From Cohnella rhizosphaerae (GTDB lineage Bacteria; Bacillota; Bacilli; Paenibacillales; Paenibacillaceae), in NCBI RefSeq assembly GCF_029525575.1, contig NZ_JAPDIA010000007.1, forward strand, positions 248,001-312,000: 64,000 nucleotides of DNA, given 5' to 3'. A model generated the notes under the pieces. The model did not search any database, had not been told where the DNA came from, and saw only the letters and a list, made by a program, of their open reading frames with translations. Made by a program: the position numbers and the translations under genes. Every line of letters starts with the position of its first letter. Position 1 is the stretch's first letter. This document shows, one piece after another, positions 1-64,000 of this stretch.

Positions 1-687
1 ACGTCGCTAAAGACGGCGGCCGAAGCCATGAGCCGGGCGGAGACGGAGAAGCTGAAGCTGCTGCAGGCGCAGATCAATCCGCATTTCCTCTACAACACGC
101 TCGCGCTCGTCAAAAGCATGGCTATGGACGTTGGATCGGCCGAGATCGGCAGCACGGTGGACGCGCTGGCGAAGTTCTACAGACTGGCGCTCAATCGCGG
201 CGTCGACACGCTGACGCTCCGGGAGGAGCTCGCGCATGTCCAAGCTTACCTGGACATTCACGAATCGCGGTACCCCCGCCGAGTGACGACCGTATTCGAG
301 GTGGAGCCGGAGGCGCTGACTTGCGAGATCGTCAAGATCACGCTGCAGCCGCTCGTGGAAAATGCCCTGCTGCATGCCTTCGTGCATGCCCGGGGAAGAG
401 GCCGCCTCCTGCTGTCCGCCCGCCTGGACGATCAGATCTTGTGCATAACCATCGCCGACGACGGCTCCGGCATGTCGCCGGAGCAGCTGCGGCAGCTGCT
501 CGAGAATGCCAACGGCGCGAGGGAGCGCGAGGGGTTCGGCATTTACAACGTGAACGAACGGCTGAAGCGCCATTATGGAGCGGCTTATCGTATGGAGATC
601 GATAGCGCGCCGGGACAAGGAACCGCCATTCGGCTGTTCATCCCTCAGCAGCACGCGCAGATGCCGCAGATGTCGCAGACAAGCTGA
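1..687 (+). CDS. Sensor histidine kinase, C-terminal part (YesM/LytS type), cut by window start
   Basis: The frame is open from base 1, so the N-terminal sensor and membrane part lies outside the window. The visible 228 residues carry the phospho-acceptor box AQINPHFLYNTL, the N-box LQPLVENALLHAF and the glycine-rich ATP-binding motifs DDGSGM and GFGIYNVNERL, the order expected for the His_kinase + HATPase_c core of the YesM family. Such kinases sit in the membrane, sense an extracellular ligand and phosphorylate a partner AraC-type response regulator. That partner starts 15 bases downstream, and sugar-import genes follow, so the ligand is probably a carbohydrate (inference). Confidence 0.93.
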   Translation, partial: TSLKTAAEAMSRAETEKLKLLQAQINPHFLYNTLALVKSMAMDVGSAEIGSTVDALAKFYRLALNRGVDTLTLREELAHVQAYLDIHESRYPRRVTTVFEVEPEALTCEIVKITLQPLVENALLHAFVHARGRGRLLLSARLDDQILCITIADDGSGMSPEQLRQLLENANGAREREGFGIYNVNERLKRHYGAAYRMEIDSAPGQGTAIRLFIPQQHAQMPQMSQTS

Positions 688-702
688 AGGAAGGAGGACT
701 GG

Positions 703-2328
703 CATGGAGATCAAGGTCATGGTGGTAGACGACGAGGAGCGTCAGCGCCGCTCGATTGTCCGTCACGTCGACTGGGAGCGATATCGGATGCAGGTCGTGG
801 GGGGAAGCCGAGGACGCCGCGGAGGCATTGGAGCTGGCCGGGCGCGCCGCGCCGGATCTGCTGATCACCGACATACGCCTGCTTGGCGCGAGCGGGCTTG
901 AGCTGGCGGCCCGGATGAGGGAGATTAATCCCCGGTTGCGCATCATTCTGGTCACGGGATACGAAGAATTCGAATATGCCAAGTCGGCGCTGGATATCGG
1001 CGTCGATGCGTTTCTGGTCAAGCCGATTATGTTCGACGAGCTGAAGGCCTTGCTGGCGTCAATCTGTCAGGCCGATGCCGCCGAACGTACCAGGAGCAGG
1101 GAAGAGCGGCAGCTGAAGGAGCAGCTGAGCGCCTTCAAGCCCGTAGCCCAGGAGCAATTTTTCCAGGAATTGATTCAGGGGCTGGTGGTCGGCGAGGAGA
1201 CGATCCGTCTGAGAGCGGACGCTTTCGGTCTGTTCGCCCGCGAGGGACTGCGGCGCGTGCTGATTGCAGTGATCGACGCCGATCCGGACGCGGCGCTGCC
1301 CAAGGAGGAGCAGATTCGGCGGGCCAGAGGCCTGCTCGGCGAGGCTGCAGCGGCCGTCTGCGGGGCGCTGCTCGAAGAGCGGACGACGACGCAGCGCGGC
1401 AGCCTTGTGCTGATATTGAGCGAGCGGGAGACCGGCGGCTTCGACCGCGATACGGAGGCCTGCATCGAGCGCCTTCGTCTGGAGGCCGAGAAGATCGAGG
1501 GTTGTACCGTGTCGATCGGCATCGGTCCGCCCGTCCCTGCGCTGAACCAATTGAGCCGGAGCTTCCGGCTGGCCCAGCATGCGGTCAATCAGAGGCTGCT
1601 GGGCGGCGGCGAGCGGACGTACAGCTGGAAGACGCTCATTCAGCCGGAGGATCGCCCGGACAAGAGTATAGAGGCGCTGGTCGGGGATTTTTTTGAGGTG
1701 CTTGGGGCCGGCGATAGCCAGAACAGCCTGAATCTGCTGGGAGAAATTCTGAGCGGGATCGCCGGCAATCTGGAGGTGCAGGGCGCGAAGCTGAGAAGCC
1801 TGTGCCTGCAGCTCGTCACCGGCGCTTACCGGACGGCCGCGGAGATCGGGGACGCAGCCCGTCAGCTTGGCCCGGAGAGTGCCCTGTGGGAACGCATCCT
1901 CGAATGCGGCGAGGAGACGGAGCAGCTGCAGGAGACGGTCGACATCCTGAACGGCATCTGCGCCTTTATCGCGGAGCGCAAAAAAAAGCCATACGCAGCT
2001 CGTCGTGCAGAAGGCGCTCGACTATATGAACGTTCACTACAAGGAGAGCCTGACGCTGCGATCGGTGGCGGAGTCGGTGTATCTCAGTCCGAGCTATCTG
2101 GGCGCCCTGTTCAGAACCGAGCTCGGCGCTTCGTTCACCGATCAGCTGATCCAGATTCGCATCCAGAAGGCCAAGGAGATGCTCCAGCAGCCGCACCTCA
2201 AGCTGTACGAAGTCGCCGAAGGCGTCGGGTATCAGAACATCGGCTATTTTACCGGCGTATTCAAACGAATGACAGGCTTCAGCCCCAAGGAATATCGGAC
2301 GTTTCTGGGCTTTTCCCAATCCGAATGA
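703..2328 (+). CDS. AraC-family response regulator (YesN type), two apparent frameshifts
   Basis: Starts at ATG 703 after GAAGGAGGA. The N-terminus MEIKVMVVDDEERQRRS is a receiver domain with the acidic pair. After an apparent shift in the G6 run at 799-804 it continues with the phospho-acceptor region LLITDIRLLGASGLEL and the LVKPI lysine. A second shift lies in the A8 run at 1980-1987, followed by a C-terminal AraC helix-turn-helix (ALDYMNVHYKESLTLRSVAE...GYQNIGYFTGVFKRMTGFSP). Removing one base from each run gives about 540 continuous residues, the usual size of YesN-like regulators. It should be phosphorylated by the kinase just upstream and activate the importer genes that follow. A true pseudogene is possible but less likely given how well all domains are kept. 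Confidence 0.88.
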
Positions 2329-2341
2329 TCGTTCCCATTTC

Positions 2342-2371
2342 GGCGCTTGCCTCCTGGCAGCGCTTTTTTTA
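2342..2371 (+). terminator. Intrinsic terminator after the response regulator
   Basis: GCGCTTGCC-tcct-GGCAGCGC with a single bulged T forms a stem followed by seven T. It separates the two-component genes from the importer genes. Confidence 0.75.
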
Positions 2372-2431
2372 CATGCCGAATTTGAAAAACATGAAAGCGC
2401 GAGAGCGCAAGTAATCGTGCATTACGACGAT

Positions 2432-2445
2432 TGTAAGCGTTTTAG
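2432..2445 (+). promoter_or_regulatory. cre-like catabolite repression site
   Basis: TGTAAGCGTTTTAG matches the CcpA consensus TGWAANCGNTNWCA except at the last two positions. It lies 57 bases before the first permease gene, where CcpA repression of a sugar importer is expected. Match is imperfect, so this is tentative. Confidence 0.4.
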
Positions 2446-2501
2446 GACTGCTCTATATTCAGGTATAGGTTCTGCAACAAGGAAGAAAGGAGATCAGGTC
2501 C

Positions 2502-3410
2502 ATGCATCGCTTCATGCTCATCAAACAGAAGGGCTACCTGCCGCTGTACGCCTTCCTGGTGCCCGGCATCGTGCTTGTCGTGCTGTTCAACTATATCCCG
2601 ATGCTGGGGCTGCAGATCGCGTTCCGGGATTACAACTTCAGCGACGGGATCTGGAGAAGTCCGTGGATCGGCCTGCAGAACTTCAAGGAGTTCGCGGCGA
2701 GCTCGGATTTCTGGAGAGCGACTGGCAATACCTTTCTGCTCACTTTTCTCCGTCTGCTGTTCGTGTTCCCGACCACGCTGATCGTGGCGCTGCTCATCAA
2801 TGAAGTCCGGGCGTTCCGCTTCAAGCGCCTCGTCCAGTCGCTGAGCTATTTGCCGCACTTCATTTCCTGGATCGTGGTGGTCGGCTTCCTCGACGCGTTC
2901 CTGTCGCTGGACGGCGGCGGCGCGAATTCGCTGCTGCACCTGTTCGGCGTAGACCCGATCGCCTTCATGGGCTCGGAAGCCTGGTTCCGCCCGATCTTCA
3001 TCCTCAGCAGCATGTGGAAGGAAGTCGGCTGGGGCACCATCCTGTATCTCGCCGCCATCTCCGGCATCAACCCGGCCCTCTACGAAGCGGCCGTGATGGA
3101 CGGGGCGGGACGGTTCTCCCAGATGCGCTACGTGACGCTGCCCAGCATCGTCCCGATCATCTCGGTCGTCCTGATCCTGACGGTGCCCAGCTTGCTGAGC
3201 GTCGGCATCGACCAGATCTACGCCATGATCAACCCGGCAAATATCGGCGTGGCCGAGGTCATCGATACGTACGTGCTGCGGCTCGGCATCGGGCAGGCCC
3301 AATATTCGCAGACGACGGCCATCGGACTGGTGATGAGCCTGATCTCCACGCTGCTGCTCCTGCTTAGCAACCGGTTGTCCAAGTGGGCCGGCGGCGACGG
3401 ATTATGGTAG
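2502..3410 (+). CDS. Sugar ABC transporter permease, LplB type
   Basis: 302 residues with about six hydrophobic segments, beginning with LPLYAFLVPGIVLVVLFNYIPMLG's typical first helix. The EAA loop reads YEAAVMDGAGRFSQMRYVTLP (residues about 190-215), the contact site for the ATPase. This is one half of the membrane channel of a CUT1 oligosaccharide importer. ATG start preceded by GAAAGGAGATC. The second permease follows after 15 bases and a binding lipoprotein after that. No ATPase is encoded nearby; related importers in Bacilli use the shared MsmX ATPase (family knowledge). Confidence 0.93.
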   Translation: MHRFMLIKQKGYLPLYAFLVPGIVLVVLFNYIPMLGLQIAFRDYNFSDGIWRSPWIGLQNFKEFAASSDFWRATGNTFLLTFLRLLFVFPTTLIVALLINEVRAFRFKRLVQSLSYLPHFISWIVVVGFLDAFLSLDGGGANSLLHLFGVDPIAFMGSEAWFRPIFILSSMWKEVGWGTILYLAAISGINPALYEAAVMDGAGRFSQMRYVTLPSIVPIISVVLILTVPSLLSVGIDQIYAMINPANIGVAEVIDTYVLRLGIGQAQYSQTTAIGLVMSLISTLLLLLSNRLSKWAGGDGLW

Positions 3411-3425
3411 AAAGGAGGAGATCGC

Positions 3426-4331
3426 TTGGGACGATCCACGCCGGGAGACCGGGCGTTTACGATCGGCAACACGTTGCTGCTGGCGCTATTCGCTTTTCTG
3501 TGCGCCTATCCGCTCTGGTACATCCTGATTCTGTCGGTCAATGAAGGAACGGATACGAGTCTCGGCGGCATTTACTGGTGGCCGCGCGCCTTCACGCTGG
3601 ACAATTATCGCGTCATGCTGTCCGACCATACGATCCTGGGCGCTTTCTGGATCACGGTCAAACGCACCGTCATCGGCACCTTCGGTTCGCTGCTGGTGAC
3701 TTCGATGGTCGCCTTCGCCCTTTCCCGCAGAGAGCTGCCGGGCCGGAAGCTCTTGCTGTTCGTCTTCCTTTTCGTCATGCTGTTCAGCGGAGGGCTGATT
3801 CCCTACTACATCCAGTTGATGAACCTGAACCTGCTCAACAGCTTCTGGGTATACGTGTTTCCGTCCCTGTTCAGCATCTGGAACATGTTCGTCATGAAGA
3901 CCTCCTTCCAGAGCAACATTCCGGAAAACGTCGTGGAGTCGGTCAAGCTCGACGGCGGCGGTTATACGCGAATTTATTTTAACATCGTGCTGCCCTTCTC
4001 CATGCCGCTGTTCGCGGCGCTCGGGCTGTTCACGGCCGTCGGGCAATGGAACGACTGGTTCACGGGCGCTTTTTTCGTCAACGACCTCAGCTTGCAGCCG
4101 CTTCCGACCTATCTGCAGCGGATGCTGAGTACGATCGAAGCGACGCATATGATCAGCGCAAGCCAGATGGCGACCGCCAACCAGACCCAGCTGTACAATC
4201 CGGACGCGATCACGACCAAGTCCGTTCGCATGGCGACCATTATGATTACGATTTTGCCGATTCTGTTCGTGTATCCGTTCGTGCAGCGGTTCTTTGTCAA
4301 AGGCGTGCTCATTGGTTCGGTCAAGGAATAA
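3426..4331 (+). CDS. Sugar ABC transporter permease, YtcP type
   Basis: 301 residues, multi-span membrane protein with the MalG/YtcP signature: IPENVVESVKLDGGGYTRIYF as the EAA loop and the C-terminus PFVQRFFVKGVLIGSVKE that is typical of this group. TTG start chosen because AAAGGAGG lies 8-9 bases upstream and no ATG fits. Pairs with the LplB-type permease directly upstream to form the transmembrane channel. Confidence 0.93.
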   Translation: MGRSTPGDRAFTIGNTLLLALFAFLCAYPLWYILILSVNEGTDTSLGGIYWWPRAFTLDNYRVMLSDHTILGAFWITVKRTVIGTFGSLLVTSMVAFALSRRELPGRKLLLFVFLFVMLFSGGLIPYYIQLMNLNLLNSFWVYVFPSLFSIWNMFVMKTSFQSNIPENVVESVKLDGGGYTRIYFNIVLPFSMPLFAALGLFTAVGQWNDWFTGAFFVNDLSLQPLPTYLQRMLSTIEATHMISASQMATANQTQLYNPDAITTKSVRMATIMITILPILFVYPFVQRFFVKGVLIGSVKE

Positions 4332-4369
4332 CAGAGGCAGGTCACTATTAATCGAGGGGGATCTTCAAC

Positions 4370-6166
4370 GTGAAAAAGGGCTGGAAGACGAATATGAAGG
4401 CGACGGGGGCCGTCGTGCTGGCATTGGCGCTGCTCGCCGGCTGCTCGAACGGCAACGGAGGAAGCAAGGCGACGAGCGGAGCCTCGGCCTCCAATGCCGG
4501 CACCGACGCCGCCAATGCGCAGCCGACGCACTATACCTTGTATGCGCCCGCCATGACGACGCCGATCAATCTGGACGGTCCGGTCACGCAGGAAGTCATG
4601 AAGCGATCCGGTTTGAACTGGGATAAAGTCGAGATCGGCAATGGCGCCGACCTGTCCCAGCAGATCAACCTCAAGCTGGTCGCCGGCGATTTTCCCGACG
4701 CGATCATGCTGCCTTCCGACAGTCTCGTCTGGTCGCGGCTGGTCGACGAGAAGAAGCTGCTGCCGCTTGACGATTACTTCAACAATGCCAAGGACTATCC
4801 CAACCTGGCCGCGATCGACAAGCGCATCGTCGATTACTGGCGCGCAGCCGACGGACATATCTATATGATCCCTTCCGCTTACGAGAAAATCATCGACGAG
4901 CCTTCCGCCTGGCAAGGCAACGCGCAGGGCTTGTGGGTTCAGAATACGATCCTTGAAAAGGCGGGCATGACGCTCGACGACATCAAGACGCTCGAAGGTT
5001 TCGAGAAATATTTGAAGGCCGTCAAGGGTTTGAAGGACAGCCAGGGACGGGCGATCATCCCGCTGTCGCTGGGCGGCGAAAATTTTGCCGGGCTTCAGGT
5101 CGTCATGTCGATGTTCGGCGTGCGCAGCGCGGACAACGGCTACAACGAGCAGGCGGACGGCACGGTCGTCCAGGATTACAAGCTGCCCGGTTTCAAGCAG
5201 GCGTTCCAGTGGCTGAACCATCTCTACCTGGACGGGCTGCTGGACCCGGAGACGGCCTTCCAGAAGAAGGACCTGTTCAAGGAAAAGGTCAACAATCTGC
5301 GGTTCGGCGCGATGCTGTTCGACGGCTGGGACAATCCCAACGTGACGACGCTTAAGAACAGCGGCCTTCCCGAAGCGATCACCTACAAGGCGCTTGAGGC
5401 CAAGGGCTTCCCCGACGGCTGGTTCGCTCCGACCTACCTGCCGGTCAAATCGGGCGTGAAGCCGGCGCCGTACGCCTACTTCAATCCCTTCGGGTCGAAC
5501 GGCACGGGCATCAGCGCGAACGTCAAGGATCCGGATCGGATGATGAAGGGGATCGACTGGATGCAGACCGACGAAGCCTTCATTCTCATGGAGTACGGCA
5601 CCGAAGAGATGGGCGCCTACAAGATGGAGAACGGGGCGGCCGTCGAGAATTCCGAAGTGTTCCGCGGACCGAAGTTCTGGGGCGGGGACAACGGCGGCAT
5701 GGCCAGCGTGACGGAGTACGGCTTCTGGTGGTGGAAAAACTTTGCGAGCGTAGGCGCCTCGCATATCAAGACGATGGAACCGCCGTGGCCGGCGTACAAC
5801 GCCATGCTCTACAAGGCCGAGGAGATCAATCACGAGCAAGGCACGTTCGCGCTGATCCCGACGGAGAGCCGGATCAAGCCGGTCATCGGGGGCAAGGTGG
5901 AGAAATACAGCCCGGTGCAAAGCGACATTCGCCTTCAATATTATGCGAAGATGCTGCTTGCCAAGAGCGACAAGGATTTCGAAAATGCGTACAATCAGTT
6001 CCTCAACGAGATGAAGGTGCGCGGGCATGACGAGGAGACGGCCGCCGAGTTCAACGAGCAGTACAAGGCCTACAGCCAAACGCCGGCCGGGCAAATCAAG
6101 GTCGACGTCAAGCGGTCCCTTCCTCGCAACGTATACAGCGACCAGCCCGCGATCATCGGCGAATAA
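4370..6166 (+). CDS. Extracellular sugar-binding lipoprotein (LipO type)
   Basis: 598 residues. A basic N-terminus, a hydrophobic stretch and the lipobox LLAGC (Cys about residue 25) mark a lipoprotein anchored outside the membrane, followed by a Gly/Ser/Ala-rich tether. The remainder fits the family-1 solute-binding fold used by LplB/YtcP importers (length 500-600 residues is normal). GTG at 4370 has a GAGGGGGAT ribosome site; an in-frame ATG at 4394 is an alternative start. It delivers the substrate to the two permeases upstream. Confidence 0.9.
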   Translation: MKKGWKTNMKATGAVVLALALLAGCSNGNGGSKATSGASASNAGTDAANAQPTHYTLYAPAMTTPINLDGPVTQEVMKRSGLNWDKVEIGNGADLSQQINLKLVAGDFPDAIMLPSDSLVWSRLVDEKKLLPLDDYFNNAKDYPNLAAIDKRIVDYWRAADGHIYMIPSAYEKIIDEPSAWQGNAQGLWVQNTILEKAGMTLDDIKTLEGFEKYLKAVKGLKDSQGRAIIPLSLGGENFAGLQVVMSMFGVRSADNGYNEQADGTVVQDYKLPGFKQAFQWLNHLYLDGLLDPETAFQKKDLFKEKVNNLRFGAMLFDGWDNPNVTTLKNSGLPEAITYKALEAKGFPDGWFAPTYLPVKSGVKPAPYAYFNPFGSNGTGISANVKDPDRMMKGIDWMQTDEAFILMEYGTEEMGAYKMENGAAVENSEVFRGPKFWGGDNGGMASVTEYGFWWWKNFASVGASHIKTMEPPWPAYNAMLYKAEEINHEQGTFALIPTESRIKPVIGGKVEKYSPVQSDIRLQYYAKMLLAKSDKDFENAYNQFLNEMKVRGHDEETAAEFNEQYKAYSQTPAGQIKVDVKRSLPRNVYSDQPAIIGE

Positions 6167-6185
6167 ACGGATTGGAGCGTGACCT

Positions 6186-7808
6186 ATGAATGCATCCGGT
6201 GCGATCTACCCGAATCGCGTCAATATCATTAACTTCATTCGCGGCGTCGAGCCGCGGGAGCCGATCGATCTGGTCGAGCCGGTCCGGGAGCAGCTGGCGC
6301 TCGTACGCAAGCACGGGCTGCCGGCCACCTGGCTGCTCCAGTACGATGCGCTGATCGACCCGGCCTTCACCGATTTGCTCCTTCGAGAGGCGGACGCCTC
6401 GCAGGAGATCGGCGTCTGGTTCGAGATCGTGCAGCCGCTGGCGGAGAAGGCAGGCATTCCCTGGAGAGGTCGTCACGCCTGGGACTCGCACGCACATATC
6501 GCCTTCTCGGCCGGGTATACGCCGCAGGAGCGGGAGCGTCTTGCGGACGTGCTGATGGAGGACTTCCGCGCCAGGTTCGGCCGCTATCCGCAGTCGGTCG
6601 GCTCCTGGTTCATGGATGCGCATGCGCTGGCGTATTTCTCCGACAAATACGGCATCGACGCCTCCTGCAACTGCAAGGATCAGTGGGGGACGGACGGCTA
6701 CACGCTGTGGGGCGGCTACTACAATCAAGCCTATTATCCCAGCCGCCTGAACGGCTTCATGCCGGCCCAGACCGAGGCGGCCCAGATCCCGGTTCCGGTA
6801 TTCCGCATGCTCGGCAGCGACCCGATCTATCAATACGACGCCCGGCTCGGCGGCAACGGTCAGGCCGTGATTACGCTGGAGCCCGTATACGCCGGGAAGG
6901 AGGGCGGAGGCGGCATACCCGAGTGGGTGAGGTGGTTTTTCGACGTCAACTTCCGCAAGGAACAGATCTCCTTCGGCTACACGCAGGTAGGCCAGGAAAA
7001 CTCCTTCGGCTGGGCGGCGATGAAGGACGGCCTCACCGACCAGGTTGAATTGCTGGCCGCCAGGCAAGGGGAAGGCATGCTGCGCGTCGAAACGCTGGGA
7101 GCGTCGGGGCGATGGTTCAAGGCGCGGTATCCCGTGACGCCGGCCTCCTCCCTGTGCGCGCTGACCGACTGGCGGCAAGAAGGCCGGCAATCGGTCTGGT
7201 ATTACAGCCGCTACTACCGGTTGAACCTGCTGAATAACGACGGCGACCTCTGCATCCGCGACATTCACCGGTTCGACGAGCGCTACGAGGAGCGGTACCT
7301 GCGGGAGCCTTGCCCGGATCGGAACAGCCGCTACGATACGCTGCCGATCGTGGACAGCGCCCGCTGGGGCATCGGGGGCGCAGCGTCCGGCCTTCGCCCC
7401 GTCGTCTATGATGGGACGGGGGAGGCGCGGCCGCTCGCCGTCCGCGCGCTCGAGACGGACGAATCCGTTCCCGGCGAGCTCGTCGTACTGGTCCGGCTGG
7501 AAGGCGCGGATACGCTGCGCATCCACTGCGCGGAGGGGCGCATTCGCTTCTCCTCGAGCCTGCCGGACTGGGGACTTTGCCTCACCTGGGGCAGCACGTC
7601 CGAGTTGCCGGAGATGCGGCTGGACGAGGACGCCATCGATTACCGGTTCGAAGGTTACGCGTACCGTATGCCGCTGATCGGGACGCGGCCGTCCTGGATC
7701 GGCCCGGAGGGAGCGGCCTCCGGCGGCATCGAGCTTCGTGCCTTCGGACGGGAGCTGGTTCTGGAGCAGAACGAATCCCGGCGACCCGGGACGGCGTCTT
7801 CCGACTGA
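6186..7808 (+). CDS. Unassigned 540-aa protein, last gene of cluster I, possibly deacetylase/glycosidase-like
   Basis: ATG preceded by TTGGAGCGTGACC, 19 bases after the binding protein, so probably co-transcribed. No signal peptide, so it should act in the cytoplasm. The N-terminal 230 residues (INFIRGVEPREP...HGLPATWLLQYDALIDP; FMDAHALAYFSDKYGIDAS) resemble the barrel layout of polysaccharide-deacetylase-like proteins: a line stressing limited perception, then a date-with-target Asp/His. The C-terminal half is β-rich and unrecognised. By context it may process the imported sugar. I cannot name a reaction; substrate and family are unknown to me. Confidence 0.6.
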   Translation: MNASGAIYPNRVNIINFIRGVEPREPIDLVEPVREQLALVRKHGLPATWLLQYDALIDPAFTDLLLREADASQEIGVWFEIVQPLAEKAGIPWRGRHAWDSHAHIAFSAGYTPQERERLADVLMEDFRARFGRYPQSVGSWFMDAHALAYFSDKYGIDASCNCKDQWGTDGYTLWGGYYNQAYYPSRLNGFMPAQTEAAQIPVPVFRMLGSDPIYQYDARLGGNGQAVITLEPVYAGKEGGGGIPEWVRWFFDVNFRKEQISFGYTQVGQENSFGWAAMKDGLTDQVELLAARQGEGMLRVETLGASGRWFKARYPVTPASSLCALTDWRQEGRQSVWYYSRYYRLNLLNNDGDLCIRDIHRFDERYEERYLREPCPDRNSRYDTLPIVDSARWGIGGAASGLRPVVYDGTGEARPLAVRALETDESVPGELVVLVRLEGADTLRIHCAEGRIRFSSSLPDWGLCLTWGSTSELPEMRLDEDAIDYRFEGYAYRMPLIGTRPSWIGPEGAASGGIELRAFGRELVLEQNESRRPGTASSD

Positions 7809-7855
7809 CGGGTATGCCTTAGACAGGCGACCGTCGACAACTTCATTTTGCAAAC

Positions 7856-7881
7856 AAAGCTCAGGCGTCTGCCTGAGCTTT
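7856..7881. terminator. Bidirectional hairpin between convergent genes
   Basis: Perfect 11-bp arms AAAGCTCAGGC / GCCTGAGCTTT around a GTCT loop, lying between the end of cluster I and the end of the minus-strand HD-GYP gene. T-rich sequence follows mainly on the minus strand. Confidence 0.65.
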
Positions 7882-7988
7882 GCTGCACAATCGGGAAGTA
7901 GACAACGACTTATAAATCACAGGCCCCATCAGAAAATTTGCCTTGAAAACGTTCCGGCAGCACGCTCGCAACAGTCGGTTCTGCGACT

Positions 7989-9056
7989 TCAATCGCCCGG
8001 CATGCGGCGTTTCGCAACTGAGCGCGAATCGGGAACGAGAGAGGTCGCACTGGGAAGCAGCTTTACGACATTGACGCTGCAATCTTTGCTTAAATCCAGA
8101 AATTGCCCGCCCGCGGTTCGCACCAGCGGATTAACCAGATCATCGGTATTGATTTGCAGAATGGTCGCCTCGATCTGGTTGGACAGCAAGACATGACTGC
8201 CGATAAGGGTTTCCATCATTCGCTTCATGAAGACATTGATGATCAGAGCGTCGAATTTGCCGAATGCGCTTTGATGCAGCTCGGTCATGACTTCGCAGAA
8301 AGGCAGGGCGTCCTTATAAGGACGTCGCGAAGACATGGCATGAAACACGTCCGCAACCGCCACAATCCGGCTTAATACGTGCATTTTGTTTCCGGCGATG
8401 CCATGCGGGTAACCGCTGCCGTCCCACCTTTCATGATGCTGGAGCGCTACAGCCGCATGGGTATCGGTGAGTCCTTTTGTCCGCTGAATCATCTCATATC
8501 CGTATACCGTGTGCTTTTGCACAACTTCGAATTCCCGTTCCGTAAGCTTCCCTGGCTTGTTTAAGAGCTCAAGGGGCAATTTGGATTTTCCGATGTCGTG
8601 AAGGACGGCCGCGGACATCAACAGCCGAAGCTCCGGTTCCTCCAGGTGAAGCCAGCGCCCAAGCAGCATGGAGAGGAGGGCAACGGCAATGCTATGGCGG
8701 TAAGTCGGATCATCGGCAACCTGCAGCTCTTCCAGCAACAGAGAGATTTGCGCGTGATCGATCGCTTCGGATAAAAGCGGCAGGATGTCATGTTCGAGAT
8801 GATCCAACGCAATGGTGTCCGAACGGCGGCAATCGGCAAAAAACTGTTTGATTTCCGCGACGGCGCGGCTCACGACGTAGTGAGCCTGCGAGTTCAAGCC
8901 ATCTACATCATCTTCTTGAAGCATGATTTTCTGCTGCTCCAATATGAACAGCTGCTCTGTCGTAAGCTTCGTGTTCTCTGGATAGAGAAGAACGCCATAA
9001 TGGTTGTAAATCGATTTGTTTAGCCGTTTACCTACAAACGCAGCCGTCGGATTCAT
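7989..9056 (-). CDS. HD-GYP cyclic-di-GMP phosphodiesterase
   Basis: 355 residues. The HD motif reads VLHDIGKSKLP (about residue 152) and the GYP signature HHERWDGSGYPHGI (about residue 206), with the intervening QKHTVYGYEMI and the later VADVFHAMSS all as in active HD-GYP phosphodiesterases that open c-di-GMP. No membrane segment. ATG preceded by GAGGAGAGGG. It lies 34 bases downstream of the FapA-type gene, and both sit behind a c-di-GMP riboswitch, so its product likely lowers the ligand that controls its own mRNA. Confidence 0.92.
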   Translation of the reverse strand: MNPTAAFVGKRLNKSIYNHYGVLLYPENTKLTTEQLFILEQQKIMLQEDDVDGLNSQAHYVVSRAVAEIKQFFADCRRSDTIALDHLEHDILPLLSEAIDHAQISLLLEELQVADDPTYRHSIAVALLSMLLGRWLHLEEPELRLLMSAAVLHDIGKSKLPLELLNKPGKLTEREFEVVQKHTVYGYEMIQRTKGLTDTHAAVALQHHERWDGSGYPHGIAGNKMHVLSRIVAVADVFHAMSSRRPYKDALPFCEVMTELHQSAFGKFDALIINVFMKRMMETLIGSHVLLSNQIEATILQINTDDLVNPLVRTAGGQFLDLSKDCSVNVVKLLPSATSLVPDSRSVAKRRMPGD

Positions 9057-9090
9057 CGTTTCCCTCTCCTCTATCAGGATTTTTCCTCTT

Positions 9091-10921
9091 CTATTTTCCG
9101 GGCTGCAGACTCAGGCGATCGTTCTGAATGATAAATCTGGCGTCTTCGACCGGCTCCATAATATCACGCACGTACCTTCCGATAATGACTCGTCCGCAGT
9201 ACATCTTGCTTACCATGATTTGTTGGGCTTTTAAGGTCGTTTCCCCGCCCGACTCGCCGCCGACCTGAATCGCGGATATGGCGTTTTCCGCTTCCAGGTA
9301 AGAGCCCCGGCAGACCGCGCTTTTATCGTAAAAGATAATGTTGCCGTTGGCGTACAGGCTGCTTTTCAAAACGCCTTCTTTCCTGATAAGGATATCCCCG
9401 TTGGAGCGAACCTCGGAATAGTTGCATTGCTGAAGCTCTATCGTTACCTGCTTCTCCTCGCAGCGCTTGACCATCTCCGACGCTTCGATCAACGAATATT
9501 GCAGTCTGTACAATAAGTCTTTCATACGCTCCGCAGGCCATTCATGGGGGTGATAGAGCACGGTAAGCTCCTGCTTCAGCTCGTTCAGCTGGTCTTTGCT
9601 AATTGAATGAATATTCGATATGACTTGCAGCAGCTCTTTGACGGTTTTCGGAATCTCTTTGAACTTGGATTCCATTAATAGCTGAATTAGTTGCTTTTCG
9701 GATACGGATTCTTTTTTTGTCACCGATGGCTTGGCCAAGCTGCTTGAATGCCTCCAGCAATTTTCTGATCGATTCAGTCAAGGCGCGGGCACCTTTATAG
9801 AGCCGGTTGAACAAGACGCCGTAATGCCCGCAATAAATGTGGCTTCCGATGGCATTGCCTTTGAGATACACATTGCCGGTAGCCGATAAAGTGGCGCGAA
9901 ACACGTGGCCGTAGACGTAGATATTGCCGAGCGCTTCCACGACCATGCCGTCCATGACACTGCCATATATGATGATATCGCCTGAAAACACGATATTGCC
10001 CGTCTTCAAATCGACATCTCCCGGCACGACATGAGCGGTTGTCAGATCGATAAATTTGATGCGGTCTCCCGTTATCCGGGGTCTGCCTTCAGCGGTTGCG
10101 ACAGCCTCGATCTGATTGTTGATTTTGATATGGTCTTTGGCGACCATCATCAAGTCGCGCGCCGGCTCCGGTTGAATGAGCGTCCCGAATACGGTTATGC
10201 CCGGCAAGCCTTCCTCAAGCAAATGCTTTTTTGCAACGACTTGTCCCTTCTGGGCGGAAGGAATTTTTAAATGATTTCGGTAATCGATCGTGCCGTTCAC
10301 TTCCTCGTAGGCACTGACGATATGCTCGTTAAAGTATAGCTCGATGGAAGCATGTTTGGGGGGCTTGCAGGGCGTGCCCGTTGCAATGAGAACAGGCTCA
10401 AAGGCGGGGTTGTCCAGCTCCCGGCCGATTGCGGCCCAATCCACTCCGCGGATGCCTAACCGGTCGACTTCTTCGCCGATCGTATCCATCGTAAGCGTTT
10501 CTAAGATAACGTCCATTCGTTCTGCTGCGCATAATCGAAGAGAATCCGATGACGGATAGTCGACGAGCAGCCATTCATGACGATGTTTATCGTTCAGTTT
10601 GAAATAGGCCGACAATTGGTCGGAGGAAATGCGAATATCGAATAAAGGAGGAGCATCTATACACCAATCGACGACGTCGTCCTTTTCGATCGTTGCTTTA
10701 CCGACGCGTTCTCCATTGACAATAAGAACGGCGGGCTTGATGCATTCGATCACGAGAGGTGTAACACCGATATGAAACGATAAAGCGCCTTGATCGATTT
10801 TGGCCCATGACCGATTTATGTACCCTTCTGCTATGGGGGGTGGATCATCTTCCAGGAACTGAGGGAGATCTAAGCGGTTAATGATCTTAAAAAGCTGTTC
10901 TTCTGTTAGATGTTCCTTCAT
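9091..10921 (-). CDS. FapA/DUF342-type polymerising protein, one apparent frameshift
   Basis: Two overlapping minus-strand frames join if one A is removed from the A7 run (plus-strand T7 at 9712-9718): AIGDKK then continues ESVSEKQLIQLL. The joined protein is about 609 residues. The middle is a right-handed β-helix of short repeats typical of flagellar assembly protein A (VDLKTGNIVFSGDIIIYGSV; EALGNIYVYGHVF; SATGNVYLKGNAIGS), and the C-terminal part resumes with YSEVRSNGDILI. ATG preceded by AAAAGGAGCC. First gene after the riboswitch. The role in Firmicutes is unsettled; it may link surface or flagellar architecture to c-di-GMP. Confidence 0.85.
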
Positions 10922-10964
10922 CGTTCTGGCTCCTTTTTTAAGATAGAGTCACAGCAGAGAACAT

Positions 10965-10994
10965 AAAAAACCGCCCTAAATAAAATAGGGCGGT
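10965..10994 (-). terminator. Riboswitch expression-platform terminator
   Basis: On the minus strand ACCGCCCTA and TAGGGCGGT pair around TTTTATT and are followed by six T, 43 bases before the FapA start. Placed directly after the c-di-GMP aptamer, it makes this a transcription-terminating switch. Confidence 0.88.
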
Positions 10995-10997
10995 CAA

Positions 10998-11112
10998 TGA
11001 GCCAGTCGTACCCTACTTTTCGGTGGCTCAGCCGCCATGGAATCCGATCCGGAATTCCGTAGACCTGTAGCTTTGCGTCCCTGCCTTTCGACAGGTTTGC
11101 CGTTTCGAAGCA
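10998..11112 (-). ncRNA. Cyclic-di-GMP-I (GEMM) riboswitch
   Basis: Read on the minus strand the leader contains GGCAAACC, a GAAA tetraloop, then GGGACGCAAAGC and AGGTCTACGG, and finally GGCGGCTGAGCCACCG; these are the conserved blocks of the class I c-di-GMP aptamer in the right order and spacing (compare the known Vc2 aptamer). The 3' aptamer strand TGAGCCA (11024-11030) is also complementary to TGGCTCA just before the terminator (10998-11004), a plausible alternative pairing that would couple ligand binding to termination. Controls fapA and the HD-GYP gene. Ends of the aptamer are approximate. Confidence 0.9.
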
Positions 11113-11173
11113 AAGTATTCAACTTAATCGTGCCTTTAGTCCTTTATCATGCCTATAGTCCTAGTCTTTAAGA

Positions 11174-11204
11174 ATTATAAAATAGACGGCGGGGGGACAG
11201 TCAA
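11174..11204 (-). promoter_or_regulatory. Probable SigA promoter of the riboswitch transcript
   Basis: Minus-strand TTGACT (RC of 11199-11204) and TATAAT (RC of 11174-11179) with 19 bases between. The spacer is two bases long for SigA and contains a six-base homopolymer; start would fall about 50 bases before the aptamer. Confidence 0.55.
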
Positions 11205-11343
11205 TAATGTCCAGTCCATCAATTTTGTTCAAAAAAGGCATTCGCGTACTTCGGCGCAAAGAAGGATGTCCGAAGCCGAATTGTTTGGTCGTTATGCGTT
11301 TTTGGTTACTCACCAAGTAACGACAACACGAGGAGGCATTGAA

Positions 11344-11940
11344 ATGAACAATCGGATTCGCTCAACGAAAATATGCGCAGCCATTGCCGCCGGAGCCGTG
11401 CTGCTCGGCGGCGCAGGCGCTTCCGACATCGCATCCGCAAGCGCACCGGCGCAAGCGGTCGAGGTGTCCGCAGCTTCCGATGAGACAGAAGCCATGGTGA
11501 TTAAGAACCTGATGACCTTTTATAAGCCGGCGCTGAAGGGGCAATTTCCCGACTTTCATGCGTTCACCATCGGTCGGACGACGCACCAGGACGTCGTGGA
11601 CGCGATCGGCGAGCCGCCGCAGCAGCGGGTAGACGCCGATGGGTGGGACGTGTATCATGCGGAGATGGGCCATCCGGGCTACGCCTTGAATTACAAGCTC
11701 AACAAGCTTCGAGAAATGCGTTATTTCGGCACGAATGTCGAGCGGCAGACGAATATAGGCGGTATTACGCTCCACATGCTGTACAAATATTGGAGCAGCC
11801 CGGACAGCGGCGCAATCATTAAGAACGGCAAGCTGATGCAGCGCAAAATTACGTACGTTCGGGGCGACTACAAGATGGAGTTTATCTTTAATAACCTGCA
11901 GGGATACAATCTCGACCATATCAACTTGACGGCGAATTAA
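11344..11940 (+). CDS. YjgB-like secreted protein (DUF4309)
   Basis: 198 residues from ATG 11344, preceded by CGAGGAGGCATTGAA. A signal peptide with an Ala/Gly-rich core ends near ASA (residue about 35). The mature part has the YjgB/DUF4309 pattern: LMTFYKPALKGQFPDF, then FTIGRTTHQDVVDAIGEP and a DGWDVYHAEMGHPGYALNY segment. Function of the family is unknown; it is secreted. The gene stands alone between two terminators. An in-frame upstream extension to 11149 lacks a ribosome site. Confidence 0.8.
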   Translation: MNNRIRSTKICAAIAAGAVLLGGAGASDIASASAPAQAVEVSAASDETEAMVIKNLMTFYKPALKGQFPDFHAFTIGRTTHQDVVDAIGEPPQQRVDADGWDVYHAEMGHPGYALNYKLNKLREMRYFGTNVERQTNIGGITLHMLYKYWSSPDSGAIIKNGKLMQRKITYVRGDYKMEFIFNNLQGYNLDHINLTAN

Positions 11941-11996
11941 TCGGGGAGCCGCTGCTGGCGCAGGTTGTCGCGATCGCGATTTTCTTGCGCGTTAAT

Positions 11997-12026
11997 AAGC
12001 CGCCGGACCAGATGTCCCGGCGGCTT
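11997..12026. terminator. Bidirectional terminator
   Basis: AAGCCGCCGG and CCGGCGGCTT form a 10-bp stem with inner GAC/GTC pairing; T-rich on the plus side, ATTAA on the minus side. Lies between the convergent yjgB-like and gbsR-like genes. Confidence 0.75.
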
Positions 12027-12029
12027 CAT

Positions 12030-12587
12030 TTATTCCTTCGGCACGATGTCGTAAATCCGGCCGCTCTCCAGCGTTTCGATGAACCGGAGCAGCCACTTGT
12101 AGTAGTTCAGGGCCTCTACGATCTTCGCCTCGTCGATCGCGAGCAGCTCGGACAGTTTTTCGTTGCCCGCCGCCTGCTCCGTCCGGATCGCCTCGATTTC
12201 CTTCAGCGATTTGGACAAGGCGTTCATGTTCGCTTCCACCGCTTTTCTCCACTTGATGGAGAAAAAATCGGTGAAGTTCTGGTGCCAGTCCGGCGTCACC
12301 TCGTACAGATCCTTGCGCGAGCCTTTGCCCCATACTTTATCGATCATTTTCAGATCGAGCAGCGTGCGGACGCCCGTGCTCATCGAGGTTTTGCTCATGC
12401 CCATCGACTGGCTTAAGTCGTCGAGCGTCATCGGGTCGTTGCTGAAATACATATATCCATATAAATGGCCGATCGAAGAAGTGATGCCGTACAGGTCCAT
12501 ATTCTTGCCGATCGTGTCGATTACGCGTTCTCGGACTTTGCGCACCAGATTCGCTTCTTCCGGCGCGATTCCATCGAAGTCGTTCAT
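12030..12587 (-). CDS. gbsR: GbsR/MarR-type regulator of betaine uptake
   Basis: 185 residues from ATG 12587, preceded by CAGGAGGGACTGC; longer upstream starts lack a ribosome site. A winged helix (SSIGHLYGYMYFSNDPMTLDD; MSKTSMSTGVRTLLDLKMIDKVWGKG) followed by helical C-terminal residues matches GbsR, the choline-sensing repressor of glycine-betaine genes in Bacillus. It is divergent from a complete OpuA operon, which supports the assignment. The gbs dehydrogenases themselves are not present, so here it probably governs uptake. Confidence 0.85.
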   Translation of the reverse strand: MNDFDGIAPEEANLVRKVRERVIDTIGKNMDLYGITSSIGHLYGYMYFSNDPMTLDDLSQSMGMSKTSMSTGVRTLLDLKMIDKVWGKGSRKDLYEVTPDWHQNFTDFFSIKWRKAVEANMNALSKSLKEIEAIRTEQAAGNEKLSELLAIDEAKIVEALNYYKWLLRFIETLESGRIYDIVPKE

Positions 12588-12652
12588 GCAGTCCCTCCTG
12601 AAGGATAAGCCTCCGCTTGCCAAACTCTAATCCATATTGTAAACAAACCCCT

Positions 12653-12666
12653 CTTTACAAGTAAAG
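12653..12666. promoter_or_regulatory. Perfect palindrome, candidate GbsR operator
   Basis: CTTTACAAGTAAAG, six-base arms around AA, 66 bases before the gbsR start. On the minus strand its TTTACT could serve as -35 for a TACAAT -10 placed 18 bases on, so binding there would give autorepression. Confidence 0.5.
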
Positions 12667-12762
12667 AAGCCTCTTCGACCGGAATTCGGAGGAAAACGGA
12701 GTATTCTATACAATAAGTACGTAAAGTATAAACTGTACAAAGTTAACGGTCCCTGATTCGTT

Positions 12763-12806
12763 TTGACCATTCAAGCGAACGGGCGATACACTGCTAACTA
12801 GTTAGC
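12763..12806 (+). promoter_or_regulatory. opuA promoter with overlapping palindromic operator
   Basis: TTGACC (12763-12768), 18 bases, TACACT (12787-12792). Immediately after the -10, over the expected transcription start, lies the perfect 14-bp palindrome GCTAACTAGTTAGC (12793-12806). The placement is that of a repressor site; GbsR or the BusR-like protein downstream are the candidates. Confidence 0.6.
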
Positions 12807-12849
12807 GAGCCGACTATTTGGACGACGATGCAGAGACGAGGGGGTTTAC

Positions 12850-14049
12850 ATGCCGATTCTAGAGGTGAAAAAGCTGACCAAGGTGTTCGGGCCGGATTCG
12901 GGCAGGGCGCTGCCGCTGCTGAACCAGAACTGGTCCAAGGAAAAAATACAGAAGGAAACGAAGCTGACGGTAGGCGTGAATCAAGCCGAGTTCAGCATCG
13001 AGAAGGGCGAGATATTCGTCATCATGGGTTTATCCGGAAGCGGCAAGTCGACGCTGGTCCGGCTGCTGAACCGTCTGATCGAGCCGACTGCCGGGCAGAT
13101 TCTGTTTAACGGCCAAGACGTGATGCGGATGAGCGATGCCGAGCTCCGCCGTTTCCGCCGCCGCAACATCGGCATGGTATTTCAGAAGTTCGCGTTATTT
13201 CCGCATAAGACCGTCCTCCAGAACGCCGAGTTCGGCTTGGAGATCCAAGGCATTCCCAAAGCGGAAAGGCATGAGGCCGCGCTTAAGGCGCTGCATCTCG
13301 TGGGACTTAAGGGCTGGGAGCAGAGCCGCCCCGATCAGCTCAGCGGCGGGATGCAGCAGCGGGTCGGGCTGGCCCGCGGACTCGCCAACGATCCCGATAT
13401 CCTTCTGATGGACGAAGCGTTCAGCGCGCTCGATCCGCTCATCCGCAAGGACATGCAGCATGAACTGCTCGAGCTGCAGGCGCGCGTCAAAAAAACGATC
13501 GTCTTCATCACGCACGACCTCGACGAAGCGCTGCGCATCGGGGACCGCATCGCGCTCATGCGGGACGGCGCCATCGTGCAGATCGGCACGCCGGAGGAGA
13601 TTCTGACGCAGCCGGCCAACAAGTACGTGGAGCGCTTCGTGGAGGACGTCGACCTGTCCAAGGTGCTGACGGCCGCCCATGTCATGCGCAAGCCGGAGAC
13701 CATCCGCCCCGAGAGAGGACCGCGCGTGGCGCTCCAGCTCATGCGGGACAGCGGCGTCTCCAGTCTGTACGTGACGGACGCCGAATCCCGCTTGCTCGGG
13801 GTGGTGACGGCGGACGAAGCCTCCCGCGCGAGCAAGGAAGGCCTGGCGCTCGACGCGGTATTGCAGCGGGAGGTGCCTTGGGCCGGTCCGGATACGCTGC
13901 TGAGCGAGCTGTTCGAGATGATGGCCGAAGCGAGACTGCCCGTAGCCGTGCTGGACGAGAATAACCGGCTGCGGGGCATCGTCATCAAAGGCGCGGTATT
14001 GTCGGCGCTCGCCGGTAACGCGCTGCCGGAAGCAGGTGCGGCGGGATGA
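12850..14049 (+). CDS. opuAA: Glycine betaine ABC importer ATPase
   Basis: 399 residues, ATG after GAGGGGGTTTAC. Walker A GLSGSGKST (about residue 62), signature QLSGGMQQRVGLARGLA, Walker B ILLMDEAFSALDP and the H-loop FITHDLDEALRIGDR. The C-terminal 120 residues (after VEDVDLSKVLTAAHVM) form the paired CBS domains typical of OpuA/ProV ATPases, which sense ionic strength in OpuA (family knowledge). The stop overlaps the start of the permease by four bases, so the two are translationally coupled. Confidence 0.95.
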   Translation: MPILEVKKLTKVFGPDSGRALPLLNQNWSKEKIQKETKLTVGVNQAEFSIEKGEIFVIMGLSGSGKSTLVRLLNRLIEPTAGQILFNGQDVMRMSDAELRRFRRRNIGMVFQKFALFPHKTVLQNAEFGLEIQGIPKAERHEAALKALHLVGLKGWEQSRPDQLSGGMQQRVGLARGLANDPDILLMDEAFSALDPLIRKDMQHELLELQARVKKTIVFITHDLDEALRIGDRIALMRDGAIVQIGTPEEILTQPANKYVERFVEDVDLSKVLTAAHVMRKPETIRPERGPRVALQLMRDSGVSSLYVTDAESRLLGVVTADEASRASKEGLALDAVLQREVPWAGPDTLLSELFEMMAEARLPVAVLDENNRLRGIVIKGAVLSALAGNALPEAGAAG

Positions 14050-14881
14050 ACATGCCGAAACTGCCCATCGGGGGAATGGATCGAACGGGCCGAGGATTGG
14101 CTGACGAACCATCTGGGGCCTTTATTCGACTTCATTCATGCCGTCATCGGCGGCATGGTGGACGGAATCGAGACGACTCTGACTTCCGTACATCCGCTTG
14201 TCCTTATTTTAATCATCACGGCGTTGTCCTACTGGATCGGCAAATGGAAGATCGCGCTGTTCGCGGTCATCGGGCTGCTGCTGATCTACGATCTCGAGCT
14301 GTGGGAGCCGTCGATGCAGTCGCTGGCGCTCGTCCTGACCGCCTCGATCCTGTCCGTCGTCGCAGGCGTGCCGGTCGGCATTCTCTGTTCGCGGTCCAGA
14401 ACGATCCGCCATATCGTCACGCCGCTCCTCGACTTTATGCAGACGATGCCCGCGTTCGTCTACCTGCTGCCCGCGGTTTCGTTTTTCTCGCTGGGCGTCG
14501 TGCCCGGCGTCATCGCCTCGATCATCTTCGCGATCCCGCCGACCATCCGCCTGACGGAGCTCGGCATCCGGCAAGTACCCGCCGAGCTGGTCGAAGCGGC
14601 CGACGCGTTCGGCTCCACGCCCTCGCAGAAGCTGCTCAAGCTGCAGCTTGCCGCTCGCGATGCCGACCATCATGGCCGGCGTCAATCAGACGATCATGCT
14701 GTCGCTGTCCATGGTCGTCATCTCCTCGATGATCGGCGCCCAAGGCGTCGGCGCATACGTGTACCGCGCCGTCACGCAAGCCAAGACAGGCGTCGGGTTC
14801 GAGGCCGGGATCGCGATCGTCGTCATGGCGATCTTGCTGGACCGTCTGACGCAGAACGTATTCAAAAAACAAAAAAACTAG
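14046..14881 (+). CDS. opuAB: Glycine betaine importer permease, two apparent frameshifts
   Basis: Overlaps opuAA by ATGA. The first codons MNMPKLPIG continue as EWIERAEDWLTNHLGPLFDF once one G is dropped from the G5 run at 14070-14074. The body has the OpuAB/ProW hallmarks LLDFMQTMPAFVYLLPAVSFF and a long helix set. A second break near 14650 is not in a homopolymer: CTTGCCGCTC should read CTTCCGCTC, giving KLQLPLAMPTIMAGVNQTIM. Joined length about 278 residues, normal for OpuAB. It forms the membrane channel between opuAA and opuAC. Confidence 0.87.
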
Positions 14882-14894
14882 GGGGGATTCATCG

Positions 14895-15755
14895 ATGAAA
14901 AAAGGGTTAGGTTTGCTGTCGCTCGCGCTCGTCGCGGCGCTCGCGGCGGGATGCGCCGATAAAGGAAGCGAAAAGAAGGAGATCAAGCTGGCCTACGTCG
15001 CCTGGGACTCGGAGATCGCAAGCACGAATGTCGTAAAGACAGTGCTCGAGGATAAACTCGGCTACGACGTCGAGATGCTGCAAGTCGACGCGGGTCCGAT
15101 GTGGGCGGGCATCGCCGACGGCAGCGCGGACGCGATGGTGGCCGCCTGGCTGCCGGGCACGCATGCCTCTTATATGGAGAAGTACCAGTCGGAGGTCGAC
15201 GATCTGGGGCCCAATCTCGAAGGCACCAGAATCGGGCTTACCGTACCCGAGTATATGAACGTCTCGTCGATCGAAGATTTGGCCAAGGCCGATGTCGCCA
15301 AGTCGCTTCAGGGCCAAATTATCGGCATCGAGCCCGGCGCCGGCATCATGATGGCAACGGAAAAAGCGCTGGAACAATACGGACTCAAGGACGTGAAGCT
15401 TCTGGAAAGCTCGTCCGCGGCGATGGCGCAGCAGCTCCAGAGCGCGTACGACAAGCAGCAGCCGATCGTCGTGACCGGCTGGACGCCGCACTGGATGTTC
15501 GCGAAGATGAAGCTGAAGTACCTGGAAGACCCCAAGGGCGTGTACGGCGGCGACGAGCAGATTCATACCGTCGTTCGAAAAGGCTTGAAGGACGACAGGC
15601 AGGACGCCTACGCGTTCCTCGACAGCTTCAACTGGACGCCGGACGATATGGCGAAGGTGATGGTCGACATTCAAGAAGGACAATCTCCGGAAGACGCCGC
15701 CAAGGCCTGGGTCGACAGCCACGAAGACCAGGTGAACGCATGGCTCGGAAAATAA
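14895..15755 (+). CDS. opuAC: Glycine betaine-binding lipoprotein
   Basis: 286 residues. Short signal with lipobox ALAAGC (Cys about residue 20), then an OpuAC/ProX-type binding domain: KLAYVAWDSEIASTNVVKTVLE, GSADAMVAAWLPGTHASYM and TGWTPHWMFAKM, the last carrying the Trp residues that cage the trimethylammonium group. ATG after GGGGGGATTCATCG. Third gene of the opuA operon, anchored outside the membrane. Confidence 0.93.
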   Translation: MKKGLGLLSLALVAALAAGCADKGSEKKEIKLAYVAWDSEIASTNVVKTVLEDKLGYDVEMLQVDAGPMWAGIADGSADAMVAAWLPGTHASYMEKYQSEVDDLGPNLEGTRIGLTVPEYMNVSSIEDLAKADVAKSLQGQIIGIEPGAGIMMATEKALEQYGLKDVKLLESSSAAMAQQLQSAYDKQQPIVVTGWTPHWMFAKMKLKYLEDPKGVYGGDEQIHTVVRKGLKDDRQDAYAFLDSFNWTPDDMAKVMVDIQEGQSPEDAAKAWVDSHEDQVNAWLGK

Positions 15756-15826
15756 CGCTCGCGGCGTCATGAATGCGGGAAAGCCGACGCTGACGATATT
15801 TACTTCGACTATCCAAAAGCGTATAT

Positions 15827-15843
15827 TCATATCAGTCATATGA
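15827..15843. promoter_or_regulatory. Inverted repeat before the BusR-like gene
   Basis: TCATAT-cagtc-ATATGA, 22 bases before the ATG at 15865. Position suits an operator for autoregulation; the binding protein is not known. Confidence 0.35.
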
Positions 15844-15864
15844 GTGGATAGGGGAAGAGCGCGG

Positions 15865-16488
15865 ATGCACGACCAAGCAAGAGCCGGCTACAAATCGATT
15901 GCGCTCGATATCGCCCAACGAATCGTCAGCGGCGAGCTGCCCGAGAATAGCAAGATATCCGGGAGATCCCTTCTGGCAGGACAATACCATGTATCCCCGG
16001 AGACGATCCGCAAAGCCATGGTCCTGCTCAAGGAAGAAGGCATCGTTGCCGTATCCCAGGGCAAAGAAATCACGATCGTTTCCGCGGTTAAGGCCCACGA
16101 GTACATTTCAAGAAACAATTATTTAAAGTCCGTCTATTCGCTTAAACAGGAAATCCAGCAGCTGATGGCCGAGAAGCGCGGGGTAGACCGCAAATTCGAG
16201 GATCTGTTGAGCGAGATCGTCGAAGCCTCCGACCGGCTCAAAAACCTGAAGCCTTATAATCCCGTCGAGCTTAAAATCAAGCCGGATACGCATGTGATCG
16301 GGAAGACGATCGCAGGGCTGGAGTTCTGGCAAAATACCGGCGCGACCATCATCGCCTTGCGACGCGGCATTCACGTCTCCATTTCGCCCGGCCCTCATGT
16401 GGTGCTGCTCGAGAACGACGTCATCGTTGTCGTCGGGGACGACGCCGCGCATCGGAAAGCCCTGCAATTTCTGAATATGCCTCTCTAG
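15865..16488 (+). CDS. busR: BusR-like osmolyte regulator (GntR helix-turn-helix + RCK_C)
   Basis: 207 residues, ATG after GGGGAAGAGCG. Residues 1-75 are a GntR winged helix (IALDIAQRIVSGELPENSKI; YHVSPETIRKAMVLLKEEGIV). Residues 85-130 are heptad-like (YLKSVYSLKQEIQQLMAEKR). Residues 133-207 are an RCK_C/TrkA_C fold (VELKIKPDTHVIGKTIAGL; GATIIALRRG; LLENDVIVVVGDD). This exact architecture is BusR, which binds c-di-AMP through RCK_C and represses betaine uptake in streptococci and lactococci. Its position directly behind opuABC supports the same job. The c-di-AMP ligand is inferred, not seen. Confidence 0.82.
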   Translation: MHDQARAGYKSIALDIAQRIVSGELPENSKISGRSLLAGQYHVSPETIRKAMVLLKEEGIVAVSQGKEITIVSAVKAHEYISRNNYLKSVYSLKQEIQQLMAEKRGVDRKFEDLLSEIVEASDRLKNLKPYNPVELKIKPDTHVIGKTIAGLEFWQNTGATIIALRRGIHVSISPGPHVVLLENDVIVVVGDDAAHRKALQFLNMPL

Positions 16489-16499
16489 TCATCGCTGGT

Positions 16500-16529
16500 A
16501 AAGGCCATCGTTCGGATGGCTTTTTGTTT
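16500..16529 (+). terminator. Terminator after busR
   Basis: GCCATC-gttcg-GATGGC followed by TTTTTGTTTG, twelve bases after the stop codon. Confidence 0.75.
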
Positions 16530-16566
16530 GCCTCCGCAAACTTACAACTTGTATTCGTGAATGAGG

Positions 16567-16595
16567 TTGTCAGTTATCCGCGTTTTTGGTATCCT
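16567..16595 (+). promoter_or_regulatory. Probable promoter of the TIR-like gene
   Basis: TTGTCA, 17 bases, TATCCT, about 85 bases before the ATG at 16682 and after the busR terminator. Confidence 0.45.
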
Positions 16596-16681
16596 TTTAA
16601 GGAACTCTATACGACATTCAAAACGGCGGAGCCTGTCAACGAGGGCTCTTTCTATTTTATTTACGGTCAAAGGAGTCGGAG

Positions 16682-17116
16682 ATGTCTATTCAAAAAGAAT
16701 CAAGCAGACCCTTTCATCTATACCTCAGCTATGCCTGGAACGACGAACGCGCCTTGGACGAATTCAGAACGCTTCTGCAGCGCGAACGGTTCAAACCTAC
16801 GATATCCATCCTTTCACCCGCGCATTCGGCGAATCAGGCCGACGACGAAAGGGCGCTTTATCATGCCATTAAAACGAAAATAAAGTTCTGCGACGCGGTC
16901 GTCATGCTCGGCGGGGAGTATGTGAAATACGGACGGTGGATCAACAAAGAGTTGATCGCCTGTAGGGACGAATTGCGCAAGCCGGTCGTCTTCGTCCGGA
17001 GAGAGAAGAGCGAGCCTATCCCTTTTATCTTTAAGCAGCATGCGGATACGATCGTCGATTGGGACGCCGAAGCCATTGTAAGCGCGATCAGGCAGTTGGC
17101 CGGCCGGCGGTCATAA
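16682..17116 (+). CDS. TIR-like domain protein (DUF1863/ThsB-like)
   Basis: 144 residues, ATG after AAAGGAGTCGGAG. Almost the whole protein is one TIR-like fold: HLYLSYAWNDERALDEFRTLL (first strand and helix), AIKTKIKFCDAVVMLGGEYVKYGRWINKEL (helix, strand, Trp region) and RKPVVFVRREKSEPIPFIF. The pattern FxSY-x-D, C/SDxVVxLxG and W(I/V)xxEL is that of the MTH538/DUF1863 family, which includes ThsB of the Thoeris defence system. No ThsA-like NADase is adjacent, so a Thoeris role is not shown. It faces an amidoligase-like gene across a shared hairpin. Confidence 0.75.
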   Translation: MSIQKESSRPFHLYLSYAWNDERALDEFRTLLQRERFKPTISILSPAHSANQADDERALYHAIKTKIKFCDAVVMLGGEYVKYGRWINKELIACRDELRKPVVFVRREKSEPIPFIFKQHADTIVDWDAEAIVSAIRQLAGRRS

Positions 17117-17166
17117 CAAGAAAAGACCCCTCGCCAAGGCGCGCGAAGGGGTCTTTTCTTGTTATG
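17112..17166. terminator. Shared bidirectional terminator with 20-bp perfect arms
   Basis: Arms at 17112-17131 and 17147-17166 are perfect reverse complements (CATAACAAGAAAAGACCCCT / AGGGGTCTTTTCTTGTTATG) with a 15-base loop. Each arm holds the TAA stop of one of the two convergent genes and each strand ends in TTTTCTTGTT. Confidence 0.9.
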
Positions 17167-18076
17167 ATCGTTCTTGAAGCGGCCGTACGGCTTCCCAGCC
17201 CGCAGAAGTCGGACGCAGCAGGTGCTTGAACAATCGGCCGTCAGCGTCTTCGATGGCAGCCAGGATCCCCTCGGGCCGGGGCAGAATGTAAAGAATCTCC
17301 CCATCGGGGACGAGGCTGCGCGCAAGGGGGGCCAGGATCGGCACTAGCGCATCCTCCAGCCACATTCGCTCGCGATACCATTGCGGGGCGAGCTTTGGCG
17401 GCGGATAACCGCCGACCGGCGCGCCGAGTTCGATCGCCAGCCGGCGGGGATCGGACGACAGCCGGCGTCCCGCGCCTATGGCTGCCACGAACCGGAGGCA
17501 CAATTCGACCGTATTGATCGCTTCATCGTAGTCCAGGGAACCGTTCGCATAACGAATTTCCACGGTCCCGATATCGTACCAGGCCGCCAGATTGATGCCG
17601 CACCGATGGGATTGGGGGCGTCCCTTGCGGCATAACGCGTCGCTTCCGGGAGCGGCAACGAATCGATCGTACATCTCCCGCGTGAACGGCGGACAGAAGG
17701 GCAGACGGGCTTCGCCGGTATTGAGCAGCTCCCTCATGGCGTCCTGATACAGCAACGCCGCTTCGATAAATCGCGGAATCGCCTGTTGTCCCCAAGGCTC
17801 CAGGCCGACATGGACATGCAGTCCGCAGTTCCAATTGACGCAAGCTCCCGTCTCCCGGAGCCTCGCCAGCATTTCGCGAATTTGCCCGCGATCCGCCCAC
17901 TGGATGGGAGGGGGCTTGAGCTCGCTGCCCGATTCGGCTCCCGTATCGTCGATCTGTCGTTCATCCAGCGACATGATCCAGCCGGGCAGCAGCGCGACGC
18001 CTTCGGGGCAACCGCCGACGAACTCGATCTCGACGCCGAACCGAAGTTCTATCCAATCCGCCAACGAAGGTCTCAT
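17162..18076 (-). CDS. Putative amidoligase (Amidoligase_2-like)
   Basis: 304 residues. The N-terminal FGVEIEFVGGCP carries the ExE of the glutamine-synthetase-like/γ-glutamylcysteine-ligase fold, and CGLHVHVGLEPW the conserved HxH; ...YDIGTVEIRYANGSLDYDEAI supplies a later acidic/Arg motif. These are the marks of the Amidoligase_2 family, ATP-dependent enzymes proposed to form amide bonds in small molecules or peptides. Substrate is unknown. No helper gene is linked except the convergent TIR-like gene. Start ATG 18076 has the weak site GAGGAAG a few bases upstream. Confidence 0.75.
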   Translation of the reverse strand: MRPSLADWIELRFGVEIEFVGGCPEGVALLPGWIMSLDERQIDDTGAESGSELKPPPIQWADRGQIREMLARLRETGACVNWNCGLHVHVGLEPWGQQAIPRFIEAALLYQDAMRELLNTGEARLPFCPPFTREMYDRFVAAPGSDALCRKGRPQSHRCGINLAAWYDIGTVEIRYANGSLDYDEAINTVELCLRFVAAIGAGRRLSSDPRRLAIELGAPVGGYPPPKLAPQWYRERMWLEDALVPILAPLARSLVPDGEILYILPRPEGILAAIEDADGRLFKHLLRPTSAGWEAVRPLQERS

Positions 18077-18359
18077 TTTAATCTTCCTCTCTTCTTAGCG
18101 TCGCATGGTGTCGGACTGAAGAAGAAAGGAGGCGGACCGCGGGCTTAGCGGGGCACTTTTTTTCTTGGCACGACGATTCCTCCTGACGATTTATTTAGTT
18201 AATGGGTTATTTCGCCGATGCGTCCGCGATCTCCTGCAAGGCCGAAAGCCGTTGGCGAAGGTCGTCAACCCTTCCCCGTCCCGTTTCATCACGCGATGGG
18301 TCTATGCTATATTTAGGCTATGCCGCCAAGGTAAAATCAAAGCGTCGAAGAGGTTCCCC

Positions 18360-19391
18360 ATGTCCAAGTCCGTGACGGTTCACGACATCGCCAAGCTGGC
18401 CAACGTATCGTCGGCGACGGTATCCCGGGTGCTCAGCAACAGCGATTATCCGGTTAGCGAGAAGCTCAGAACCCGTATTCTCCAGATTGCCGAGGAAGTC
18501 AACTACGTTCCGAATCTGCTCGGCAAGCAACTGAAGAAAAATTCGACGATGACGATCGGCATCATTATTCCGTCGATTATCAATCCTTTCTATTCGGCCG
18601 TCGCGTTCGGCGTAGAGGAAGTGGCGAGACAAGAGGGATTCACGGTATTCACCTGCAATTCGCTGCAAGACCCGGAGCTGGAGGACGAGTACATCCAGAC
18701 CATGATGGAAAAGCAGGTCAAAGGCGTGATTATTTCCTCGATTACGACAAATAAAGAGAAGCTGAAGCGATTGATCAAAATGAACGTGAACGTCATTGCG
18801 ATCGATCAGAAGCTGGATGAGGAAGGCATATCGCAGATCGAATTCGATCATCGCAAGGGAGGCTTTCTGGCCGCCAAGTATTTGCAAGGCAAGGGACATA
18901 CCCGTATCGGTTATGCGACGACCAAGCTCAATCGCCCCAGCCGAAAAGGGATCTGCCTCGGCTACGTGGACGCGATGAACGAAGCGGGTCTAGAGCCGTT
19001 CGTGGAAGAATACCGGTCCGACGAGACGGTGAATCCGATCTTCGAATTCGAGACGGGCAGGGAGCTTGCCCGGCGAATGATGGATGCGGAACGCCCCCCG
19101 ACCGCGATCTTCGCTTGCAACGACCTTCTGGCATTCGGCGTCATTCATGAGCTGAGGGCTCGCGGACTGCAAGTGCCGTCCGACGTATCGGTCATGGGAT
19201 TCGACGGTATCGACGTCGGGCAGATGATCCATCCTCCGTTAACGACCGTCAAGCAGCCCGATTACGAGATGGGCAAGATGGCATGCAGGATGCTGGTCGA
19301 CATGACGAGGGGCGAGGACAAGCCGATGTTCAACGTGACGCTTCAACCCAAGGTGCTGGAAAGGCAATCGGTCCGGGATTTGAATGGCTGA
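18360..19391 (+). CDS. LacI-family regulator, probably of nagBA
   Basis: 343 residues from ATG 18360 after GAAGAGG; the open frame extends upstream without a ribosome site. N-terminal HTH VTVHDIAKLANVSSATVSRVLSN with the hinge YVPNLLGKQLKK, then a periplasmic-binding-type core (TIGIIIPSIINPFYSAVAFGVE; IFACNDLLAFGVIHELRARG; VMGFDGIDVGQMIHPPLTTV). Two copies of a GTAATCGATTAC-like palindrome lie downstream before nagB, so it likely represses nagBA and responds to an amino-sugar phosphate (inference). Confidence 0.88.
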   Translation: MSKSVTVHDIAKLANVSSATVSRVLSNSDYPVSEKLRTRILQIAEEVNYVPNLLGKQLKKNSTMTIGIIIPSIINPFYSAVAFGVEEVARQEGFTVFTCNSLQDPELEDEYIQTMMEKQVKGVIISSITTNKEKLKRLIKMNVNVIAIDQKLDEEGISQIEFDHRKGGFLAAKYLQGKGHTRIGYATTKLNRPSRKGICLGYVDAMNEAGLEPFVEEYRSDETVNPIFEFETGRELARRMMDAERPPTAIFACNDLLAFGVIHELRARGLQVPSDVSVMGFDGIDVGQMIHPPLTTVKQPDYEMGKMACRMLVDMTRGEDKPMFNVTLQPKVLERQSVRDLNG

Positions 19392-19420
19392 CGCTGGACC
19401 GTTTTTTTGCCGTTCATTTG

Positions 19421-19432
19421 GTAATCGATTAC
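19421..19432. promoter_or_regulatory. LacI-type operator O1
   Basis: Perfect 12-bp palindrome GTAATCGATTAC with central CG, as bound by LacI-family regulators, 200 bases before nagB and 30 bases after the lacI-like stop. Confidence 0.65.
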
Positions 19433-19590
19433 TAAAATATGAGGCGTGGATCCACCTTCCGCTGATCGATCGTGCGCTTTTGTGCTTAGAGCTGCATCCG
19501 TTCGCCGTTCCGTCTAGCCTTAAATGAGGCATTTATTCAGGCAAGCAATGGCAGCAATAGTTGAATTGCAAACACGATCATGTTACGCTC

Positions 19591-19608
19591 TAAATAGAAA
19601 TCGATTAC
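19591..19608 (+). promoter_or_regulatory. nagB promoter -10 region and LacI-type operator O2
   Basis: TAAATA (19591-19596) as a possible -10 is followed at once by AAATCGATTAC (19598-19608), sharing AATCGATTAC with O1. A repressor here would cover the transcription start. O1 and O2 are about 178 bases apart, which permits looping. Confidence 0.5.
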
Positions 19609-19631
19609 TTTTTTAGAAAGGATGAAGATCG

Positions 19632-20369
19632 ATGCATTTGCACATATCGGATACGGCAGACCAATCGGGACTGGAGGCGGCGATCGAAGCGGAGCGAATT
19701 TTGCAAGCTGTATTGGCCAAGCAAAAAGAGGCACGGCTGTTGTTATCGACCGGCGCGTCGCAGTTTGAATTTCTGAAGCATTTCACAGCCAGGAACGTCG
19801 ATTGGAGCCGGGTCGAAATGTTCCATCTGGATGAGTATATCGGTTTGCCGGAAACGCATCCCGCGAGCTTTCGCAAATACCTAAAGGAACGGTTCCTGCA
19901 GGATGCGAAGGTGAAGCGCGCTTATCTGGTAGACGGGGAGGGTCCGGTCCCGGACGTGTTGAAGTCCCTTAAGGAAGAGATCGCCCGGGCCCCGATCGAC
20001 CTGGCCTTGATCGGCATCGGAGAGAACGGTCATATCGCCTTTAACGACCCGCCTGCCGACTTTGACATCGATGAACCGTATATGGCTGTCGAACTGAACG
20101 ACTCCTGCAAGGATCAGCAGGTTGGCGAGGGCTGGTTCGCATCGCGCGACGAGGTACCTAAACAGGCGATCACGATGACGGTGAAGCAGATTATGAAAAG
20201 CCGCCATATTCTCTCGGTCGTGCCGCATGGGGTGAAGGCGGAGGCGATTCGCAACACGATGCTGAAGAGCGTGGATCCGCAATTTCCTTCGACGATTCTA
20301 AAGACGCATCCCCATTGGCAATTGTATCTGGACCAAGCATCGGCATCCTTGATCTATCAGCGTTGTTAA
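19632..20369 (+). CDS. nagB: Glucosamine-6-phosphate deaminase
   Basis: 245 residues, start after AGAAAGGATGAAGATCG. Converts glucosamine-6-phosphate to fructose-6-phosphate and ammonia in the cytoplasm. Visible motifs: LLLSTGASQFEFL (phosphate loop), FHLDEYIGLPETHPASFRKYL, LIGIGENGHIAFNDPP (catalytic Asp/His region) and a TMTVKQIMKSRHILSVVPHGVKAEAI block, the usual NagB/SugI signatures. Length is normal. Runs into nagA 45 bases downstream. Confidence 0.95.
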   Translation: MHLHISDTADQSGLEAAIEAERILQAVLAKQKEARLLLSTGASQFEFLKHFTARNVDWSRVEMFHLDEYIGLPETHPASFRKYLKERFLQDAKVKRAYLVDGEGPVPDVLKSLKEEIARAPIDLALIGIGENGHIAFNDPPADFDIDEPYMAVELNDSCKDQQVGEGWFASRDEVPKQAITMTVKQIMKSRHILSVVPHGVKAEAIRNTMLKSVDPQFPSTILKTHPHWQLYLDQASASLIYQRC

Positions 20370-20414
20370 GGACTGTCGGGCATCATGCAATCGTCTTGAC
20401 AGGAGGGGTTAGGC

Positions 20415-21573
20415 ATGAAGTGCAAAGGCAGAGACGCGGTAACGGGACAGGTTGTGGAAGTGACGGTGTCGCAAGATCGGATCGTCGACGTCAGAAGCGC
20501 GGACGGCCGTCAAGCGGGCGACGAGGACCTGCCCTGGATCAGCGCCGGCTGGATCGATCTGCAGGTGAACGGGTTCGGGGGGATACGATCTTAACGGGGA
20601 GACGCTGGCACCCGCAGAGCTCGAGGGCGTCGTTCGCGCGCTGCATGCGCAAGGCGTCTCCGCCTTCTTGCCGACGATTATTACGGGGCCGATCGATCGG
20701 ATGCGGCGCGCGTTCGGGGCGATTGCCGTTTATGTAAGAGAGAGTCGCTTCGGCAGCCGTTCGATCGTCGGCATTCATATGGAAGGTCCTTATTTGTCGG
20801 CTGAGGACGGGAGTCGCGGCGCTCATCCTGCGGCGCATATCCGGGATCCGGATTGGGACGAATACCAGCGTCTGCAGGAGGCGGCCGAAGGCTTGATCCG
20901 GATGGTCACGATCGCGCCGGAACGCCAAGGAGCCATTCCGTTCATCAGACGCCTCTCGGATGCGGGCGTCGTAGTTGCCATCGGGCATACCCGAGCCGGC
21001 GCCGAACAACTGGAGGAAGCCGTACAAGCGGGCGCCCGCGTGTCGACGCATCTGGGCAACGGCTCGGAGCCGATGCTGCCCCGGCACCCCAACTATATCT
21101 GGCAGCAGCTTGCCGACGACCGGCTATGGGCGACGTTTATCCCGGACGGACACCATCTTGCGCCTCCGGTGCTCAAGGCGATGCTCCGCGCCAAGCGCGA
21201 CAAGGCGCTGTTCGTCAGCGACAGCGTCCGCTTCGGCGGCATGGCGCCGGGCGCCTACGGCAGCCCGATCGGCGGACAGGTCGTTCTGCAGGCGAACGGG
21301 CTGCTGCACACGGCCGCCGATCCAAACATACTGGCCGGCTCCGCCTCCTCGCTGGCGGACGGCATCGCCAATGTCGTACGATTCACCGACCTGTCCCTGG
21401 CGGAGGCGGTGCAGGCGGTAACGATACGGCCGGCCAAGTTGATGGGATTCGAGGCGCTCGGCGCCCTTCGACCCGGCATGCGGGCCGATCTGACGCTCTT
21501 CCGTTACGAACCCGGCGGCGCGGTCGTCGTGACGGAGACGGTAGCGGCAGGAGCATCCGTGTACCGGCGGTGA
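20415..21573 (+). CDS. nagA: N-acetylglucosamine-6-phosphate deacetylase, one apparent frameshift
   Basis: ATG after AGGAGGGG. The first frame reads to DLQVNGFGG and stops; dropping one G from the G6 run at 20577-20582 continues as YDLNGETLAPAELEGVVRAL. The rest has NagA motifs: GIHMEGPYLS (metal Glu), VVAIGHTRAG and STHLGNGSEPM (metal His residues), LFVSDSVRFGGM (catalytic Asp) and the amidohydrolase tail LRPGMRADLTLF. Removes acetate from GlcNAc-6-P, feeding NagB. Joined length about 386 residues, normal. Confidence 0.92.
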
Positions 21574-21718
21574 GCCCGACGCACGCATCTTGCTGTCTGC
21601 ATCGCTCTTCCCGCAGGAAGATTAAACCGCGCGATTCAACCACTGCAGCTTGGATACCGGAACCGCGCATTTTTAGTGCGGTTCTTGCGCTTGCGCGATG
21701 GCGTGTGGGTCCCTACAC

Positions 21719-22623
21719 GATAAGCGCATTTGGGCACTATCGCGCACCGATTTGCCTGTGCATCGCCTGCGATAAGCGCATTTGGGCACTATCGCGCACC
21801 GATTTGCCTGTGCATCGTCTGCGATAAGCGCATTTGGGCACTATCGCGCGCCGATTTGCCCGTGCATCGCCTGCGATAAGCGCATTTGGGCACTAACGCG
21901 CGCCGACTTGCCTGTGCATCGCCTGCGATAAGCGCATTTGGGCACTATCGCGCACCGATTTGCCCGTGCATCGCCTGCGATAAGCGCATTTGGGCACTAA
22001 CGCGCGCCGACTTGCCCGTGCATCGCCTGCGATAAGCGCATTTGGGCACTAACGCGCCCCGATTTGCCTGTGCATCGCCTGCGATAAGCGCATTTGGGCA
22101 CTATCGCGCCCCGATTTGCCTGTGCATCGCCTGCGATAAGCGCATTTGGGCACTATCGCGCACCGATTTGCCTGTGCATCGCCTGCGATAAGCGCATTTG
22201 GGCACTAACGCGCCCCGATTTGCCTGTGAATCGCCTGCGATAAGCGCATTTGGGCACTAACGCGCGCCGACTTGCCCGTGCATCGCCTGCGATAAGCGCA
22301 TTTGGGCACTAACGCGCGCCGACTTGCCCGTGCATCGCCTGCGATAAGCGCATTTGGGCACTAACGCGCCCCGATTTGCCCGTGCATCGCCTGCGATAAG
22401 CGCATTTGGGCACTATCGCGCCCCGACTTGCCCGTGCATCGCCTGCGATAAGCGCATTTGGGCACTATCGCGCCCCGATTTGCCCGTGCATCGCCTGCGA
22501 TAAGCGCATTTGGGCACTATCGCGCCCCGATTTGCCCGTGCATCGCCTGCGATAAGCGCATTTGGGCACTATCGCGCGCCGATTTGCCCGTGCATCGTCT
22601 GCGATAAGCGCATTTGGGCACTA
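21719..22623. repeat. 52-bp tandem array (family A), 17 full units plus a 21-base remnant
   Basis: Each unit starts GATAAGCGCATTTGGGCACT, which is invariant in all 18 occurrences; the rest varies at a few fixed places (ATCGC/AACGC; a/g/c before CCGA; GATTTG/GACTTG; CCTG/CCCG). With the last two bases of the previous unit, GCGATA and TATCGC form an inverted repeat spanning 27 bases. The unit length is not a multiple of three and no plausible gene crosses the array. It lies after nagA. Function unknown. Confidence 0.95.
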
Positions 22624-22892
22624 GAAAAGCCGCCAGCGGCCTATTTGTTGCCCATTCGCACGCAGCGGACGGACCGGGGAGCCCTTATTCTTTTTCCTAT
22701 CGCGCTTCCCGGTCTGTTCGCGGACCCAGGCGCCGCTATTGCGGGATTGCCGGCCCTTCATAGCCTTAATCCGAGTAAATAACGCCCCTCCAGTCCGCCA
22801 TATCGCCATTCGGACCGTTTTTTACGAAAATAGCGTCCCCTGTGTCCGGCGGCACCGGCTGCCTGCGCGCATTCAACCGCTGAACGTAGTCG
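22624..22892. other. Intergenic stretch between two arrays
   Basis: No convincing gene. A minus-strand frame ending at TAA 22766 has an ordinary-looking C-terminal piece (DDYVQRLNARRQPVPPDT, then DAIFVKNGPNGDMADW) that would run upstream into the GC-rich array, so it may be the tail of a decayed gene whose middle became the array. Confidence 0.4.
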
Positions 22893-23600
22893 TCATTCGC
22901 ACGCACCGGCGAACCCACCCGCGTTCTCGCCACCACCACTCGCGTCCCCACCACCACTCGCGTCCCCAGCACCACCCGCGTCCTCGCCGCCACCGCCCGC
23001 GTCCGCACCCGCACTCGCGTCCCGCCCGCGTCCGCACCCGCACTCGCGTCCCGCCCGCGTCCGCACCCGCGTCCTCGCCGCCACCGCCCGCGTCCGCACC
23101 CGCACTCGCGTCCCGCCCGCGTCCGCACTCGCGTCCTCGCCGCCACCACCCGCGTTCTCGCCACCACCACTCGCGTCCCCAGCATCACTCGCGTCCCGCC
23201 CGCACCCGCACTCGCGTCCCGCCCGCACCCGCACTCGCGTCCCGCCCGCGTCCGCACTCGCGTCCCGCCCGCGTCCGCACCCGCGTCCTCGCCGCCACCA
23301 CCCGCATTCTCGCCACCACCACTCGCGTCCCCAGCACCACCCGCGTCCTCGCCGCCACCGCCCGCGTCCGCACCCGCACTCGCGTCCTCGCCGCCACCGC
23401 CCGCGTCCGCACCCGCACTCGCGTCCTCGCCGCCACCGCCCGCGTCCGCACCCGCACCCGCGTTCTCGCCACCACCACTCGCGTCCCCAGCACCACCCGC
23501 GTCCTCGCCGCCACCGCCCGCGTCCGCACCCGCGTCCTCGCCGCCACCGCCCGCGTCCGCACCCGCACTCGCGTCCCGCTCGCGTCCGCACCTGCGTCCC
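22893..23600. repeat. GC-rich modular minisatellite built from CGCGT-initiated words
   Basis: The plus strand is a string of about seven recurring words, each beginning CGCGT: 21-base (CGCGTTCTCGCCACCACCACT without its last base shown as CGCGTTCTCGCCACCACCAC), 18-base (CGCGTCCGCACCCGCACT, CGCGTCCCCAGCACCACC), 12-base and an 11-base word CGCGTCCCGCC. On the minus strand all but the 11-base word are multiples of three and would read as Gly/Ala/Ser-rich blocks ending in Asp-Ala or Asn-Ala. The 11-base word recurs many times and breaks that frame, so a present-day protein is doubtful. Long frames exist on both strands only because stop codons are rare in such sequence. Confidence 0.85.
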
Positions 23601-23683
23601 TCCCGCCAACTCCCTGCCTATCGTCGCCCTAAGTATAGCCGGTGCAGCCTGTACGACATCCGTGATGTTAAGCGTTCTGGTCG

Positions 23684-23717
23684 CTAAAAAAAAGGATGAC
23701 GCTGAGGCGTCATCCTT
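23684..23717 (-). terminator. Terminator of the TPP-enzyme operon
   Basis: Minus strand AAGGATGACGC-ctca-GCGTCATCCTT followed by a run of T (plus-strand A8 at 23686-23693). The stop codon of the last gene lies inside the hairpin. Confidence 0.88.
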
Positions 23718-24103
23718 CTCCGTATGTAATTCCTTGCTCCTCGAATACCTTCATGACGACGAACATCGCATCCAGCGTCTTGGGAAAGCCGGCGTAGGAT
23801 ACGCAATGCATGACGGCTTCAACGATCTCGTCGGGCGCAAGGCCGACGTTTAAAGCGCCCTTAATATGAAAATCCAGCTGAGTCGCCGCGCCCGAAGCGA
23901 GCATCGCCGCAATGGTGAGCAGGCTCCGCTGCTTGAGATCCAGGCCCGGCCGGGCGTACAGCGAGCCGTAGGGAAACTCGACGATCAGCCTGGCCATATC
24001 GGGGCTGAACTTCTCCATACGTTTAACCGTCGCGTTCAGCGTCTCTTCGCTGACCATCTTTTTTTAATACTTCGATGCCTTGATCGTAGCGATTCGCGTC
24101 CAT
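23710..24103 (-). CDS. Carboxymuconolactone decarboxylase/AhpD-like protein, one apparent frameshift
   Basis: ATG 24103 after GGAGGATTATTGGCT. MDANRYDQGIEVLKK joins the main frame (MVSEETLNATVKRMEKF) if one A is removed from the A7 run (plus-strand T7 at 24059-24065). About 130 residues with SLLTIAAMLASGAATQLDFHIKGALNVG and EIVEAVMHCVSYAGFP, the CMD fold. The usual CxxC of peroxidase-active AhpD is absent (single Cys in HCVSYAG), so a hydrolase/decarboxylase-like or unknown role is more likely. Third gene of an operon, 22 bases after the TPP enzyme. Confidence 0.8.
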
Positions 24104-24125
24104 AGCCAATAATCCTCCGTATCGT

Positions 24126-25781
24126 TTAATCCAAGCTGAGCAGCCGAGTCAGAATCGGCGGGATCTCCTGCGGATCGACCATGACCTCGATGACCGCGGC
24201 GGTATCGGACCGCAAGGCGGACCGAACGGCGCGCTCGACTTCCGTTCCCGTCTCGCAGCGGTAGGCCGTCGCGCCCATGGATCGGGCAAACAGGCTGACG
24301 TCCAGCGGCCGCTCGTAGACGGCGCCCACCGAGCGCCCCGTGTTGTAGGACATGCCCTTCTCCACCATATCCAGTCGCCCGTTGTTCAGGACGAAGAAGA
24401 TGACCGGAACGCCATGATTGACGGCTGTCGAGATCTCGGTCCCGTGCATCATGATGCAGCCGTCGCCGGTGACGCAGACGACGGGGCGGTCGGGCATGGC
24501 GATCTTGGCTCCGATCGAATAGCCGATGGCCGCCCCCATGGCGATGAACACTTCATCGAAGAAAAAGGTTCCCGGCTCGATAATCTCGAAATTTTGCACG
24601 GCATGGAAGGAGTGGCTACCCGCGTCCCCGAACAGCACCGCGTCCTTCGGCAGCGCCGCCCGCAGGCTCCTGAACGCCGTTCCCGCCGACAACGCGGCTT
24701 CCGTCTGCGTAGTCGCCGCAACGGCGGCCTCGGCGCGGGCCGCCAGCGCCTCATGCGATTCCTGCGCCTTGGCGGACGCCCCGCTCCGCCGGACGAGCCG
24801 GGTCAGGTTGGATTGGATATCGCCAAGAATCACCTGCGTCGGCGCCTGAATCGTTTTTCCCGCGAACGTCAGGTCGTACTCGAACTGCAGCACCTTCTCC
24901 GGCGCCATGTCGGCCGTAAATCCGGACAAGGACATGTCGCACAATTTGCTGCCGACGACGATCATCAGGTCGATGCCGGATTTCAAATATTCCGTCGCAA
25001 GCCTGGAGCCGCCGAGGCCATACCCGCCCAAGTATAGGGGATGGTTGGTGGGGAACGCCCCTTTCCCGCCGGGCGTGGTCATGACGGGGATTCCCCAATG
25101 CTCGGCGATGGTCCGCAATTGGGGATACGACTCGGACATGACGGCGCCTTTGCCGAGGAAGAGGACCGGCTTCCTGGCCTCGTCCAGCATCGTTGCGGCT
25201 TTGTCGAGATCGCCGGATACGACCGGCGAGATGTGGTCCGGCAGCGGCAGGTAGAAGGACTCGACCTCCTCCATCAGCACGTCGAACGGGATGCAGAGAT
25301 GAACGGGACCCTTTTCGCCCGTATAGGCTTTTTCCAAAGCATGCTTCAGGTACAGGTAAAGAAGATCACCCCGCTCGATGCGCGCGCTGAACAAGGTGAC
25401 GGGCTCGAACATTTTAACGAGATCCGCTCCGAATTGGCTTGAATCCTGGCTTAAGGCGCGTCCGGTCTCCTGCATCGACGGCTGTCCGGTAATGAACAAT
25501 ACGGGCAGCTGGAACTCCTTGGCCTGCCCGGCGGCCGTGATCATATTCGTGCCTCCCGGACCGGAAGTGCCGATCGCGATGCCGAGCGTCTTTTTCCCTA
25601 ATGCGTAGCCTGCCGCTTCGAACCCGCTGCCGGCCTCGTGGCGCCCCAGCACGTATTCGATGCCGAAGCTTTCGAGCTCCAGCATCAGCGGAGAGATGGA
25701 CTTGCCGGGAATGCCGAATACGTGCGAAATCCCCCAATTTTTAAAATGCTCGACCAATAGGGTGTACACTCTCTTTTTCAT
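24126..25781 (-). CDS. Thiamine-diphosphate enzyme, acetolactate-synthase-like
   Basis: 551 residues with the three-domain TPP fold: N-terminal Pyr domain with the catalytic Glu in GRHEAGSGFEAAGYALG (about residue 50), central domain (KPVLFLGKGAVMSESYPQL), and C-terminal PP domain with the metal/TPP motif GDGCIMMHGTE...NHGVPVIFFVLNNG. Family members condense 2-oxoacids (acetolactate synthase, glyoxylate carboligase, sulfoacetaldehyde acetyltransferase); which one is not decidable here. No small regulatory subunit is adjacent, so it is unlikely to be the biosynthetic IlvB. Its AAAGGTGA ribosome site overlaps the stop of the upstream c-di-GMP gene, four bases away, so the two are coupled. Confidence 0.85.
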   Translation of the reverse strand: MKKRVYTLLVEHFKNWGISHVFGIPGKSISPLMLELESFGIEYVLGRHEAGSGFEAAGYALGKKTLGIAIGTSGPGGTNMITAAGQAKEFQLPVLFITGQPSMQETGRALSQDSSQFGADLVKMFEPVTLFSARIERGDLLYLYLKHALEKAYTGEKGPVHLCIPFDVLMEEVESFYLPLPDHISPVVSGDLDKAATMLDEARKPVLFLGKGAVMSESYPQLRTIAEHWGIPVMTTPGGKGAFPTNHPLYLGGYGLGGSRLATEYLKSGIDLMIVVGSKLCDMSLSGFTADMAPEKVLQFEYDLTFAGKTIQAPTQVILGDIQSNLTRLVRRSGASAKAQESHEALAARAEAAVAATTQTEAALSAGTAFRSLRAALPKDAVLFGDAGSHSFHAVQNFEIIEPGTFFFDEVFIAMGAAIGYSIGAKIAMPDRPVVCVTGDGCIMMHGTEISTAVNHGVPVIFFVLNNGRLDMVEKGMSYNTGRSVGAVYERPLDVSLFARSMGATAYRCETGTEVERAVRSALRSDTAAVIEVMVDPQEIPPILTRLLSLD

Positions 25782-25785
25782 CGTA

Positions 25786-27991
25786 TCACCTTTGCGAATT
25801 GGTTTTCATTGCCCCTCTTTTCCTCAACAATCGCTCGAATTGCGCCGCCGGCAAAGGCCGGTGATAATAGAAGCCCTGCACCTCATGGCAACTGTGGCTG
25901 TGCAGGAAATCCAGCTGATCCCTGTCCTCCACGCCTTCCGCGATGACGCCGATGCCAAGCTTGTGGGCCATCGCGATGATCGTCGCGACGATGTCCGCGT
26001 CGGTCGTATCCGTCATGATGTCCCTGACGAAGGACCGGTCGATCTTCAGCCGGTCGATCGAAAACAATTTTAAATAGTACAGGTTGCTGTAGCCTGTCCC
26101 GAAGTCGTCGATGCAGAGCTGCATGCCGAGCTCCTTCAGCTTGCCGAGCACCTCGATCGCGCCGTCCACGTTCATCGTCATCGACTCCGTGATCTCCAGC
26201 TCCAGGTACCTGGGATCGATGCGGGTCTCGCGCAGGATCTCTTCGATCCTCTCGATCAAATCATGCTTTGAAAATTGGCGAGAGGAGAGATTGACCGATA
26301 CGCGCATCGGGGCGAAGCCCTTTTCCCTCCATACCTGATGTTGAAGGCAGGCGGTCCTCAGCACCCACTCCCCAAGGGAGACGATGAGTCCCGTCTCTTC
26401 GGCGATCGGGATGAACTTGGCCGGCGGGAGCAGGCCGAGCGTCGGGTGATTCCAGCGGACGAGCGCCTCGGTACCGATCACTTCCCCGGTCAATACGTCG
26501 ACCTGGGGCTGGTAATGCAGCTCGAACTCGCCCAGCTGCAGCGCTTTGCGAATCGAGTTTTCCAATGTCAGCCGTTCAATGCCCCCGCCGTCCGGGTTAG
26601 GCTTGAAGACGTTGTAGTTGTTCTTCCCGTCGTCCTTCATCCGATAGAGCGCGATGTCGGCGTTTTTCATCAGCATCTCGACGTTCGTGCCGTCTTGCGG
26701 ATAGAAGGCGATGCCGATGCTGGCCGTGATGTAGAACTCGTAGCCGTCCACCGCGAACGGCTTCTCGAATACTTTAATGATCTGTTCCGCGACATGAATG
26801 GCTTCCGCCTGGTTCGCAATATTGTGCAGGAGGATCGTGAATTCGTCTCCGCCCATTCGGGACACCAGTTGATCCGCAGCGCGGCAGCAGCTCTTCAGAC
26901 GCTCGGCAACGAGCTTCAGCAGCACGTCGCCGTTGTTATGGCCCAGCGTGTCGTTAATCTTCTTGAAGCTGTCCAGATCGAGAAACATGACGGCGAAGAT
27001 GCTGTTGTCGTTCACCCCGTGTCTTAGCAGCTTATCGATATGACCGGTAAAAAACCTGCGATTCGGCAGGCCCGTCAGATCGTCATGATAGGCCAGGTAA
27101 TTGATTTGCTTTTGCGTGCGATACCGCTCCGTAATGTCCCGGAACTGCGCGAAGGCGCCCATGATCTGCTGGTTCCCGTCGCGAATCGGGAACGCGTCGA
27201 ACAAATAAACAAGCTCGTCCTGCCCCGACCGGGGGCGCAGGATGAACTCCATGTCTTCGTATTCTTTTCCCGTCCGGAGCACCTCTTGAATGAAGTCGTT
27301 CGCTTTGGCGTCCGGAATCGGCTGGTGAAGGACGTCCTGCTTTTTGGCGCCGGTCAAAATTTCCGCAAACTTATTGAATTCGGTAACGTTTCCATCCCGA
27401 TCCGTAATAATAATGCCGTTTCGCGTCGTCTCGATGACCACCTGGTTCAGGATGTGCAGCCGTCTGTTCTGCTTTTTCAGCAGCAATTCGCGTTCGATCG
27501 AATCGACGACCGTGCACAGCATCGCCAATAAAAAGGGATTGTGCTGATCGATGGTCGTCATGATCGTAATGGTGCCCAGCAGGTTGGAAATATCCGCATA
27601 TTGGAAGGGGACCGAATAGCACGCGGAGGACCCTAAAAATTCATAATAATGCTCGCCGCCGACCAGTTGGACGGGCTCGCGGTGATCCAGCACCAGATTA
27701 ATGCTGTTCGTTCCCGCTTCGCGCTCACTGAAGATCAGGCCGACCCGAATGCCCGATTGCTGAACGACGCTTTTGATCGTTTCGTCCCCGGCCATTTCCA
27801 GAATGCAGCCGTTCTCGTCGGAAATGAGGATCAAAAGTGGAAGCCCTTTCATGAGCTCCAGCATCCGATGGACGAAAAAGTCGATGACGGACAATATTTC
27901 TTCGTATTCCGCCCGTTTGAGATCCAGCTCGGCTTCCGATAAAAACCGGGTAAAAGGAGGGAACCCCCTGCGGGTCGATGCCTAGCGCCAC
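25786..27991 (-). CDS. GAF-PAS-GGDEF-EAL c-di-GMP signalling protein, apparent frameshift near the start
   Basis: About 734 residues. Residues 40-165 look like the GAF domain of AcoR-type activators (SEREAGTNSINLVLDHREPV then QLVGGEHYYEFLGSSACYSV). Then PAS (about 175-285), GGDEF (SRMGGDEFTIL) and EAL (GTEALVRW, NLSSRQF, ELEITES, DDFGTGYS, KIDRSFV, AEGVE), so both cyclase and phosphodiesterase motifs are intact. The start is uncertain: removing one C from 27964-27968 extends the frame to GTG 27991 (MALGIDPQGFPPFTRFLSEA); otherwise TTG 27894. The RxxD of the I-site is shifted by one residue. No membrane segment, so it senses a cytoplasmic signal. Confidence 0.87.
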
Positions 27992-28203
27992 ACATCTCTT
28001 TTTTAGACTCCGAGATCAAGGATACTTTCGTCAAAGCGATCCCCCTACTCTACCAAGGAAAATGCAAGAATGTACATAGATGTGGAGAAATCCCGTTGCC
28101 AATCGATTCTATTTTTATTATGACGACGCGTAAAGTTTTTTGTCAATTTATTTCTGTTAGATTCTGGATATCGATCTGGGCATACGCGATGCTGCGGGAA
28201 CCA

Positions 28204-28233
28204 TTGACCATGTCAATTCTTGTCCGATATGAT
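28204..28233 (+). promoter_or_regulatory. Probable SigA promoter of the cluster II regulator
   Basis: TTGACC (28204-28209), 18 bases, TATGAT (28228-28233), 40 bases before the GTG start at 28273. Confidence 0.6.
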
Positions 28234-28272
28234 CTTCTATACCAGAACTCGTTGTGCCAAGGGGGAGATTGC

Positions 28273-30384
28273 GTGGGATTGATGCCGGGCTGGAGAAACC
28301 GGTACTTCGTTCGACTGGCGCTTTCATACAGCGCGCTTGCCGTTTTGCTCATCGGGACGGCCGGAGGCTATCTGTATGACAGGGCCAACGCAGTGATGGT
28401 GGAAGAGATATCGAAGGACAGTCAGCATACCCTGCTTAACATTCAAGGCTATCTGGAGAATACGCTGCTGCAAAAGTACGAAGATACGTTCATCAGCCAG
28501 GTGATGGCGACCGTCATTCCGGACAGCACGGACGATCTGATGATTCTGCTGAGCGATCCCCCCGTTTCCCACATGTACCAGATCACGACCTTCGTCAACG
28601 ATTTGAACGTCATCGCCGCTGCCAACGAAGGATTGGCGGGGATCACGATTTATTTTGCCGAATCGGATTATGTCATCGACGAGAAGCACTATTACCGCAC
28701 CCCGGCGAACGCCGCGGACAGCGCCTTTATCGACCGGCTGCCGAATACGGCCCCGAACCGCTGGCTTCTTCGAAAAAAAGACGAAACGGGCGAAGACGTG
28801 CTGACTTACGTGTACACCCTCCCCTATATGATGAACCAGAAAAGCGCCAAGGGCTATTTGTACATCGATATCAGCCTGGCCTACGTGAAGACGATCCTCA
28901 ATCAAATGACGAACGCCTCGAAGGAAACGTTGATCGCGCTCGATCGCGCAGGTACGGTTATGTTCCAGAGCCGGCCGGTAGCGGACCGCGTGATGAAGCT
29001 GGCGAGCGAGAAGGTCGCCCGGGACGGCTCGGCGATCGAGGTCTCCAAGGATAACGCAAGCGATAATATCGTGGCCTATCTGCCGCCGTCCCTGTCCGCC
29101 AACGGTTGGGGTTATGTGGTCGTCAAACCCACCAACTCCTTTTTCTCGCGACTGAAAAGTTCAAGAACGATATTATATGGAGCTGCGCGGTCATCGTCCT
29201 GGCCGGCATACTGACGGCTGTCTTCGTATCCAAGCGGTTTTACGTCCCGTTCGGCAAAATGGCCCGCAGCCAAAGCTTGCTCCATCTGGTGAACGGCAAT
29301 TTGGGCGCCATGGACAACCCCGACGGATTGCCGGTTTATCCCCGGTACGTGGCCGTTCTTGTCAAAAACGTCGGTGACGCCGTCGTTTCGTTCCAAACGC
29401 TGTTGTCCGAACGCCGGCCGGCGATCCCCCACGATCTCGTCCTTGTCGGCGAACGCGAGGCGGTCGTCTTGTTTTATCCGGAAGCGGCCGACGCCGCCCC
29501 CGCTTTGAGCGTCCGCGAGGAAATGCGCAGGCTCATGCCTTTCTACGCGCGCGCCGGGAAACTAGTCGTCGGGATCGGCGGCGTGGCGCTGTCGCCGGAG
29601 AGCGTTCACGAGTCGAGGGCCAACGCGGAATACGCCTGCCAGTACGGTTTTGAGGCCGGCTATCCCGCGGTTATTCTGTACGACGAGATCATGCACCGCA
29701 AGGCCGTTCACCTGCCTTTTCCTTACGAGCCTTTCTCCAATGCGGTGCTGGCCGGAGATTCCTCGCTCGCGGAGCGAATGATCGGCGGCTATATCGCCGA
29801 GCTTGCGGGCGGCGGAATGTCGATCGAATCGGTGGAGGTGAATCTCATGCAAGCGGTTACCTCTATGTCCGGTTTGATGATCGATCATCATTTGCAGCAT
29901 CTCGTGCCGGGGGGGCGATTGGTTGGCCGAGGCCCGCAAAACGACGCTGGAGGAAACGGGCGCCTGGCTCGCGGAGATGGCCCGGCAAATGGCGACGCAT
30001 TACGAGCAGCGGGCGTCGAACGGCCACTTGCTGCTGGTACGCGATTTGAAGGCGTACATGGACGAGCATCTGGACGAGGACATCTCGCTGGACTCGCTTG
30101 CGGAACGGGCCAACTTAACGCCGAATTACGTCTCCATGCTGTTTAAGGAAGCCACGAACGTTCATGTCGGCGAGTATTTAACCCGAATCCGGCTGGAGAA
30201 GGCCGCGGAGTTGCTGCGGAATACGAAATCGACCGTCTCGGAGATCTCGCTGCAGGTCGGCTACAGATACTCGCAATATTTCTCCCGCAAATTCAAGGCT
30301 AAATACGGGGTCACTCCGCTGCAATATCGCCAGGCCTCGACCGGGGAGCGGAAACCCGCCCCGGAGGCGACGGAATTGCTGTGA
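28273..30384 (+). CDS. Membrane-anchored AraC-family regulator, two apparent frameshifts
   Basis: GTG start preceded by AAGGGGGAGATTGC. Residues about 12-32 (LALSYSALAVLLIGTAGGYL) are a first membrane helix, then a 260-residue extracytoplasmic sensor region. After an apparent lost T in 29140-29144 the frame continues through a second helix (WSCAVIVLAGILTAVFVSKR) and a cytoplasmic linker. An extra G in the G7 run 29909-29915 is followed by the AraC DNA-binding domain (SLDSLAERANLTPNYVSMLF; GYRYSQYFSRKFKAKYGVTP). Joined length about 703 residues, as in the sensor-AraC fusions common in Paenibacillus. It likely senses a glycan fragment and activates the importer and lyase genes that follow. Confidence 0.86.
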
Positions 30385-30403
30385 GCGGAAAATCGGACCA
30401 TAA

Positions 30404-30440
30404 AGACGGCTGCCCGCACGAAGGGAGGCCGTTTTTTTTT
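30404..30440 (+). terminator. Terminator after the cluster II regulator
   Basis: ACGGCTGCCC and GGGAGGCCGT form a stem with a small internal mismatch, followed by nine T. Confidence 0.75.
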
Positions 30441-30640
30441 GCGTCCTTCTTCGTGAAAGCCGGCGAAGGCGCCGGATATCCGGTTGTATACAGATGATAG
30501 GCGGATATTATACAGCGCCGTTGTTGGTTTTCATCCACTTTTCGCGGTTTTTATTGTAGTCGGAAAACTGGCGCGGCGTTTACATTAGGAGCCAGGACCG
30601 ACTCGCCGGTTCGAAAAGACACAAGACGAGGAGGGGCTGG

Positions 30641-31562
30641 ATGGACATGATGTCCGGTGCGGTCTGGAAGAGCTACAAGAAGTGCAAGTATCTGTTTCTC
30701 ATGCTGCTGCCCGCGTTGGCTTGGTACGCCGTTTTTGCCTACGGCCCGCTATACGGGGTGCAGTTGGCCTTCAAGGACTTTCGCATTCTCGAGGGTATTA
30801 ACGGAAGTCCGTGGGTCGGCTTTAAGTACTTCGACATGATGCTGAACGGCTCGCAGGATTTTTATCAGATTATTCGCAACACGTTGATTTTGAGCGCTTA
30901 CCATCTGGCGTTCGGATTTCCCGCGCCGATCGTTCTGGCGCTGCTGTTCAACGAGCTGCGGATCGGCTGGTTCAAAAAAAGTGACGCAGGCGATTACGTA
31001 TTTGCCGCATTTTTTCTCCTGGGTCATCCTGTCGGGCTTTCTGATCACGGTGCTGTCGCCCTCGACCGGGGTCGTCAATTATTTCATTTCCATGCTTGGC
31101 ATCAAGCCGATCTATTTTCTGGGAGACCCGACCTTTTTTCGGTTCACGTTGGTGTCCACCGCCATTTGGAAGGAAATCGGATGGAGCGCGATTATTTATT
31201 TGGCGGCGCTTGCAAGCACGGATCCGCAGCTTTACGAGGCGTCCGTTATCGACGGAGCGGGGCGGTGGAAGCAGATGCTTCACATTACGCTGCCGGCGAT
31301 TTTGCCCGTCATCGCCATCATGTTCATTTTCCGGATCGGCGGCATTCTGGATGCGGGCTTCGATCAGGTGCTGAACCTGTATTCGCCCGCCACCTATCAG
31401 GTCGCGGATATTCTGGACACGTACGTGTACCGGCTTGGCCTGGAGCAAATGCAGTTCGGCTTCGCCACGGCGGTCGGCCTGTTCAAAAACGTCATCGCAT
31501 TCGCGCTCGTGCTGCTCACGAATTATTTGATCAAGAAATCGGGCGAAGAAGGATTGCTATAA
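30641..31562 (+). CDS. Sugar ABC transporter permease, LplB type, one apparent frameshift
   Basis: ATG after GAGGAGGGGCTGG. The first part (YLFLMLLPALAWYAVFAYGP; FNELRIGWFKK) joins VTQAITYLPHFFSWVILSGF if one A is removed from the A7 run at 30974-30980. The EAA loop reads YEASVIDGAGRWKQMLHITLP. About 306 residues, normal for the family. Channel half of the second CUT1 importer, followed after 31 bases by its partner. Confidence 0.9.
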
Positions 31563-31593
31563 CCGGTACACGGTTTGGAAAGGAGGATGCCGC

Positions 31594-32466
31594 TTGGGCT
31601 TGATGACTTGGGGAGAGCGCCTGTTCCAGGTCGTTCTTATGCTGTTCGTGTCGCTGCTGTGCATGATCATGGTCTATCCTTTCCTGCACGAGCTGTCCAT
31701 TTCGCTCAGCTCGCCGAAGGAAGCGCTGCGGCTCGGGGTGCATCTGTATCCGCGGGACTGGTCGCTCGAGGCGTACAGGAAAGTGTTCGTCTCGCGCAAT
31801 CTGTGGTCGGCGATGTACAATTCCGTCTTCCGTACGGCGGTGGGCACGTTTTTTATGCTGACCGTCATGACGATGGCCGCCTATGCGTTGTCCAAGAAGT
31901 ATTTGCCGCACAGGAGGTTCTACACGCTGTTAATCGTCGTGACGATGTTCTTCAGCGGCGGTTTGCTTCCCTCCTATTTGCTGGTCAAAGGACTGGGGCT
32001 GTTCGATACGCGATGGGCGCTTATTCTGCCGGTGATGATCAATACCTACTGGATGATCATCCTTCGAAATTTTTTCATGGGCTTCTCCCCGGAGATCGAG
32101 GAGTCCGCCAAGATGGACGGAGCGAACGACATCCGCATTTTATTCACGATCATTCTGCCGCTGTCCAAGCCGATTCTGGCGACGATTGGACTATTCTGCG
32201 CGGTTTTTCATTGGAATTCCTGGTTCGACGCGCTGATCTATACGCAGGACGCGAAGCTCACCATCCTTCAGATTCTGCTGCGCCGGCTGATCATCACGGG
32301 CGACGATCTGGACATCTTGCAGATGCTTCAGTCCGCGCAAGCGACTTCGCCGGAGTCGATCAAGGCGGCGATTCTCATGGTCGTCACGGCGCCGATCCTG
32401 CTCGTATACCCGTTTCTGCAAAAGTATTTTACCAAAGGCATTCTGGTCGGCTCCGTCAAAGGGTGA
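31594..32466 (+). CDS. Sugar ABC transporter permease, YtcP type
   Basis: 290 residues, TTG start with AAAGGAGG nine bases upstream. Six predicted helices, EAA loop EIEESAKMDGANDIRILFTI, and the conserved end PFLQKYFTKGILVGSVKG. Second channel half of the cluster II importer. Confidence 0.93.
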   Translation: MGLMTWGERLFQVVLMLFVSLLCMIMVYPFLHELSISLSSPKEALRLGVHLYPRDWSLEAYRKVFVSRNLWSAMYNSVFRTAVGTFFMLTVMTMAAYALSKKYLPHRRFYTLLIVVTMFFSGGLLPSYLLVKGLGLFDTRWALILPVMINTYWMIILRNFFMGFSPEIEESAKMDGANDIRILFTIILPLSKPILATIGLFCAVFHWNSWFDALIYTQDAKLTILQILLRRLIITGDDLDILQMLQSAQATSPESIKAAILMVVTAPILLVYPFLQKYFTKGILVGSVKG

Positions 32467-32535
32467 CGTTATTTGCAGGCCTCGCCACGGCGCCGGCTTG
32501 TCGAATATAAAAAAAACTTGTGGGAGGTCCAATGT

Positions 32536-34134
32536 ATGAAAATTCGCAACGCCATCCCTGCAGCCCTGTCCGCCGCGCTTGCGGCGACGCTGGTGCTGTC
32601 GGCCTGCTCGAACGGCAATAACAAAGAAAACGCGGGTTCCGCGAGTCCGTCCGGGTCGGCTGCGCCGTCCGCCGCCGCCGCGGCGGAGAAGCCGATCGAA
32701 CTGAAATGGGTCGGCTGGTATCCGCCCGAGTCCGACGACACCTATGCCCAGAAGTTTCTGGAGAATAAGTTCAACGTCAAATTCAACAACATCAAGCTGG
32801 ACTACACGACGGCGGTTCAACAATTGAACGTGAAGCTGTCGTCGGGAGAGATTCCGGACGTCATCCCCGGATACAGCGATATCAACGGCTATGCCGAAAT
32901 GGTGAAACAAGGGATCGCGGCAGAGCTCCCGATCGAAGAAATTCGCCAATACATGCCGAGGTACGCCAAATATATCGACGAGCTCGACCCGAAGCTGTGG
33001 AGCATCGGAATGATCGACGGAAAAAACTACGGCATCCCGCGCACGTACGGGGAAGGCGACGCGTATTTCCTGCCGTCGTACAATACCGACTGGCTGAACA
33101 AGATCGGGTATTCGGAGCCGCCCAAGACGCTTGCCGAGCTGGAGGACGTCCTGACCAAATTCCGCAACGACGATCCGGACGGGAACGGCAAGAAGGATAC
33201 GTACGGCTTCTCCGCAAGGGGCAAAGATACGCTCGGCTCCAATCAGATTTTCAACTCGGTGTTCGGCGCATACGGCGTCAATCCGAACGCCTGGATGCTG
33301 GTGGACGGCAAGCTGCAATTCGGCATTACGCTGGAAGGCGCGAGACAGGCATTGAAGACCCTGAACGCCTGGTACAAGGCGGAGCTGCTTGATCCGGAGT
33401 TCATCACCGACGACTTTGACCAATATCGCGGCAAGTTCATCAACGGCAAAGTCGGCATGCTTGACCAGGCGCTCTGGTACCACCTGGATCCTAGCGGCAA
33501 CATAGGCGGCGATGCGGCGAAGGCGGGCATGAAGTTCACCGTGGGGCAGCCCGTCACCGGACCGAGCGGCAAGCGTGCGGCCGGGGCGCAAGGCTACAGC
33601 GTCGTCCCGATCATCATGAGCGCCGAGGCGCACAAGGATGAGAAAAAGCGGATCAAAATCTATGAGCTTCTGGATTCGCTCGCATTCGATCCGGAAACGT
33701 ACCTGGCGGCCGTCTACGGGGAAAAAGGCGTCCATTACGACGAAGTCGACGGAGCGGCGGTGCCCAAGCCGGAGTTCACGGATCAGCAGAAGGCGGGAGC
33801 CGTGGCCGGGATCGGCTACTTCTACGGCTTGTTCAAAGCCAACACGATGCGGGAACTCGACAGGCCGAAGAGTCAGCTGGAATTCCGGGCCAGCGTCGTC
33901 AAGCCGGACGTCACCCGGTTGTACAACGTGCTGCCGAATGCCATTCTGCCCAGTTGGATCGCGAATGCCGACGCCATCACCAAGATGATCAAGGAGTACG
34001 AGATCAAATTCATTACCGGCCAGGTGGATACGGACAAGGGCTTCGACGATTTCGTTGCCAAGCTGAACGGCCTGGGGCTCGCGAAGGCGCGGGACGAAGC
34101 CGAGCAGCTCTACGCCGAGCGCAACAAAGCCTGA
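32536..34134 (+). CDS. Extracellular sugar-binding lipoprotein, cluster II
   Basis: 532 residues from ATG 32536 after GTGGGAGGTCC. Signal peptide with lipobox VLSAC (Cys about 24) followed by an Asn/Ser/Ala-rich tether, then a family-1 solute-binding fold (IELKWVGWYPPESDDTYAQK; SSGEIPDVIPGYSDINGY; NDDPDGNGKKDTYGFSARGK). Binds the substrate of the two permeases upstream. The DPDGNGKKDTYG calcium-loop-like segment is typical for LipO proteins. Confidence 0.92.
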   Translation: MKIRNAIPAALSAALAATLVLSACSNGNNKENAGSASPSGSAAPSAAAAAEKPIELKWVGWYPPESDDTYAQKFLENKFNVKFNNIKLDYTTAVQQLNVKLSSGEIPDVIPGYSDINGYAEMVKQGIAAELPIEEIRQYMPRYAKYIDELDPKLWSIGMIDGKNYGIPRTYGEGDAYFLPSYNTDWLNKIGYSEPPKTLAELEDVLTKFRNDDPDGNGKKDTYGFSARGKDTLGSNQIFNSVFGAYGVNPNAWMLVDGKLQFGITLEGARQALKTLNAWYKAELLDPEFITDDFDQYRGKFINGKVGMLDQALWYHLDPSGNIGGDAAKAGMKFTVGQPVTGPSGKRAAGAQGYSVVPIIMSAEAHKDEKKRIKIYELLDSLAFDPETYLAAVYGEKGVHYDEVDGAAVPKPEFTDQQKAGAVAGIGYFYGLFKANTMRELDRPKSQLEFRASVVKPDVTRLYNVLPNAILPSWIANADAITKMIKEYEIKFITGQVDTDKGFDDFVAKLNGLGLAKARDEAEQLYAERNKA

Positions 34135-34156
34135 GCGATTTGCGGAAGCATGGCCT

Positions 34157-34188
34157 GCCGCCGGAGGGCGACGAAGCTGTCCGGCGGC
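34157..34188 (+). terminator. Strong hairpin between binding protein and lyase genes
   Basis: GCCGCCGGA and TCCGGCGGC form a perfect 9-bp stem. No T tract follows, so it may protect or attenuate the message rather than end it. Confidence 0.4.
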
Positions 34189-34269
34189 TTCCATAATCCA
34201 AGCGAAAAAGGAGGCGATCGGCGGGGGGAAGCGGAATACGCAAACGAAAAAGGCGAAGGAGATGAAAAC

Positions 34270-37200
34270 GTGTTTAATGTTCATTCCCAAAGGTTTGCCG
34301 CAAAGCTTCTGATCGCGCTGCTGTTGTTGTCTTACGGATTCGGACTTGGCGTGCCGGGGGGGCGCCTCCGCGGAACCGGTCGACACCGGTCCGGAGCTGC
34401 TGGCCAACGGCACCTTCGAATCCGTATCGTCGAGCGGATACCCGACCCAGTGGTCGCAGTTCAACAGTGCGCTGCCGGTCGCAGCGACTACGACGTCCCC
34501 TTACGACGGAAGTTATAGTCTCAAGCTTGAAGACCCGAGCGCTTCGGCGCAGCTCGGCTTGCGCAGCGCGCAGATCCCGGTCACGCCAGGTTTAACCTAC
34601 CGGGCGTCGGTCTCCGCCAACGTATCCGCGAGCGCGGGCGGGCCCGATCTGTACTTGGAATTCTGGGACGGGGCGGGAAGGATTCAGGTCGATACGAAGC
34701 GGGCTGCGCCGCTCGGCGAATGGCAGAAGCTGACGATCGCCAAGACCGCGCCGGCCAATGCGCTGTATGCGACCGTGTTGATTTACGGCAGTACCGCTTA
34801 TGCGGGAACCTCCTACTTTGACAATGCGTCGCTTGTCGCCATACCGGAGCCGTCTACCGCGCCGCAACTGCTCGCGAACGCCGGCTTCGAGACGGCAAGC
34901 GGGGCGGCGGCGGCGCAATGGTCGCAGTTCAATGCGGCCTCGCCGGTCGGCATTTCGACCTTTAACGCCTATGCCGGAACGAACAGCGTGAAGCTGGCCG
35001 ATACCACGGTCGCGGGGCAGCTCGGATTGCGCAGCGCGCAGGTCGCGGTCGTGCCAGGCGCTTCTTATGAGGCTTCCGTGCTCGCATACCTGCCGCCGGG
35101 CCAGACGGAAGCGCCGGATCTGTACCTGGAGTTCTGGGACAATGCAGGCACCCGAATCCTGACCGAGACGGTCAGGGCGACGGCGTCGAACGACTGGCAG
35201 CGAATGACCGCGCGCAAGACGGCGCCGGTTAATGCGGCCTTTGCCACCGTGCTGCTCTACGGCAGTTCGGCCTATGCGGGTACGGCTTATTTCGACCAGG
35301 CTTCCTTGACGAGAGGTCCGGAGCTGCTGGCCAACGGCGGCTTCGAGCTGGCCTCGGGCGGTAACGCGGTACAGTGGTCGCAGCTGAACAACGCGCTCCC
35401 GGTCGGCGTCGCGACGACCCAAGTGCGTACAGGCAGCAATAGCGTGAAGCTTGAAGATCCCTCCCCGGCCGCGCAGCCGGGTCTGCGCAGCGCAAAGGTT
35501 CCCGTGACGCCGGGGCAAGCGTACCGGGCGACGGTATACGCCTACGTGTCCGCGACGGACGGCGGGCCCGATCTGTACCTGGAGTTCTGGGACAGCGCGG
35601 GCGCCAGAATCAAGGTCGATGCCAAACGGGCCAACCCGGCTGCCGAATGGCAGAAAATGACCATCCGGCAAGCGGCCCCGGCCAATGCCGTCTCCGCAAC
35701 GCTGCTGCTCAACGGCAATTCGGCCTATGCGGGCACGACCTACTTCGACGACGCATCCCTGGTCGCCATTCCGCTCGCCGAGCTGAAAAAGCTGCCGAAC
35801 GGCGACTTCGAGGAGTCCGTCGCAGGCTGGCCCTCCGACTGGACGCAAGCCATCGCCTCCAGACCGGGCGTCACGGCGACCGATCTCGTCTACGAAGGAA
35901 CCCGCAGCGCGAAGCTGTCCAACGCGGATCCTAGCGGCGGATCGGGACTGCGAAGCGCCAAGGTGCCCGTCACGGCCGGTTCGAGCTACCGCGCGTCGGT
36001 CCGGAACTACATCGTGTCGGGCTCGCCGCATTATTACCTGGAGTTCTGGGACGCCGCGGGCAAACGGATCGCCGTGTACATCCAATCCGGTCAGACGAAG
36101 GGACAGTGGCAGCCGCTCTCGGTGGAAGCGGAGGCCCCGCCCGGAGCGGTGGCCGCGACGATCTACCTGCTCAGCAACGGTATCAGCAACTCCTACTTCG
36201 ACAACGCGGCGATTGAAGAGATCGCGCCGGAGCCTGTCCGTACGTTTCCGGTTCAAACGACGGGCCATCCGCGGCTCTACTTCGGAAGCGCGGATATTCC
36301 CGCGCTGCAGGCCAAAGCGGCTGACACAACGGCAGGTCCAACCGGCCAAACCGGTCAGCAGCTATGGAGCAAGGTCAAGCAGGCGGCAGACAACTATCTG
36401 GCGGAGACGAACAGCTTCTCGATTACGTACATCGGCGGCAAAACAGTGGCGTTCAGCCTCCCGCCGGCGCAGCCGGGCCATATCGATCCGCCCCCCGGCT
36501 TCTCGGGCGCTTATCCCTACTGGACGTCCATGGCCAAGGAAATCGAGAACCGGCTGGAGGCCATGAGTCTTGCTTATGTCGTCACCGGAGACAGCGCCTA
36601 CGGGAACAAAGCAAAATCGTACGTGCTGGCGCTGGCGGCCTGGAACAACTGGTCGGATCCGGAGTACGAGTGCGGCGGAACCTGCCTGGACACCGTACAT
36701 TTTACGCTAGGCGTCAGCGCGGCTTACGATATGCTGTACAGTCTCTTCACGCCGGCGGAACGGACGCAAATCGAGACGGCGCTGGAAAACAAGGGGCTTA
36801 TCCCGCTGTACATCAACACGCTGGCTAAAATCGACGGCAACGGACAGATCACAAAGGCAGCCGCATTGGCGGCGGGCGCTTCCGTGCTGCACGGCAGCAA
36901 TCCCAATACGAATAAATATCTGACGCGCGCCTTTAACTACATGCAGTGGTATCTGGACCAACGGTTGGTCTCCGGTCAGAACGAGGGCTTCCTGTACACG
37001 GCCTATTCGACCGACATGGTGCTGAAGGCGATCGACCAGACGGCGCGCGTGACCGGAACGTCCGAACTGTTGGACCACCCGTTCCTGAAAGACTTCACCG
37101 TACGCTGGGCGAATTATTTCCTGGCGCCGGGCGGCGCGGGTCTGGCAGCCTTTTCGGATTCGCTGTACGGCTCTTATTTCTTCACGACCATGAGCATCCT

Positions 37201-38948
37201 TAACAACCGGCTGAACGACGGATTCGCAGGTTATTACCTGACGCAAGCTCAACCGGCGGCGACCGAGATCATGGATAACTTCCTGTATTACAATCCGAAC
37301 GGCGCCGTTGTGCAGCCGACCGGCAAGCCGACATCGGCCGTGCTTCCGGAGATCGGCTGGGCGGCCTTGCGCTCCGGCTGGGAGAAGACCGATACGCTGC
37401 TTGCCTTCCAGAGCAACAACTTCGCCACCGGTCACAACCATCACGACCAGAACAGCTTCCAGCTCTCGGTTAACGGTTCGTGGATAGGCCGGGATCCGGG
37501 GTACCAGGACTTCCCGGCAGGCACGATCCACGATTTTACGACCGACATGGGGCACAGCACGATCCAGGTCGACGGGCTCGGGCAGTCTTCTTTGGGCGGC
37601 GGCGCGCTGACGCCGGGCATGACTTCGCCGACCTACGATTACGTGAAGGGATCCGCGGCAGGCGCCTACCTGAATCCGAAGCTGGAGAAGTTCGACCGGC
37701 ACATCGTGTACGTCAAGCCGAATTACTATGTCATGCTGGACGATTTGCAGGCGGATGCGCCGCGCGATTTCGATTGGGTGCTCTTTGGCGGCCCTCTGCT
37801 CGACTACCAGGTGGACGGCGCTTCCGTCGCGCCCGGCCAGACGGCGTACGGCAACGACGTATTCGTGCAGAACGGCAGCGCCCAGCTTTCCGCCAAGTTC
37901 CTCTCGGCCTCGCCGCTGCCGATCACCGTGTCTACCTATTCGGGCGCCGATAAATACGGTTATCAAGTCAAGGTGCGCAGCGGAGACCAGAAGCAAACGA
38001 ATTACCGGTTCCTGACGGTGCTCAAGGCTGCGCCATTCGACCATGCCGGCTATTATCAGGCAGAGGATCTCATCGGGCAAATGAGCACGTCGGCTTCGGT
38101 CTACGGCAAAGTGAACGGTGCGGGCACCCAATACTTGCAGCTCAATATGGATGAGGTCGGCGATTACGCCTCGTTCACCGTCGAGACGGATACCGAGGGC
38201 GATTATGCGTTCGCGACGACGTTTATGGAGAGCTCGACGAACTATGGCATCGTGCAAGCGTATGTCGACGGGCAGCCGATCGGATCGGCGATCGACGACG
38301 GCATCTTCGGCGCCTTCCCGACGAAGCCGCAGGTTCACGGCACGGTGCATCTGACTGCCGGAACGCATACGCTGCGCTACGAGGTGGCGGGCAAGAATCC
38401 GAACGCCGCCGGTTATTCGTTCGGCATCGACGCGATCCGGCTCGTGCCGGCGGGTACCGAAGCCATCGACGCCAAGATGCAGACCGACGCCGAACTGCTG
38501 GAGGGAACGAACGCCACCGGCGCCCGAATCGAGCGCGGCGACGGCAGCGCGGTAACCGATTATGTGCTGTTCCGCACGGCGGCGGGCAGCTATTCGCTGG
38601 CGGATGTCGGCAGCGACGCCGATCAAAGCGTCGTCAGCCGCAACTCTGCCGGCGCGTTCGCCGGATACGCCATGACGCGGGGGGACCTCGCTTGAATACG
38701 AAGGGCATGTGCTGCTGCAGGCATCGTCGTCCTTCAGCGCAGCGGCCGACCTGGATATAGCGGCGCAGACGCTGAAGGCGACGGTAATCGTGAACGCCGC
38801 CACGACGGTCTCGCTGCATGCAGTGTCCGCGACGCAAGTGAAGCTGGACGGAACGATATTGAGCGGGGGCTCTTACACGTATAACGCCGCGACAAAGGTG
38901 CTGAGCTTGAGCCTGACGGCCGGGTCGCACGCGATCGAAGCGCAATAG
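34270..38948 (+). CDS. Secreted modular heparinase-II/III-type polysaccharide lyase, two apparent frameshifts
   Basis: GTG 34270 after GAAGGAGATGAAAAC; signal peptide [18 protein letters not shown]. One G too many at 34356-34362 and another at 38679-38684; corrected length about 1558 residues. Four tandem β-sandwich modules of about 155 residues start near residues 41, 199, 350 and 508 ([44 protein letters not shown]), each with a DLYLEFWD-like core, as in CBM4/9-type sugar-binding domains. From about 665 a helical toroid and then a β-sheet domain ([20 protein letters not shown], about residue 1053) match heparinase II/III-like lyases, which cleave uronic-acid polymers by β-elimination. Near residue 1258 [13 protein letters not shown] begins a further CBM. 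Substrate is not determinable. Confidence 0.85.
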
Positions 38949-38966
38949 AAGCAGAATGACGGAACC

Positions 38967-39004
38967 AGAAAGCCGTTAGGTTCGCTTAACGGCTTTCTTT
39001 TCTG
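38967..39004 (+). terminator. Terminator after the lyase
   Basis: GAAAGCCGTTA-ggttcgc-TTAACGGCTTTC with 11-bp arms and TTTTCTG after it. It would reduce read-through into the aminotransferase gene 20 bases on. Confidence 0.8.
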
Positions 39005-39023
39005 AACAAGAGAGGTGCCAACG

Positions 39024-40262
39024 ATGGTGGAACAACAGCTGGCCATACATGGCGGACCGCCTGTCAAGACGGAGCCGTTCGGAACGGGCAAACGGTTCGG
39101 TTTGGAAGAAGCCAAGGAGCTGCTGGAGGCGCTCGAGCAGGATACGCTTTTCTATCACGCCGGCCGCAAGGTCAAACAGTTTTTAAACGATTTCAACGCC
39201 TTGTACGGCATTCCGTACAGCGTGGCGACCTCGTCCGGTACCGCGGCGATCCATGTCGCGCTGGGCGCCGCCGGCGTATCTGTCGGCGACGAAGTCATTA
39301 CGAGCCCGATTACCGACCAGGGGACGGTGATCGGCATTCTGTACCAGAACGCGATCCCGGTGTTCGCCGACCTGGATCCGCACACGTACTGCTTGGATCC
39401 GCGATCGGTCGAATCGCGAATCACGCCGAGGACGAAGGCGATCGTCGTCGTGCATCTGGCCGGCAATCCGACCGATATGGATCCGATCATGGCCATTGCC
39501 GAGCGGCATGGACTGAAAGTGATCGAAGATTGCGCGCAGAGCTACCTGGCGAAGTACAAGGGGCGTTATGTCGGGACGATCGGCCATTACGGCTGCTTCA
39601 GCACGAACGATTTCAAGCATATCTCTACGGGCGACGGCGGAATCGTGACGGTCAACTCGGGCAACGCGTCGGATTACGAGACGGTCCACGCCTTTGCCGA
39701 CAAAAATTATCGCCGGCTGGGGAGCGCCGTCTCCCGGGATATCGACGGCCTTGCGCCCAACTATCGCATGACCGAACTGCAAGGCGCGGTCGGCATCGCC
39801 CAGTTGAAGAAGCTGCCCTGGATTTGCGCGACCCGGCAGCGTCACGGGGAACGGATTACGTCCGGGATTCGGGGGCTGCCGGGAATTGCCGTGCCGCTGG
39901 TGACGGAGGGCGCAACGAACACCTGCTGGTTTTATATGCTGCGTCTTCAGGTTGAGGCGCTTACGTGCACGCGCGAAGCGTTCAGTCAGGCGCTCTTGGC
40001 GGAGGGGATTCCCAACGGGGCGGGGTATATCCGTCATGCCGTCTACATGAGTCCGCTGTTTCAGGAGCGGTCCGCTTATGCGGGCAGCCATTTCCCGTTC
40101 GAATTGACGGATATTGCGTACGGAGCAGGGCTGTGTCCGGTCGCGGAGGATATTTTGCGGACGGCGGTCACGCTGCCGATCAAGGAATTTTATACGGATA
40201 CGGACATCGACGAGATCGTCGCGGCGATCCGCAAGGTCTCGCTTCATTTCGGAAAAAAATAA
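39024..40262 (+). CDS. DegT/DnrJ/EryC1-type aminotransferase
   Basis: 412 residues from ATG 39024 (GAGAGG nine bases upstream; an in-frame GTG at 39015 is less likely). PLP enzyme of the sugar-aminotransferase family: LAIHGGPPVKTEPF start, TSSGTAAIHVALGAAGVSVGDEVI, IEDCAQSYLAKYKGR (PLP-ring Asp) and FSTNDFKHISTGDGGIV with the Schiff-base Lys in NDFKHIS. Such enzymes transfer an amino group from glutamate to a keto-sugar or related cyclitol. Lying between a polysaccharide lyase and a deacetylase-like gene it may act on a sugar derived from the degraded glycan. Confidence 0.9.
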   Translation: MVEQQLAIHGGPPVKTEPFGTGKRFGLEEAKELLEALEQDTLFYHAGRKVKQFLNDFNALYGIPYSVATSSGTAAIHVALGAAGVSVGDEVITSPITDQGTVIGILYQNAIPVFADLDPHTYCLDPRSVESRITPRTKAIVVVHLAGNPTDMDPIMAIAERHGLKVIEDCAQSYLAKYKGRYVGTIGHYGCFSTNDFKHISTGDGGIVTVNSGNASDYETVHAFADKNYRRLGSAVSRDIDGLAPNYRMTELQGAVGIAQLKKLPWICATRQRHGERITSGIRGLPGIAVPLVTEGATNTCWFYMLRLQVEALTCTREAFSQALLAEGIPNGAGYIRHAVYMSPLFQERSAYAGSHFPFELTDIAYGAGLCPVAEDILRTAVTLPIKEFYTDTDIDEIVAAIRKVSLHFGKK

Positions 40263-40303
40263 ACGCGGGCAACGTCCGCGGAGAACGTAAGGGTGAGACT
40301 GCC

Positions 40304-42052
40304 ATGAGACTGGCAAAGGTCGCGATCCTGTTCGACCGCCGACAGGCCGAGCGTCGCTGGCGCTTCGGAATCAACGCATTCGAGCGTTATATCGCGGAAA
40401 TTTTGGCCCATGCGGGTGTCCCGTTCGAAGAGGCGGAAGGCCCCGCCGGTCTGGACAACGAACGGTATGACATCGTGATCGTCGCCTGTGCGGAAGAGAC
40501 GGCGGCGACGGCAGACGCACTTTGGCGCTTTGCGGAAAAGGGCGGCATCGTCGTCTCTTACGCGGGAATCGGCTGTCTGGCCAGAAAGCTGGGCTGCCGA
40601 CCGTTGCCTGAGTTCGGGCCGGGATACGCCAAGCTGGCGGAGGGCGGCGAGAGGCCGGGCGAACTGCGGGACGAGATGCCGCCGTTGCGCTTCCTGCAAG
40701 CCAAGCCGTGGATCGCGCGCTCGAGCCCGACGGCAATGGCATCGGTACAGGCTGCGGACAGCGGCGTCTTGCGGAGCCGGCGTCCCGATGGCGAACGCGC
40801 CGGGGCCGCGCTGCAGCGATTCGCGGTCGGAAGCGGATGGATCGACCGCTGGTCCGTTAACATTCCGGTCACGGTCGTAGCGATGCAGCAAGGGACGGGA
40901 CCGGTTTTGGAAGACGGCATGCCGGCTGGCGACGGGACGGCCGATATCGACGAAGGCACTTTAAAGGCGGACGACTGCTGCGCAATGGATTGGGAGCTGG
41001 ACCGCCGCCGAACGGAGACAGGCACGCCATTCTTTGCCTATCCCTATGCGGATTACTGGCGCGAGGCCGCGATCGGCCACCTTGTCGGGCGGGCTGCGGA
41101 AGCGGGACTTGCGCTCCCGTTCGTCGGCCAGTGGCCGGACGGGGTGAAGGCCGCAGCCCTGTTTTCTCACGACAGCGATCTGAATCTGGATGAGCAGGCC
41201 GTGCGTACGCTGGAGGTTCTAAAAGAAAACGGCCTGACTTCGACCTGGTGCATGCTCGAGCCGGGTTATTCTCCCGAGGTATATGCCGGAGTCAAGCAGG
41301 CCGGCCATGAATTAGCCTTTCATTTTAATGGATTGGACATGGACAACGGCGTCTGGTCGGAAGAAGCGTTCAACCGGCAGCTTGCCTGGTTGAAGCAGGC
41401 CGCGGACATCGATGAGGTCGTCTCCAATAAAAACCACTATACCCGGTTCGAAGGCTGGGGAGAGTTGTTCGCCTGGTGCGAAAGGGCGGGGATCGGCGTC
41501 GATCAGACACGGGGACCGAGTAAAAAAGGAAACGTCGGTTTTCTGTTCGGCACTTGCCACCCGTATTTCCCGATCGCCTGGGCGGACGAGGGCAACAGGC
41601 TGTACGACGTGCTGGAGATCGGCTTTCTGACGCAGGACATCGACCACTATGCGCTGGCCGACTTCAGCGTCGTCCCTACCTTCCTGGAGCAGGCAGCTCG
41701 GGTGGAGGGCGTCGCGCATTTCCTCTCCCATCAGAATCATATCCACGGACAGTCCGACGTCGCCGCCGCCGTGGGCCGAATCGCGGAGGAAGCGCGCAGG
41801 CGCGGCTTCTCGTTCTGGACGAGCAGACGAATCAACGATTGGCAGCGCGCCCGCCGCACGGTCCGATGCGAAGGGTTCGACGCCGCGGGAGACCCGGTCG
41901 TGTCGGGTTCGCCGGGAGCCGCCGGCGCGGTCGTTTGGATTCCGGCGGTTCGGGATGCGGGCGGGCAAGCGGATGACGGGCCATTCACAATCAAATACGG
42001 CGTCCCGTGCCTGAAGAAGGTCGTGACGACGCAGGAGGAGGCGGGGCATTGA
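40304..42052 (+). CDS. Polysaccharide-deacetylase-like protein with ThuA-like N-terminus
   Basis: 582 residues from ATG 40304. Residues 1-230 (VAILFDRRQAERRWRFGINA; RYDIVIVACAEETAATADAL; GGIVVSYAGIGCLARKLG) look like a trehalose-utilisation/glutamine-amidotransferase-like α/β domain. Residues about 285-540 resemble a NodB-like deacetylase barrel: AAALFSHDSDLNLDEQAV with a metal-type Asp-Asp pair context, GLTSTWCMLEPGYSPEVY, GHELAFHFNG and FLSHQNHIHGQ. No signal peptide. Function is inferred only from fold resemblance; it could also be a non-catalytic relative. Downstream of the aminotransferase with a 41-base gap, probably one transcript. Confidence 0.65.
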   Translation: MRLAKVAILFDRRQAERRWRFGINAFERYIAEILAHAGVPFEEAEGPAGLDNERYDIVIVACAEETAATADALWRFAEKGGIVVSYAGIGCLARKLGCRPLPEFGPGYAKLAEGGERPGELRDEMPPLRFLQAKPWIARSSPTAMASVQAADSGVLRSRRPDGERAGAALQRFAVGSGWIDRWSVNIPVTVVAMQQGTGPVLEDGMPAGDGTADIDEGTLKADDCCAMDWELDRRRTETGTPFFAYPYADYWREAAIGHLVGRAAEAGLALPFVGQWPDGVKAAALFSHDSDLNLDEQAVRTLEVLKENGLTSTWCMLEPGYSPEVYAGVKQAGHELAFHFNGLDMDNGVWSEEAFNRQLAWLKQAADIDEVVSNKNHYTRFEGWGELFAWCERAGIGVDQTRGPSKKGNVGFLFGTCHPYFPIAWADEGNRLYDVLEIGFLTQDIDHYALADFSVVPTFLEQAARVEGVAHFLSHQNHIHGQSDVAAAVGRIAEEARRRGFSFWTSRRINDWQRARRTVRCEGFDAAGDPVVSGSPGAAGAVVWIPAVRDAGGQADDGPFTIKYGVPCLKKVVTTQEEAGH

Positions 42053-42078
42053 CGCACCGCCCCGTAAGTCTGATTTTG

Positions 42079-42104
42079 GGCGGCCCTAGGGCCGCCGTTT
42101 TTTT
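42079..42104 (+). terminator. Terminator of cluster II
   Basis: Perfect palindrome GGCGGCCCTAGGGCCGCC followed by GTTTTTTT. Confidence 0.85.
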
Positions 42105-42179
42105 GCCGCCTCAAGAATGCGGCTTTGCGGGTATATACAGAAGTACGGCCATGCGCTATGGAAAAGGGGGGAACGGGTT

Positions 42180-43076
42180 ATGAAGCAGGCGACCATCATC
42201 ATGAATCCTTCGTCGGGGAAAGAGGAGGCGCCGGCCTTCGTGGAGAGTGCCGCCGGACTGCTGCGCGCCCAGGGCTACGAGGTGGTGGTGAAGGAGACCG
42301 CCGCGGAGCTGGACGCGACCCGGTTCTGCGCGGAGGCTTGCGAGGCGCGCAGCGAGCTGGTCGTGTCGATCGGCGGGGACGGCACGCTGCACGAGACGAT
42401 CAACGGGTTCGAAAATCAGGCGCACCGGCCGCGGCTCGGCATCGTTCCGCTCGGCACGGTGAACGACTTCGCGCGGGCGCTGCATATTCCGCTCGATCCG
42501 GAGGCGGCGGTATCCGCGCTTGCGTCCTCCCGGACGCGGCGGGTCGACGTCGGCCGGTTGAACGGGCGGCTGTTCGCCAATGTCGTCGCCGCCGGCCCGC
42601 TCGCCGAGACGCTGTCCGCGGTCACGTCGGAGGATAAATCCCGCTTCGGCGCGTTTGCCTATTTCAAAGAAGGCGCTAAGGATCTGCTGGGCCGCTCCGG
42701 GCATCCGCTCGTCATCCGTTACGACGATGCGGTCTGGGAAGGCGCTTCGCCGCTGTTCATCGCCGCGCTGACGAACTCGGTCGGCGGCTTCGAGCGGCTG
42801 GCGCCGGAAGCCGCCGTCGACGACGGCCTCATCCACGGCTTCATCGTCAAGGATTTGAGCTTTTTCCGTACGCTCACGGCGGGACTGTCGCTGCTGCGGG
42901 GTCACTTGCAAGATCATAAGGATGTTATTTACTTCACCGCCAAGCGCGTATCGGTGAGCTCTCCGAGTCCCGTCGGCACGAACGTGGACGGCGAGGCTGG
43001 ACCGCCGCTGCCGCTTGCGCTCGACATTTTGCCGCGTCATCTCGACGTGGTCGTGCCCGAGGCGGCAGCCGGGTAG
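42180..43076 (+). CDS. Diacylglycerol/lipid kinase family protein
   Basis: 298 residues from ATG 42180 after GGGGGGAACGGGTT. DAGK catalytic domain: IIMNPSSGKEEAPAF (nucleotide loop), VSIGGDGTLHETINGFEN (GGDGT) and LGIVPLGTVNDFARAL, followed by a β-sandwich C-terminal domain ending in NVDGEAGPPLPL. Family members phosphorylate diacylglycerol or related lipids using ATP at the membrane face. Monocistronic between cluster II and the quinone-oxidoreductase genes. Confidence 0.9.
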   Translation: MKQATIIMNPSSGKEEAPAFVESAAGLLRAQGYEVVVKETAAELDATRFCAEACEARSELVVSIGGDGTLHETINGFENQAHRPRLGIVPLGTVNDFARALHIPLDPEAAVSALASSRTRRVDVGRLNGRLFANVVAAGPLAETLSAVTSEDKSRFGAFAYFKEGAKDLLGRSGHPLVIRYDDAVWEGASPLFIAALTNSVGGFERLAPEAAVDDGLIHGFIVKDLSFFRTLTAGLSLLRGHLQDHKDVIYFTAKRVSVSSPSPVGTNVDGEAGPPLPLALDILPRHLDVVVPEAAAG

Positions 43077-43162
43077 CGGATGAAGCGGAAGCTGCGGGCA
43101 AGACGGTCCGCCAGGAATGAAAGCAACACGCAGCCGGATGGGCATGCGTGTTGTTCGCGTCG

Positions 43163-44101
43163 TTAGACGGCGTCCGCTTTCAGCAAAATTCTTCCTCGCC
43201 CGTGCCTGGCTTCGCTTTTCTCCAGCGCCTGGGCCGCCTGGCTTAACGGGAATATCGAATCGATCTGCGCCTTAATCGTGCCTTCGGCCATGAGTTCCGT
43301 CAACTGACGGAGGTCCTCGCGGGATAGGAGCTTCGTATTGAATTTGGCCGTAACGCCATGCTTTCCGGCGTTCTCCTGGGAGGGATCCTGCGTCAAGGAG
43401 ACGAAGATTCCGCCTTTCTTCAGCGCGGACCAGGACCTGGTCTCCGTCTCGCCGCCGACCGAATCGACCACCAGGTCCGCTTCCTTGACGACGTCCTCGA
43501 AGCGGGTCGTCGTATAATCGATGACTTGATCCGCGCCCAGCGACTTCACGAAGTCCAAGTTAGCGGCCGAAGCCGTGGCGATGACGGTCGCGCCCTTCCA
43601 CTTGGCCAGCTGAACGGCAAACTGTCCGACGCCGCCTGCCGCCGCGTGAAGCAGAACGGTCTGCCCGGCCTGGAGCTCGCCCTCCGTGAACAGCGCCTTC
43701 CAGGCGGCCTCGGCGCCCGCTTTGATCGTCGCTGCCTCCTCGAAGGATAGGTTGTCGGGCAACGTCATCAGCTCCTGGGCTTTGGCCACGCCGTATTCGG
43801 CGTATGCGCCTCTGATCATGCCGAACACGCGGTCGCCGGGATTAAACGCGGTTACGCCCGGTCCGACCGCCTCGATCACGCCCGAAGCGTAGAAGCCGGG
43901 GGTATAGGGCATCGTGACGGGAAAAACGCTTTGCAGCCAGCCGTTGCGAATTTTGAAGTCGAGCGGAATGACCGCGGCGTACGCGATGCGAACGAGCGCT
44001 TCGTCCGCTTGCGCCCCCGGACGCTCGACCGTTTCCGCCTTCATAACCGCCGGACCGCCGTATTCGTGAACCCGGATCGCTTGCATGGTTGGGTTAGACA
44101 T
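43163..44101 (-). CDS. NADP-dependent quinone oxidoreductase (zinc-less MDR type)
   Basis: 312 residues. GroES-like N-terminal half (IRVHEYGGPAVMKAETVERP; TPGFYASGVIEAVGPGVTAF) and Rossmann half with LLHAAAGGVGQFAVQLAKWKGATVIATAS, the AxxGGVG nucleotide motif. Zinc ligands are absent, so it is a quinone-oxidoreductase-like MDR enzyme. ATG 44101 after AGAGGAGAGATCAAC. It sits 17 bases behind a MarR gene on the same strand and is probably regulated by it as a response to electrophiles or quinones. Confidence 0.9.
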   Translation of the reverse strand: MSNPTMQAIRVHEYGGPAVMKAETVERPGAQADEALVRIAYAAVIPLDFKIRNGWLQSVFPVTMPYTPGFYASGVIEAVGPGVTAFNPGDRVFGMIRGAYAEYGVAKAQELMTLPDNLSFEEAATIKAGAEAAWKALFTEGELQAGQTVLLHAAAGGVGQFAVQLAKWKGATVIATASAANLDFVKSLGADQVIDYTTTRFEDVVKEADLVVDSVGGETETRSWSALKKGGIFVSLTQDPSQENAGKHGVTAKFNTKLLSREDLRQLTELMAEGTIKAQIDSIFPLSQAAQALEKSEARHGRGRILLKADAV

Positions 44102-44118
44102 GTTGATCTCTCCTCTTT

Positions 44119-44595
44119 TTAGTTTAATCCTCTAGCGCAGCCGTAATTTTTTTTGGCCAACGCGACGAACTGCGCTTGTTCCTCGTCGCTTAAATTTTCG
44201 ATCGTCATCTCGTCGATCTTGCTCCACGCTTGATTGACTTTCGCTTCATAATCCCGCCCCGCCTGGGTGAGCGATACGAGGGTGACCCGTTTATCCTCTT
44301 CGGAACGGCTGCAGGAGACGAGTCCCGCGTCCTCCAATCGACGAACGGACTTGGCGATGGTCGAGTGGTCGAGGCGAAGCGATCTGGAGAGGCTGTTCTG
44401 GGACTGGCCGTCCCGGTGCCACAGCTGCATGAGCACGAGCTCCTGACCGGGATACAAGCCCGCTTCCCGAAGCAGCTGTCCCGCTAAGCGATGATGCGAA
44501 CGCGCAAGGCTGAAAATCGAGAAGCTGACGGGAAAGCGGGTAACCGCGCCGATTTCATTATCGTTAGCGTCGTCGTGGTTGTCGCTGTTCTTCAA
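44119..44595 (-). CDS. MarR-family regulator
   Basis: 158 residues, TTG start after GGAGGGGACACGAAT. Winged helix: HRLAGQLLREAGLYPGQELV; SLSRSLRLDHSTIAKSVRRL; GLVSCSRSEEDKRVTLVSLT. Three near-identical palindromes TATGTTGCCGTCAACATA lie just upstream, and the quinone oxidoreductase follows on the same strand, so it most likely represses itself and that gene. Confidence 0.9.
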   Translation of the reverse strand: MKNSDNHDDANDNEIGAVTRFPVSFSIFSLARSHHRLAGQLLREAGLYPGQELVLMQLWHRDGQSQNSLSRSLRLDHSTIAKSVRRLEDAGLVSCSRSEEDKRVTLVSLTQAGRDYEAKVNQAWSKIDEMTIENLSDEEQAQFVALAKKNYGCARGLN

Positions 44596-44613
44596 ATTCG
44601 TGTCCCCTCCTTT

Positions 44614-44697
44614 TATGTGGTCGTCAACATATTTCCTGAGCTTAAGATAACACGCAGATATGTTGCCGTCAACATATTTTATGTTGCCGACAACATA
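44614..44697. promoter_or_regulatory. Three MarR-type operators
   Basis: TATGTGGTCGTCAACATA (44614-44631), TATGTTGCCGTCAACATA (44659-44676) and TATGTTGCCGACAACATA (44680-44697). The last two are near-perfect inverted repeats 21 bases apart, i.e. two helical turns, so the proteins bind on one face. They lie between the marR gene and the divergent GNAT gene. Confidence 0.85.
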
Positions 44698-44841
44698 AAA
44701 TTAATTAGCTTCATGAATCGCATGGCGCGGCGCAATATGGTAAAAAGAGAAAAAGGCTATTCGAAGCAGAGAAAAGAATTTTCGAGCGGGTCTTCAAGAT
44801 CCGATATACGCAGAGAGCTTGAACGGTTAGGGGGAGATCGG

Positions 44842-45285
44842 ATGCGGGCTGAAGTGATCATTCGCCATGCAGCGGCGGAAGATATCGCTGCGCTGCGCGA
44901 CATATTTGTCCGCGCGTCGCTCGTCAACGAAGGCGCAAGAGAGCTCATGGCCGCCCATCCCGAATGGTTCGCATGGGACGACGCGATGCTGCCCTTCACG
45001 CGAGTCGCCGTCGCCGGGGAGCGGGTCGTCGGCTTCGCCTCGGCGCGCCCGGACGATGGCTTCCTCGAGCTTGAGGACCTGTTCACCGATCCCGACTGGA
45101 TGCGCCAAGGCGTCGCAAGCGCGCTGGTCGCCGACATTGCGCGTCGCGGCTTGCGCATCGAGGTGTCGGCCAGTCCGGACGCATCAGGCTTTTACGAATC
45201 GGCGGGCTTCGTCGCCATAGGCATGGCCGAGACCGAAGGCGGACCCGCGCCGCGGATGTGCCTCGAAGCTTGGAGAGGAAGTTAA
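44842..45285 (+). CDS. GNAT-family N-acetyltransferase
   Basis: 147 residues from ATG 44842 after GGGGGAGATCGG; the frame is open further upstream without a ribosome site. Acetyl-CoA fold: IIRHAAAEDIAALRDIFVRAS, LEDLFTDPDWMRQGVASALV (motif A, here RQGVAS in place of RxxGxG/A) and SGFYESAGFVAIG. Substrate unknown. Divergent from the MarR gene and may share its operators. Confidence 0.85.
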   Translation: MRAEVIIRHAAAEDIAALRDIFVRASLVNEGARELMAAHPEWFAWDDAMLPFTRVAVAGERVVGFASARPDDGFLELEDLFTDPDWMRQGVASALVADIARRGLRIEVSASPDASGFYESAGFVAIGMAETEGGPAPRMCLEAWRGS

Positions 45286-45301
45286 ACCCGGACATACGCA
45301 T

Positions 45302-45337
45302 CAAAAAAACACGGTCATGGCGACCGTGTTTTCGTTT
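45302..45337. terminator. Bidirectional terminator
   Basis: AAACACGGTC-atggc-GACCGTGTTT with A7 on the left and TTCGTTTTTT on the right; contains the TGA stop of the minus-strand MarR gene. Confidence 0.85.
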
Positions 45338-45761
45338 TTTCCGCAAGCTTGGTGATCGACGCAATGTCCAGATCGGTTAACTGATCCAGAAAATGCCGGC
45401 GTATGGCCATGGCGACGATCGGGCGGGCATCGCTTAATGCCGATGTGCCGACGTCGGTGATGCCGACCAGAACGCCGCGATCCGCGTCCAGCGGCTTCCT
45501 CGTCACAAGTCCGCGCTTCTCCATCCGCGTCAGATGATGCGACAAGCGGCTCTTGTCCCAATCCATGGAGTCGGCCAGCTCTTGCTGCCGAAGCTTGCCG
45601 TCTCCCAGGAGGTCGAGCCGGTCCAACACGCCGTAGTCGCCCTCCGACAGTCCGGTATGCTCGGACATTTCTTTAATGACGCGGCCGAAGATGTTGTTAA
45701 AGGTACCTTTCCACTTATACCATAGTTGAAGTTCTTCCTGGCTCAGTTCGCGCTTATTCAT
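45315..45761 (-). CDS. MarR-family regulator of the divergent hydrolase
   Basis: 148 residues from ATG 45761. No clear ribosome site; the upstream region is an operator. Winged helix with DYGVLDRLDLLGDGKLRQQE, ADSMDWDKSRLSHHLTRMEK and GLVTRKPLDADRGVLVGITD. Two GTTGAC-type inverted repeats lie between it and the hydrolase gene 102 bases away, so it probably represses both. Confidence 0.9.
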   Translation of the reverse strand: MNKRELSQEELQLWYKWKGTFNNIFGRVIKEMSEHTGLSEGDYGVLDRLDLLGDGKLRQQELADSMDWDKSRLSHHLTRMEKRGLVTRKPLDADRGVLVGITDVGTSALSDARPIVAMAIRRHFLDQLTDLDIASITKLAEKTKTRSP

Positions 45762-45777
45762 GACAACATCATAGCAC

Positions 45778-45830
45778 GGTTGACGTGTCAACCACAATAC
45801 GTTATAGTAAATTTAAGTTGACGTATCAAC
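45778..45830. promoter_or_regulatory. Pair of MarR-type operators
   Basis: GGTTGACGTGTCAACC (45778-45793) and GTTGACGTATCAAC (45817-45830), 38 bases apart, in the divergent promoter region. Confidence 0.8.
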
Positions 45831-45863
45831 CTAATAACAGTTCAATCAGGAGGAACATTCTCG

Positions 45864-46789
45864 ATGGAAATGAACGAAAAGACGTTCACGCCGGTTATCT
45901 CGTTTAAACCAATCGTCCTGCCGGCCCCGGGCCGCGGCGAGGATCTGCAAGTGCGCGTGTCGGCCCCGGCTCAGGGGAGCCGACTGCCTGTCATTATTTT
46001 CTCGCATGGCTACGGCTGGTCGCTCGAGAGCTACGGTCCGCTGGTCGACGACTGGACCGCCCGCGGCTTCGCGGTTATTCAACCCACGCATCTCGACTCG
46101 CGGACGTTAAATCTACCTCCCGAAGATCCCCGCACGCCGCTCATCTGGCGATTCCGCGTGGATGACCTGAAGCGTATACTCGACCAGCTTGATCTTATCG
46201 AAGCGGCCGTTCCGGGCCTCGAGGGACGCCTCGACCGCAGCCGCATCGCCGCAGCAGGGCACTCATGGGGGAGGCCAATCGGTCAGCATGCTGCTCGGCG
46301 CGCGCGTGATAGACGGCCAGGGCGAATCGGGAGAGGACATGTCCGACTCGCGGATCAAGGCGGGCGTACTGCTGGCCACCCCCGGCCGCGGCGGCGCCGA
46401 CTTGAGTCCGTTCGCGGCCGCGCATTTCCCGTTCATGAACCCCGACTTCTCAGGCATGAAGACGCCGACTCTGGTGGTCGCGGGAGACCATGACCAGTCC
46501 CGTCTGTCCACGCGGGGACCTGATTGGTTCACCGATCCCTACTTCCTGAGTCCGGGCAGCAAGAGTTTGCTTACGCTCTTCGGAGCGGAGCACACCCTTG
46601 GCGGCATCGCCGGCTACGACGTCGCGGAAACGACGGATGCGCATCCCGAACGGGTCGCGTTGCTCCGGCAAATCACGGGGGGCCTACCTTCGCGATGCGC
46701 TTCAGCTCGACGACGCCAGTTGGCCGGCAGCCCGCCAAGCGCTGGAGGAGACCGCCAATCCGCTCGGCCGTATCGAGTCGAAGCATTGA
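45864..46789 (+). CDS. α/β-hydrolase (PAF-acetylhydrolase/chlorophyllase-like), two apparent frameshifts
   Basis: ATG after CAGGAGGAACATTCTCG. PVIIFSHGYGWSLESYGPLV gives the oxyanion region. The nucleophile elbow AAAGHSWGG is interrupted by one extra G at 46267-46271 and continues QSVSMLLGARVIDGQ; a second extra G at 46677-46682 precedes AYLRDALQLDDASWPAARQA. TLVVAGDHDQS and GAEHTLGG supply the acid and His. About 308 residues corrected. Cytoplasmic; substrate unknown. Controlled by the divergent MarR regulator. Confidence 0.85.
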
Positions 46790-46818
46790 CCAAGGCCGCG
46801 CGGCCTGGCGGCGTCGAG

Positions 46819-46882
46819 TGCCGCTAACGCGCACCATCACATCGCCCTGTGGGCCGTTAGCGGCACGAAATGCCGCTAACGC
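46819..46882. repeat. Repeat family D, about 1.2 units of a 52-base period
   Basis: TGCCGCTAACGC at 46819-46830 recurs as TGCCGCTAAC at 46871-46880, exactly 52 bases later. GTTAGCGGCA-cgaaa-TGCCGCTAAC (46856-46880) is a 10-bp-arm palindrome spanning 25 bases. It resembles families A-C in layout but not in sequence. Confidence 0.75.
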
Positions 46883-46914
46883 CCGCCGCCACACCGCTCC
46901 CTATTAGACCCGCT

Positions 46915-46969
46915 CGCGAGCCTGCAGAGTAATTTTTTTCCTTTACAGCACCATTTAGACCGGTTCGCG
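46915..46969 (-). repeat. Single inverted copy of the 51-bp repeat family B
   Basis: Its reverse complement starts CGCGAACCGGTCTAAATGGT, runs through a CTGTAA...TTACTCTGCAG hairpin and ends CAGGCTCGCGA, differing from units of the array at 63111-63985 in only a handful of positions. Confidence 0.9.
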
Positions 46970-47035
46970 GGTCACTGTCACAGCGGAACACGCCGCCGCG
47001 CGGGACACCCTCTTTCATTTTTGTCAAACTAAAAG

Positions 47036-47095
47036 AAACCTTTCCTCGGCCAGATGGAGACATCACCCGGCCGCACACCAAGGAAAGGTTTTTTT
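47036..47095. terminator. Bidirectional hairpin between hydrolase and HxlR genes
   Basis: AAACCTTTCCT / AGGAAAGGTTT 11-bp outer arms with an inner CGGCC/GGCCG helix; seven T follow on the plus strand. Confidence 0.7.
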
Positions 47096-47149
47096 CAGGT
47101 GGGAAGAATACTTCCCCTATCGTCTTGTCGCGTTGTCCTGCAGACGACG

Positions 47150-47515
47150 CTATACAGGAGCTATCGCTTGAGCAATCGGCCTCGAGCTTAATCTGTTATG
47201 GTTTTCTCCCCAAGCGCACATCGTCTCCAGCACCGGTACCATCGTTTTCCCATAATCGCTTAGCGCGTACTCGACTTTTGGAGGGACCGAAGGATAGATC
47301 GTCCGCGTCACCAGCTTGTCGGCTTCGAGCTCCCGCAGATGCTGCGCGAGCATTTTCTGGGTTACCTCTGGAATCAGCTTTTCCAGCTCGCTGAATCGTT
47401 TGGCGGCGTCCAGCAGGTGCCACAGGATTAGGGGCTTCCACTTCCCGCCCAACAATTGGATCACCGTTTCGATGGGGCATTTCCTCTCCGCAGCCGTCTC
47501 CGCGTTCGTTTCCAT
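47150..47515 (-). CDS. HxlR-family regulator
   Basis: 121 residues, ATG after GGAGGGCTGGC. Family pattern: CPIETVIQLLGGKWKPLILW, FSELEKLIPEVTQKMLAQHL, LRELEADKLVTRTIYPSVPP and VEYALSDYGKTMVPVL. Dimeric winged-helix repressor/activator. It is divergent from an NAD(P)-binding protein gene with a CTTACTT/AAGTAAG palindrome between, so it probably controls that gene and itself. Confidence 0.92.
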   Translation of the reverse strand: METNAETAAERKCPIETVIQLLGGKWKPLILWHLLDAAKRFSELEKLIPEVTQKMLAQHLRELEADKLVTRTIYPSVPPKVEYALSDYGKTMVPVLETMCAWGENHNRLSSRPIAQAIAPV

Positions 47516-47535
47516 GCCAGCCCTCCTCAGTCATG

Positions 47536-47551
47536 CTTACTTTTAAGTAAG
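47536..47551. promoter_or_regulatory. HxlR-type operator
   Basis: CTTACTT-tt-AAGTAAG, 20 bases before the hxlR-like start; a further half-site GCTTAC lies at about 47571. Confidence 0.7.
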
Positions 47552-47663
47552 TGCCCTACAAAAAAGTGGGTGCTTACGAAGATTTTATGCCTCATGGTAG
47601 GCTGGAGTCAATTCGAGGGCAACGCCATGTATCCATCCTGCCATAGAAAGAGGGAATCGCAAA

Positions 47664-48392
47664 ATGAAAATCGTTGTGTTCGGCGCGACGGGAAATACGG
47701 GGAAAAGGGTACTGGCGCAGGGCGTCCGTACGGGACACGAAATGACCGCCTTCGTGCGCGATCCGGAGAAGCTGCATGCGCAGCAAGAAGGGCGGATCGC
47801 CGGGCAAGTCACGGTGATCGCGCAGGATATCATGGACCCGGAGAGCGTCTTCGCGGCGTTAGCGCATCAGGACGTCGCCATACTGGCCGCCGGCCATGCG
47901 GGCCAAGGAGAGACGTTCGTTCGCATCGTCGACAACATCCTTAGCCAGTGCGAGCGCCAGCCTCTTTTTTCCGGACGCGTATGGATGATGGGAGGGGCCG
48001 GCCTGCTCGATATTCCGCATACCGGACTTATCGGCAACGATTTGCCGGGCTTTCCTCCGGCTTTCCAATACCACAACAGGAACTTGGAGCGGCTGCGGCG
48101 GACCGGGCTTGACTGGTCGGTCATGTGTCCGGGCACGATGGTCGAGTCAAATGCGGAGGTGCCTCTCAATCGTTTGCACGTAACGACGGAAGTCTTGCCG
48201 CTGGCGCTTCCAGAGACGATCCGGGAGCTGTCCGAAGCCGAATTGGCCGGACTCCTGTTCAGCAGGCTTCAGGAGCTGGATGTGTCCTACGAGGACGCTG
48301 CGAATTGCATGTTGAACCATGCGGAGCTTGCAGGGCCGTTCAAAGGCAAAAGGGTGGGTCTCGCCTATCGAAGCGAGATGCCCGCGAACTAA
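47664..48392 (+). CDS. NAD(P)-binding protein of the NmrA/atypical SDR type
   Basis: 242 residues. Rossmann start MKIVVFGATGNTGKRVLAQG (GxxGxxG), AFVRDPEKLHAQ cofactor-selecting Arg, and FQYHNRNLERLRRTGLDWSVMCPG. Lacks the YxxxK of classical dehydrogenases, as usual for NmrA-like proteins that sense or use NAD(P)H. ATG after AGAGGGAATCGCAAA. Followed 19 bases later by a small membrane protein. Confidence 0.88.
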   Translation: MKIVVFGATGNTGKRVLAQGVRTGHEMTAFVRDPEKLHAQQEGRIAGQVTVIAQDIMDPESVFAALAHQDVAILAAGHAGQGETFVRIVDNILSQCERQPLFSGRVWMMGGAGLLDIPHTGLIGNDLPGFPPAFQYHNRNLERLRRTGLDWSVMCPGTMVESNAEVPLNRLHVTTEVLPLALPETIRELSEAELAGLLFSRLQELDVSYEDAANCMLNHAELAGPFKGKRVGLAYRSEMPAN

Positions 48393-48411
48393 CCGGGAAG
48401 GAGGGGATGGC

Positions 48412-48867
48412 GTGTACGCATGGCTGCTTGTTTTGCATATTCTCGCTGCGGTCGCGGTGATCGGCTCAGCGTTCCTGGCGCCGATCGTCCGAAGATCGGC
48501 CCGAACGGCCGCCCAGCTTCGCTTTGTTTTCGACGCGACGGCCACGGTTGCCTTGTTGTCTAAACTCGGCGCCGCGGTGCTCGTATTGACCGGTATTTGG
48601 CTGATGATCATCGCCGATACGGGGTTCTCCCAGATGTGGCTCAATCTTTCCATCCTGCTGTCGCTCATCCTGGCGGCCACGATCGGCGGATTCATCGAGC
48701 CGCGCGTCAAACGCCTCAAGCGGATCGCGTCGGAAAGCCAAGGCCATGGATTATCCGCCGATGTCGGTCTGGCGATGCGGAAGCTCGTGCTCTGGGAGAC
48801 GACCGCGCAACTGCTGGCGCTGGCCGTGACCGTGCTGATGGTCGTTAAGCCGGCGCTGAACGCATGA
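48412..48867 (+). CDS. DUF2269-like small integral membrane protein
   Basis: 151 residues, GTG start after GAAGGAGGGG. Four hydrophobic helices (WLLVLHILAAVAVIGSAFLA; LLSKLGAAVLVLTGIWLMII; ILLSLILAATIGGFIEPRV; TTAQLLALAVTVLMVV). The LHILAAVAVIG opening is typical of DUF2269 proteins, function unknown. Co-transcribed with the NmrA-like gene. Confidence 0.75.
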   Translation: MYAWLLVLHILAAVAVIGSAFLAPIVRRSARTAAQLRFVFDATATVALLSKLGAAVLVLTGIWLMIIADTGFSQMWLNLSILLSLILAATIGGFIEPRVKRLKRIASESQGHGLSADVGLAMRKLVLWETTAQLLALAVTVLMVVKPALNA

Positions 48868-49076
48868 GCTTGCTCCAACGGGATCATCGCCAAGTCCCGG
48901 AGCGTCTATCGCGTATCGTGCAAAAGTACATGAAAGGTTGGGGTGCGGTACTGCCTGCCCGATCCTCTTCACATTTGCCTGGATAGGAAATAGACGGCGC
49001 GGCATCGATGCGGACAGCGGCGCATAAATTGAATCGACAGGAGCGTTGTCCACGTCTTTGTACAGGGAGGCATCCC

Positions 49077-51311
49077 GTGAACGAGCTTCAGATTCAAATC
49101 GACGGCATGACCTGCAGCGCCTGCTCGGCACGAATCGAGAAGGCGCTGCTGCGCATGGAAGGCATGCGGCAGGCGGCCGTGAGCCTGGCGACTTCGACGG
49201 CCGGCGTTCGCTGGGAGGGGGGACGGCATTCGGGGCGAGCAGATCGTGGACCGAATCCGTACGCTCGGCTACGGCGCCGCGATACTCGCGCGAGACAAGC
49301 CGCCTTCGCATACGGACGAAGCCGCGTCTTACCGGCGCCGGTTCTGGATCACGACGGCGCTGTCGCTGCCGCTCCTTGTCGCGATGGCGGCTCATGTATT
49401 CGGCATGCCCGGCTCGGCGGTCCCAGGAGGGCTTCTGAACGCGCTCCTGCATCCGCTTATGCAGCTGGCATTGGGATCGGTCCTGCTGAGCTATGCAGGC
49501 TATCCTTTTTTACAGGGGCGCTTATCACGCGCTAAAGCAGGGCTTCCCCAACATGGACGTGCTGATCGCGCTCAGCACGTCGATCGCTTACTTGTACAGC
49601 CAATATCAGGTGTTCCGGTCGGGCTCGGCGCATATGCTTTATTTCGATTCGATCGCGATGGTCCTTGTCGCCGTCACCTTGGGCAAATGGCTTGAAGCGA
49701 TCGCGAAGGGCAATGCCCTGCGGAGCCTGGAATCCCTGTCCGGACTGCAGCCCGGGACGGCGAGCGTCGTCCGCGACGGCCGCGCGGAGACCGTGCTGTC
49801 CGGCGAGCTGCGACCCGGCGATCTCGCGGCGGTAGGTCCGCTCGATTGGGTGCCGGCGGACGGCGCGATCGAGGAAGGAACCGTGGAGGTGGACGAATCG
49901 CTGCTGACCGGGGGAGTCGGCCGTCACGGTCCGGCATCCCGGCGAGCGGCTGTACGCGGGGACGCGCCTCGTCGGGGGGAGCGCCCGGCTCCGCATCGAG
50001 CGCAGCGGTACGCTTACGCGCCTGGCGAAGATGATCTCGCTGGTCGAGGCGGCGCAGCTCTCCAAGCCGCAGATCGCGCGCCGGGTAGATCGGATCGCGG
50101 CCTATTTCGTGCCGGGCATTCTCCTGCTGGCCATCGTAACCTTTATCGTCCATATGAGAACGGCGACGACCGGGGAAGCCGTCGGCATCGCGATGGCCGT
50201 CCTGTTGACCGCATGCCCGTGCGCCCTCGGCCTCGCGACGCCGATCTCCGTGTTGATCGCGTCCGGCATGGCGCTGAAGGCGGGCATCGTCATCAAGGAC
50301 GCAGGCTTGCTGGAGACGCTCAGCCGGGCGGACGCGTTCCTGTTCGACAAGTCGGGGACGCTGACCTACGGCAGACCGGCCGTGAGCGGGATCGAAGGCG
50401 ATTGGCCCCCTGAGCAGCTGCTGCGGCTGGCCGCGTCGCTCGAGTCGATGTCGGCGCATCCCTTCGCCCAGGCCATCGTCCGGGAGGCGGGGGTCCGGGA
50501 GCTGCGGCCGGCTCCCGTCGAACGCTTCGTCGAGCGCCCCGGGATGGGCGTGGCCGGCACCGTCGAAGGCATGCGGGTCGTCGTCGGCAGCGCGGCGTGG
50601 CTGGAGGCGTACGGCATTCGTCGGTTTGACCCGATAATTGACCCGATGATTGACCCGATGACCGCCGGGAAAGGGGAAGCGGCCGGCGATTCCGTCGTAC
50701 ATATCGGGATTAACGGACGGCGTGCCGGTCTGATTCGTCTCCATGAGCAGCTCCGGGAGGATGCGGGGCGGACGGTGCGCGCGCTCTCGGCGCACGGCGA
50801 AGTATGGATGGCGACCGGAGACCGCGAGCGGGCGGCGGCCCGCATCGGCGCGTTGGCGGGCATTCGCCGCGTCCGGGCGGGGCTGCTGCCGGAGCAGAAG
50901 CTGAACCTGCTGCGGGAGGTGAGGGCCGGGAAAGGCCGGGCCGGTAAAAGGCGGGTCGTCATGATCGGCGACGGCGCGAACGACAGCGCCGCGCTGGCGG
51001 CCGCCGACGTCGGCATCGCGATGGCCTCCGGTCATGCGGCCGCGCTGGAGACGGGCGATATCGTCATCGTCGGCGGGCGTCTGTCCCAGGTGGCCGAAGT
51101 GCATGCGTTGGCCGGGCGTACGATGCGGAACATCCGGCAAAACCTGCTGCTCGCGCTCGTGTACAACGCAGCCATGATCCCGCTGGCCGCGGCGGGCCTG
51201 CTGGACCCGCGTCTCGCCTGCATCGGCATGGCGTTGAGCTCGCTGCTCGTCGTCGGCAACGCGGTCCGGCTGCGGAGAACGGCGTTCGGACGCCGGACGG
51301 GGCGCCCTTGA
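49077..51311 (+). CDS. copA: Copper-type P1B ATPase with DKSGT motif, three apparent frameshifts
   Basis: GTG after CAGGGAGGCATCCC. One N-terminal metal domain (IDGMTCSACSARIEKALLRM). Extra bases at 49217-49222 (G), 49506-49511 (T) and 49910-49914 (G); corrected length about 744 residues. Membrane motif TACPCALGLATP (CPC) indicates Cu(I). Actuator ESLLTGES, nucleotide site SMSAHPFAQAIV (HP) and GDGANDSAALAAADVGIAM are present. The phosphorylation motif is FLFDKSGTLTYG, with Ser where P-type ATPases have Thr (DKTGT). The codon is TCG, one base from ACG. It overlaps the SafE-like gene by four bases. The set recalls CcoI-type ATPases that supply copper to haem-copper oxidases, or a detoxifying CopA. 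Confidence 0.88.
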
Positions 51312-51994
51312 ACGGCGGCGATATCGCGTTGGCCGTCGTCGCGGGCCTGACGGGGGCGCCGCATTGCATCGCGATGTGCGGCGGTATCGGCGCCTCGATC
51401 GCGATGGAGGCGCGGCGAAGCGCCGCCGCCTCGTTGATCGCCTATCACGCGGGGCGAATCGCCACCTACGGCGTGACCGGGGCCGCGATGGGCGCGGCGG
51501 GTTCTTTCCTGAAGGCCGCTGGCGAGCTGGTCGGCCTGCGCGGGGCGGCCAGCATCCTGGGCGGGCTTCTCATCATCCTGTGGGCCTGGCGGCGAATCTC
51601 GCTTCCGGTTTATCGCATCAAGCTGCCGGGCCGGGGGCGGACCAGCCGGCCGGCGGCCGGGACCGCGAACGTGTCGAAGCTTGAGGCGTACGGGGCGTTT
51701 CTGTCGGGCCTCAGTCTGGGCTTGCTGCCCTGCGGCCTCACGTACGCGATGCAGATGAAGGCTGCCGCGACGGGGGCCTGGGCGGAAGGGACGGCCCTGC
51801 TGCTCATCTTCGGACTCACGACGTTCCCGATGCTTTTCCTGTTCGCGATGACCGCGCGGCGCATGAGCCGCGGCTGGAGGCTGAGGCTCGCAGGCGCAGG
51901 CCGCTATCTCGCTTACACGATGGGCATCCTGTCGATCTTGAAAGGCTGCAGCGCGAACGGATGGATCCCTTCGATCCACCCGTGGCTCTGGTAA
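51308..51994 (+). CDS. SafE/UreH-type membrane protein
   Basis: 228 residues, TTG start overlapping the ATPase stop. Six hydrophobic segments with GAPHCIAMCGGIGASIAM in the first (the CxxxCGG metal motif of the UreH/TauE-SafE subgroup) and SGLSLGLLPCGLTYAM in the fourth. Proteins of this kind accompany CcoI-type copper ATPases in oxidase assembly loci, which fits its coupling here. Its stop lies 7 bases from the convergent FixH-like gene. Confidence 0.85.
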   Translation: MNGGDIALAVVAGLTGAPHCIAMCGGIGASIAMEARRSAAASLIAYHAGRIATYGVTGAAMGAAGSFLKAAGELVGLRGAASILGGLLIILWAWRRISLPVYRIKLPGRGRTSRPAAGTANVSKLEAYGAFLSGLSLGLLPCGLTYAMQMKAAATGAWAEGTALLLIFGLTTFPMLFLFAMTARRMSRGWRLRLAGAGRYLAYTMGILSILKGCSANGWIPSIHPWLW

Positions 51995-52001
51995 GCCGCG
52001 C

Positions 52002-52433
52002 TCACGAACGGCCGGCCTCGAAGGGATGTCGGACGACGACCTCCTTTTCGCCGATCGTCATTCGGGCTTCCAGGACCCACCGTCCCGTCATGACCGGGAT
52101 GACGGTCGCCGCGTACGCGCCAGCCCTGCCGGTCCTCTCTGCTTCGGCGGTGAACATGCCGCAGAACATGCCCGGCATCCAATACTTCAGCGTCAGCCGC
52201 CCGATTGACGCCGGCATGCCGGACCGATCCGCGATCTCGACGACAAACCGGCTCGGCTCCAGGGCGGCCGCAGAGCGGGCGGGCGAGCGTACGGTGATCC
52301 GGTATTCGCCGTCCAGCTTCGAAGATTCCGCCGGCAGCGCGGAAGCGCGGGACGAATAGACGTACCACAACGCAAGGCCGACGGCCGCGACGAGCGCCAT
52401 CGGCCTGATCGCGCGCTTCAGGAGCGATCCCAT
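52002..52433 (-). CDS. FixH/YtkA-like membrane-anchored protein with Met/Cys motif
   Basis: 143 residues from ATG 52433 (GGGAGGCGCACGCC); upstream in-frame starts lack a ribosome site. One N-terminal helix (PMALVAAVGLALWYVYSS) anchors a β-sandwich domain (YRITVRSPARSAAALEPSRF; SIGRLTLKYWMPGMFCGMFT; GRWVLEARMTIGEKEVVV). YtkA/FixH domains often carry MPGM-type metal motifs; here MPGMFCGM adds a Cys and a third Met, suitable for Cu(I) outside the membrane. Convergent with the copper ATPase pair. Confidence 0.7.
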   Translation of the reverse strand: MGSLLKRAIRPMALVAAVGLALWYVYSSRASALPAESSKLDGEYRITVRSPARSAAALEPSRFVVEIADRSGMPASIGRLTLKYWMPGMFCGMFTAEAERTGRAGAYAATVIPVMTGRWVLEARMTIGEKEVVVRHPFEAGRS

Positions 52434-52691
52434 GGCGTGCGCCTCCCTTTTTCGCGAATAGGAAAGGATAAGTTTCACCGGTACGTATCTGATTTGTCTC
52501 CGATAAAAACGTTCTCCTGACGGTTTTCTTGCTCCCCCGCATGTATATGTCTTCCGGGATCGTCCTTATGATCGCGAAACGGTTGCGCGGGCGGTCTGCG
52601 CGCATTATCGCGGCTCATTGATTTACAGTGCCGGGCCCATGACCGCCCTTGAATTCGCCTCTGATTCCGCTTTGTTCCTCCACCGCCGCAG

Positions 52692-52728
52692 ATCGCGAAA
52701 AAATGTGATATGAATCGCAAAAATGTGA
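52692..52728 (+). promoter_or_regulatory. Direct repeats before the GH38 gene
   Basis: ATCGCGAAAAAATGTGA (52692-52708) and ATCGCAAAAATGTGA (52714-52728), with their TGTGA ends 20 bases apart. Direct repeats at two helical turns suit an AraC-type regulator such as the one encoded at 55322. A TATACT -10-like hexamer follows at 52755. The rest of the 360-base gap (52434-52793) shows nothing recognisable. Confidence 0.45.
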
Positions 52729-52793
52729 ACTTTCCCGCCTGTTCCTCCCGAGGCTATACTGATCGCAAGACAGGATACGTTAGGGGAGAACGC

Positions 52794-55238
52794 ATGCAAA
52801 GCGTGACGAGAAAGTGGAAAATATACGTCATTCACCATTCGCATACGGACATCGGATATACGGAAAGACAGGAAAAAATCGAGCAGTATCACGTGGACTT
52901 TATCCGGCAGGCGCTCAAGATCAGCGAAGCCTCCCATACGGCCGAGCATCCCGAGTGGAAGGGCTTCAAGTGGACTTGCGAGACGTTCTGGGCCGTCGAG
53001 CGGTTCCTCGAAGAAGCGACGGACGAGGAAAAGGACCGCTTCGTGCAGGCGCTCCGCAGGGGCGATATCGAGCTGTCCGGCACGTACTTGAACATGACGG
53101 AGCTGGCAGGCTACGAGCTCCTTGCCGACATGGCCGGACGGGCCGGCAAGTTCGCGGCGTCGCACGGCCTGCGCGTCCGCTCGGCGATGACGGCGGACAT
53201 TAACGGCTACAGCTGGGGCTATTCGCAAGCGATGGCGGACGCCGGCATCGAGCATCTGCTGAGCTGCATCCATACGCATCACGGCATGTTCGCGATCGGG
53301 CGCAAGCAGTTCCCGTTCTACTGGGAGACGCCCAAAGGTGACCGCTTGCTCGTGTGGAGCGGCGAGCACTATATGATGGGCAACGACCTCGGCATCAATC
53401 CGGACGGGACGCTCTCCTATTCCGTCCGCGACGAGACGCCGATCTGGGGTATCGCCGAGGACCACTGGAAGATCGCGGAGACGAGAATTAACCGTTACCT
53501 GTCGCAGCTGGAGAAGGAGGACTACCCGTACGACTTCGCCCTGGTCAACGTCATGGGCCTGCTGCGCGACAACGCCGCGCCGAACGGCCGCATCATGAGC
53601 TTCATTCAGGCGTGGAACGCGAAGCACGGCGACCGGATCGAGATCGAGATGACCACGCTGAACCGCTACTTCGACCTGGTGAAGGAGCAGGACGCGCCGA
53701 TCCCGGTCTACAGAGGCGATTGGCCGGATTGGTGGTCCGACGGCGTCGCCTCCACCGCCATGCATACCCAGATATTCCGCGGCGCGCAGCGCGCGTTGTC
53801 CGTCGTCAAGAAGCTTGACCCGGATAGACTAAGCGTCAAGCAAGAAGAAATCGAGGAAGCGCAGCGGCAATTAATCATGTACGCCGAACATACGTGGGGC
53901 TATCACTCCTCGATCTCCGAGCCGTGGCATCCGATGGTGCAGGAGCTGGGCGTCCGCAAGGAGGCGTACGCGGCCAATGCGAGCCGCCTGGTCCAGCGTT
54001 CGCTCGACCGCGTGCTGCGGGATCGCGGGGACGTGCTGCTGCGGGCGGGCCGCGCGTTCACCTATCAAGTCGTCAACCCGTTCGACGAGCCGATCGAGGA
54101 TTTGGCATATTTCTACCTGGAAGAGCAGTGGGAAGCCGATTATTATAGAAACGGTCTGGAAGTGATTGAGGAACAAACGGGCGAGCTCGTGCCGCATCAG
54201 CAGGAGAAAGTGAGCCGGGGCTACCAGATCGCGATCATGGCCAAGCTCGGCGCGCGGGAAGAGAAGCGCTACGTCATTCGCGAGGCTTCGGGGCAGTCTG
54301 CGGGGCGCACGACGAGCAGCACGCGTCTAATCGGCGCGGACCGGATCCACGATATCCGGGACCTGGTGCCGCTGGCCGGCGCCGCCGATCAAGCGGCCGT
54401 GACCGAGAACGGCATCGAGACGCCGCATATGCGGATCGCGTGGCGGAGCGGAGCGGGTATCGTCTCCTGGGTCGACAAGGGAACGGGCAAGGAGCTTATC
54501 GATCCGAACCAGGCGCACGCCGCTTTTACCCCCGTATACGAAGTGACGGCAGGCGAGCACGGCGACCAGATGACGGTCCGCCGGATCATGGGCCGCAACC
54601 GCAAGGGCATGAACGCGAAGCGCTCCGCGGGTACGCTGACCGGCGTCAGAGCGATAACGGACGGCCCGCTGTACGCGGTCGTGGAGCTGCGCTACGAGGT
54701 CGAAGGGATGAGCCACTACTCGCTGTTCCTGAAGGTGTACAAGGACCAGGCGCGAGCGGACGTCTCCGTGCGCATGCACAAGACGAGCGTGTGGGAGCCG
54801 GAAAACGTGTACGTGTCCCTGCCGTTCCTGCGGGCGGACGGCGGCGAGCTGTGGTTCGACAAGGCGGGGGCGGCCGTCCGGCCGGGCATCGACCAGATTC
54901 CGGGCACGCTGACCGACTTCTACTGCATCCAGGACGGACTGGCGCTCGTGTCGCCGTCGGGAGGCCTGGCGATCGCGACGCCGGATACGCCGCTGATGCA
55001 GACCGGACCGCTCGCGTTCGGCGAGCGCAAGGTGCAGGGCCAGGCGCGGGACGAGGCGCCGACCTTGTACGCGTGGGTGCTGACGAATTACTGGGAGACC
55101 AACTTCAAGGCGACGCTGGGCGGCTTTTACGAATTCCGCTATACGCTGCAGTGGGGCGGGGCGCTGAATACGGCAGAGAATGCCCTGGGCGTCAACCGCA
55201 GCGTAAACGCGGGTACCGTGGCGTTTAGAAGCGTATAA
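52794..55238 (+). CDS. Glycoside hydrolase family 38-like α-mannosidase
   Basis: 814 residues from ATG 52794 after AGGGGAGAACGC. N-terminal catalytic barrel opens with YVIHHSHTDIGYT (HxD-type zinc residues) and has AMTADINGYSWGYSQAMADA (nucleophile Asp, about residue 134) and MYAEHTWGYHSSISE (zinc His, about residue 363); then a β-sandwich C-terminal half (PHMRIAWRSGAGIVSWVDKG). No signal peptide, so it trims imported mannosides inside the cell. It begins cluster III, just ahead of the response regulator and importer. Confidence 0.87.
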   Translation: MQSVTRKWKIYVIHHSHTDIGYTERQEKIEQYHVDFIRQALKISEASHTAEHPEWKGFKWTCETFWAVERFLEEATDEEKDRFVQALRRGDIELSGTYLNMTELAGYELLADMAGRAGKFAASHGLRVRSAMTADINGYSWGYSQAMADAGIEHLLSCIHTHHGMFAIGRKQFPFYWETPKGDRLLVWSGEHYMMGNDLGINPDGTLSYSVRDETPIWGIAEDHWKIAETRINRYLSQLEKEDYPYDFALVNVMGLLRDNAAPNGRIMSFIQAWNAKHGDRIEIEMTTLNRYFDLVKEQDAPIPVYRGDWPDWWSDGVASTAMHTQIFRGAQRALSVVKKLDPDRLSVKQEEIEEAQRQLIMYAEHTWGYHSSISEPWHPMVQELGVRKEAYAANASRLVQRSLDRVLRDRGDVLLRAGRAFTYQVVNPFDEPIEDLAYFYLEEQWEADYYRNGLEVIEEQTGELVPHQQEKVSRGYQIAIMAKLGAREEKRYVIREASGQSAGRTTSSTRLIGADRIHDIRDLVPLAGAADQAAVTENGIETPHMRIAWRSGAGIVSWVDKGTGKELIDPNQAHAAFTPVYEVTAGEHGDQMTVRRIMGRNRKGMNAKRSAGTLTGVRAITDGPLYAVVELRYEVEGMSHYSLFLKVYKDQARADVSVRMHKTSVWEPENVYVSLPFLRADGGELWFDKAGAAVRPGIDQIPGTLTDFYCIQDGLALVSPSGGLAIATPDTPLMQTGPLAFGERKVQGQARDEAPTLYAWVLTNYWETNFKATLGGFYEFRYTLQWGGALNTAENALGVNRSVNAGTVAFRSV

Positions 55239-55321
55239 TTTTGATATCATGAGAAGGGCGGCGTCTCTCTGCGGAGAGAAGCCCTTTTTTGCGCTTATGC
55301 CGCCGGGAAGGAGCGAATCGC

Positions 55322-56873
55322 ATGCGACGCCTGTTAATCGTGGACGACGAACGGATCGAGAGAGAGGGCCTGCGGAACCTGATTCGCAGCTGCCAGCTGG
55401 AGCTGGAGACGCTGACGGCGGAGAACGGGGAGAAAGCCCTCGATATCGTTCGGCGCGAGCCGGTCGATATCGTGCTCACGGATATTAAGATGCCGTTCAT
55501 GGACGGCTTGGAGCTGTCGGAGAGAATCAGGGAAGAAAAGCCGGACATCGAAATCATTATTTACAGCGCTTTCAACGAATTCGAATATGCCAGGCGGGCG
55601 CTTCGCACGAACGTAGCGAACTATCTGCTCAAGCCGATTCAAGTGCCGGAGTTCCTCTCCGCGCTGCGCGAGGCGATCGCCGCCTGCGAGGAAAAAGAGG
55701 CGGGCCGCATGCGCGAGCTGCAGCTGCAGGAAGGCTACGAACGCGGAATCGCCTACGAGCGGGAAAAAATGCTGCTGGACGCGATCAACGCGCCGCGAAG
55801 CGGCAGGCTCCCCGCATCCCCGCCTTCGCCGGGCGCTTCCGGCACGCCGGAGGCGATTCATCTGCTGCTCGTGGAATGCCCGAACCATTTTTTCGATATG
55901 CATAACGACGCTTTTGTCGCGATGCTTCAGGCGTGCGTGACCGATGCGTTCGATTACCTGAACGTGAACGAAAGCCAAAGCATCGTCTTCGTCCGCCATC
56001 CGGCCCCGCTGTCTACGGAGGCGCTCCGGTCGCTGGCCGAGACGATCTCATTAGGCGCCTCCGCGCGCTTCGGCCAGAAGGTAAGCATCGTCGTCGGCGC
56101 GGCCGCAGACGGCTGGGATCGCGTACACGAAGCCTACGGCAGCATCGAGCGGCTGCTGGAATACCGCTTTTTTATGGACGACCGGCCGATCCTCTTTTCC
56201 GAAGCGCAATTTTCCGAAGCCCCCCTTTAACGAAAACGAATTGAACGCGATGGTGGACAAGCTCTACCAGTGCCTGGCGTACCAGGACGTGCAGGGGGCC
56301 AAGTACGGGATCGAGCTGCTGTTTTCTTACCTGAAAACGAAAGGGCATTTCTCGTCGCTCTATACCAAATTCCTCTGCTCGGAGATTTTGTCCAGAGCCC
56401 TGGCGAAGGAGCACAAGAGCCGCCTGCCCGTCATGAACGAGTACCTGGACAAAATATCCCGCTGCGCTTCCCTGCACGACCTGAAACAGGTCATGTTCGA
56501 CATTTTCGATCTCGTCGAAGCGGGCTTCGTCTCCGGGGCCAAAGCCGAATCCGCGAACAAGATCATCGAACAGATCAAGCAGCTTATCGGGGAAAATTAC
56601 GATCAGGACCTCTCCCTGGAAGGCCTGGCGAACCAGGTGTATCTGACCCCGAGCTACCTGAGCTACCTGTTCAAGAAAGAGACCGGGCAAAGCCTGATCC
56701 GATACATTACGCAGGTGCGGATGGAGAAGGCAGCCGAGCTGCTGCGGGATACGAACATCAAGATCGTGGATATTTGCAGTATGCTGGGGTACCGGAGCTC
56801 CAACTATTTCATCCAGTCTTTCCGGCAATATTACGGCGTCACCCCGGCCAAATACAGGGAGGCAACTCCGTAA
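55322..56873 (+). CDS. AraC-family response regulator, one apparent frameshift
   Basis: ATG after GGAAGGAGCGAATCGC. Receiver domain RRLLIVDDERIEREGLRNLI, DIVLTDIKMPFMDGLEL (phospho-Asp about residue 55), LLKPIQ. One extra C at 56220-56225 interrupts SEAQFSEAP, which continues FNENELNAMVDKLYQCLAYQ. C-terminal AraC helix-turn-helix LEGLANQVYLTPSYLSYLFK and GYRSSNYFIQSFRQYYGVTP. About 516 residues. Expected partner of the kinase at 60599. Confidence 0.9.
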
Positions 56874-56970
56874 AAAACCTGTTCAAATCATAAATTTGTG
56901 AGATGGAAGGCGTTTTCACGCTGCTGCTATGATAAATAGGCAAACAAGTTCATTCGATGGAGGTTGGGGC

Positions 56971-58677
56971 ATGCATACAAAAAAATCGACCCTCTTGCTC
57001 TGCTCGACGCTGCTGCTCGGCATGACGGCTTGCAGCAACGGCGGCGGCAACGATGGCGGCGACGGCGGCAATAGCGCCGCGGGCGCTTCGCCAAGCGCGT
57101 CGTCAAGCGCCTCGCAGCAGACTGCCGATTCGAGCGCAGCCGCATCCGGAGAAGATCCGTTCGGCAAATACGCCGAGACGGTCATGGTGTCGCTGGGCAG
57201 ACAGGGCGTATCAGGCAACAACCTGCCTTCCGGCGATACGCTGGAGAGCAACCAATATTTGAAGTACGTCGAGGATCGTCTCAACGTGAAGATCAAATAC
57301 GATTTTTCGGTCGAGGATCTGGACGCCTACAATCAAAAGGTGACGCTGGCCATCGCGAGCAACAACATCCCGGACATCATGGTCGTCGACGAGCAGCAGT
57401 TCCAACGGATGGCCAAGGCGGGCATGCTGGCGGAGCTGACCGACGTCTACGACAAGTACGCGTCGCCGCTGATCAAAGAGTACTACGGCTCCTATACCGG
57501 CGACCGCGTGCTGAACACCGGGCGGATCGGCGGCAAGCTCTACGCGCTGCCCAACACGAACATCGACGGCAACTTCCAGCTGCTCTGGATGCGCAAGGAC
57601 TGGCTCGAGCATCTGAACCTTGCGCTGCCGAAGACCGTGGACGACCTCAAGACGATCATCCAGGCGTTCGTCCAGAAGGACCCCGACGGCAACGGCCAGG
57701 CGGATACGATCGGTCTGCTCGGCGACACGTCGATCGCGACCGACGGCGGCTTCTTCACCTTCGATCCGATCTTTAACGCCTACCACAGCTATCCGAAGAG
57801 CTGGTTCCAGGATGCCGACGGCAATGTCGTGTACGGCTCCACGACGCCGGAGACGAAGCAGGCGCTCGGCGTGCTGCGGGAGATGTACGCGCAAGGCCTG
57901 ATCGACAAGGAGTTCCTGACGCGAAAATGGGAGGACAACGCCGGTCTCGTATCCAGCGGCCGCGCGGGCATCCTGTTCGCGCCGTGGTTCGCCGGCTGGG
58001 CGATGTCCGACGCGGTCAAGGCGAATCCGAAGGCGGACTGGGTGCCGCTCGCGGTGCCGCTCGACGACGCGGGCAAGCGCAATATCGTGCCGTCGGTCCC
58101 TTCGGGCTCGTTCCTGGTCGTCAAGAAGCAGGCGAAGAACCCCGAGGCCGCGATCAAAATTTTGAACGTAGAGTACGAAGGCATCCGCCTGATCGACCCC
58201 GCCGCGCAGGAGCTTTATAAAGGCCTCGGCGTAGGCTGGCTGAACTATCCGCTGAACCTGCAGCTGGACTTCCAGGATTCGCTGGCGCGGGACGTGCCGA
58301 TCTACGACAAGGTCGTACAGGACAAGGACAAGACCGGCCTGCCTGCGCGCATCCTGCCCCGCGTCGAGTCGGTGCTGAAGAACCAGGAGAATCCGAAGCA
58401 GGACATGGCGGCTTACGCCGATTCGCTGGCCTTCTACACGGCGGCGGCGGTCACCGGCGCCAAGGAGCTGAACAAGGTGGAGCCCGCGTACTACGGCAAG
58501 ACCGAGACGATGCTCAAGCGCGGCGCCAACCTGGATAAGCTGGAGAACGAGACGTTCCTGAAGATCATTACCGGCACGTCGCCGCTGGACGAATTCGACA
58601 GCTTCGTCTCCACGTGGAAGTCCATCGGCGGCAACGAAGTCGCCAAGGAGATCAAGGAGGCGCTTCAGGCAAAGTAG
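56971..58677 (+). CDS. Extracellular sugar-binding lipoprotein, cluster III
   Basis: 568 residues from ATG 56971 after GATGGAGGTTGGGGC. Lipobox GMTAC (Cys about 20) with a long Gly/Asn/Ser tether, then a family-1 binding fold (YLKYVEDRLNVKIKYDFSVE; ASNNIPDIMVVDEQQFQRMA; QKDPDGNGQADTIGLLGDTS). The upstream gap contains AAATTTGTGAGA, similar to the repeats before the GH38 gene. Feeds the permeases downstream, though a terminator stands between. Confidence 0.92.
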   Translation: MHTKKSTLLLCSTLLLGMTACSNGGGNDGGDGGNSAAGASPSASSSASQQTADSSAAASGEDPFGKYAETVMVSLGRQGVSGNNLPSGDTLESNQYLKYVEDRLNVKIKYDFSVEDLDAYNQKVTLAIASNNIPDIMVVDEQQFQRMAKAGMLAELTDVYDKYASPLIKEYYGSYTGDRVLNTGRIGGKLYALPNTNIDGNFQLLWMRKDWLEHLNLALPKTVDDLKTIIQAFVQKDPDGNGQADTIGLLGDTSIATDGGFFTFDPIFNAYHSYPKSWFQDADGNVVYGSTTPETKQALGVLREMYAQGLIDKEFLTRKWEDNAGLVSSGRAGILFAPWFAGWAMSDAVKANPKADWVPLAVPLDDAGKRNIVPSVPSGSFLVVKKQAKNPEAAIKILNVEYEGIRLIDPAAQELYKGLGVGWLNYPLNLQLDFQDSLARDVPIYDKVVQDKDKTGLPARILPRVESVLKNQENPKQDMAAYADSLAFYTAAAVTGAKELNKVEPAYYGKTETMLKRGANLDKLENETFLKIITGTSPLDEFDSFVSTWKSIGGNEVAKEIKEALQAK

Positions 58678-58702
58678 CATTCGCGCTCGTTAAACGTGAT
58701 CA

Positions 58703-58740
58703 GGGGCTGTCCGGCAAGTCAGGTCAGCCCCTTCTTTTTT
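58703..58740 (+). terminator. Terminator between binding protein and permeases
   Basis: GGGGCTG-(15)-CAGCCCC followed by TTCTTTTTT. Partial read-through would yield far more binding protein than channel, a known pattern in ABC importer operons. Confidence 0.8.
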
Positions 58741-58771
58741 GAATCGAATCTAGCGCATAGGTGGAGATGCA

Positions 58772-59662
58772 ATGAATAACCGATCGTTTATCCGTCACTA
58801 CCATTTCATGCTGCTGCCCGGCATCGCTTTGTTGCTCGTGTTCAGCGTCATCCCGATGGTCGGCATCGTCATCGCGTTCCAGGATTTCCAGCCGACGCTC
58901 GGCATCTTCCGCTCGGATTGGGTCGGCTGGGAAAATTTCCAGTACATGTTTGACTTGCCGGACAGCCGCACGATTTTCGTCAACACGCTGTCCATCGCGT
59001 CCTTAAAGATCGTGGCCGGCATGGCCGTTCCGTTCGTATTCGCATTGATGCTGCACGAAGTCATGAACATGAAGTTCAAGCGCATCGTCCAGACGATCGT
59101 TTATTTGCCTCACTTTATGTCCTGGGTCATTCTATCCGGCATTTTGGTTAATCTGCTGAGCCTGGAAGGCATCGTCAATCAGATCGTCCAGTGGTTCGGC
59201 GGCCAAGAGATCATGTTCCTGCAGAGCAATTCCTGGTTTCGGGTCATTCTGGTGGCGAGCGACGTCTGGAAGGAATTCGGCTTCAACACCATTATTTATA
59301 TTGCCGCGCTGACCTCGATCAACGCGAGCCTGTACGAGGCTGCCGCGATCGACGGCGCCAACCGCTTTCAGCGGCTGCTTCACATCACCATACCCGGGTT
59401 GCTCCCCACGATCATCCTGCTGGCGACGCTCAGTCTGGGCAACGTGCTGAACGCCGGCTTCGAGCAGATTCTGAACCTGTACAATCCCGTCGTCTACCAG
59501 TCCGGCGACATCATCGATACCTACGTCTATCGCGCGGGCTTGCTGGAGATTCAATACGGCCTCGCTACCGCCGTCGGCTTGCTGAAGTCGATCGTCAGCT
59601 TCCTCCTGATCGCCGTCTCTTACTTGCTCGCCGCCCGTTTTGCCAACTACCGCATCTTCTGA
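58772..59662 (+). CDS. Sugar ABC transporter permease, LplB type, cluster III
   Basis: 296 residues, ATG after TAGGTGGAGATGCA. HFMLLPGIALLLVFSVIPMV first helix; EAA loop YEAAAIDGANRFQRLLHITI; ends LLAARFANYRIF. First channel half of the third importer. Confidence 0.93.
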   Translation: MNNRSFIRHYHFMLLPGIALLLVFSVIPMVGIVIAFQDFQPTLGIFRSDWVGWENFQYMFDLPDSRTIFVNTLSIASLKIVAGMAVPFVFALMLHEVMNMKFKRIVQTIVYLPHFMSWVILSGILVNLLSLEGIVNQIVQWFGGQEIMFLQSNSWFRVILVASDVWKEFGFNTIIYIAALTSINASLYEAAAIDGANRFQRLLHITIPGLLPTIILLATLSLGNVLNAGFEQILNLYNPVVYQSGDIIDTYVYRAGLLEIQYGLATAVGLLKSIVSFLLIAVSYLLAARFANYRIF

Positions 59663-59677
59663 CAGGAGTGACGATTC

Positions 59678-60559
59678 ATGATACGCGGAAGCAGCCGTGC
59701 CGTCGACTGGACGATCTATCTGATCTTGAGCCTGATCGCCTTTTTTTCCATCGCGCCGATTCTTAATACGCTGGCCATCTCGTTCAGCGGCAAAATTCCG
59801 GCGATGGCCGGCCAGGTTTTTTTCTGGCCGGTCGAATTTAATCTGAGCGCTTACGAATCCATCATGCGGGACCGCAATTTTTTCATTTCCTTCGGCGTAT
59901 CGATCGAACGGGTGCTGCTGGGAGGCGCGATCAACTTCGTGATCACGGTGCTGATGGCTTACCCGCTGTCCAGAACCGCCAAGCTGTTTCCCGGCCGGAA
60001 CGTCTACATGTGGTTCGTCATCTTCTGCATGCTTTTCAACGGCGGCTTGATCCCGTGGTACATGACGATCTATTCGCTCGGCCTGCTGGACTCGATCTGG
60101 GCGCTCGTGCTGCCCACGGCGGTGCCCGTGTTCAACGTCATCCTGCTGATGAACTTCTTCAAGGGCATTCCGAAGGAGCTCGAAGAGGCGGCCAACATGG
60201 ACGGCGCGGGTCCCTGGAAAACGCTGTCCGTCATTTTCGTTCCGATCTCGCTGCCGGCGCTCGCGACGGTCACCTTGTTCTCGATCGTCGGCCACTGGAA
60301 CGCCTTCTTCGACGGCATGATCCTGATGCAGCACAAGGAGCATTGGCCGCTGCAGACCTACATCCAACAGCTGATCATCAGCGTGAACTCGATCATGAAT
60401 ACGACCGATCCCGAGGAGATCAAGCGGCTGACCAACATGTCCAGCCAGCTGCTGAACTCGGCGAAGGTCATGGTTTCCATGGTGCCGATTCTGTTGATCT
60501 ATCCTTTTCTCCAAAAATATTTCGTGAGCGGCATCGTGCTGGGCGCGGTGAAGGAGTAA
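59678..60559 (+). CDS. Sugar ABC transporter permease, YtcP type, cluster III
   Basis: 293 residues, ATG after CAGGAGTGACGATTC. EAA loop ELEEAANMDGAGPWKTLSVI and C-terminus PFLQKYFVSGIVLGAVKE. Partner of the preceding permease. Confidence 0.93.
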   Translation: MIRGSSRAVDWTIYLILSLIAFFSIAPILNTLAISFSGKIPAMAGQVFFWPVEFNLSAYESIMRDRNFFISFGVSIERVLLGGAINFVITVLMAYPLSRTAKLFPGRNVYMWFVIFCMLFNGGLIPWYMTIYSLGLLDSIWALVLPTAVPVFNVILLMNFFKGIPKELEEAANMDGAGPWKTLSVIFVPISLPALATVTLFSIVGHWNAFFDGMILMQHKEHWPLQTYIQQLIISVNSIMNTTDPEEIKRLTNMSSQLLNSAKVMVSMVPILLIYPFLQKYFVSGIVLGAVKE

Positions 60560-60598
60560 GATGAAGAGACCATAAGAGCTGGAAGGGCGGATCGACCG

Positions 60599-62299
60599 TT
60601 GCTAGCGAAGTGGGGAAAATCGATCAAACTCAGACATAAGCTGTTCATCTCCTATCTCGCCGTCACTTTGATCCCGCTCTCGATTCTCGGCGTTTATTCC
60701 TATCAGCAGTCCAAAGAAGTGCAGCTGAAGCAGGCGAACGTCGTGCTGCAGGACAATCTGGGCAAGATCGACGACAGCCTGAGCTACAAGTTGCAGCGCT
60801 TCGACGCGGCGATCGAGCTTATCAGCTACAATCCGAACTTCTCCCACATTTTTAACGAAGAATACAAGAGCTACTATACGATGTACCTCGATCTGAAGGA
60901 GATCGTAGACCCGCTTATCAATACGACGACCTCGCTCAACAGCGACATTCAGCGGATCGTCATCTACACCGAGAACAACGTGACCGAACGCTTCAACTCG
61001 ATCATGCCGATCTCTGCCGTGGAGCACGCCTACTGGTACAAGGAAGCGATGGAGACGATCGACACGCGCTGGTATATCGAAAACGGAAAGGTGTTCGGCG
61101 TCAGGCGCATCTTCGGCGACATCAACTACGACAAGAAAAACCTCGTCTACGTGGAGCTTGTCCCGGAATTCCTGCAAGACTCGCTGAATCTGCCCGATCT
61201 GCCGGAAGCCGCGGCGGTCATCGCCGACAGTCGCGGCAAGGTCGTATACGCGAGCGGGCCGGCTTCGGGGCGGATGGGGGACGCCGCGGCCCTCGTCGAG
61301 CGGCGGCTGCAGGGCGCGGCCGACGACCATCCGGAATATCTCTGGCTGCATCGCGAACTGAGAGCGTCCAACTGGTCGCTGTCCCTGATGGTGCCCGACG
61401 ACGCGCTCACGATCAGCCCCTGGAAGATTCTCCGGGCGACGCTCATCATCGAAGGACTCTGCATCGTTGTCCTTCTGCTCGTCGGCTGGATTTTTTCCCG
61501 CGTGTTCGTCCGCCGGATCCAGCGCCTGAACCACAAGATGAAGCTGGTCGAGGAAGGGACGCTGACGATCAGTCTCAAGGTCCACGGAGGCGACGAGATC
61601 GGAGAGCTCGAATCGCGGTTCGGCAAGATGCTGGCCAGCATCAACCAGTTGATCGAAGAAAGCTACAAGAGCAAGATCGTTCAGCGGGAGGCGGAGCTGA
61701 GGGCGCTTCAGGCCCAGATCAATCCGCATTTTCTGTACAACTCGCTGTCGGTCATCAACTGGAAAGCCATCGACGCGGGCGCCGAGGACATCAGCCGGGT
61801 CGCGGGCATCCTCTCGACCTTCTACCGGACGACGCTTAATCAGGGCAACGACCTGATCCTGATCAAGGACGAGCTGCTGAACACGAAGTCATACCTCGAG
61901 ATGCAGCTCATCATGCACGACTACAACTTCGACGTCGAATACGAGGTGGACGACGCCCTGCTGGAGCAGCGGATGATCAAGCTCGTCCTTCAGCCGATCG
62001 TGGAGAACGCCATCGAGCACGGCATCGACCAGAAGCGCGAGGGAAGAGGCATGCTGCGAATCTGCGGACGCATCGAGGAAGACGAAGAGACGCTCGTATT
62101 CACGGTGGAGGACAACGGGCCGGGCATGCCCGCCGGCGTCGCGGAGGAGGTGCTCGTCAAGCAGTCCCGCGGCTACGGGCTTCGCAACGTTCACCAGCGG
62201 ATTCAGGTGCAGTACGGCAGCCGGTACGGAGTCGAAGTCGCGAGCGAGCCTGGCCGGTGGACGCGGGTGAGCGTGACGATCCCGGTCTCCGATGTTTGA
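60599..62299 (+). CDS. Sensor histidine kinase, YesM type
   Basis: 566 residues, TTG start after GGAAGGGCGG. First membrane helix at residues about 15-35 (LFISYLAVTLIPLSILGVYS), an extracytoplasmic sensor of about 240 residues, a second helix (IIEGLCIVVLLLVGWIFSRV), HAMP (RIQRLNHKMKLVEEGTLTIS), His box AQINPHFLYNSLSVINW (His about 376), N-box LVLQPIVENAIEHG, G-boxes VEDNGPGMP and GYGLRNVHQRI. Phosphorylates the AraC-type regulator at 55322 (inference from context). Confidence 0.95.
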   Translation: MLAKWGKSIKLRHKLFISYLAVTLIPLSILGVYSYQQSKEVQLKQANVVLQDNLGKIDDSLSYKLQRFDAAIELISYNPNFSHIFNEEYKSYYTMYLDLKEIVDPLINTTTSLNSDIQRIVIYTENNVTERFNSIMPISAVEHAYWYKEAMETIDTRWYIENGKVFGVRRIFGDINYDKKNLVYVELVPEFLQDSLNLPDLPEAAAVIADSRGKVVYASGPASGRMGDAAALVERRLQGAADDHPEYLWLHRELRASNWSLSLMVPDDALTISPWKILRATLIIEGLCIVVLLLVGWIFSRVFVRRIQRLNHKMKLVEEGTLTISLKVHGGDEIGELESRFGKMLASINQLIEESYKSKIVQREAELRALQAQINPHFLYNSLSVINWKAIDAGAEDISRVAGILSTFYRTTLNQGNDLILIKDELLNTKSYLEMQLIMHDYNFDVEYEVDDALLEQRMIKLVLQPIVENAIEHGIDQKREGRGMLRICGRIEEDEETLVFTVEDNGPGMPAGVAEEVLVKQSRGYGLRNVHQRIQVQYGSRYGVEVASEPGRWTRVSVTIPVSDV

Positions 62300-62493
62300 G
62301 GAACGATACGCTGATGGAGGAACAATGTAAAGCGTAAGAGCCTCCCGCGCCTTCGCTTGAGCTGTGCTCCCCAGTTTCACGACAACCGTATGCGCACAAT
62401 GAGAGATACCTTACTTACACTAACTTCTTGACGCTACCTGACGCTACCGTCGCAGAGACGGCGATCGTGCCCATTGGCGCTTTATCGGGCATG

Positions 62494-62588
62494 GAGTTGC
62501 ACGGTTTTTCCGCGTTACTCCGCTCTCAGGTGTCGTGTACTGCGGAGTTGCACGGTTTTTCCGTGTTACTCCGCTCACAGGTGGCGGT
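62494..62588. repeat. Repeat family C, two units of 51 bases
   Basis: GAGTTGCACGGTTTTTCCGC recurs exactly 51 bases later. Each unit contains GGAGT...ACTCC as an inverted repeat spanning 29 bases around a T5 loop. The second unit abuts the decayed transposase. The 190 bases before it (62300-62493) hold nothing recognisable. Confidence 0.85.
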
Positions 62589-63093
62589 TTCGTCCAATCT
62601 GCATAGCGTCCGAAAGAATCGTATCCGTGTTCGAAAATGTACGTATACGCCGACGGAACCGCCAGCTCGTCCAAGACTCCGAAACGACGCCTGTAGAAAG
62701 CGCGATATGCTGCGGATGAACGGATTGCGTGTTCGCCAAACCGAAGCTCAAATGCAGTAACCGCATGTTGCCCCCGCTGGACGTACGCCCATTTGACGCG
62801 TTGGGCATCGATGGAAGTCGTGGTTGCATCCACTATAGTCAGCGTACCGATTTTGGCGAGGCTTGGTCCGGATAGTCTTCGCCAAGCGCTGTCATGACTT
62901 GCTTATCCAGCGCTTTAAGCGCATTCGCGGGCAGCGACTGCGGCTTACGATGCAGGCTCGAAGCATGGATGGAAGGTAACTGTGTAGATAGCATTAGGGC
63001 GCCCTTTAGGGTCGCCCTAATTTTTCGCTTTTGCAGCTGGTGCAGCACGGCGTAAATCATCAATCGATTAAAAGTACAGGATTTTTTCCTCAA
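62589..63093 (-). pseudogene. Decayed IS4-family transposase fragment
   Basis: On the minus strand AKIGTLTIVDATTTSIDAQR then VKWAYVQRG matches the first catalytic-Asp region of IS4-type transposases (...DATT...WA...), and FGVLDELAVPSAYTYIFEHG then YDSFGRY aligns with the D(R/H)GY region of the second Asp, here EHGY. At least one frameshift lies near 62870, both termini are missing and the family C repeat truncates it. Inactive. Confidence 0.6.
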
Positions 63094-63110
63094 ACATGCT
63101 CATCAGCGTC

Positions 63111-63985
63111 GCGAACCGGTCCAACAGTTGCTGTAAGGGCAAAAAGTTACTTTACAGCTTCGCGAACCGGTCCAAATGGTGATGTAAGGGCAAAAAGTTA
63201 CTCTACAGCTTCGCGAACCGGTCCAAATGGTACTGTAAGCGCAAAAAGTTACTCTACAGGCTCGCGAACCGGTCCAAATGGTACGGTAAGGGCAAAAAGT
63301 TACTCTACAGCGTCGCGAACCGGTCCAAATGGTACGGTAAGGGCAAAAAGTTACTCTACAGCGTCGCGAACCGGTCCAAATGGTACGGTAAGGGCAAAAA
63401 GTTACTCTACAGCGTCGCGAACCGGTCCAAATGGTACTGTAAGGGCAAAAAGTTACTCTACAGCGTCGCGAACCGGTCCAACAGTTGCTGTAAGGGCAAA
63501 AAGTTACTCTACAGGCTCGCGAACCGGTCCAAGTGGTACTGTAAGGGCAAAAAGTTACTTTACAGCTTCGCGAACCGGTCCAAATGGTGCTGTAAGGGCA
63601 AAAAGTTACTCTACAGCTTCGCGAACCGGTCCAAATGGTACTGTAAGGGCAAAAAAGTTACTCTACAGCGTCGCGAACTGGTCCAAATGGTACTGTAAGG
63701 GCAAAAAGTTACTCTACAGGCTCGCGAACCGGTCCAAGTGGTACTGTAAGGGCAAAAGTTACTCTACAGGCTCGCGAACCGGTCCAAATGGTACGGTAAG
63801 GGCAAAAAGTTACTCTACAGGCTCGCGAACCGGTCCAAATGGTACGGTAAGGGCAAAAAGTTACTCTACAGCTTCGCGAACTGGTCCAAATGGTACTGTA
63901 AGGGCAAAAAGTTACTTTACAGCGTCGCGAACCGGTCCACATGGTACTGTAAGGGCAAAAAGTTACTCTACAGCTTCGCGATCGC
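63111..63985. repeat. 51-bp tandem array (family B), 17 full units plus remnant
   Basis: Units start GCGAACCGGTCC and contain CTGTAAGGGC and AAAAAGTTACTCTACAG, giving a CTGTA/TACAG inverted repeat spanning 27 bases. Variation is limited to a few sites (TACTG/TACGG/TGCTG; CTTCG/CGTCG/GCTCG). One unit has an extra A (about 63650) and one lacks an A (about 63753) in the A5 run. The period is a multiple of three, so a 17-residue-repeat frame is open on the minus strand, but it has no ribosome site. Confidence 0.95.
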
Positions 63986-64000
63986 GATGTTCATTTATGA

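Follow-up and report, generated by a model that had tools for sequence, protein, structure and literature searches.

Intergenic tandem repeats of Cohnella share a five-turn unit and helically phased A/T-rich patches

Introduction

The E. coli gyrase motif, as described from Topo-Seq, spans 130 bp with phased G/C content and two 47-bp periodic flanks, and 35–52 bp are wrapped per domain (PMC6379681; PMC12393610). On a broader scale, A-tract periodicity and intrinsic curvature of prokaryotic genomes form a diffuse genome-wide signal of A/T runs phased with the helix, the role of which is called unclear in the sources that we cite (PMC3940949, PMC3431218, PMC516772). Bacterial minisatellites, or VNTRs, have homogenised units and vary in copy number, and one lies inside a MITE of Porphyromonas (PMC4596501). 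In eukaryotes, satellite DNA of nucleosomal length combines tandem arrays, a physical unit length that is constant across families and concerted evolution (PMC8122249).

Here we describe intergenic tandem arrays of Cohnella that resemble each of these systems in part. Our starting point was a stretch of 64,000 nt from Cohnella rhizosphaerae (contig NZ_JAPDIA010000007.1, positions 248,001–312,000), which we call the window. Like REP/BIME elements, the arrays are intergenic, occur in many copies, favor gene ends and contain palindromes in some families. By contrast, they run head-to-tail at near-constant five helical turns, whereas BIMEs are described as alternating in orientation (PMC2817692), and they have neither a general palindrome nor, in 7 of 8 genomes, a linked Y1 transposase. 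As in intrinsically curved DNA, their A/T runs are phased at 10–10.5 bp, with curvature itself being predicted; unlike the diffuse genomic signal, they come as discrete arrays, tandem copies of a five-turn unit. A single length common to many sequence families distinguishes them from ordinary VNTRs (PMC4596501), and they differ from eukaryotic satellites in being bacterial, short, intergenic and free of nucleosomes (PMC8122249). A search of the PMC literature, outside of which most subscription papers and all bioRxiv preprints lie, turned up no description of such arrays in either Cohnella or Paenibacillus.

Results

The window contains two long arrays. Array A (21718–22623, + strand) contains 17.4 copies of a 52-nt unit with 96% matches and is flanked by a nagA-like gene ending at 21573 (+) and a gene ending at 23710 (−). 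Array B (63104–63981, + strand) contains 17.2 copies of a 51-nt unit with 93% matches and sits between a YesM-like sensor kinase gene, which ends at 62299, and the next gene; the gene caller written for this analysis placed no gene across it. Near-identical linkers inside both arrays, homogenised throughout family A and B arrays, are unlike spacers and led us to reject CRISPR arrays as an identity. The initial annotation had listed four repeat families. A and B were confirmed as arrays; C and D were read directly, at about two copies each. C (62494–62588, +) consists of two units that are nearly identical and lie 51 nt apart (GGAGTTGCACGGTTTTTCCG..GTTACTCC). D (46819–46883, +) is a palindrome, GTTAGCGGCA/TGCCGCTAAC, the arm TGCCGCTAAC of which occurs again 52 nt further, and the region holds an inverted repeat at 46794–46890 that is 72% complementary. 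Adjoining D on its right, at about 46906–46985 (−), is a B-like remnant of one to two units, recognized by eye.

The class extends well beyond the window. From eight Cohnella genomes we surveyed 2.24 Mb of repeat-blind samples, together with the window, excluding tandem arrays shorter than 100 nt or with periods below 25 nt. A period of 50–52 nt was found in 59 of 104 tandem arrays and in 46 of the 60 without open frames. Six survey rows at locus L034 are fragments of an apparently single CRISPR array; four of these were counted among the 60, and removing them gives 46/56. The initial annotation had named periods spread evenly over 30–80 nt as the result that would speak against a common rule; instead, 46 of the 49 no-open-frame arrays in that range fall at 50–52 nt. 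Arrays of this period were present in all eight genomes, and the outgroup sample (G025, 160 kb) contained none. Protein-coding repeats were rejected as a general account, as no open frame runs through the array and its flanks in 46 of the 59 arrays with a period of 50–52 nt.

The 50–52-nt arrays fall into 41 clusters at 62% identity, which supports the proposal that many clusters of different sequence follow a single length rule. The claim that the families share no sequence was too strong: a motif search that retained two coding-like units and used mononucleotide shuffles with fewer restarts than the real set returned a weak motif common to the 41 cluster representatives, and by eye a B hairpin is joined to an A-like linker in G013 (L011). 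Removing the two coding-like units (G006 L105 8997 and G024 L123 7658) left 39 families for the phasing, indel, polymorphism and inverted-repeat tests. At one orthologous site, occupied in three species by 6, 15 and 3 copies, the array has evolved in concert.

The inverted repeat that had been proposed as the shared form did not survive comparison with shuffled sequence. When the best score of each family was set against 99 dinucleotide shuffles, loops of 3–8 nt gave p 0.91 for A and 1.00 for B, with 5 of 39 families at p ≤ 0.05 (Fisher p 0.16); loops of 3–20 nt, which cover the 15-nt loop of A, gave p 0.31 and 0.40, with 4 of 39 (Fisher p 0.29). The stem was thus rejected as the common form of the 39 families. 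Nor did compensatory stem changes appear within A or B, the two families tested; for these two, this is the second outcome that the initial annotation had named as counting against its proposal. In family A, 253 of 350 cells were paired versus 251 with partners shuffled, in a set of 36 arrays of which one, L154 (+), is a different array read on the wrong strand; in family B the figures were 77 of 90 versus 77.5. This absence of covariation, together with Rfam searches that matched no family in the arrays from five sources, led us to reject selection on RNA structure. Transcribed hairpin arrays acting as 3′ UTR structures, attenuators or protein sponges would nevertheless fit the location of arrays at gene ends, the long palindromes in a minority of families (for example, G006 L105 and G003 L200) and the two adjacent arrays at the latter locus, which have different yet paired stems. 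Against this proposal, pairing in A and B equals the partner-shuffled level, Rfam is silent for the five sources and hairpins show no general excess over shuffles or in folding z-scores, which were weak (averaging −0.5 and −0.3 with 20 shuffles each, and with the best strand under −2 for 13 of 59). We consider an RNA role improbable.

A/T-rich patches, in contrast to stems, recur in step with the helix. The length rule fits the earlier idea of something acting on form in place of sequence, and the form that emerged is A/T phasing at five helical turns. Across the 39 families, the fifth harmonic of A/T (W) content was 3.3 times its shuffled value (z 14.4) and ranked first of 12 harmonics in 19 of them, and AA/TT at five cycles per unit gave z 8.7. 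The fifth-harmonic value, 0.0658, compares with a maximum of 0.0439 among 5000 sets of 39 intergenic windows. The signal persisted without the families of the window and without open-frame arrays, reached z ≥ 2.5 in seven of the eight genomes when these were tested one at a time (1 to 15 families each) and gave z 5.3 with one family per 50%-identity cluster (n = 8). The phasing period in these arrays is 10.0–10.4 bp. For the units alone, phasing is strong in array A (z 6.5) and modest and not significant in array B (z 1.6). Among linkers from 33 family A arrays, 10 of 11 clusters with less than 60% identity to one another are in phase with the core (P 0.0002); in the family A core itself, harmonics k = 6 and 7 exceed k = 5. 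In G012, the two arrays with a 91-nt unit have their peak at nine turns, and in the 47-, 62- and 190-nt arrays the unit is not a whole number of turns. The families entering these statistics are non-independent if they share descent. A copying machine with a fixed step of about 51 nt, amplifying any sequence, would account for the narrow period over many clusters; it leaves the A/T phasing and the shared motif unexplained, and we give it almost no weight.

Polymorphisms within arrays tend to spare the same phase. The 650 within-array W/S polymorphisms disrupt it less than random placement does (0 of 500 draws; about 4.8 sd), and control harmonics (k = 3, 4, 6, 7 and 8) ranged from −1.2 to 0.7 sd. 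A second set of 54 arrays, which excludes the loci L169 and L174 shared with the first, gave z 4.3 at five cycles (z 4.6 for the 55 arrays including them); in this set k = 6 was raised as well (z 3.5), probably because the conserved core avoids changes. Restricted to family A linkers, the effect gave z 2.6, and in family B alone it was not significant (z 0.9 and 0.2). Within arrays, 49 indels, nearly all of 1 nt, stand against 1382 substitutions. The variance of the difference in unit length was 0.53, for units preselected at 50–52 nt, versus the 1.6–2.0 allowed by the indel rate, and rose to 3.49 once 47- and 62-nt arrays were included; by itself, the length argument does not decide between neutral drift and constraint.

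These data bear on descent without function, in which a single ancestral tandem unit of 51 nt would have spread and then diverged, with period and A/T phase surviving as inherited remnants. The weak shared motif, the rarity and small size of indels in copies and concerted evolution at the orthologous site all fit such a history. It is harder to reconcile with family A linkers that differ in sequence and keep phase, with polymorphisms that avoid phase disruption in two array sets and with a five-cycle signal that remains at one family per 50%-identity cluster. We regard descent without function as unlikely, although it deserves to be taken seriously.

Arrays occupied 14 of 130 convergent, 33 of 670 codirectional and 1 of 186 divergent gaps (Fisher), as classified by our own gene caller; avoidance of divergent gaps may merely reflect promoters that are intolerant of insertions. 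Mobility by a Y1 or REP-type transposase, suggested in the initial annotation, found little footing. The Pfam family Y1_Tnp is missing from the genome of the window (0 matches) and from 7 of 8 sampled Cohnella genomes, and occurs in 12 of 37 genomes of the genus; among control genomes, 5 of 14 were positive. Copies that are intergenic, dispersed and partly palindromic would suit REP-like elements moved by a Y1 (HUH) transposase, as would different 51-nt units at one gene end: array A follows nagA in the window, whereas in G013 (L210) no A array is found there and a two-copy 51-nt unit of different sequence takes its place. Set against this are the distribution of Y1_Tnp and the two sites compared, neither of which offered a clean empty site; the second, the B locus in G018, has a different, coding-looking sequence (by eye) without a tandem repeat. 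Such elements are a highly improbable source of the arrays.

Discussion

Our preferred explanation, to which we assign an even chance, is that the arrays are modules of five turns from an old superfamily, retained at gene ends as DNA that is bent or can be wrapped; DNA gyrase and unselected descent are its main rivals. It builds on five direct observations: periods concentrate at 50–52 nt, A/T patches are helically phased, polymorphisms in both array sets disrupt that phase less than random placement does, arrays avoid divergent gaps, and three species differ in copy number at one site. The first two, in arrays of differing sequence, suggest that DNA shape, more than sequence, is what is kept. 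On this explanation, the arrays would belong to a single intergenic superfamily that is old and diverges fast, with a tandem unit of five helical turns (50–52 bp), and ordinary recombination or slippage would grow, shrink and homogenise them. The retained trait would be the rotational phasing of A/T-rich patches; with about five patches phased per unit, A/T faces would lie on one side of the helix along the array. Presumably selection, as opposed to phase-dependent mutation, underlies the reduced phase disruption. Their most likely use is downstream of genes, as DNA that is bent or wraps easily. For example, the array could be a track for a putative DNA-wrapping nucleoid protein or, alternatively, could pin or absorb transcription-driven supercoils.

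A related possibility is that the arrays are loading sites for DNA gyrase, a counterpart of BIME-2, in which phased DNA would wrap the GyrA C-terminal domains and placement at gene ends would help to remove positive supercoils. With BIME-2 and other gyrase sites, the arrays share helically phased composition (z 14.4) and gene-end location, and the wrapped flanks of the E. coli motif are about as long as one array unit (PMC6379681). That motif is phased and wrapped, and cleavage sites concentrate downstream of operons that are strongly transcribed (PMC6379681; PMC12393610). Its period of 10.75 bp, however, exceeds the 10.0–10.4 bp found here, the downstream attraction is, by the account in that source, not hard-wired in motif scores (PMC6379681), and our arrays are tandem. 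We therefore think a gyrase role doubtful.

Returning to the bent or wrappable modules, we tentatively extend the explanation to a genus-wide bacterial ‘satellite DNA’, in which helical geometry (five turns with five phased A/T patches), not sequence, would be the inherited and selected trait and chromatin-like wrapping tracks would lie at gene ends; by extrapolation, this genome would contain about 255 arrays, which would make up 1.3% of it.

Sequence is the usual basis for classifying tandem repeats. In Cohnella, a common physical rule links dozens of dissimilar arrays, much as eukaryotic satellites keep nucleosome length, and this allows a direct test of whether intergenic DNA is retained in bacteria for its shape. 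The arrays exist in large numbers, lend themselves to deletion or phase shifting and are located where transcription-driven supercoils meet.

Results

A common repeat period across Cohnella

Arrays A (21718..22623; 52 nt, 17.4 copies) and B (63104..63981; 51 nt, 17.2 copies) lie in the window (G000:C8:248001-312000 of an 8.5-Mb, nine-contig genome) where the initial annotation had placed them. Its two other families keep the spacing and are short: C (62494..62588) consists of two units 51 nt apart, and D (46819..46883) is a palindrome whose second arm lies 52 nt off. An open frame at 63031-63999 spans array B since the 51-nt period is divisible by 3, with a +1 unit and a −1 unit cancelling out; the frame is probably fortuitous, and the gene caller placed no gene there. 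To the right of array A, a low-complexity CCACCCGCGTCC-type array (22915-23577; periods 21/39/78) has an A/T signal partly at 10.5 nt. Elsewhere, a c-di-GMP-I-GGC riboswitch on the minus strand (11018-11110) reaches the gathering score.

We surveyed the window together with 20-kb stretches picked blind to repeats, covering 800 kb of its own genome (contigs C5 and C9), 400 kb of G013, 200 kb each of G012 (one contig), G018 (two contigs), G006 and G024, 120 kb each of G003 and G010, all Cohnella, and 160 kb of a same-order outgroup, G025. Tandem Repeats Finder and autocorrelation were used to detect arrays with periods of at least 25 nt and lengths of at least 100 nt. A period of 50–52 nt characterized 59 of 104 arrays in the eight-genome genus sample and 46 of the 60 without an open frame through array and flanks; among such arrays with periods of 30–80 nt the share was 46 of 49, in keeping with the module length proposed initially. 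All eight genomes contained 50–52-nt arrays. Neither of the two outgroup arrays in 160 kb had this period, and no such arrays occurred in 12-kb samples from each of two more genomes of the order or in a 3.9-kb contig of a third, amounts of sequence that are too small to carry weight. The own-genome sample, window excluded, held 24 arrays per 800 kb (1.28% of sequence), which extrapolates to ~255 per genome. By eye, we also noted a CRISPR-like array on contig C5 (L034:16633-18759; repeat ATTTCAATCCACGCTCCCCACGTGGGGAGCGAC, spacing about 66-68 nt).

Sequence divergence of the units

At 62% best-rotation identity, the 59 units form 41 clusters (shuffled pairs: mean 0.41, 99th percentile 0.47). A weak motif, GGCGgAtTAGcG, is common to them, with a log-likelihood of 70.9 versus 39.2 (sd 2.3) in 12 shuffles. 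Chaining of 39 units into 8 clusters at 50% identity is weak evidence, because pairwise identity averages only 0.429 and the highest value in 300 shuffled pairs is 0.50. Judged by their sequences, the units can be read as one superfamily that has diverged nearly beyond recognition.

Family A (about 35 arrays, five genomes) combines a conserved 25-nt core, matched 199 times in the window's own genome versus once for the reversed pattern, with a variable linker of ~26 nt (11 clusters at 60%), and its period stays at 52 nt or within a few nucleotides despite this variation. Among 40 relatives, A occurs in 5 and B in 4; therefore, these families are limited to some species, whereas the period is not. 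In a named genome collection, which may omit the window's near records, the exact B core was found only in four stretches, from Cohnella sp. GbtcB17. One G013 locus, L011, joins an A-type linker onto a B-type hairpin (GCTCGGAATGGTGC), as if modules were recombining.

Helical phasing rather than stems

The form shared by several sequence families, as initially claimed, was confirmed in the period and in A/T phasing; an inverted-repeat stem proved to be the wrong form. No general excess of inverted repeats was found with loops of 3-8 or 3-20, nor of structure upon folding, and pairing was no more compensatory than with partners shuffled in A (253/350 cells versus 251; 35 distinct cores) or B (77/90 versus 77.5). 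Strong palindromes occur in a few families, where stems may matter. In G003, adjoining 50-nt arrays (L200:8220-8393 and 8421-8593) have different stems, each internally paired (TTAGCGCG/CGCGTTA and TTAGTCTC/GAGACTA), and by eye a C-like hairpin (e.g. GTAACACGGAAAAACCGTGCAAC) lies directly upstream of A arrays at L038, L039, L065, L153 and L184.

Phasing was measured as harmonic power of the A-or-T count along the unit in 39 families, relative to shuffles. Excess power was confined to k=5, or five cycles per unit (3.3 times shuffled, z 14.4), with the other eleven harmonics between z −2.8 and 1.4, and none of 5000 sets of 39 ordinary intergenic windows (pool, 6515) matched it. The signal persisted when the window families were removed (z 14.0), when open-frame arrays were removed (13.3) and when the set was limited to arrays with five or more copies (14.1); single genomes gave z of at least 2.5 in seven of eight, with G012, represented by one family, at 0.8. 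Single-unit phasing is strong in A (z 6.5) and modest in B (z 1.6). The A core by itself has more power at k=6 and k=7 than at k=5, yet the linkers of 10 of the 11 clusters share the core's phase (P 0.0002), with positive agreement at k=5 only among harmonics 2 to 9. Both 91-nt arrays of G012 (L089:19227-19440, L093:12826-12997) peak at nine turns (10.11 nt); arrays of 47, 62 and 190 nt have no whole-turn fit.

Changes within arrays tend to spare this phase. For 650 A/T↔G/C changes, disruption was −0.093 versus −0.217 (sd 0.026) for random placement, none of 500 random draws being as mild, and five control harmonics had no such effect. A further 54 A/B-type arrays, taken as a second set, repeated the result (z 4.3), with k=6 raised too (z 3.5); A linkers alone gave z 2.6, and the effect in B was not significant. 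Selection is one explanation; alternatively, mutation under a bound protein could depend on rotational phase, which would in turn imply wrapping. Array copies differ by 49 indels versus 1382 substitutions. Length drift is no basis for argument, because units were preselected at 50–52 nt and length variance reaches 3.49 once 47- and 62-nt arrays join them; the case for shared form rests on phasing.

Arrays at gene ends

With genes from a small Markov caller written for this analysis and gaps of at least 80 nt counted, arrays occupied 14/130 convergent, 33/670 codirectional and 1/186 divergent gaps (Fisher, convergent versus divergent p 2.5e-5; codirectional versus divergent 0.0046). Five of 59 lay inside called genes and four at ends of stretches; in codirectional gaps, 24 of 35 were closer to the end of the upstream gene. 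At one site, an array shortly follows a stop codon (by eye) in the own genome (6 copies), G013 (15) and G005 (3), with units that differ by species and almost identical DNA immediately past the array. After nagA in G013 (protein 92% identical), the A array was not found; two copies of a AGGAACACC-type 51-nt unit are present (L210:2441-2543; 38/55 positions match at lag 51), and by sequence a different family occupies the gene end where the window has array A. The corresponding B site of G018 lacks an array.

Discussion

Five turns with A/T on one face would let the curvature of successive units sum in register, independent of the letters, and an array would then form an extended stretch at a gene end that is bent or wraps easily. 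This is probably how the arrays work. Helical periods of 10.0–10.4 bp, as in the arrays, suit a flat or left-handed DNA path. They would fit HU-like or nucleosome-like wrapping better than gyrase binding, which is nevertheless a serious rival: the E. coli gyrase motif is also phased, with flanks about one array unit long (PMC6379681), and gyrase sites sit downstream of genes (PMC6379681, PMC12393610), but the motif's period is 10.75 bp (PMC6379681).

The initial suggestion that the repeats are mobile gained no support. Tentatively, and with more doubt than conviction, we suggest that the arrays could be genus-wide, satellite-like DNA selected for helical geometry rather than for sequence.
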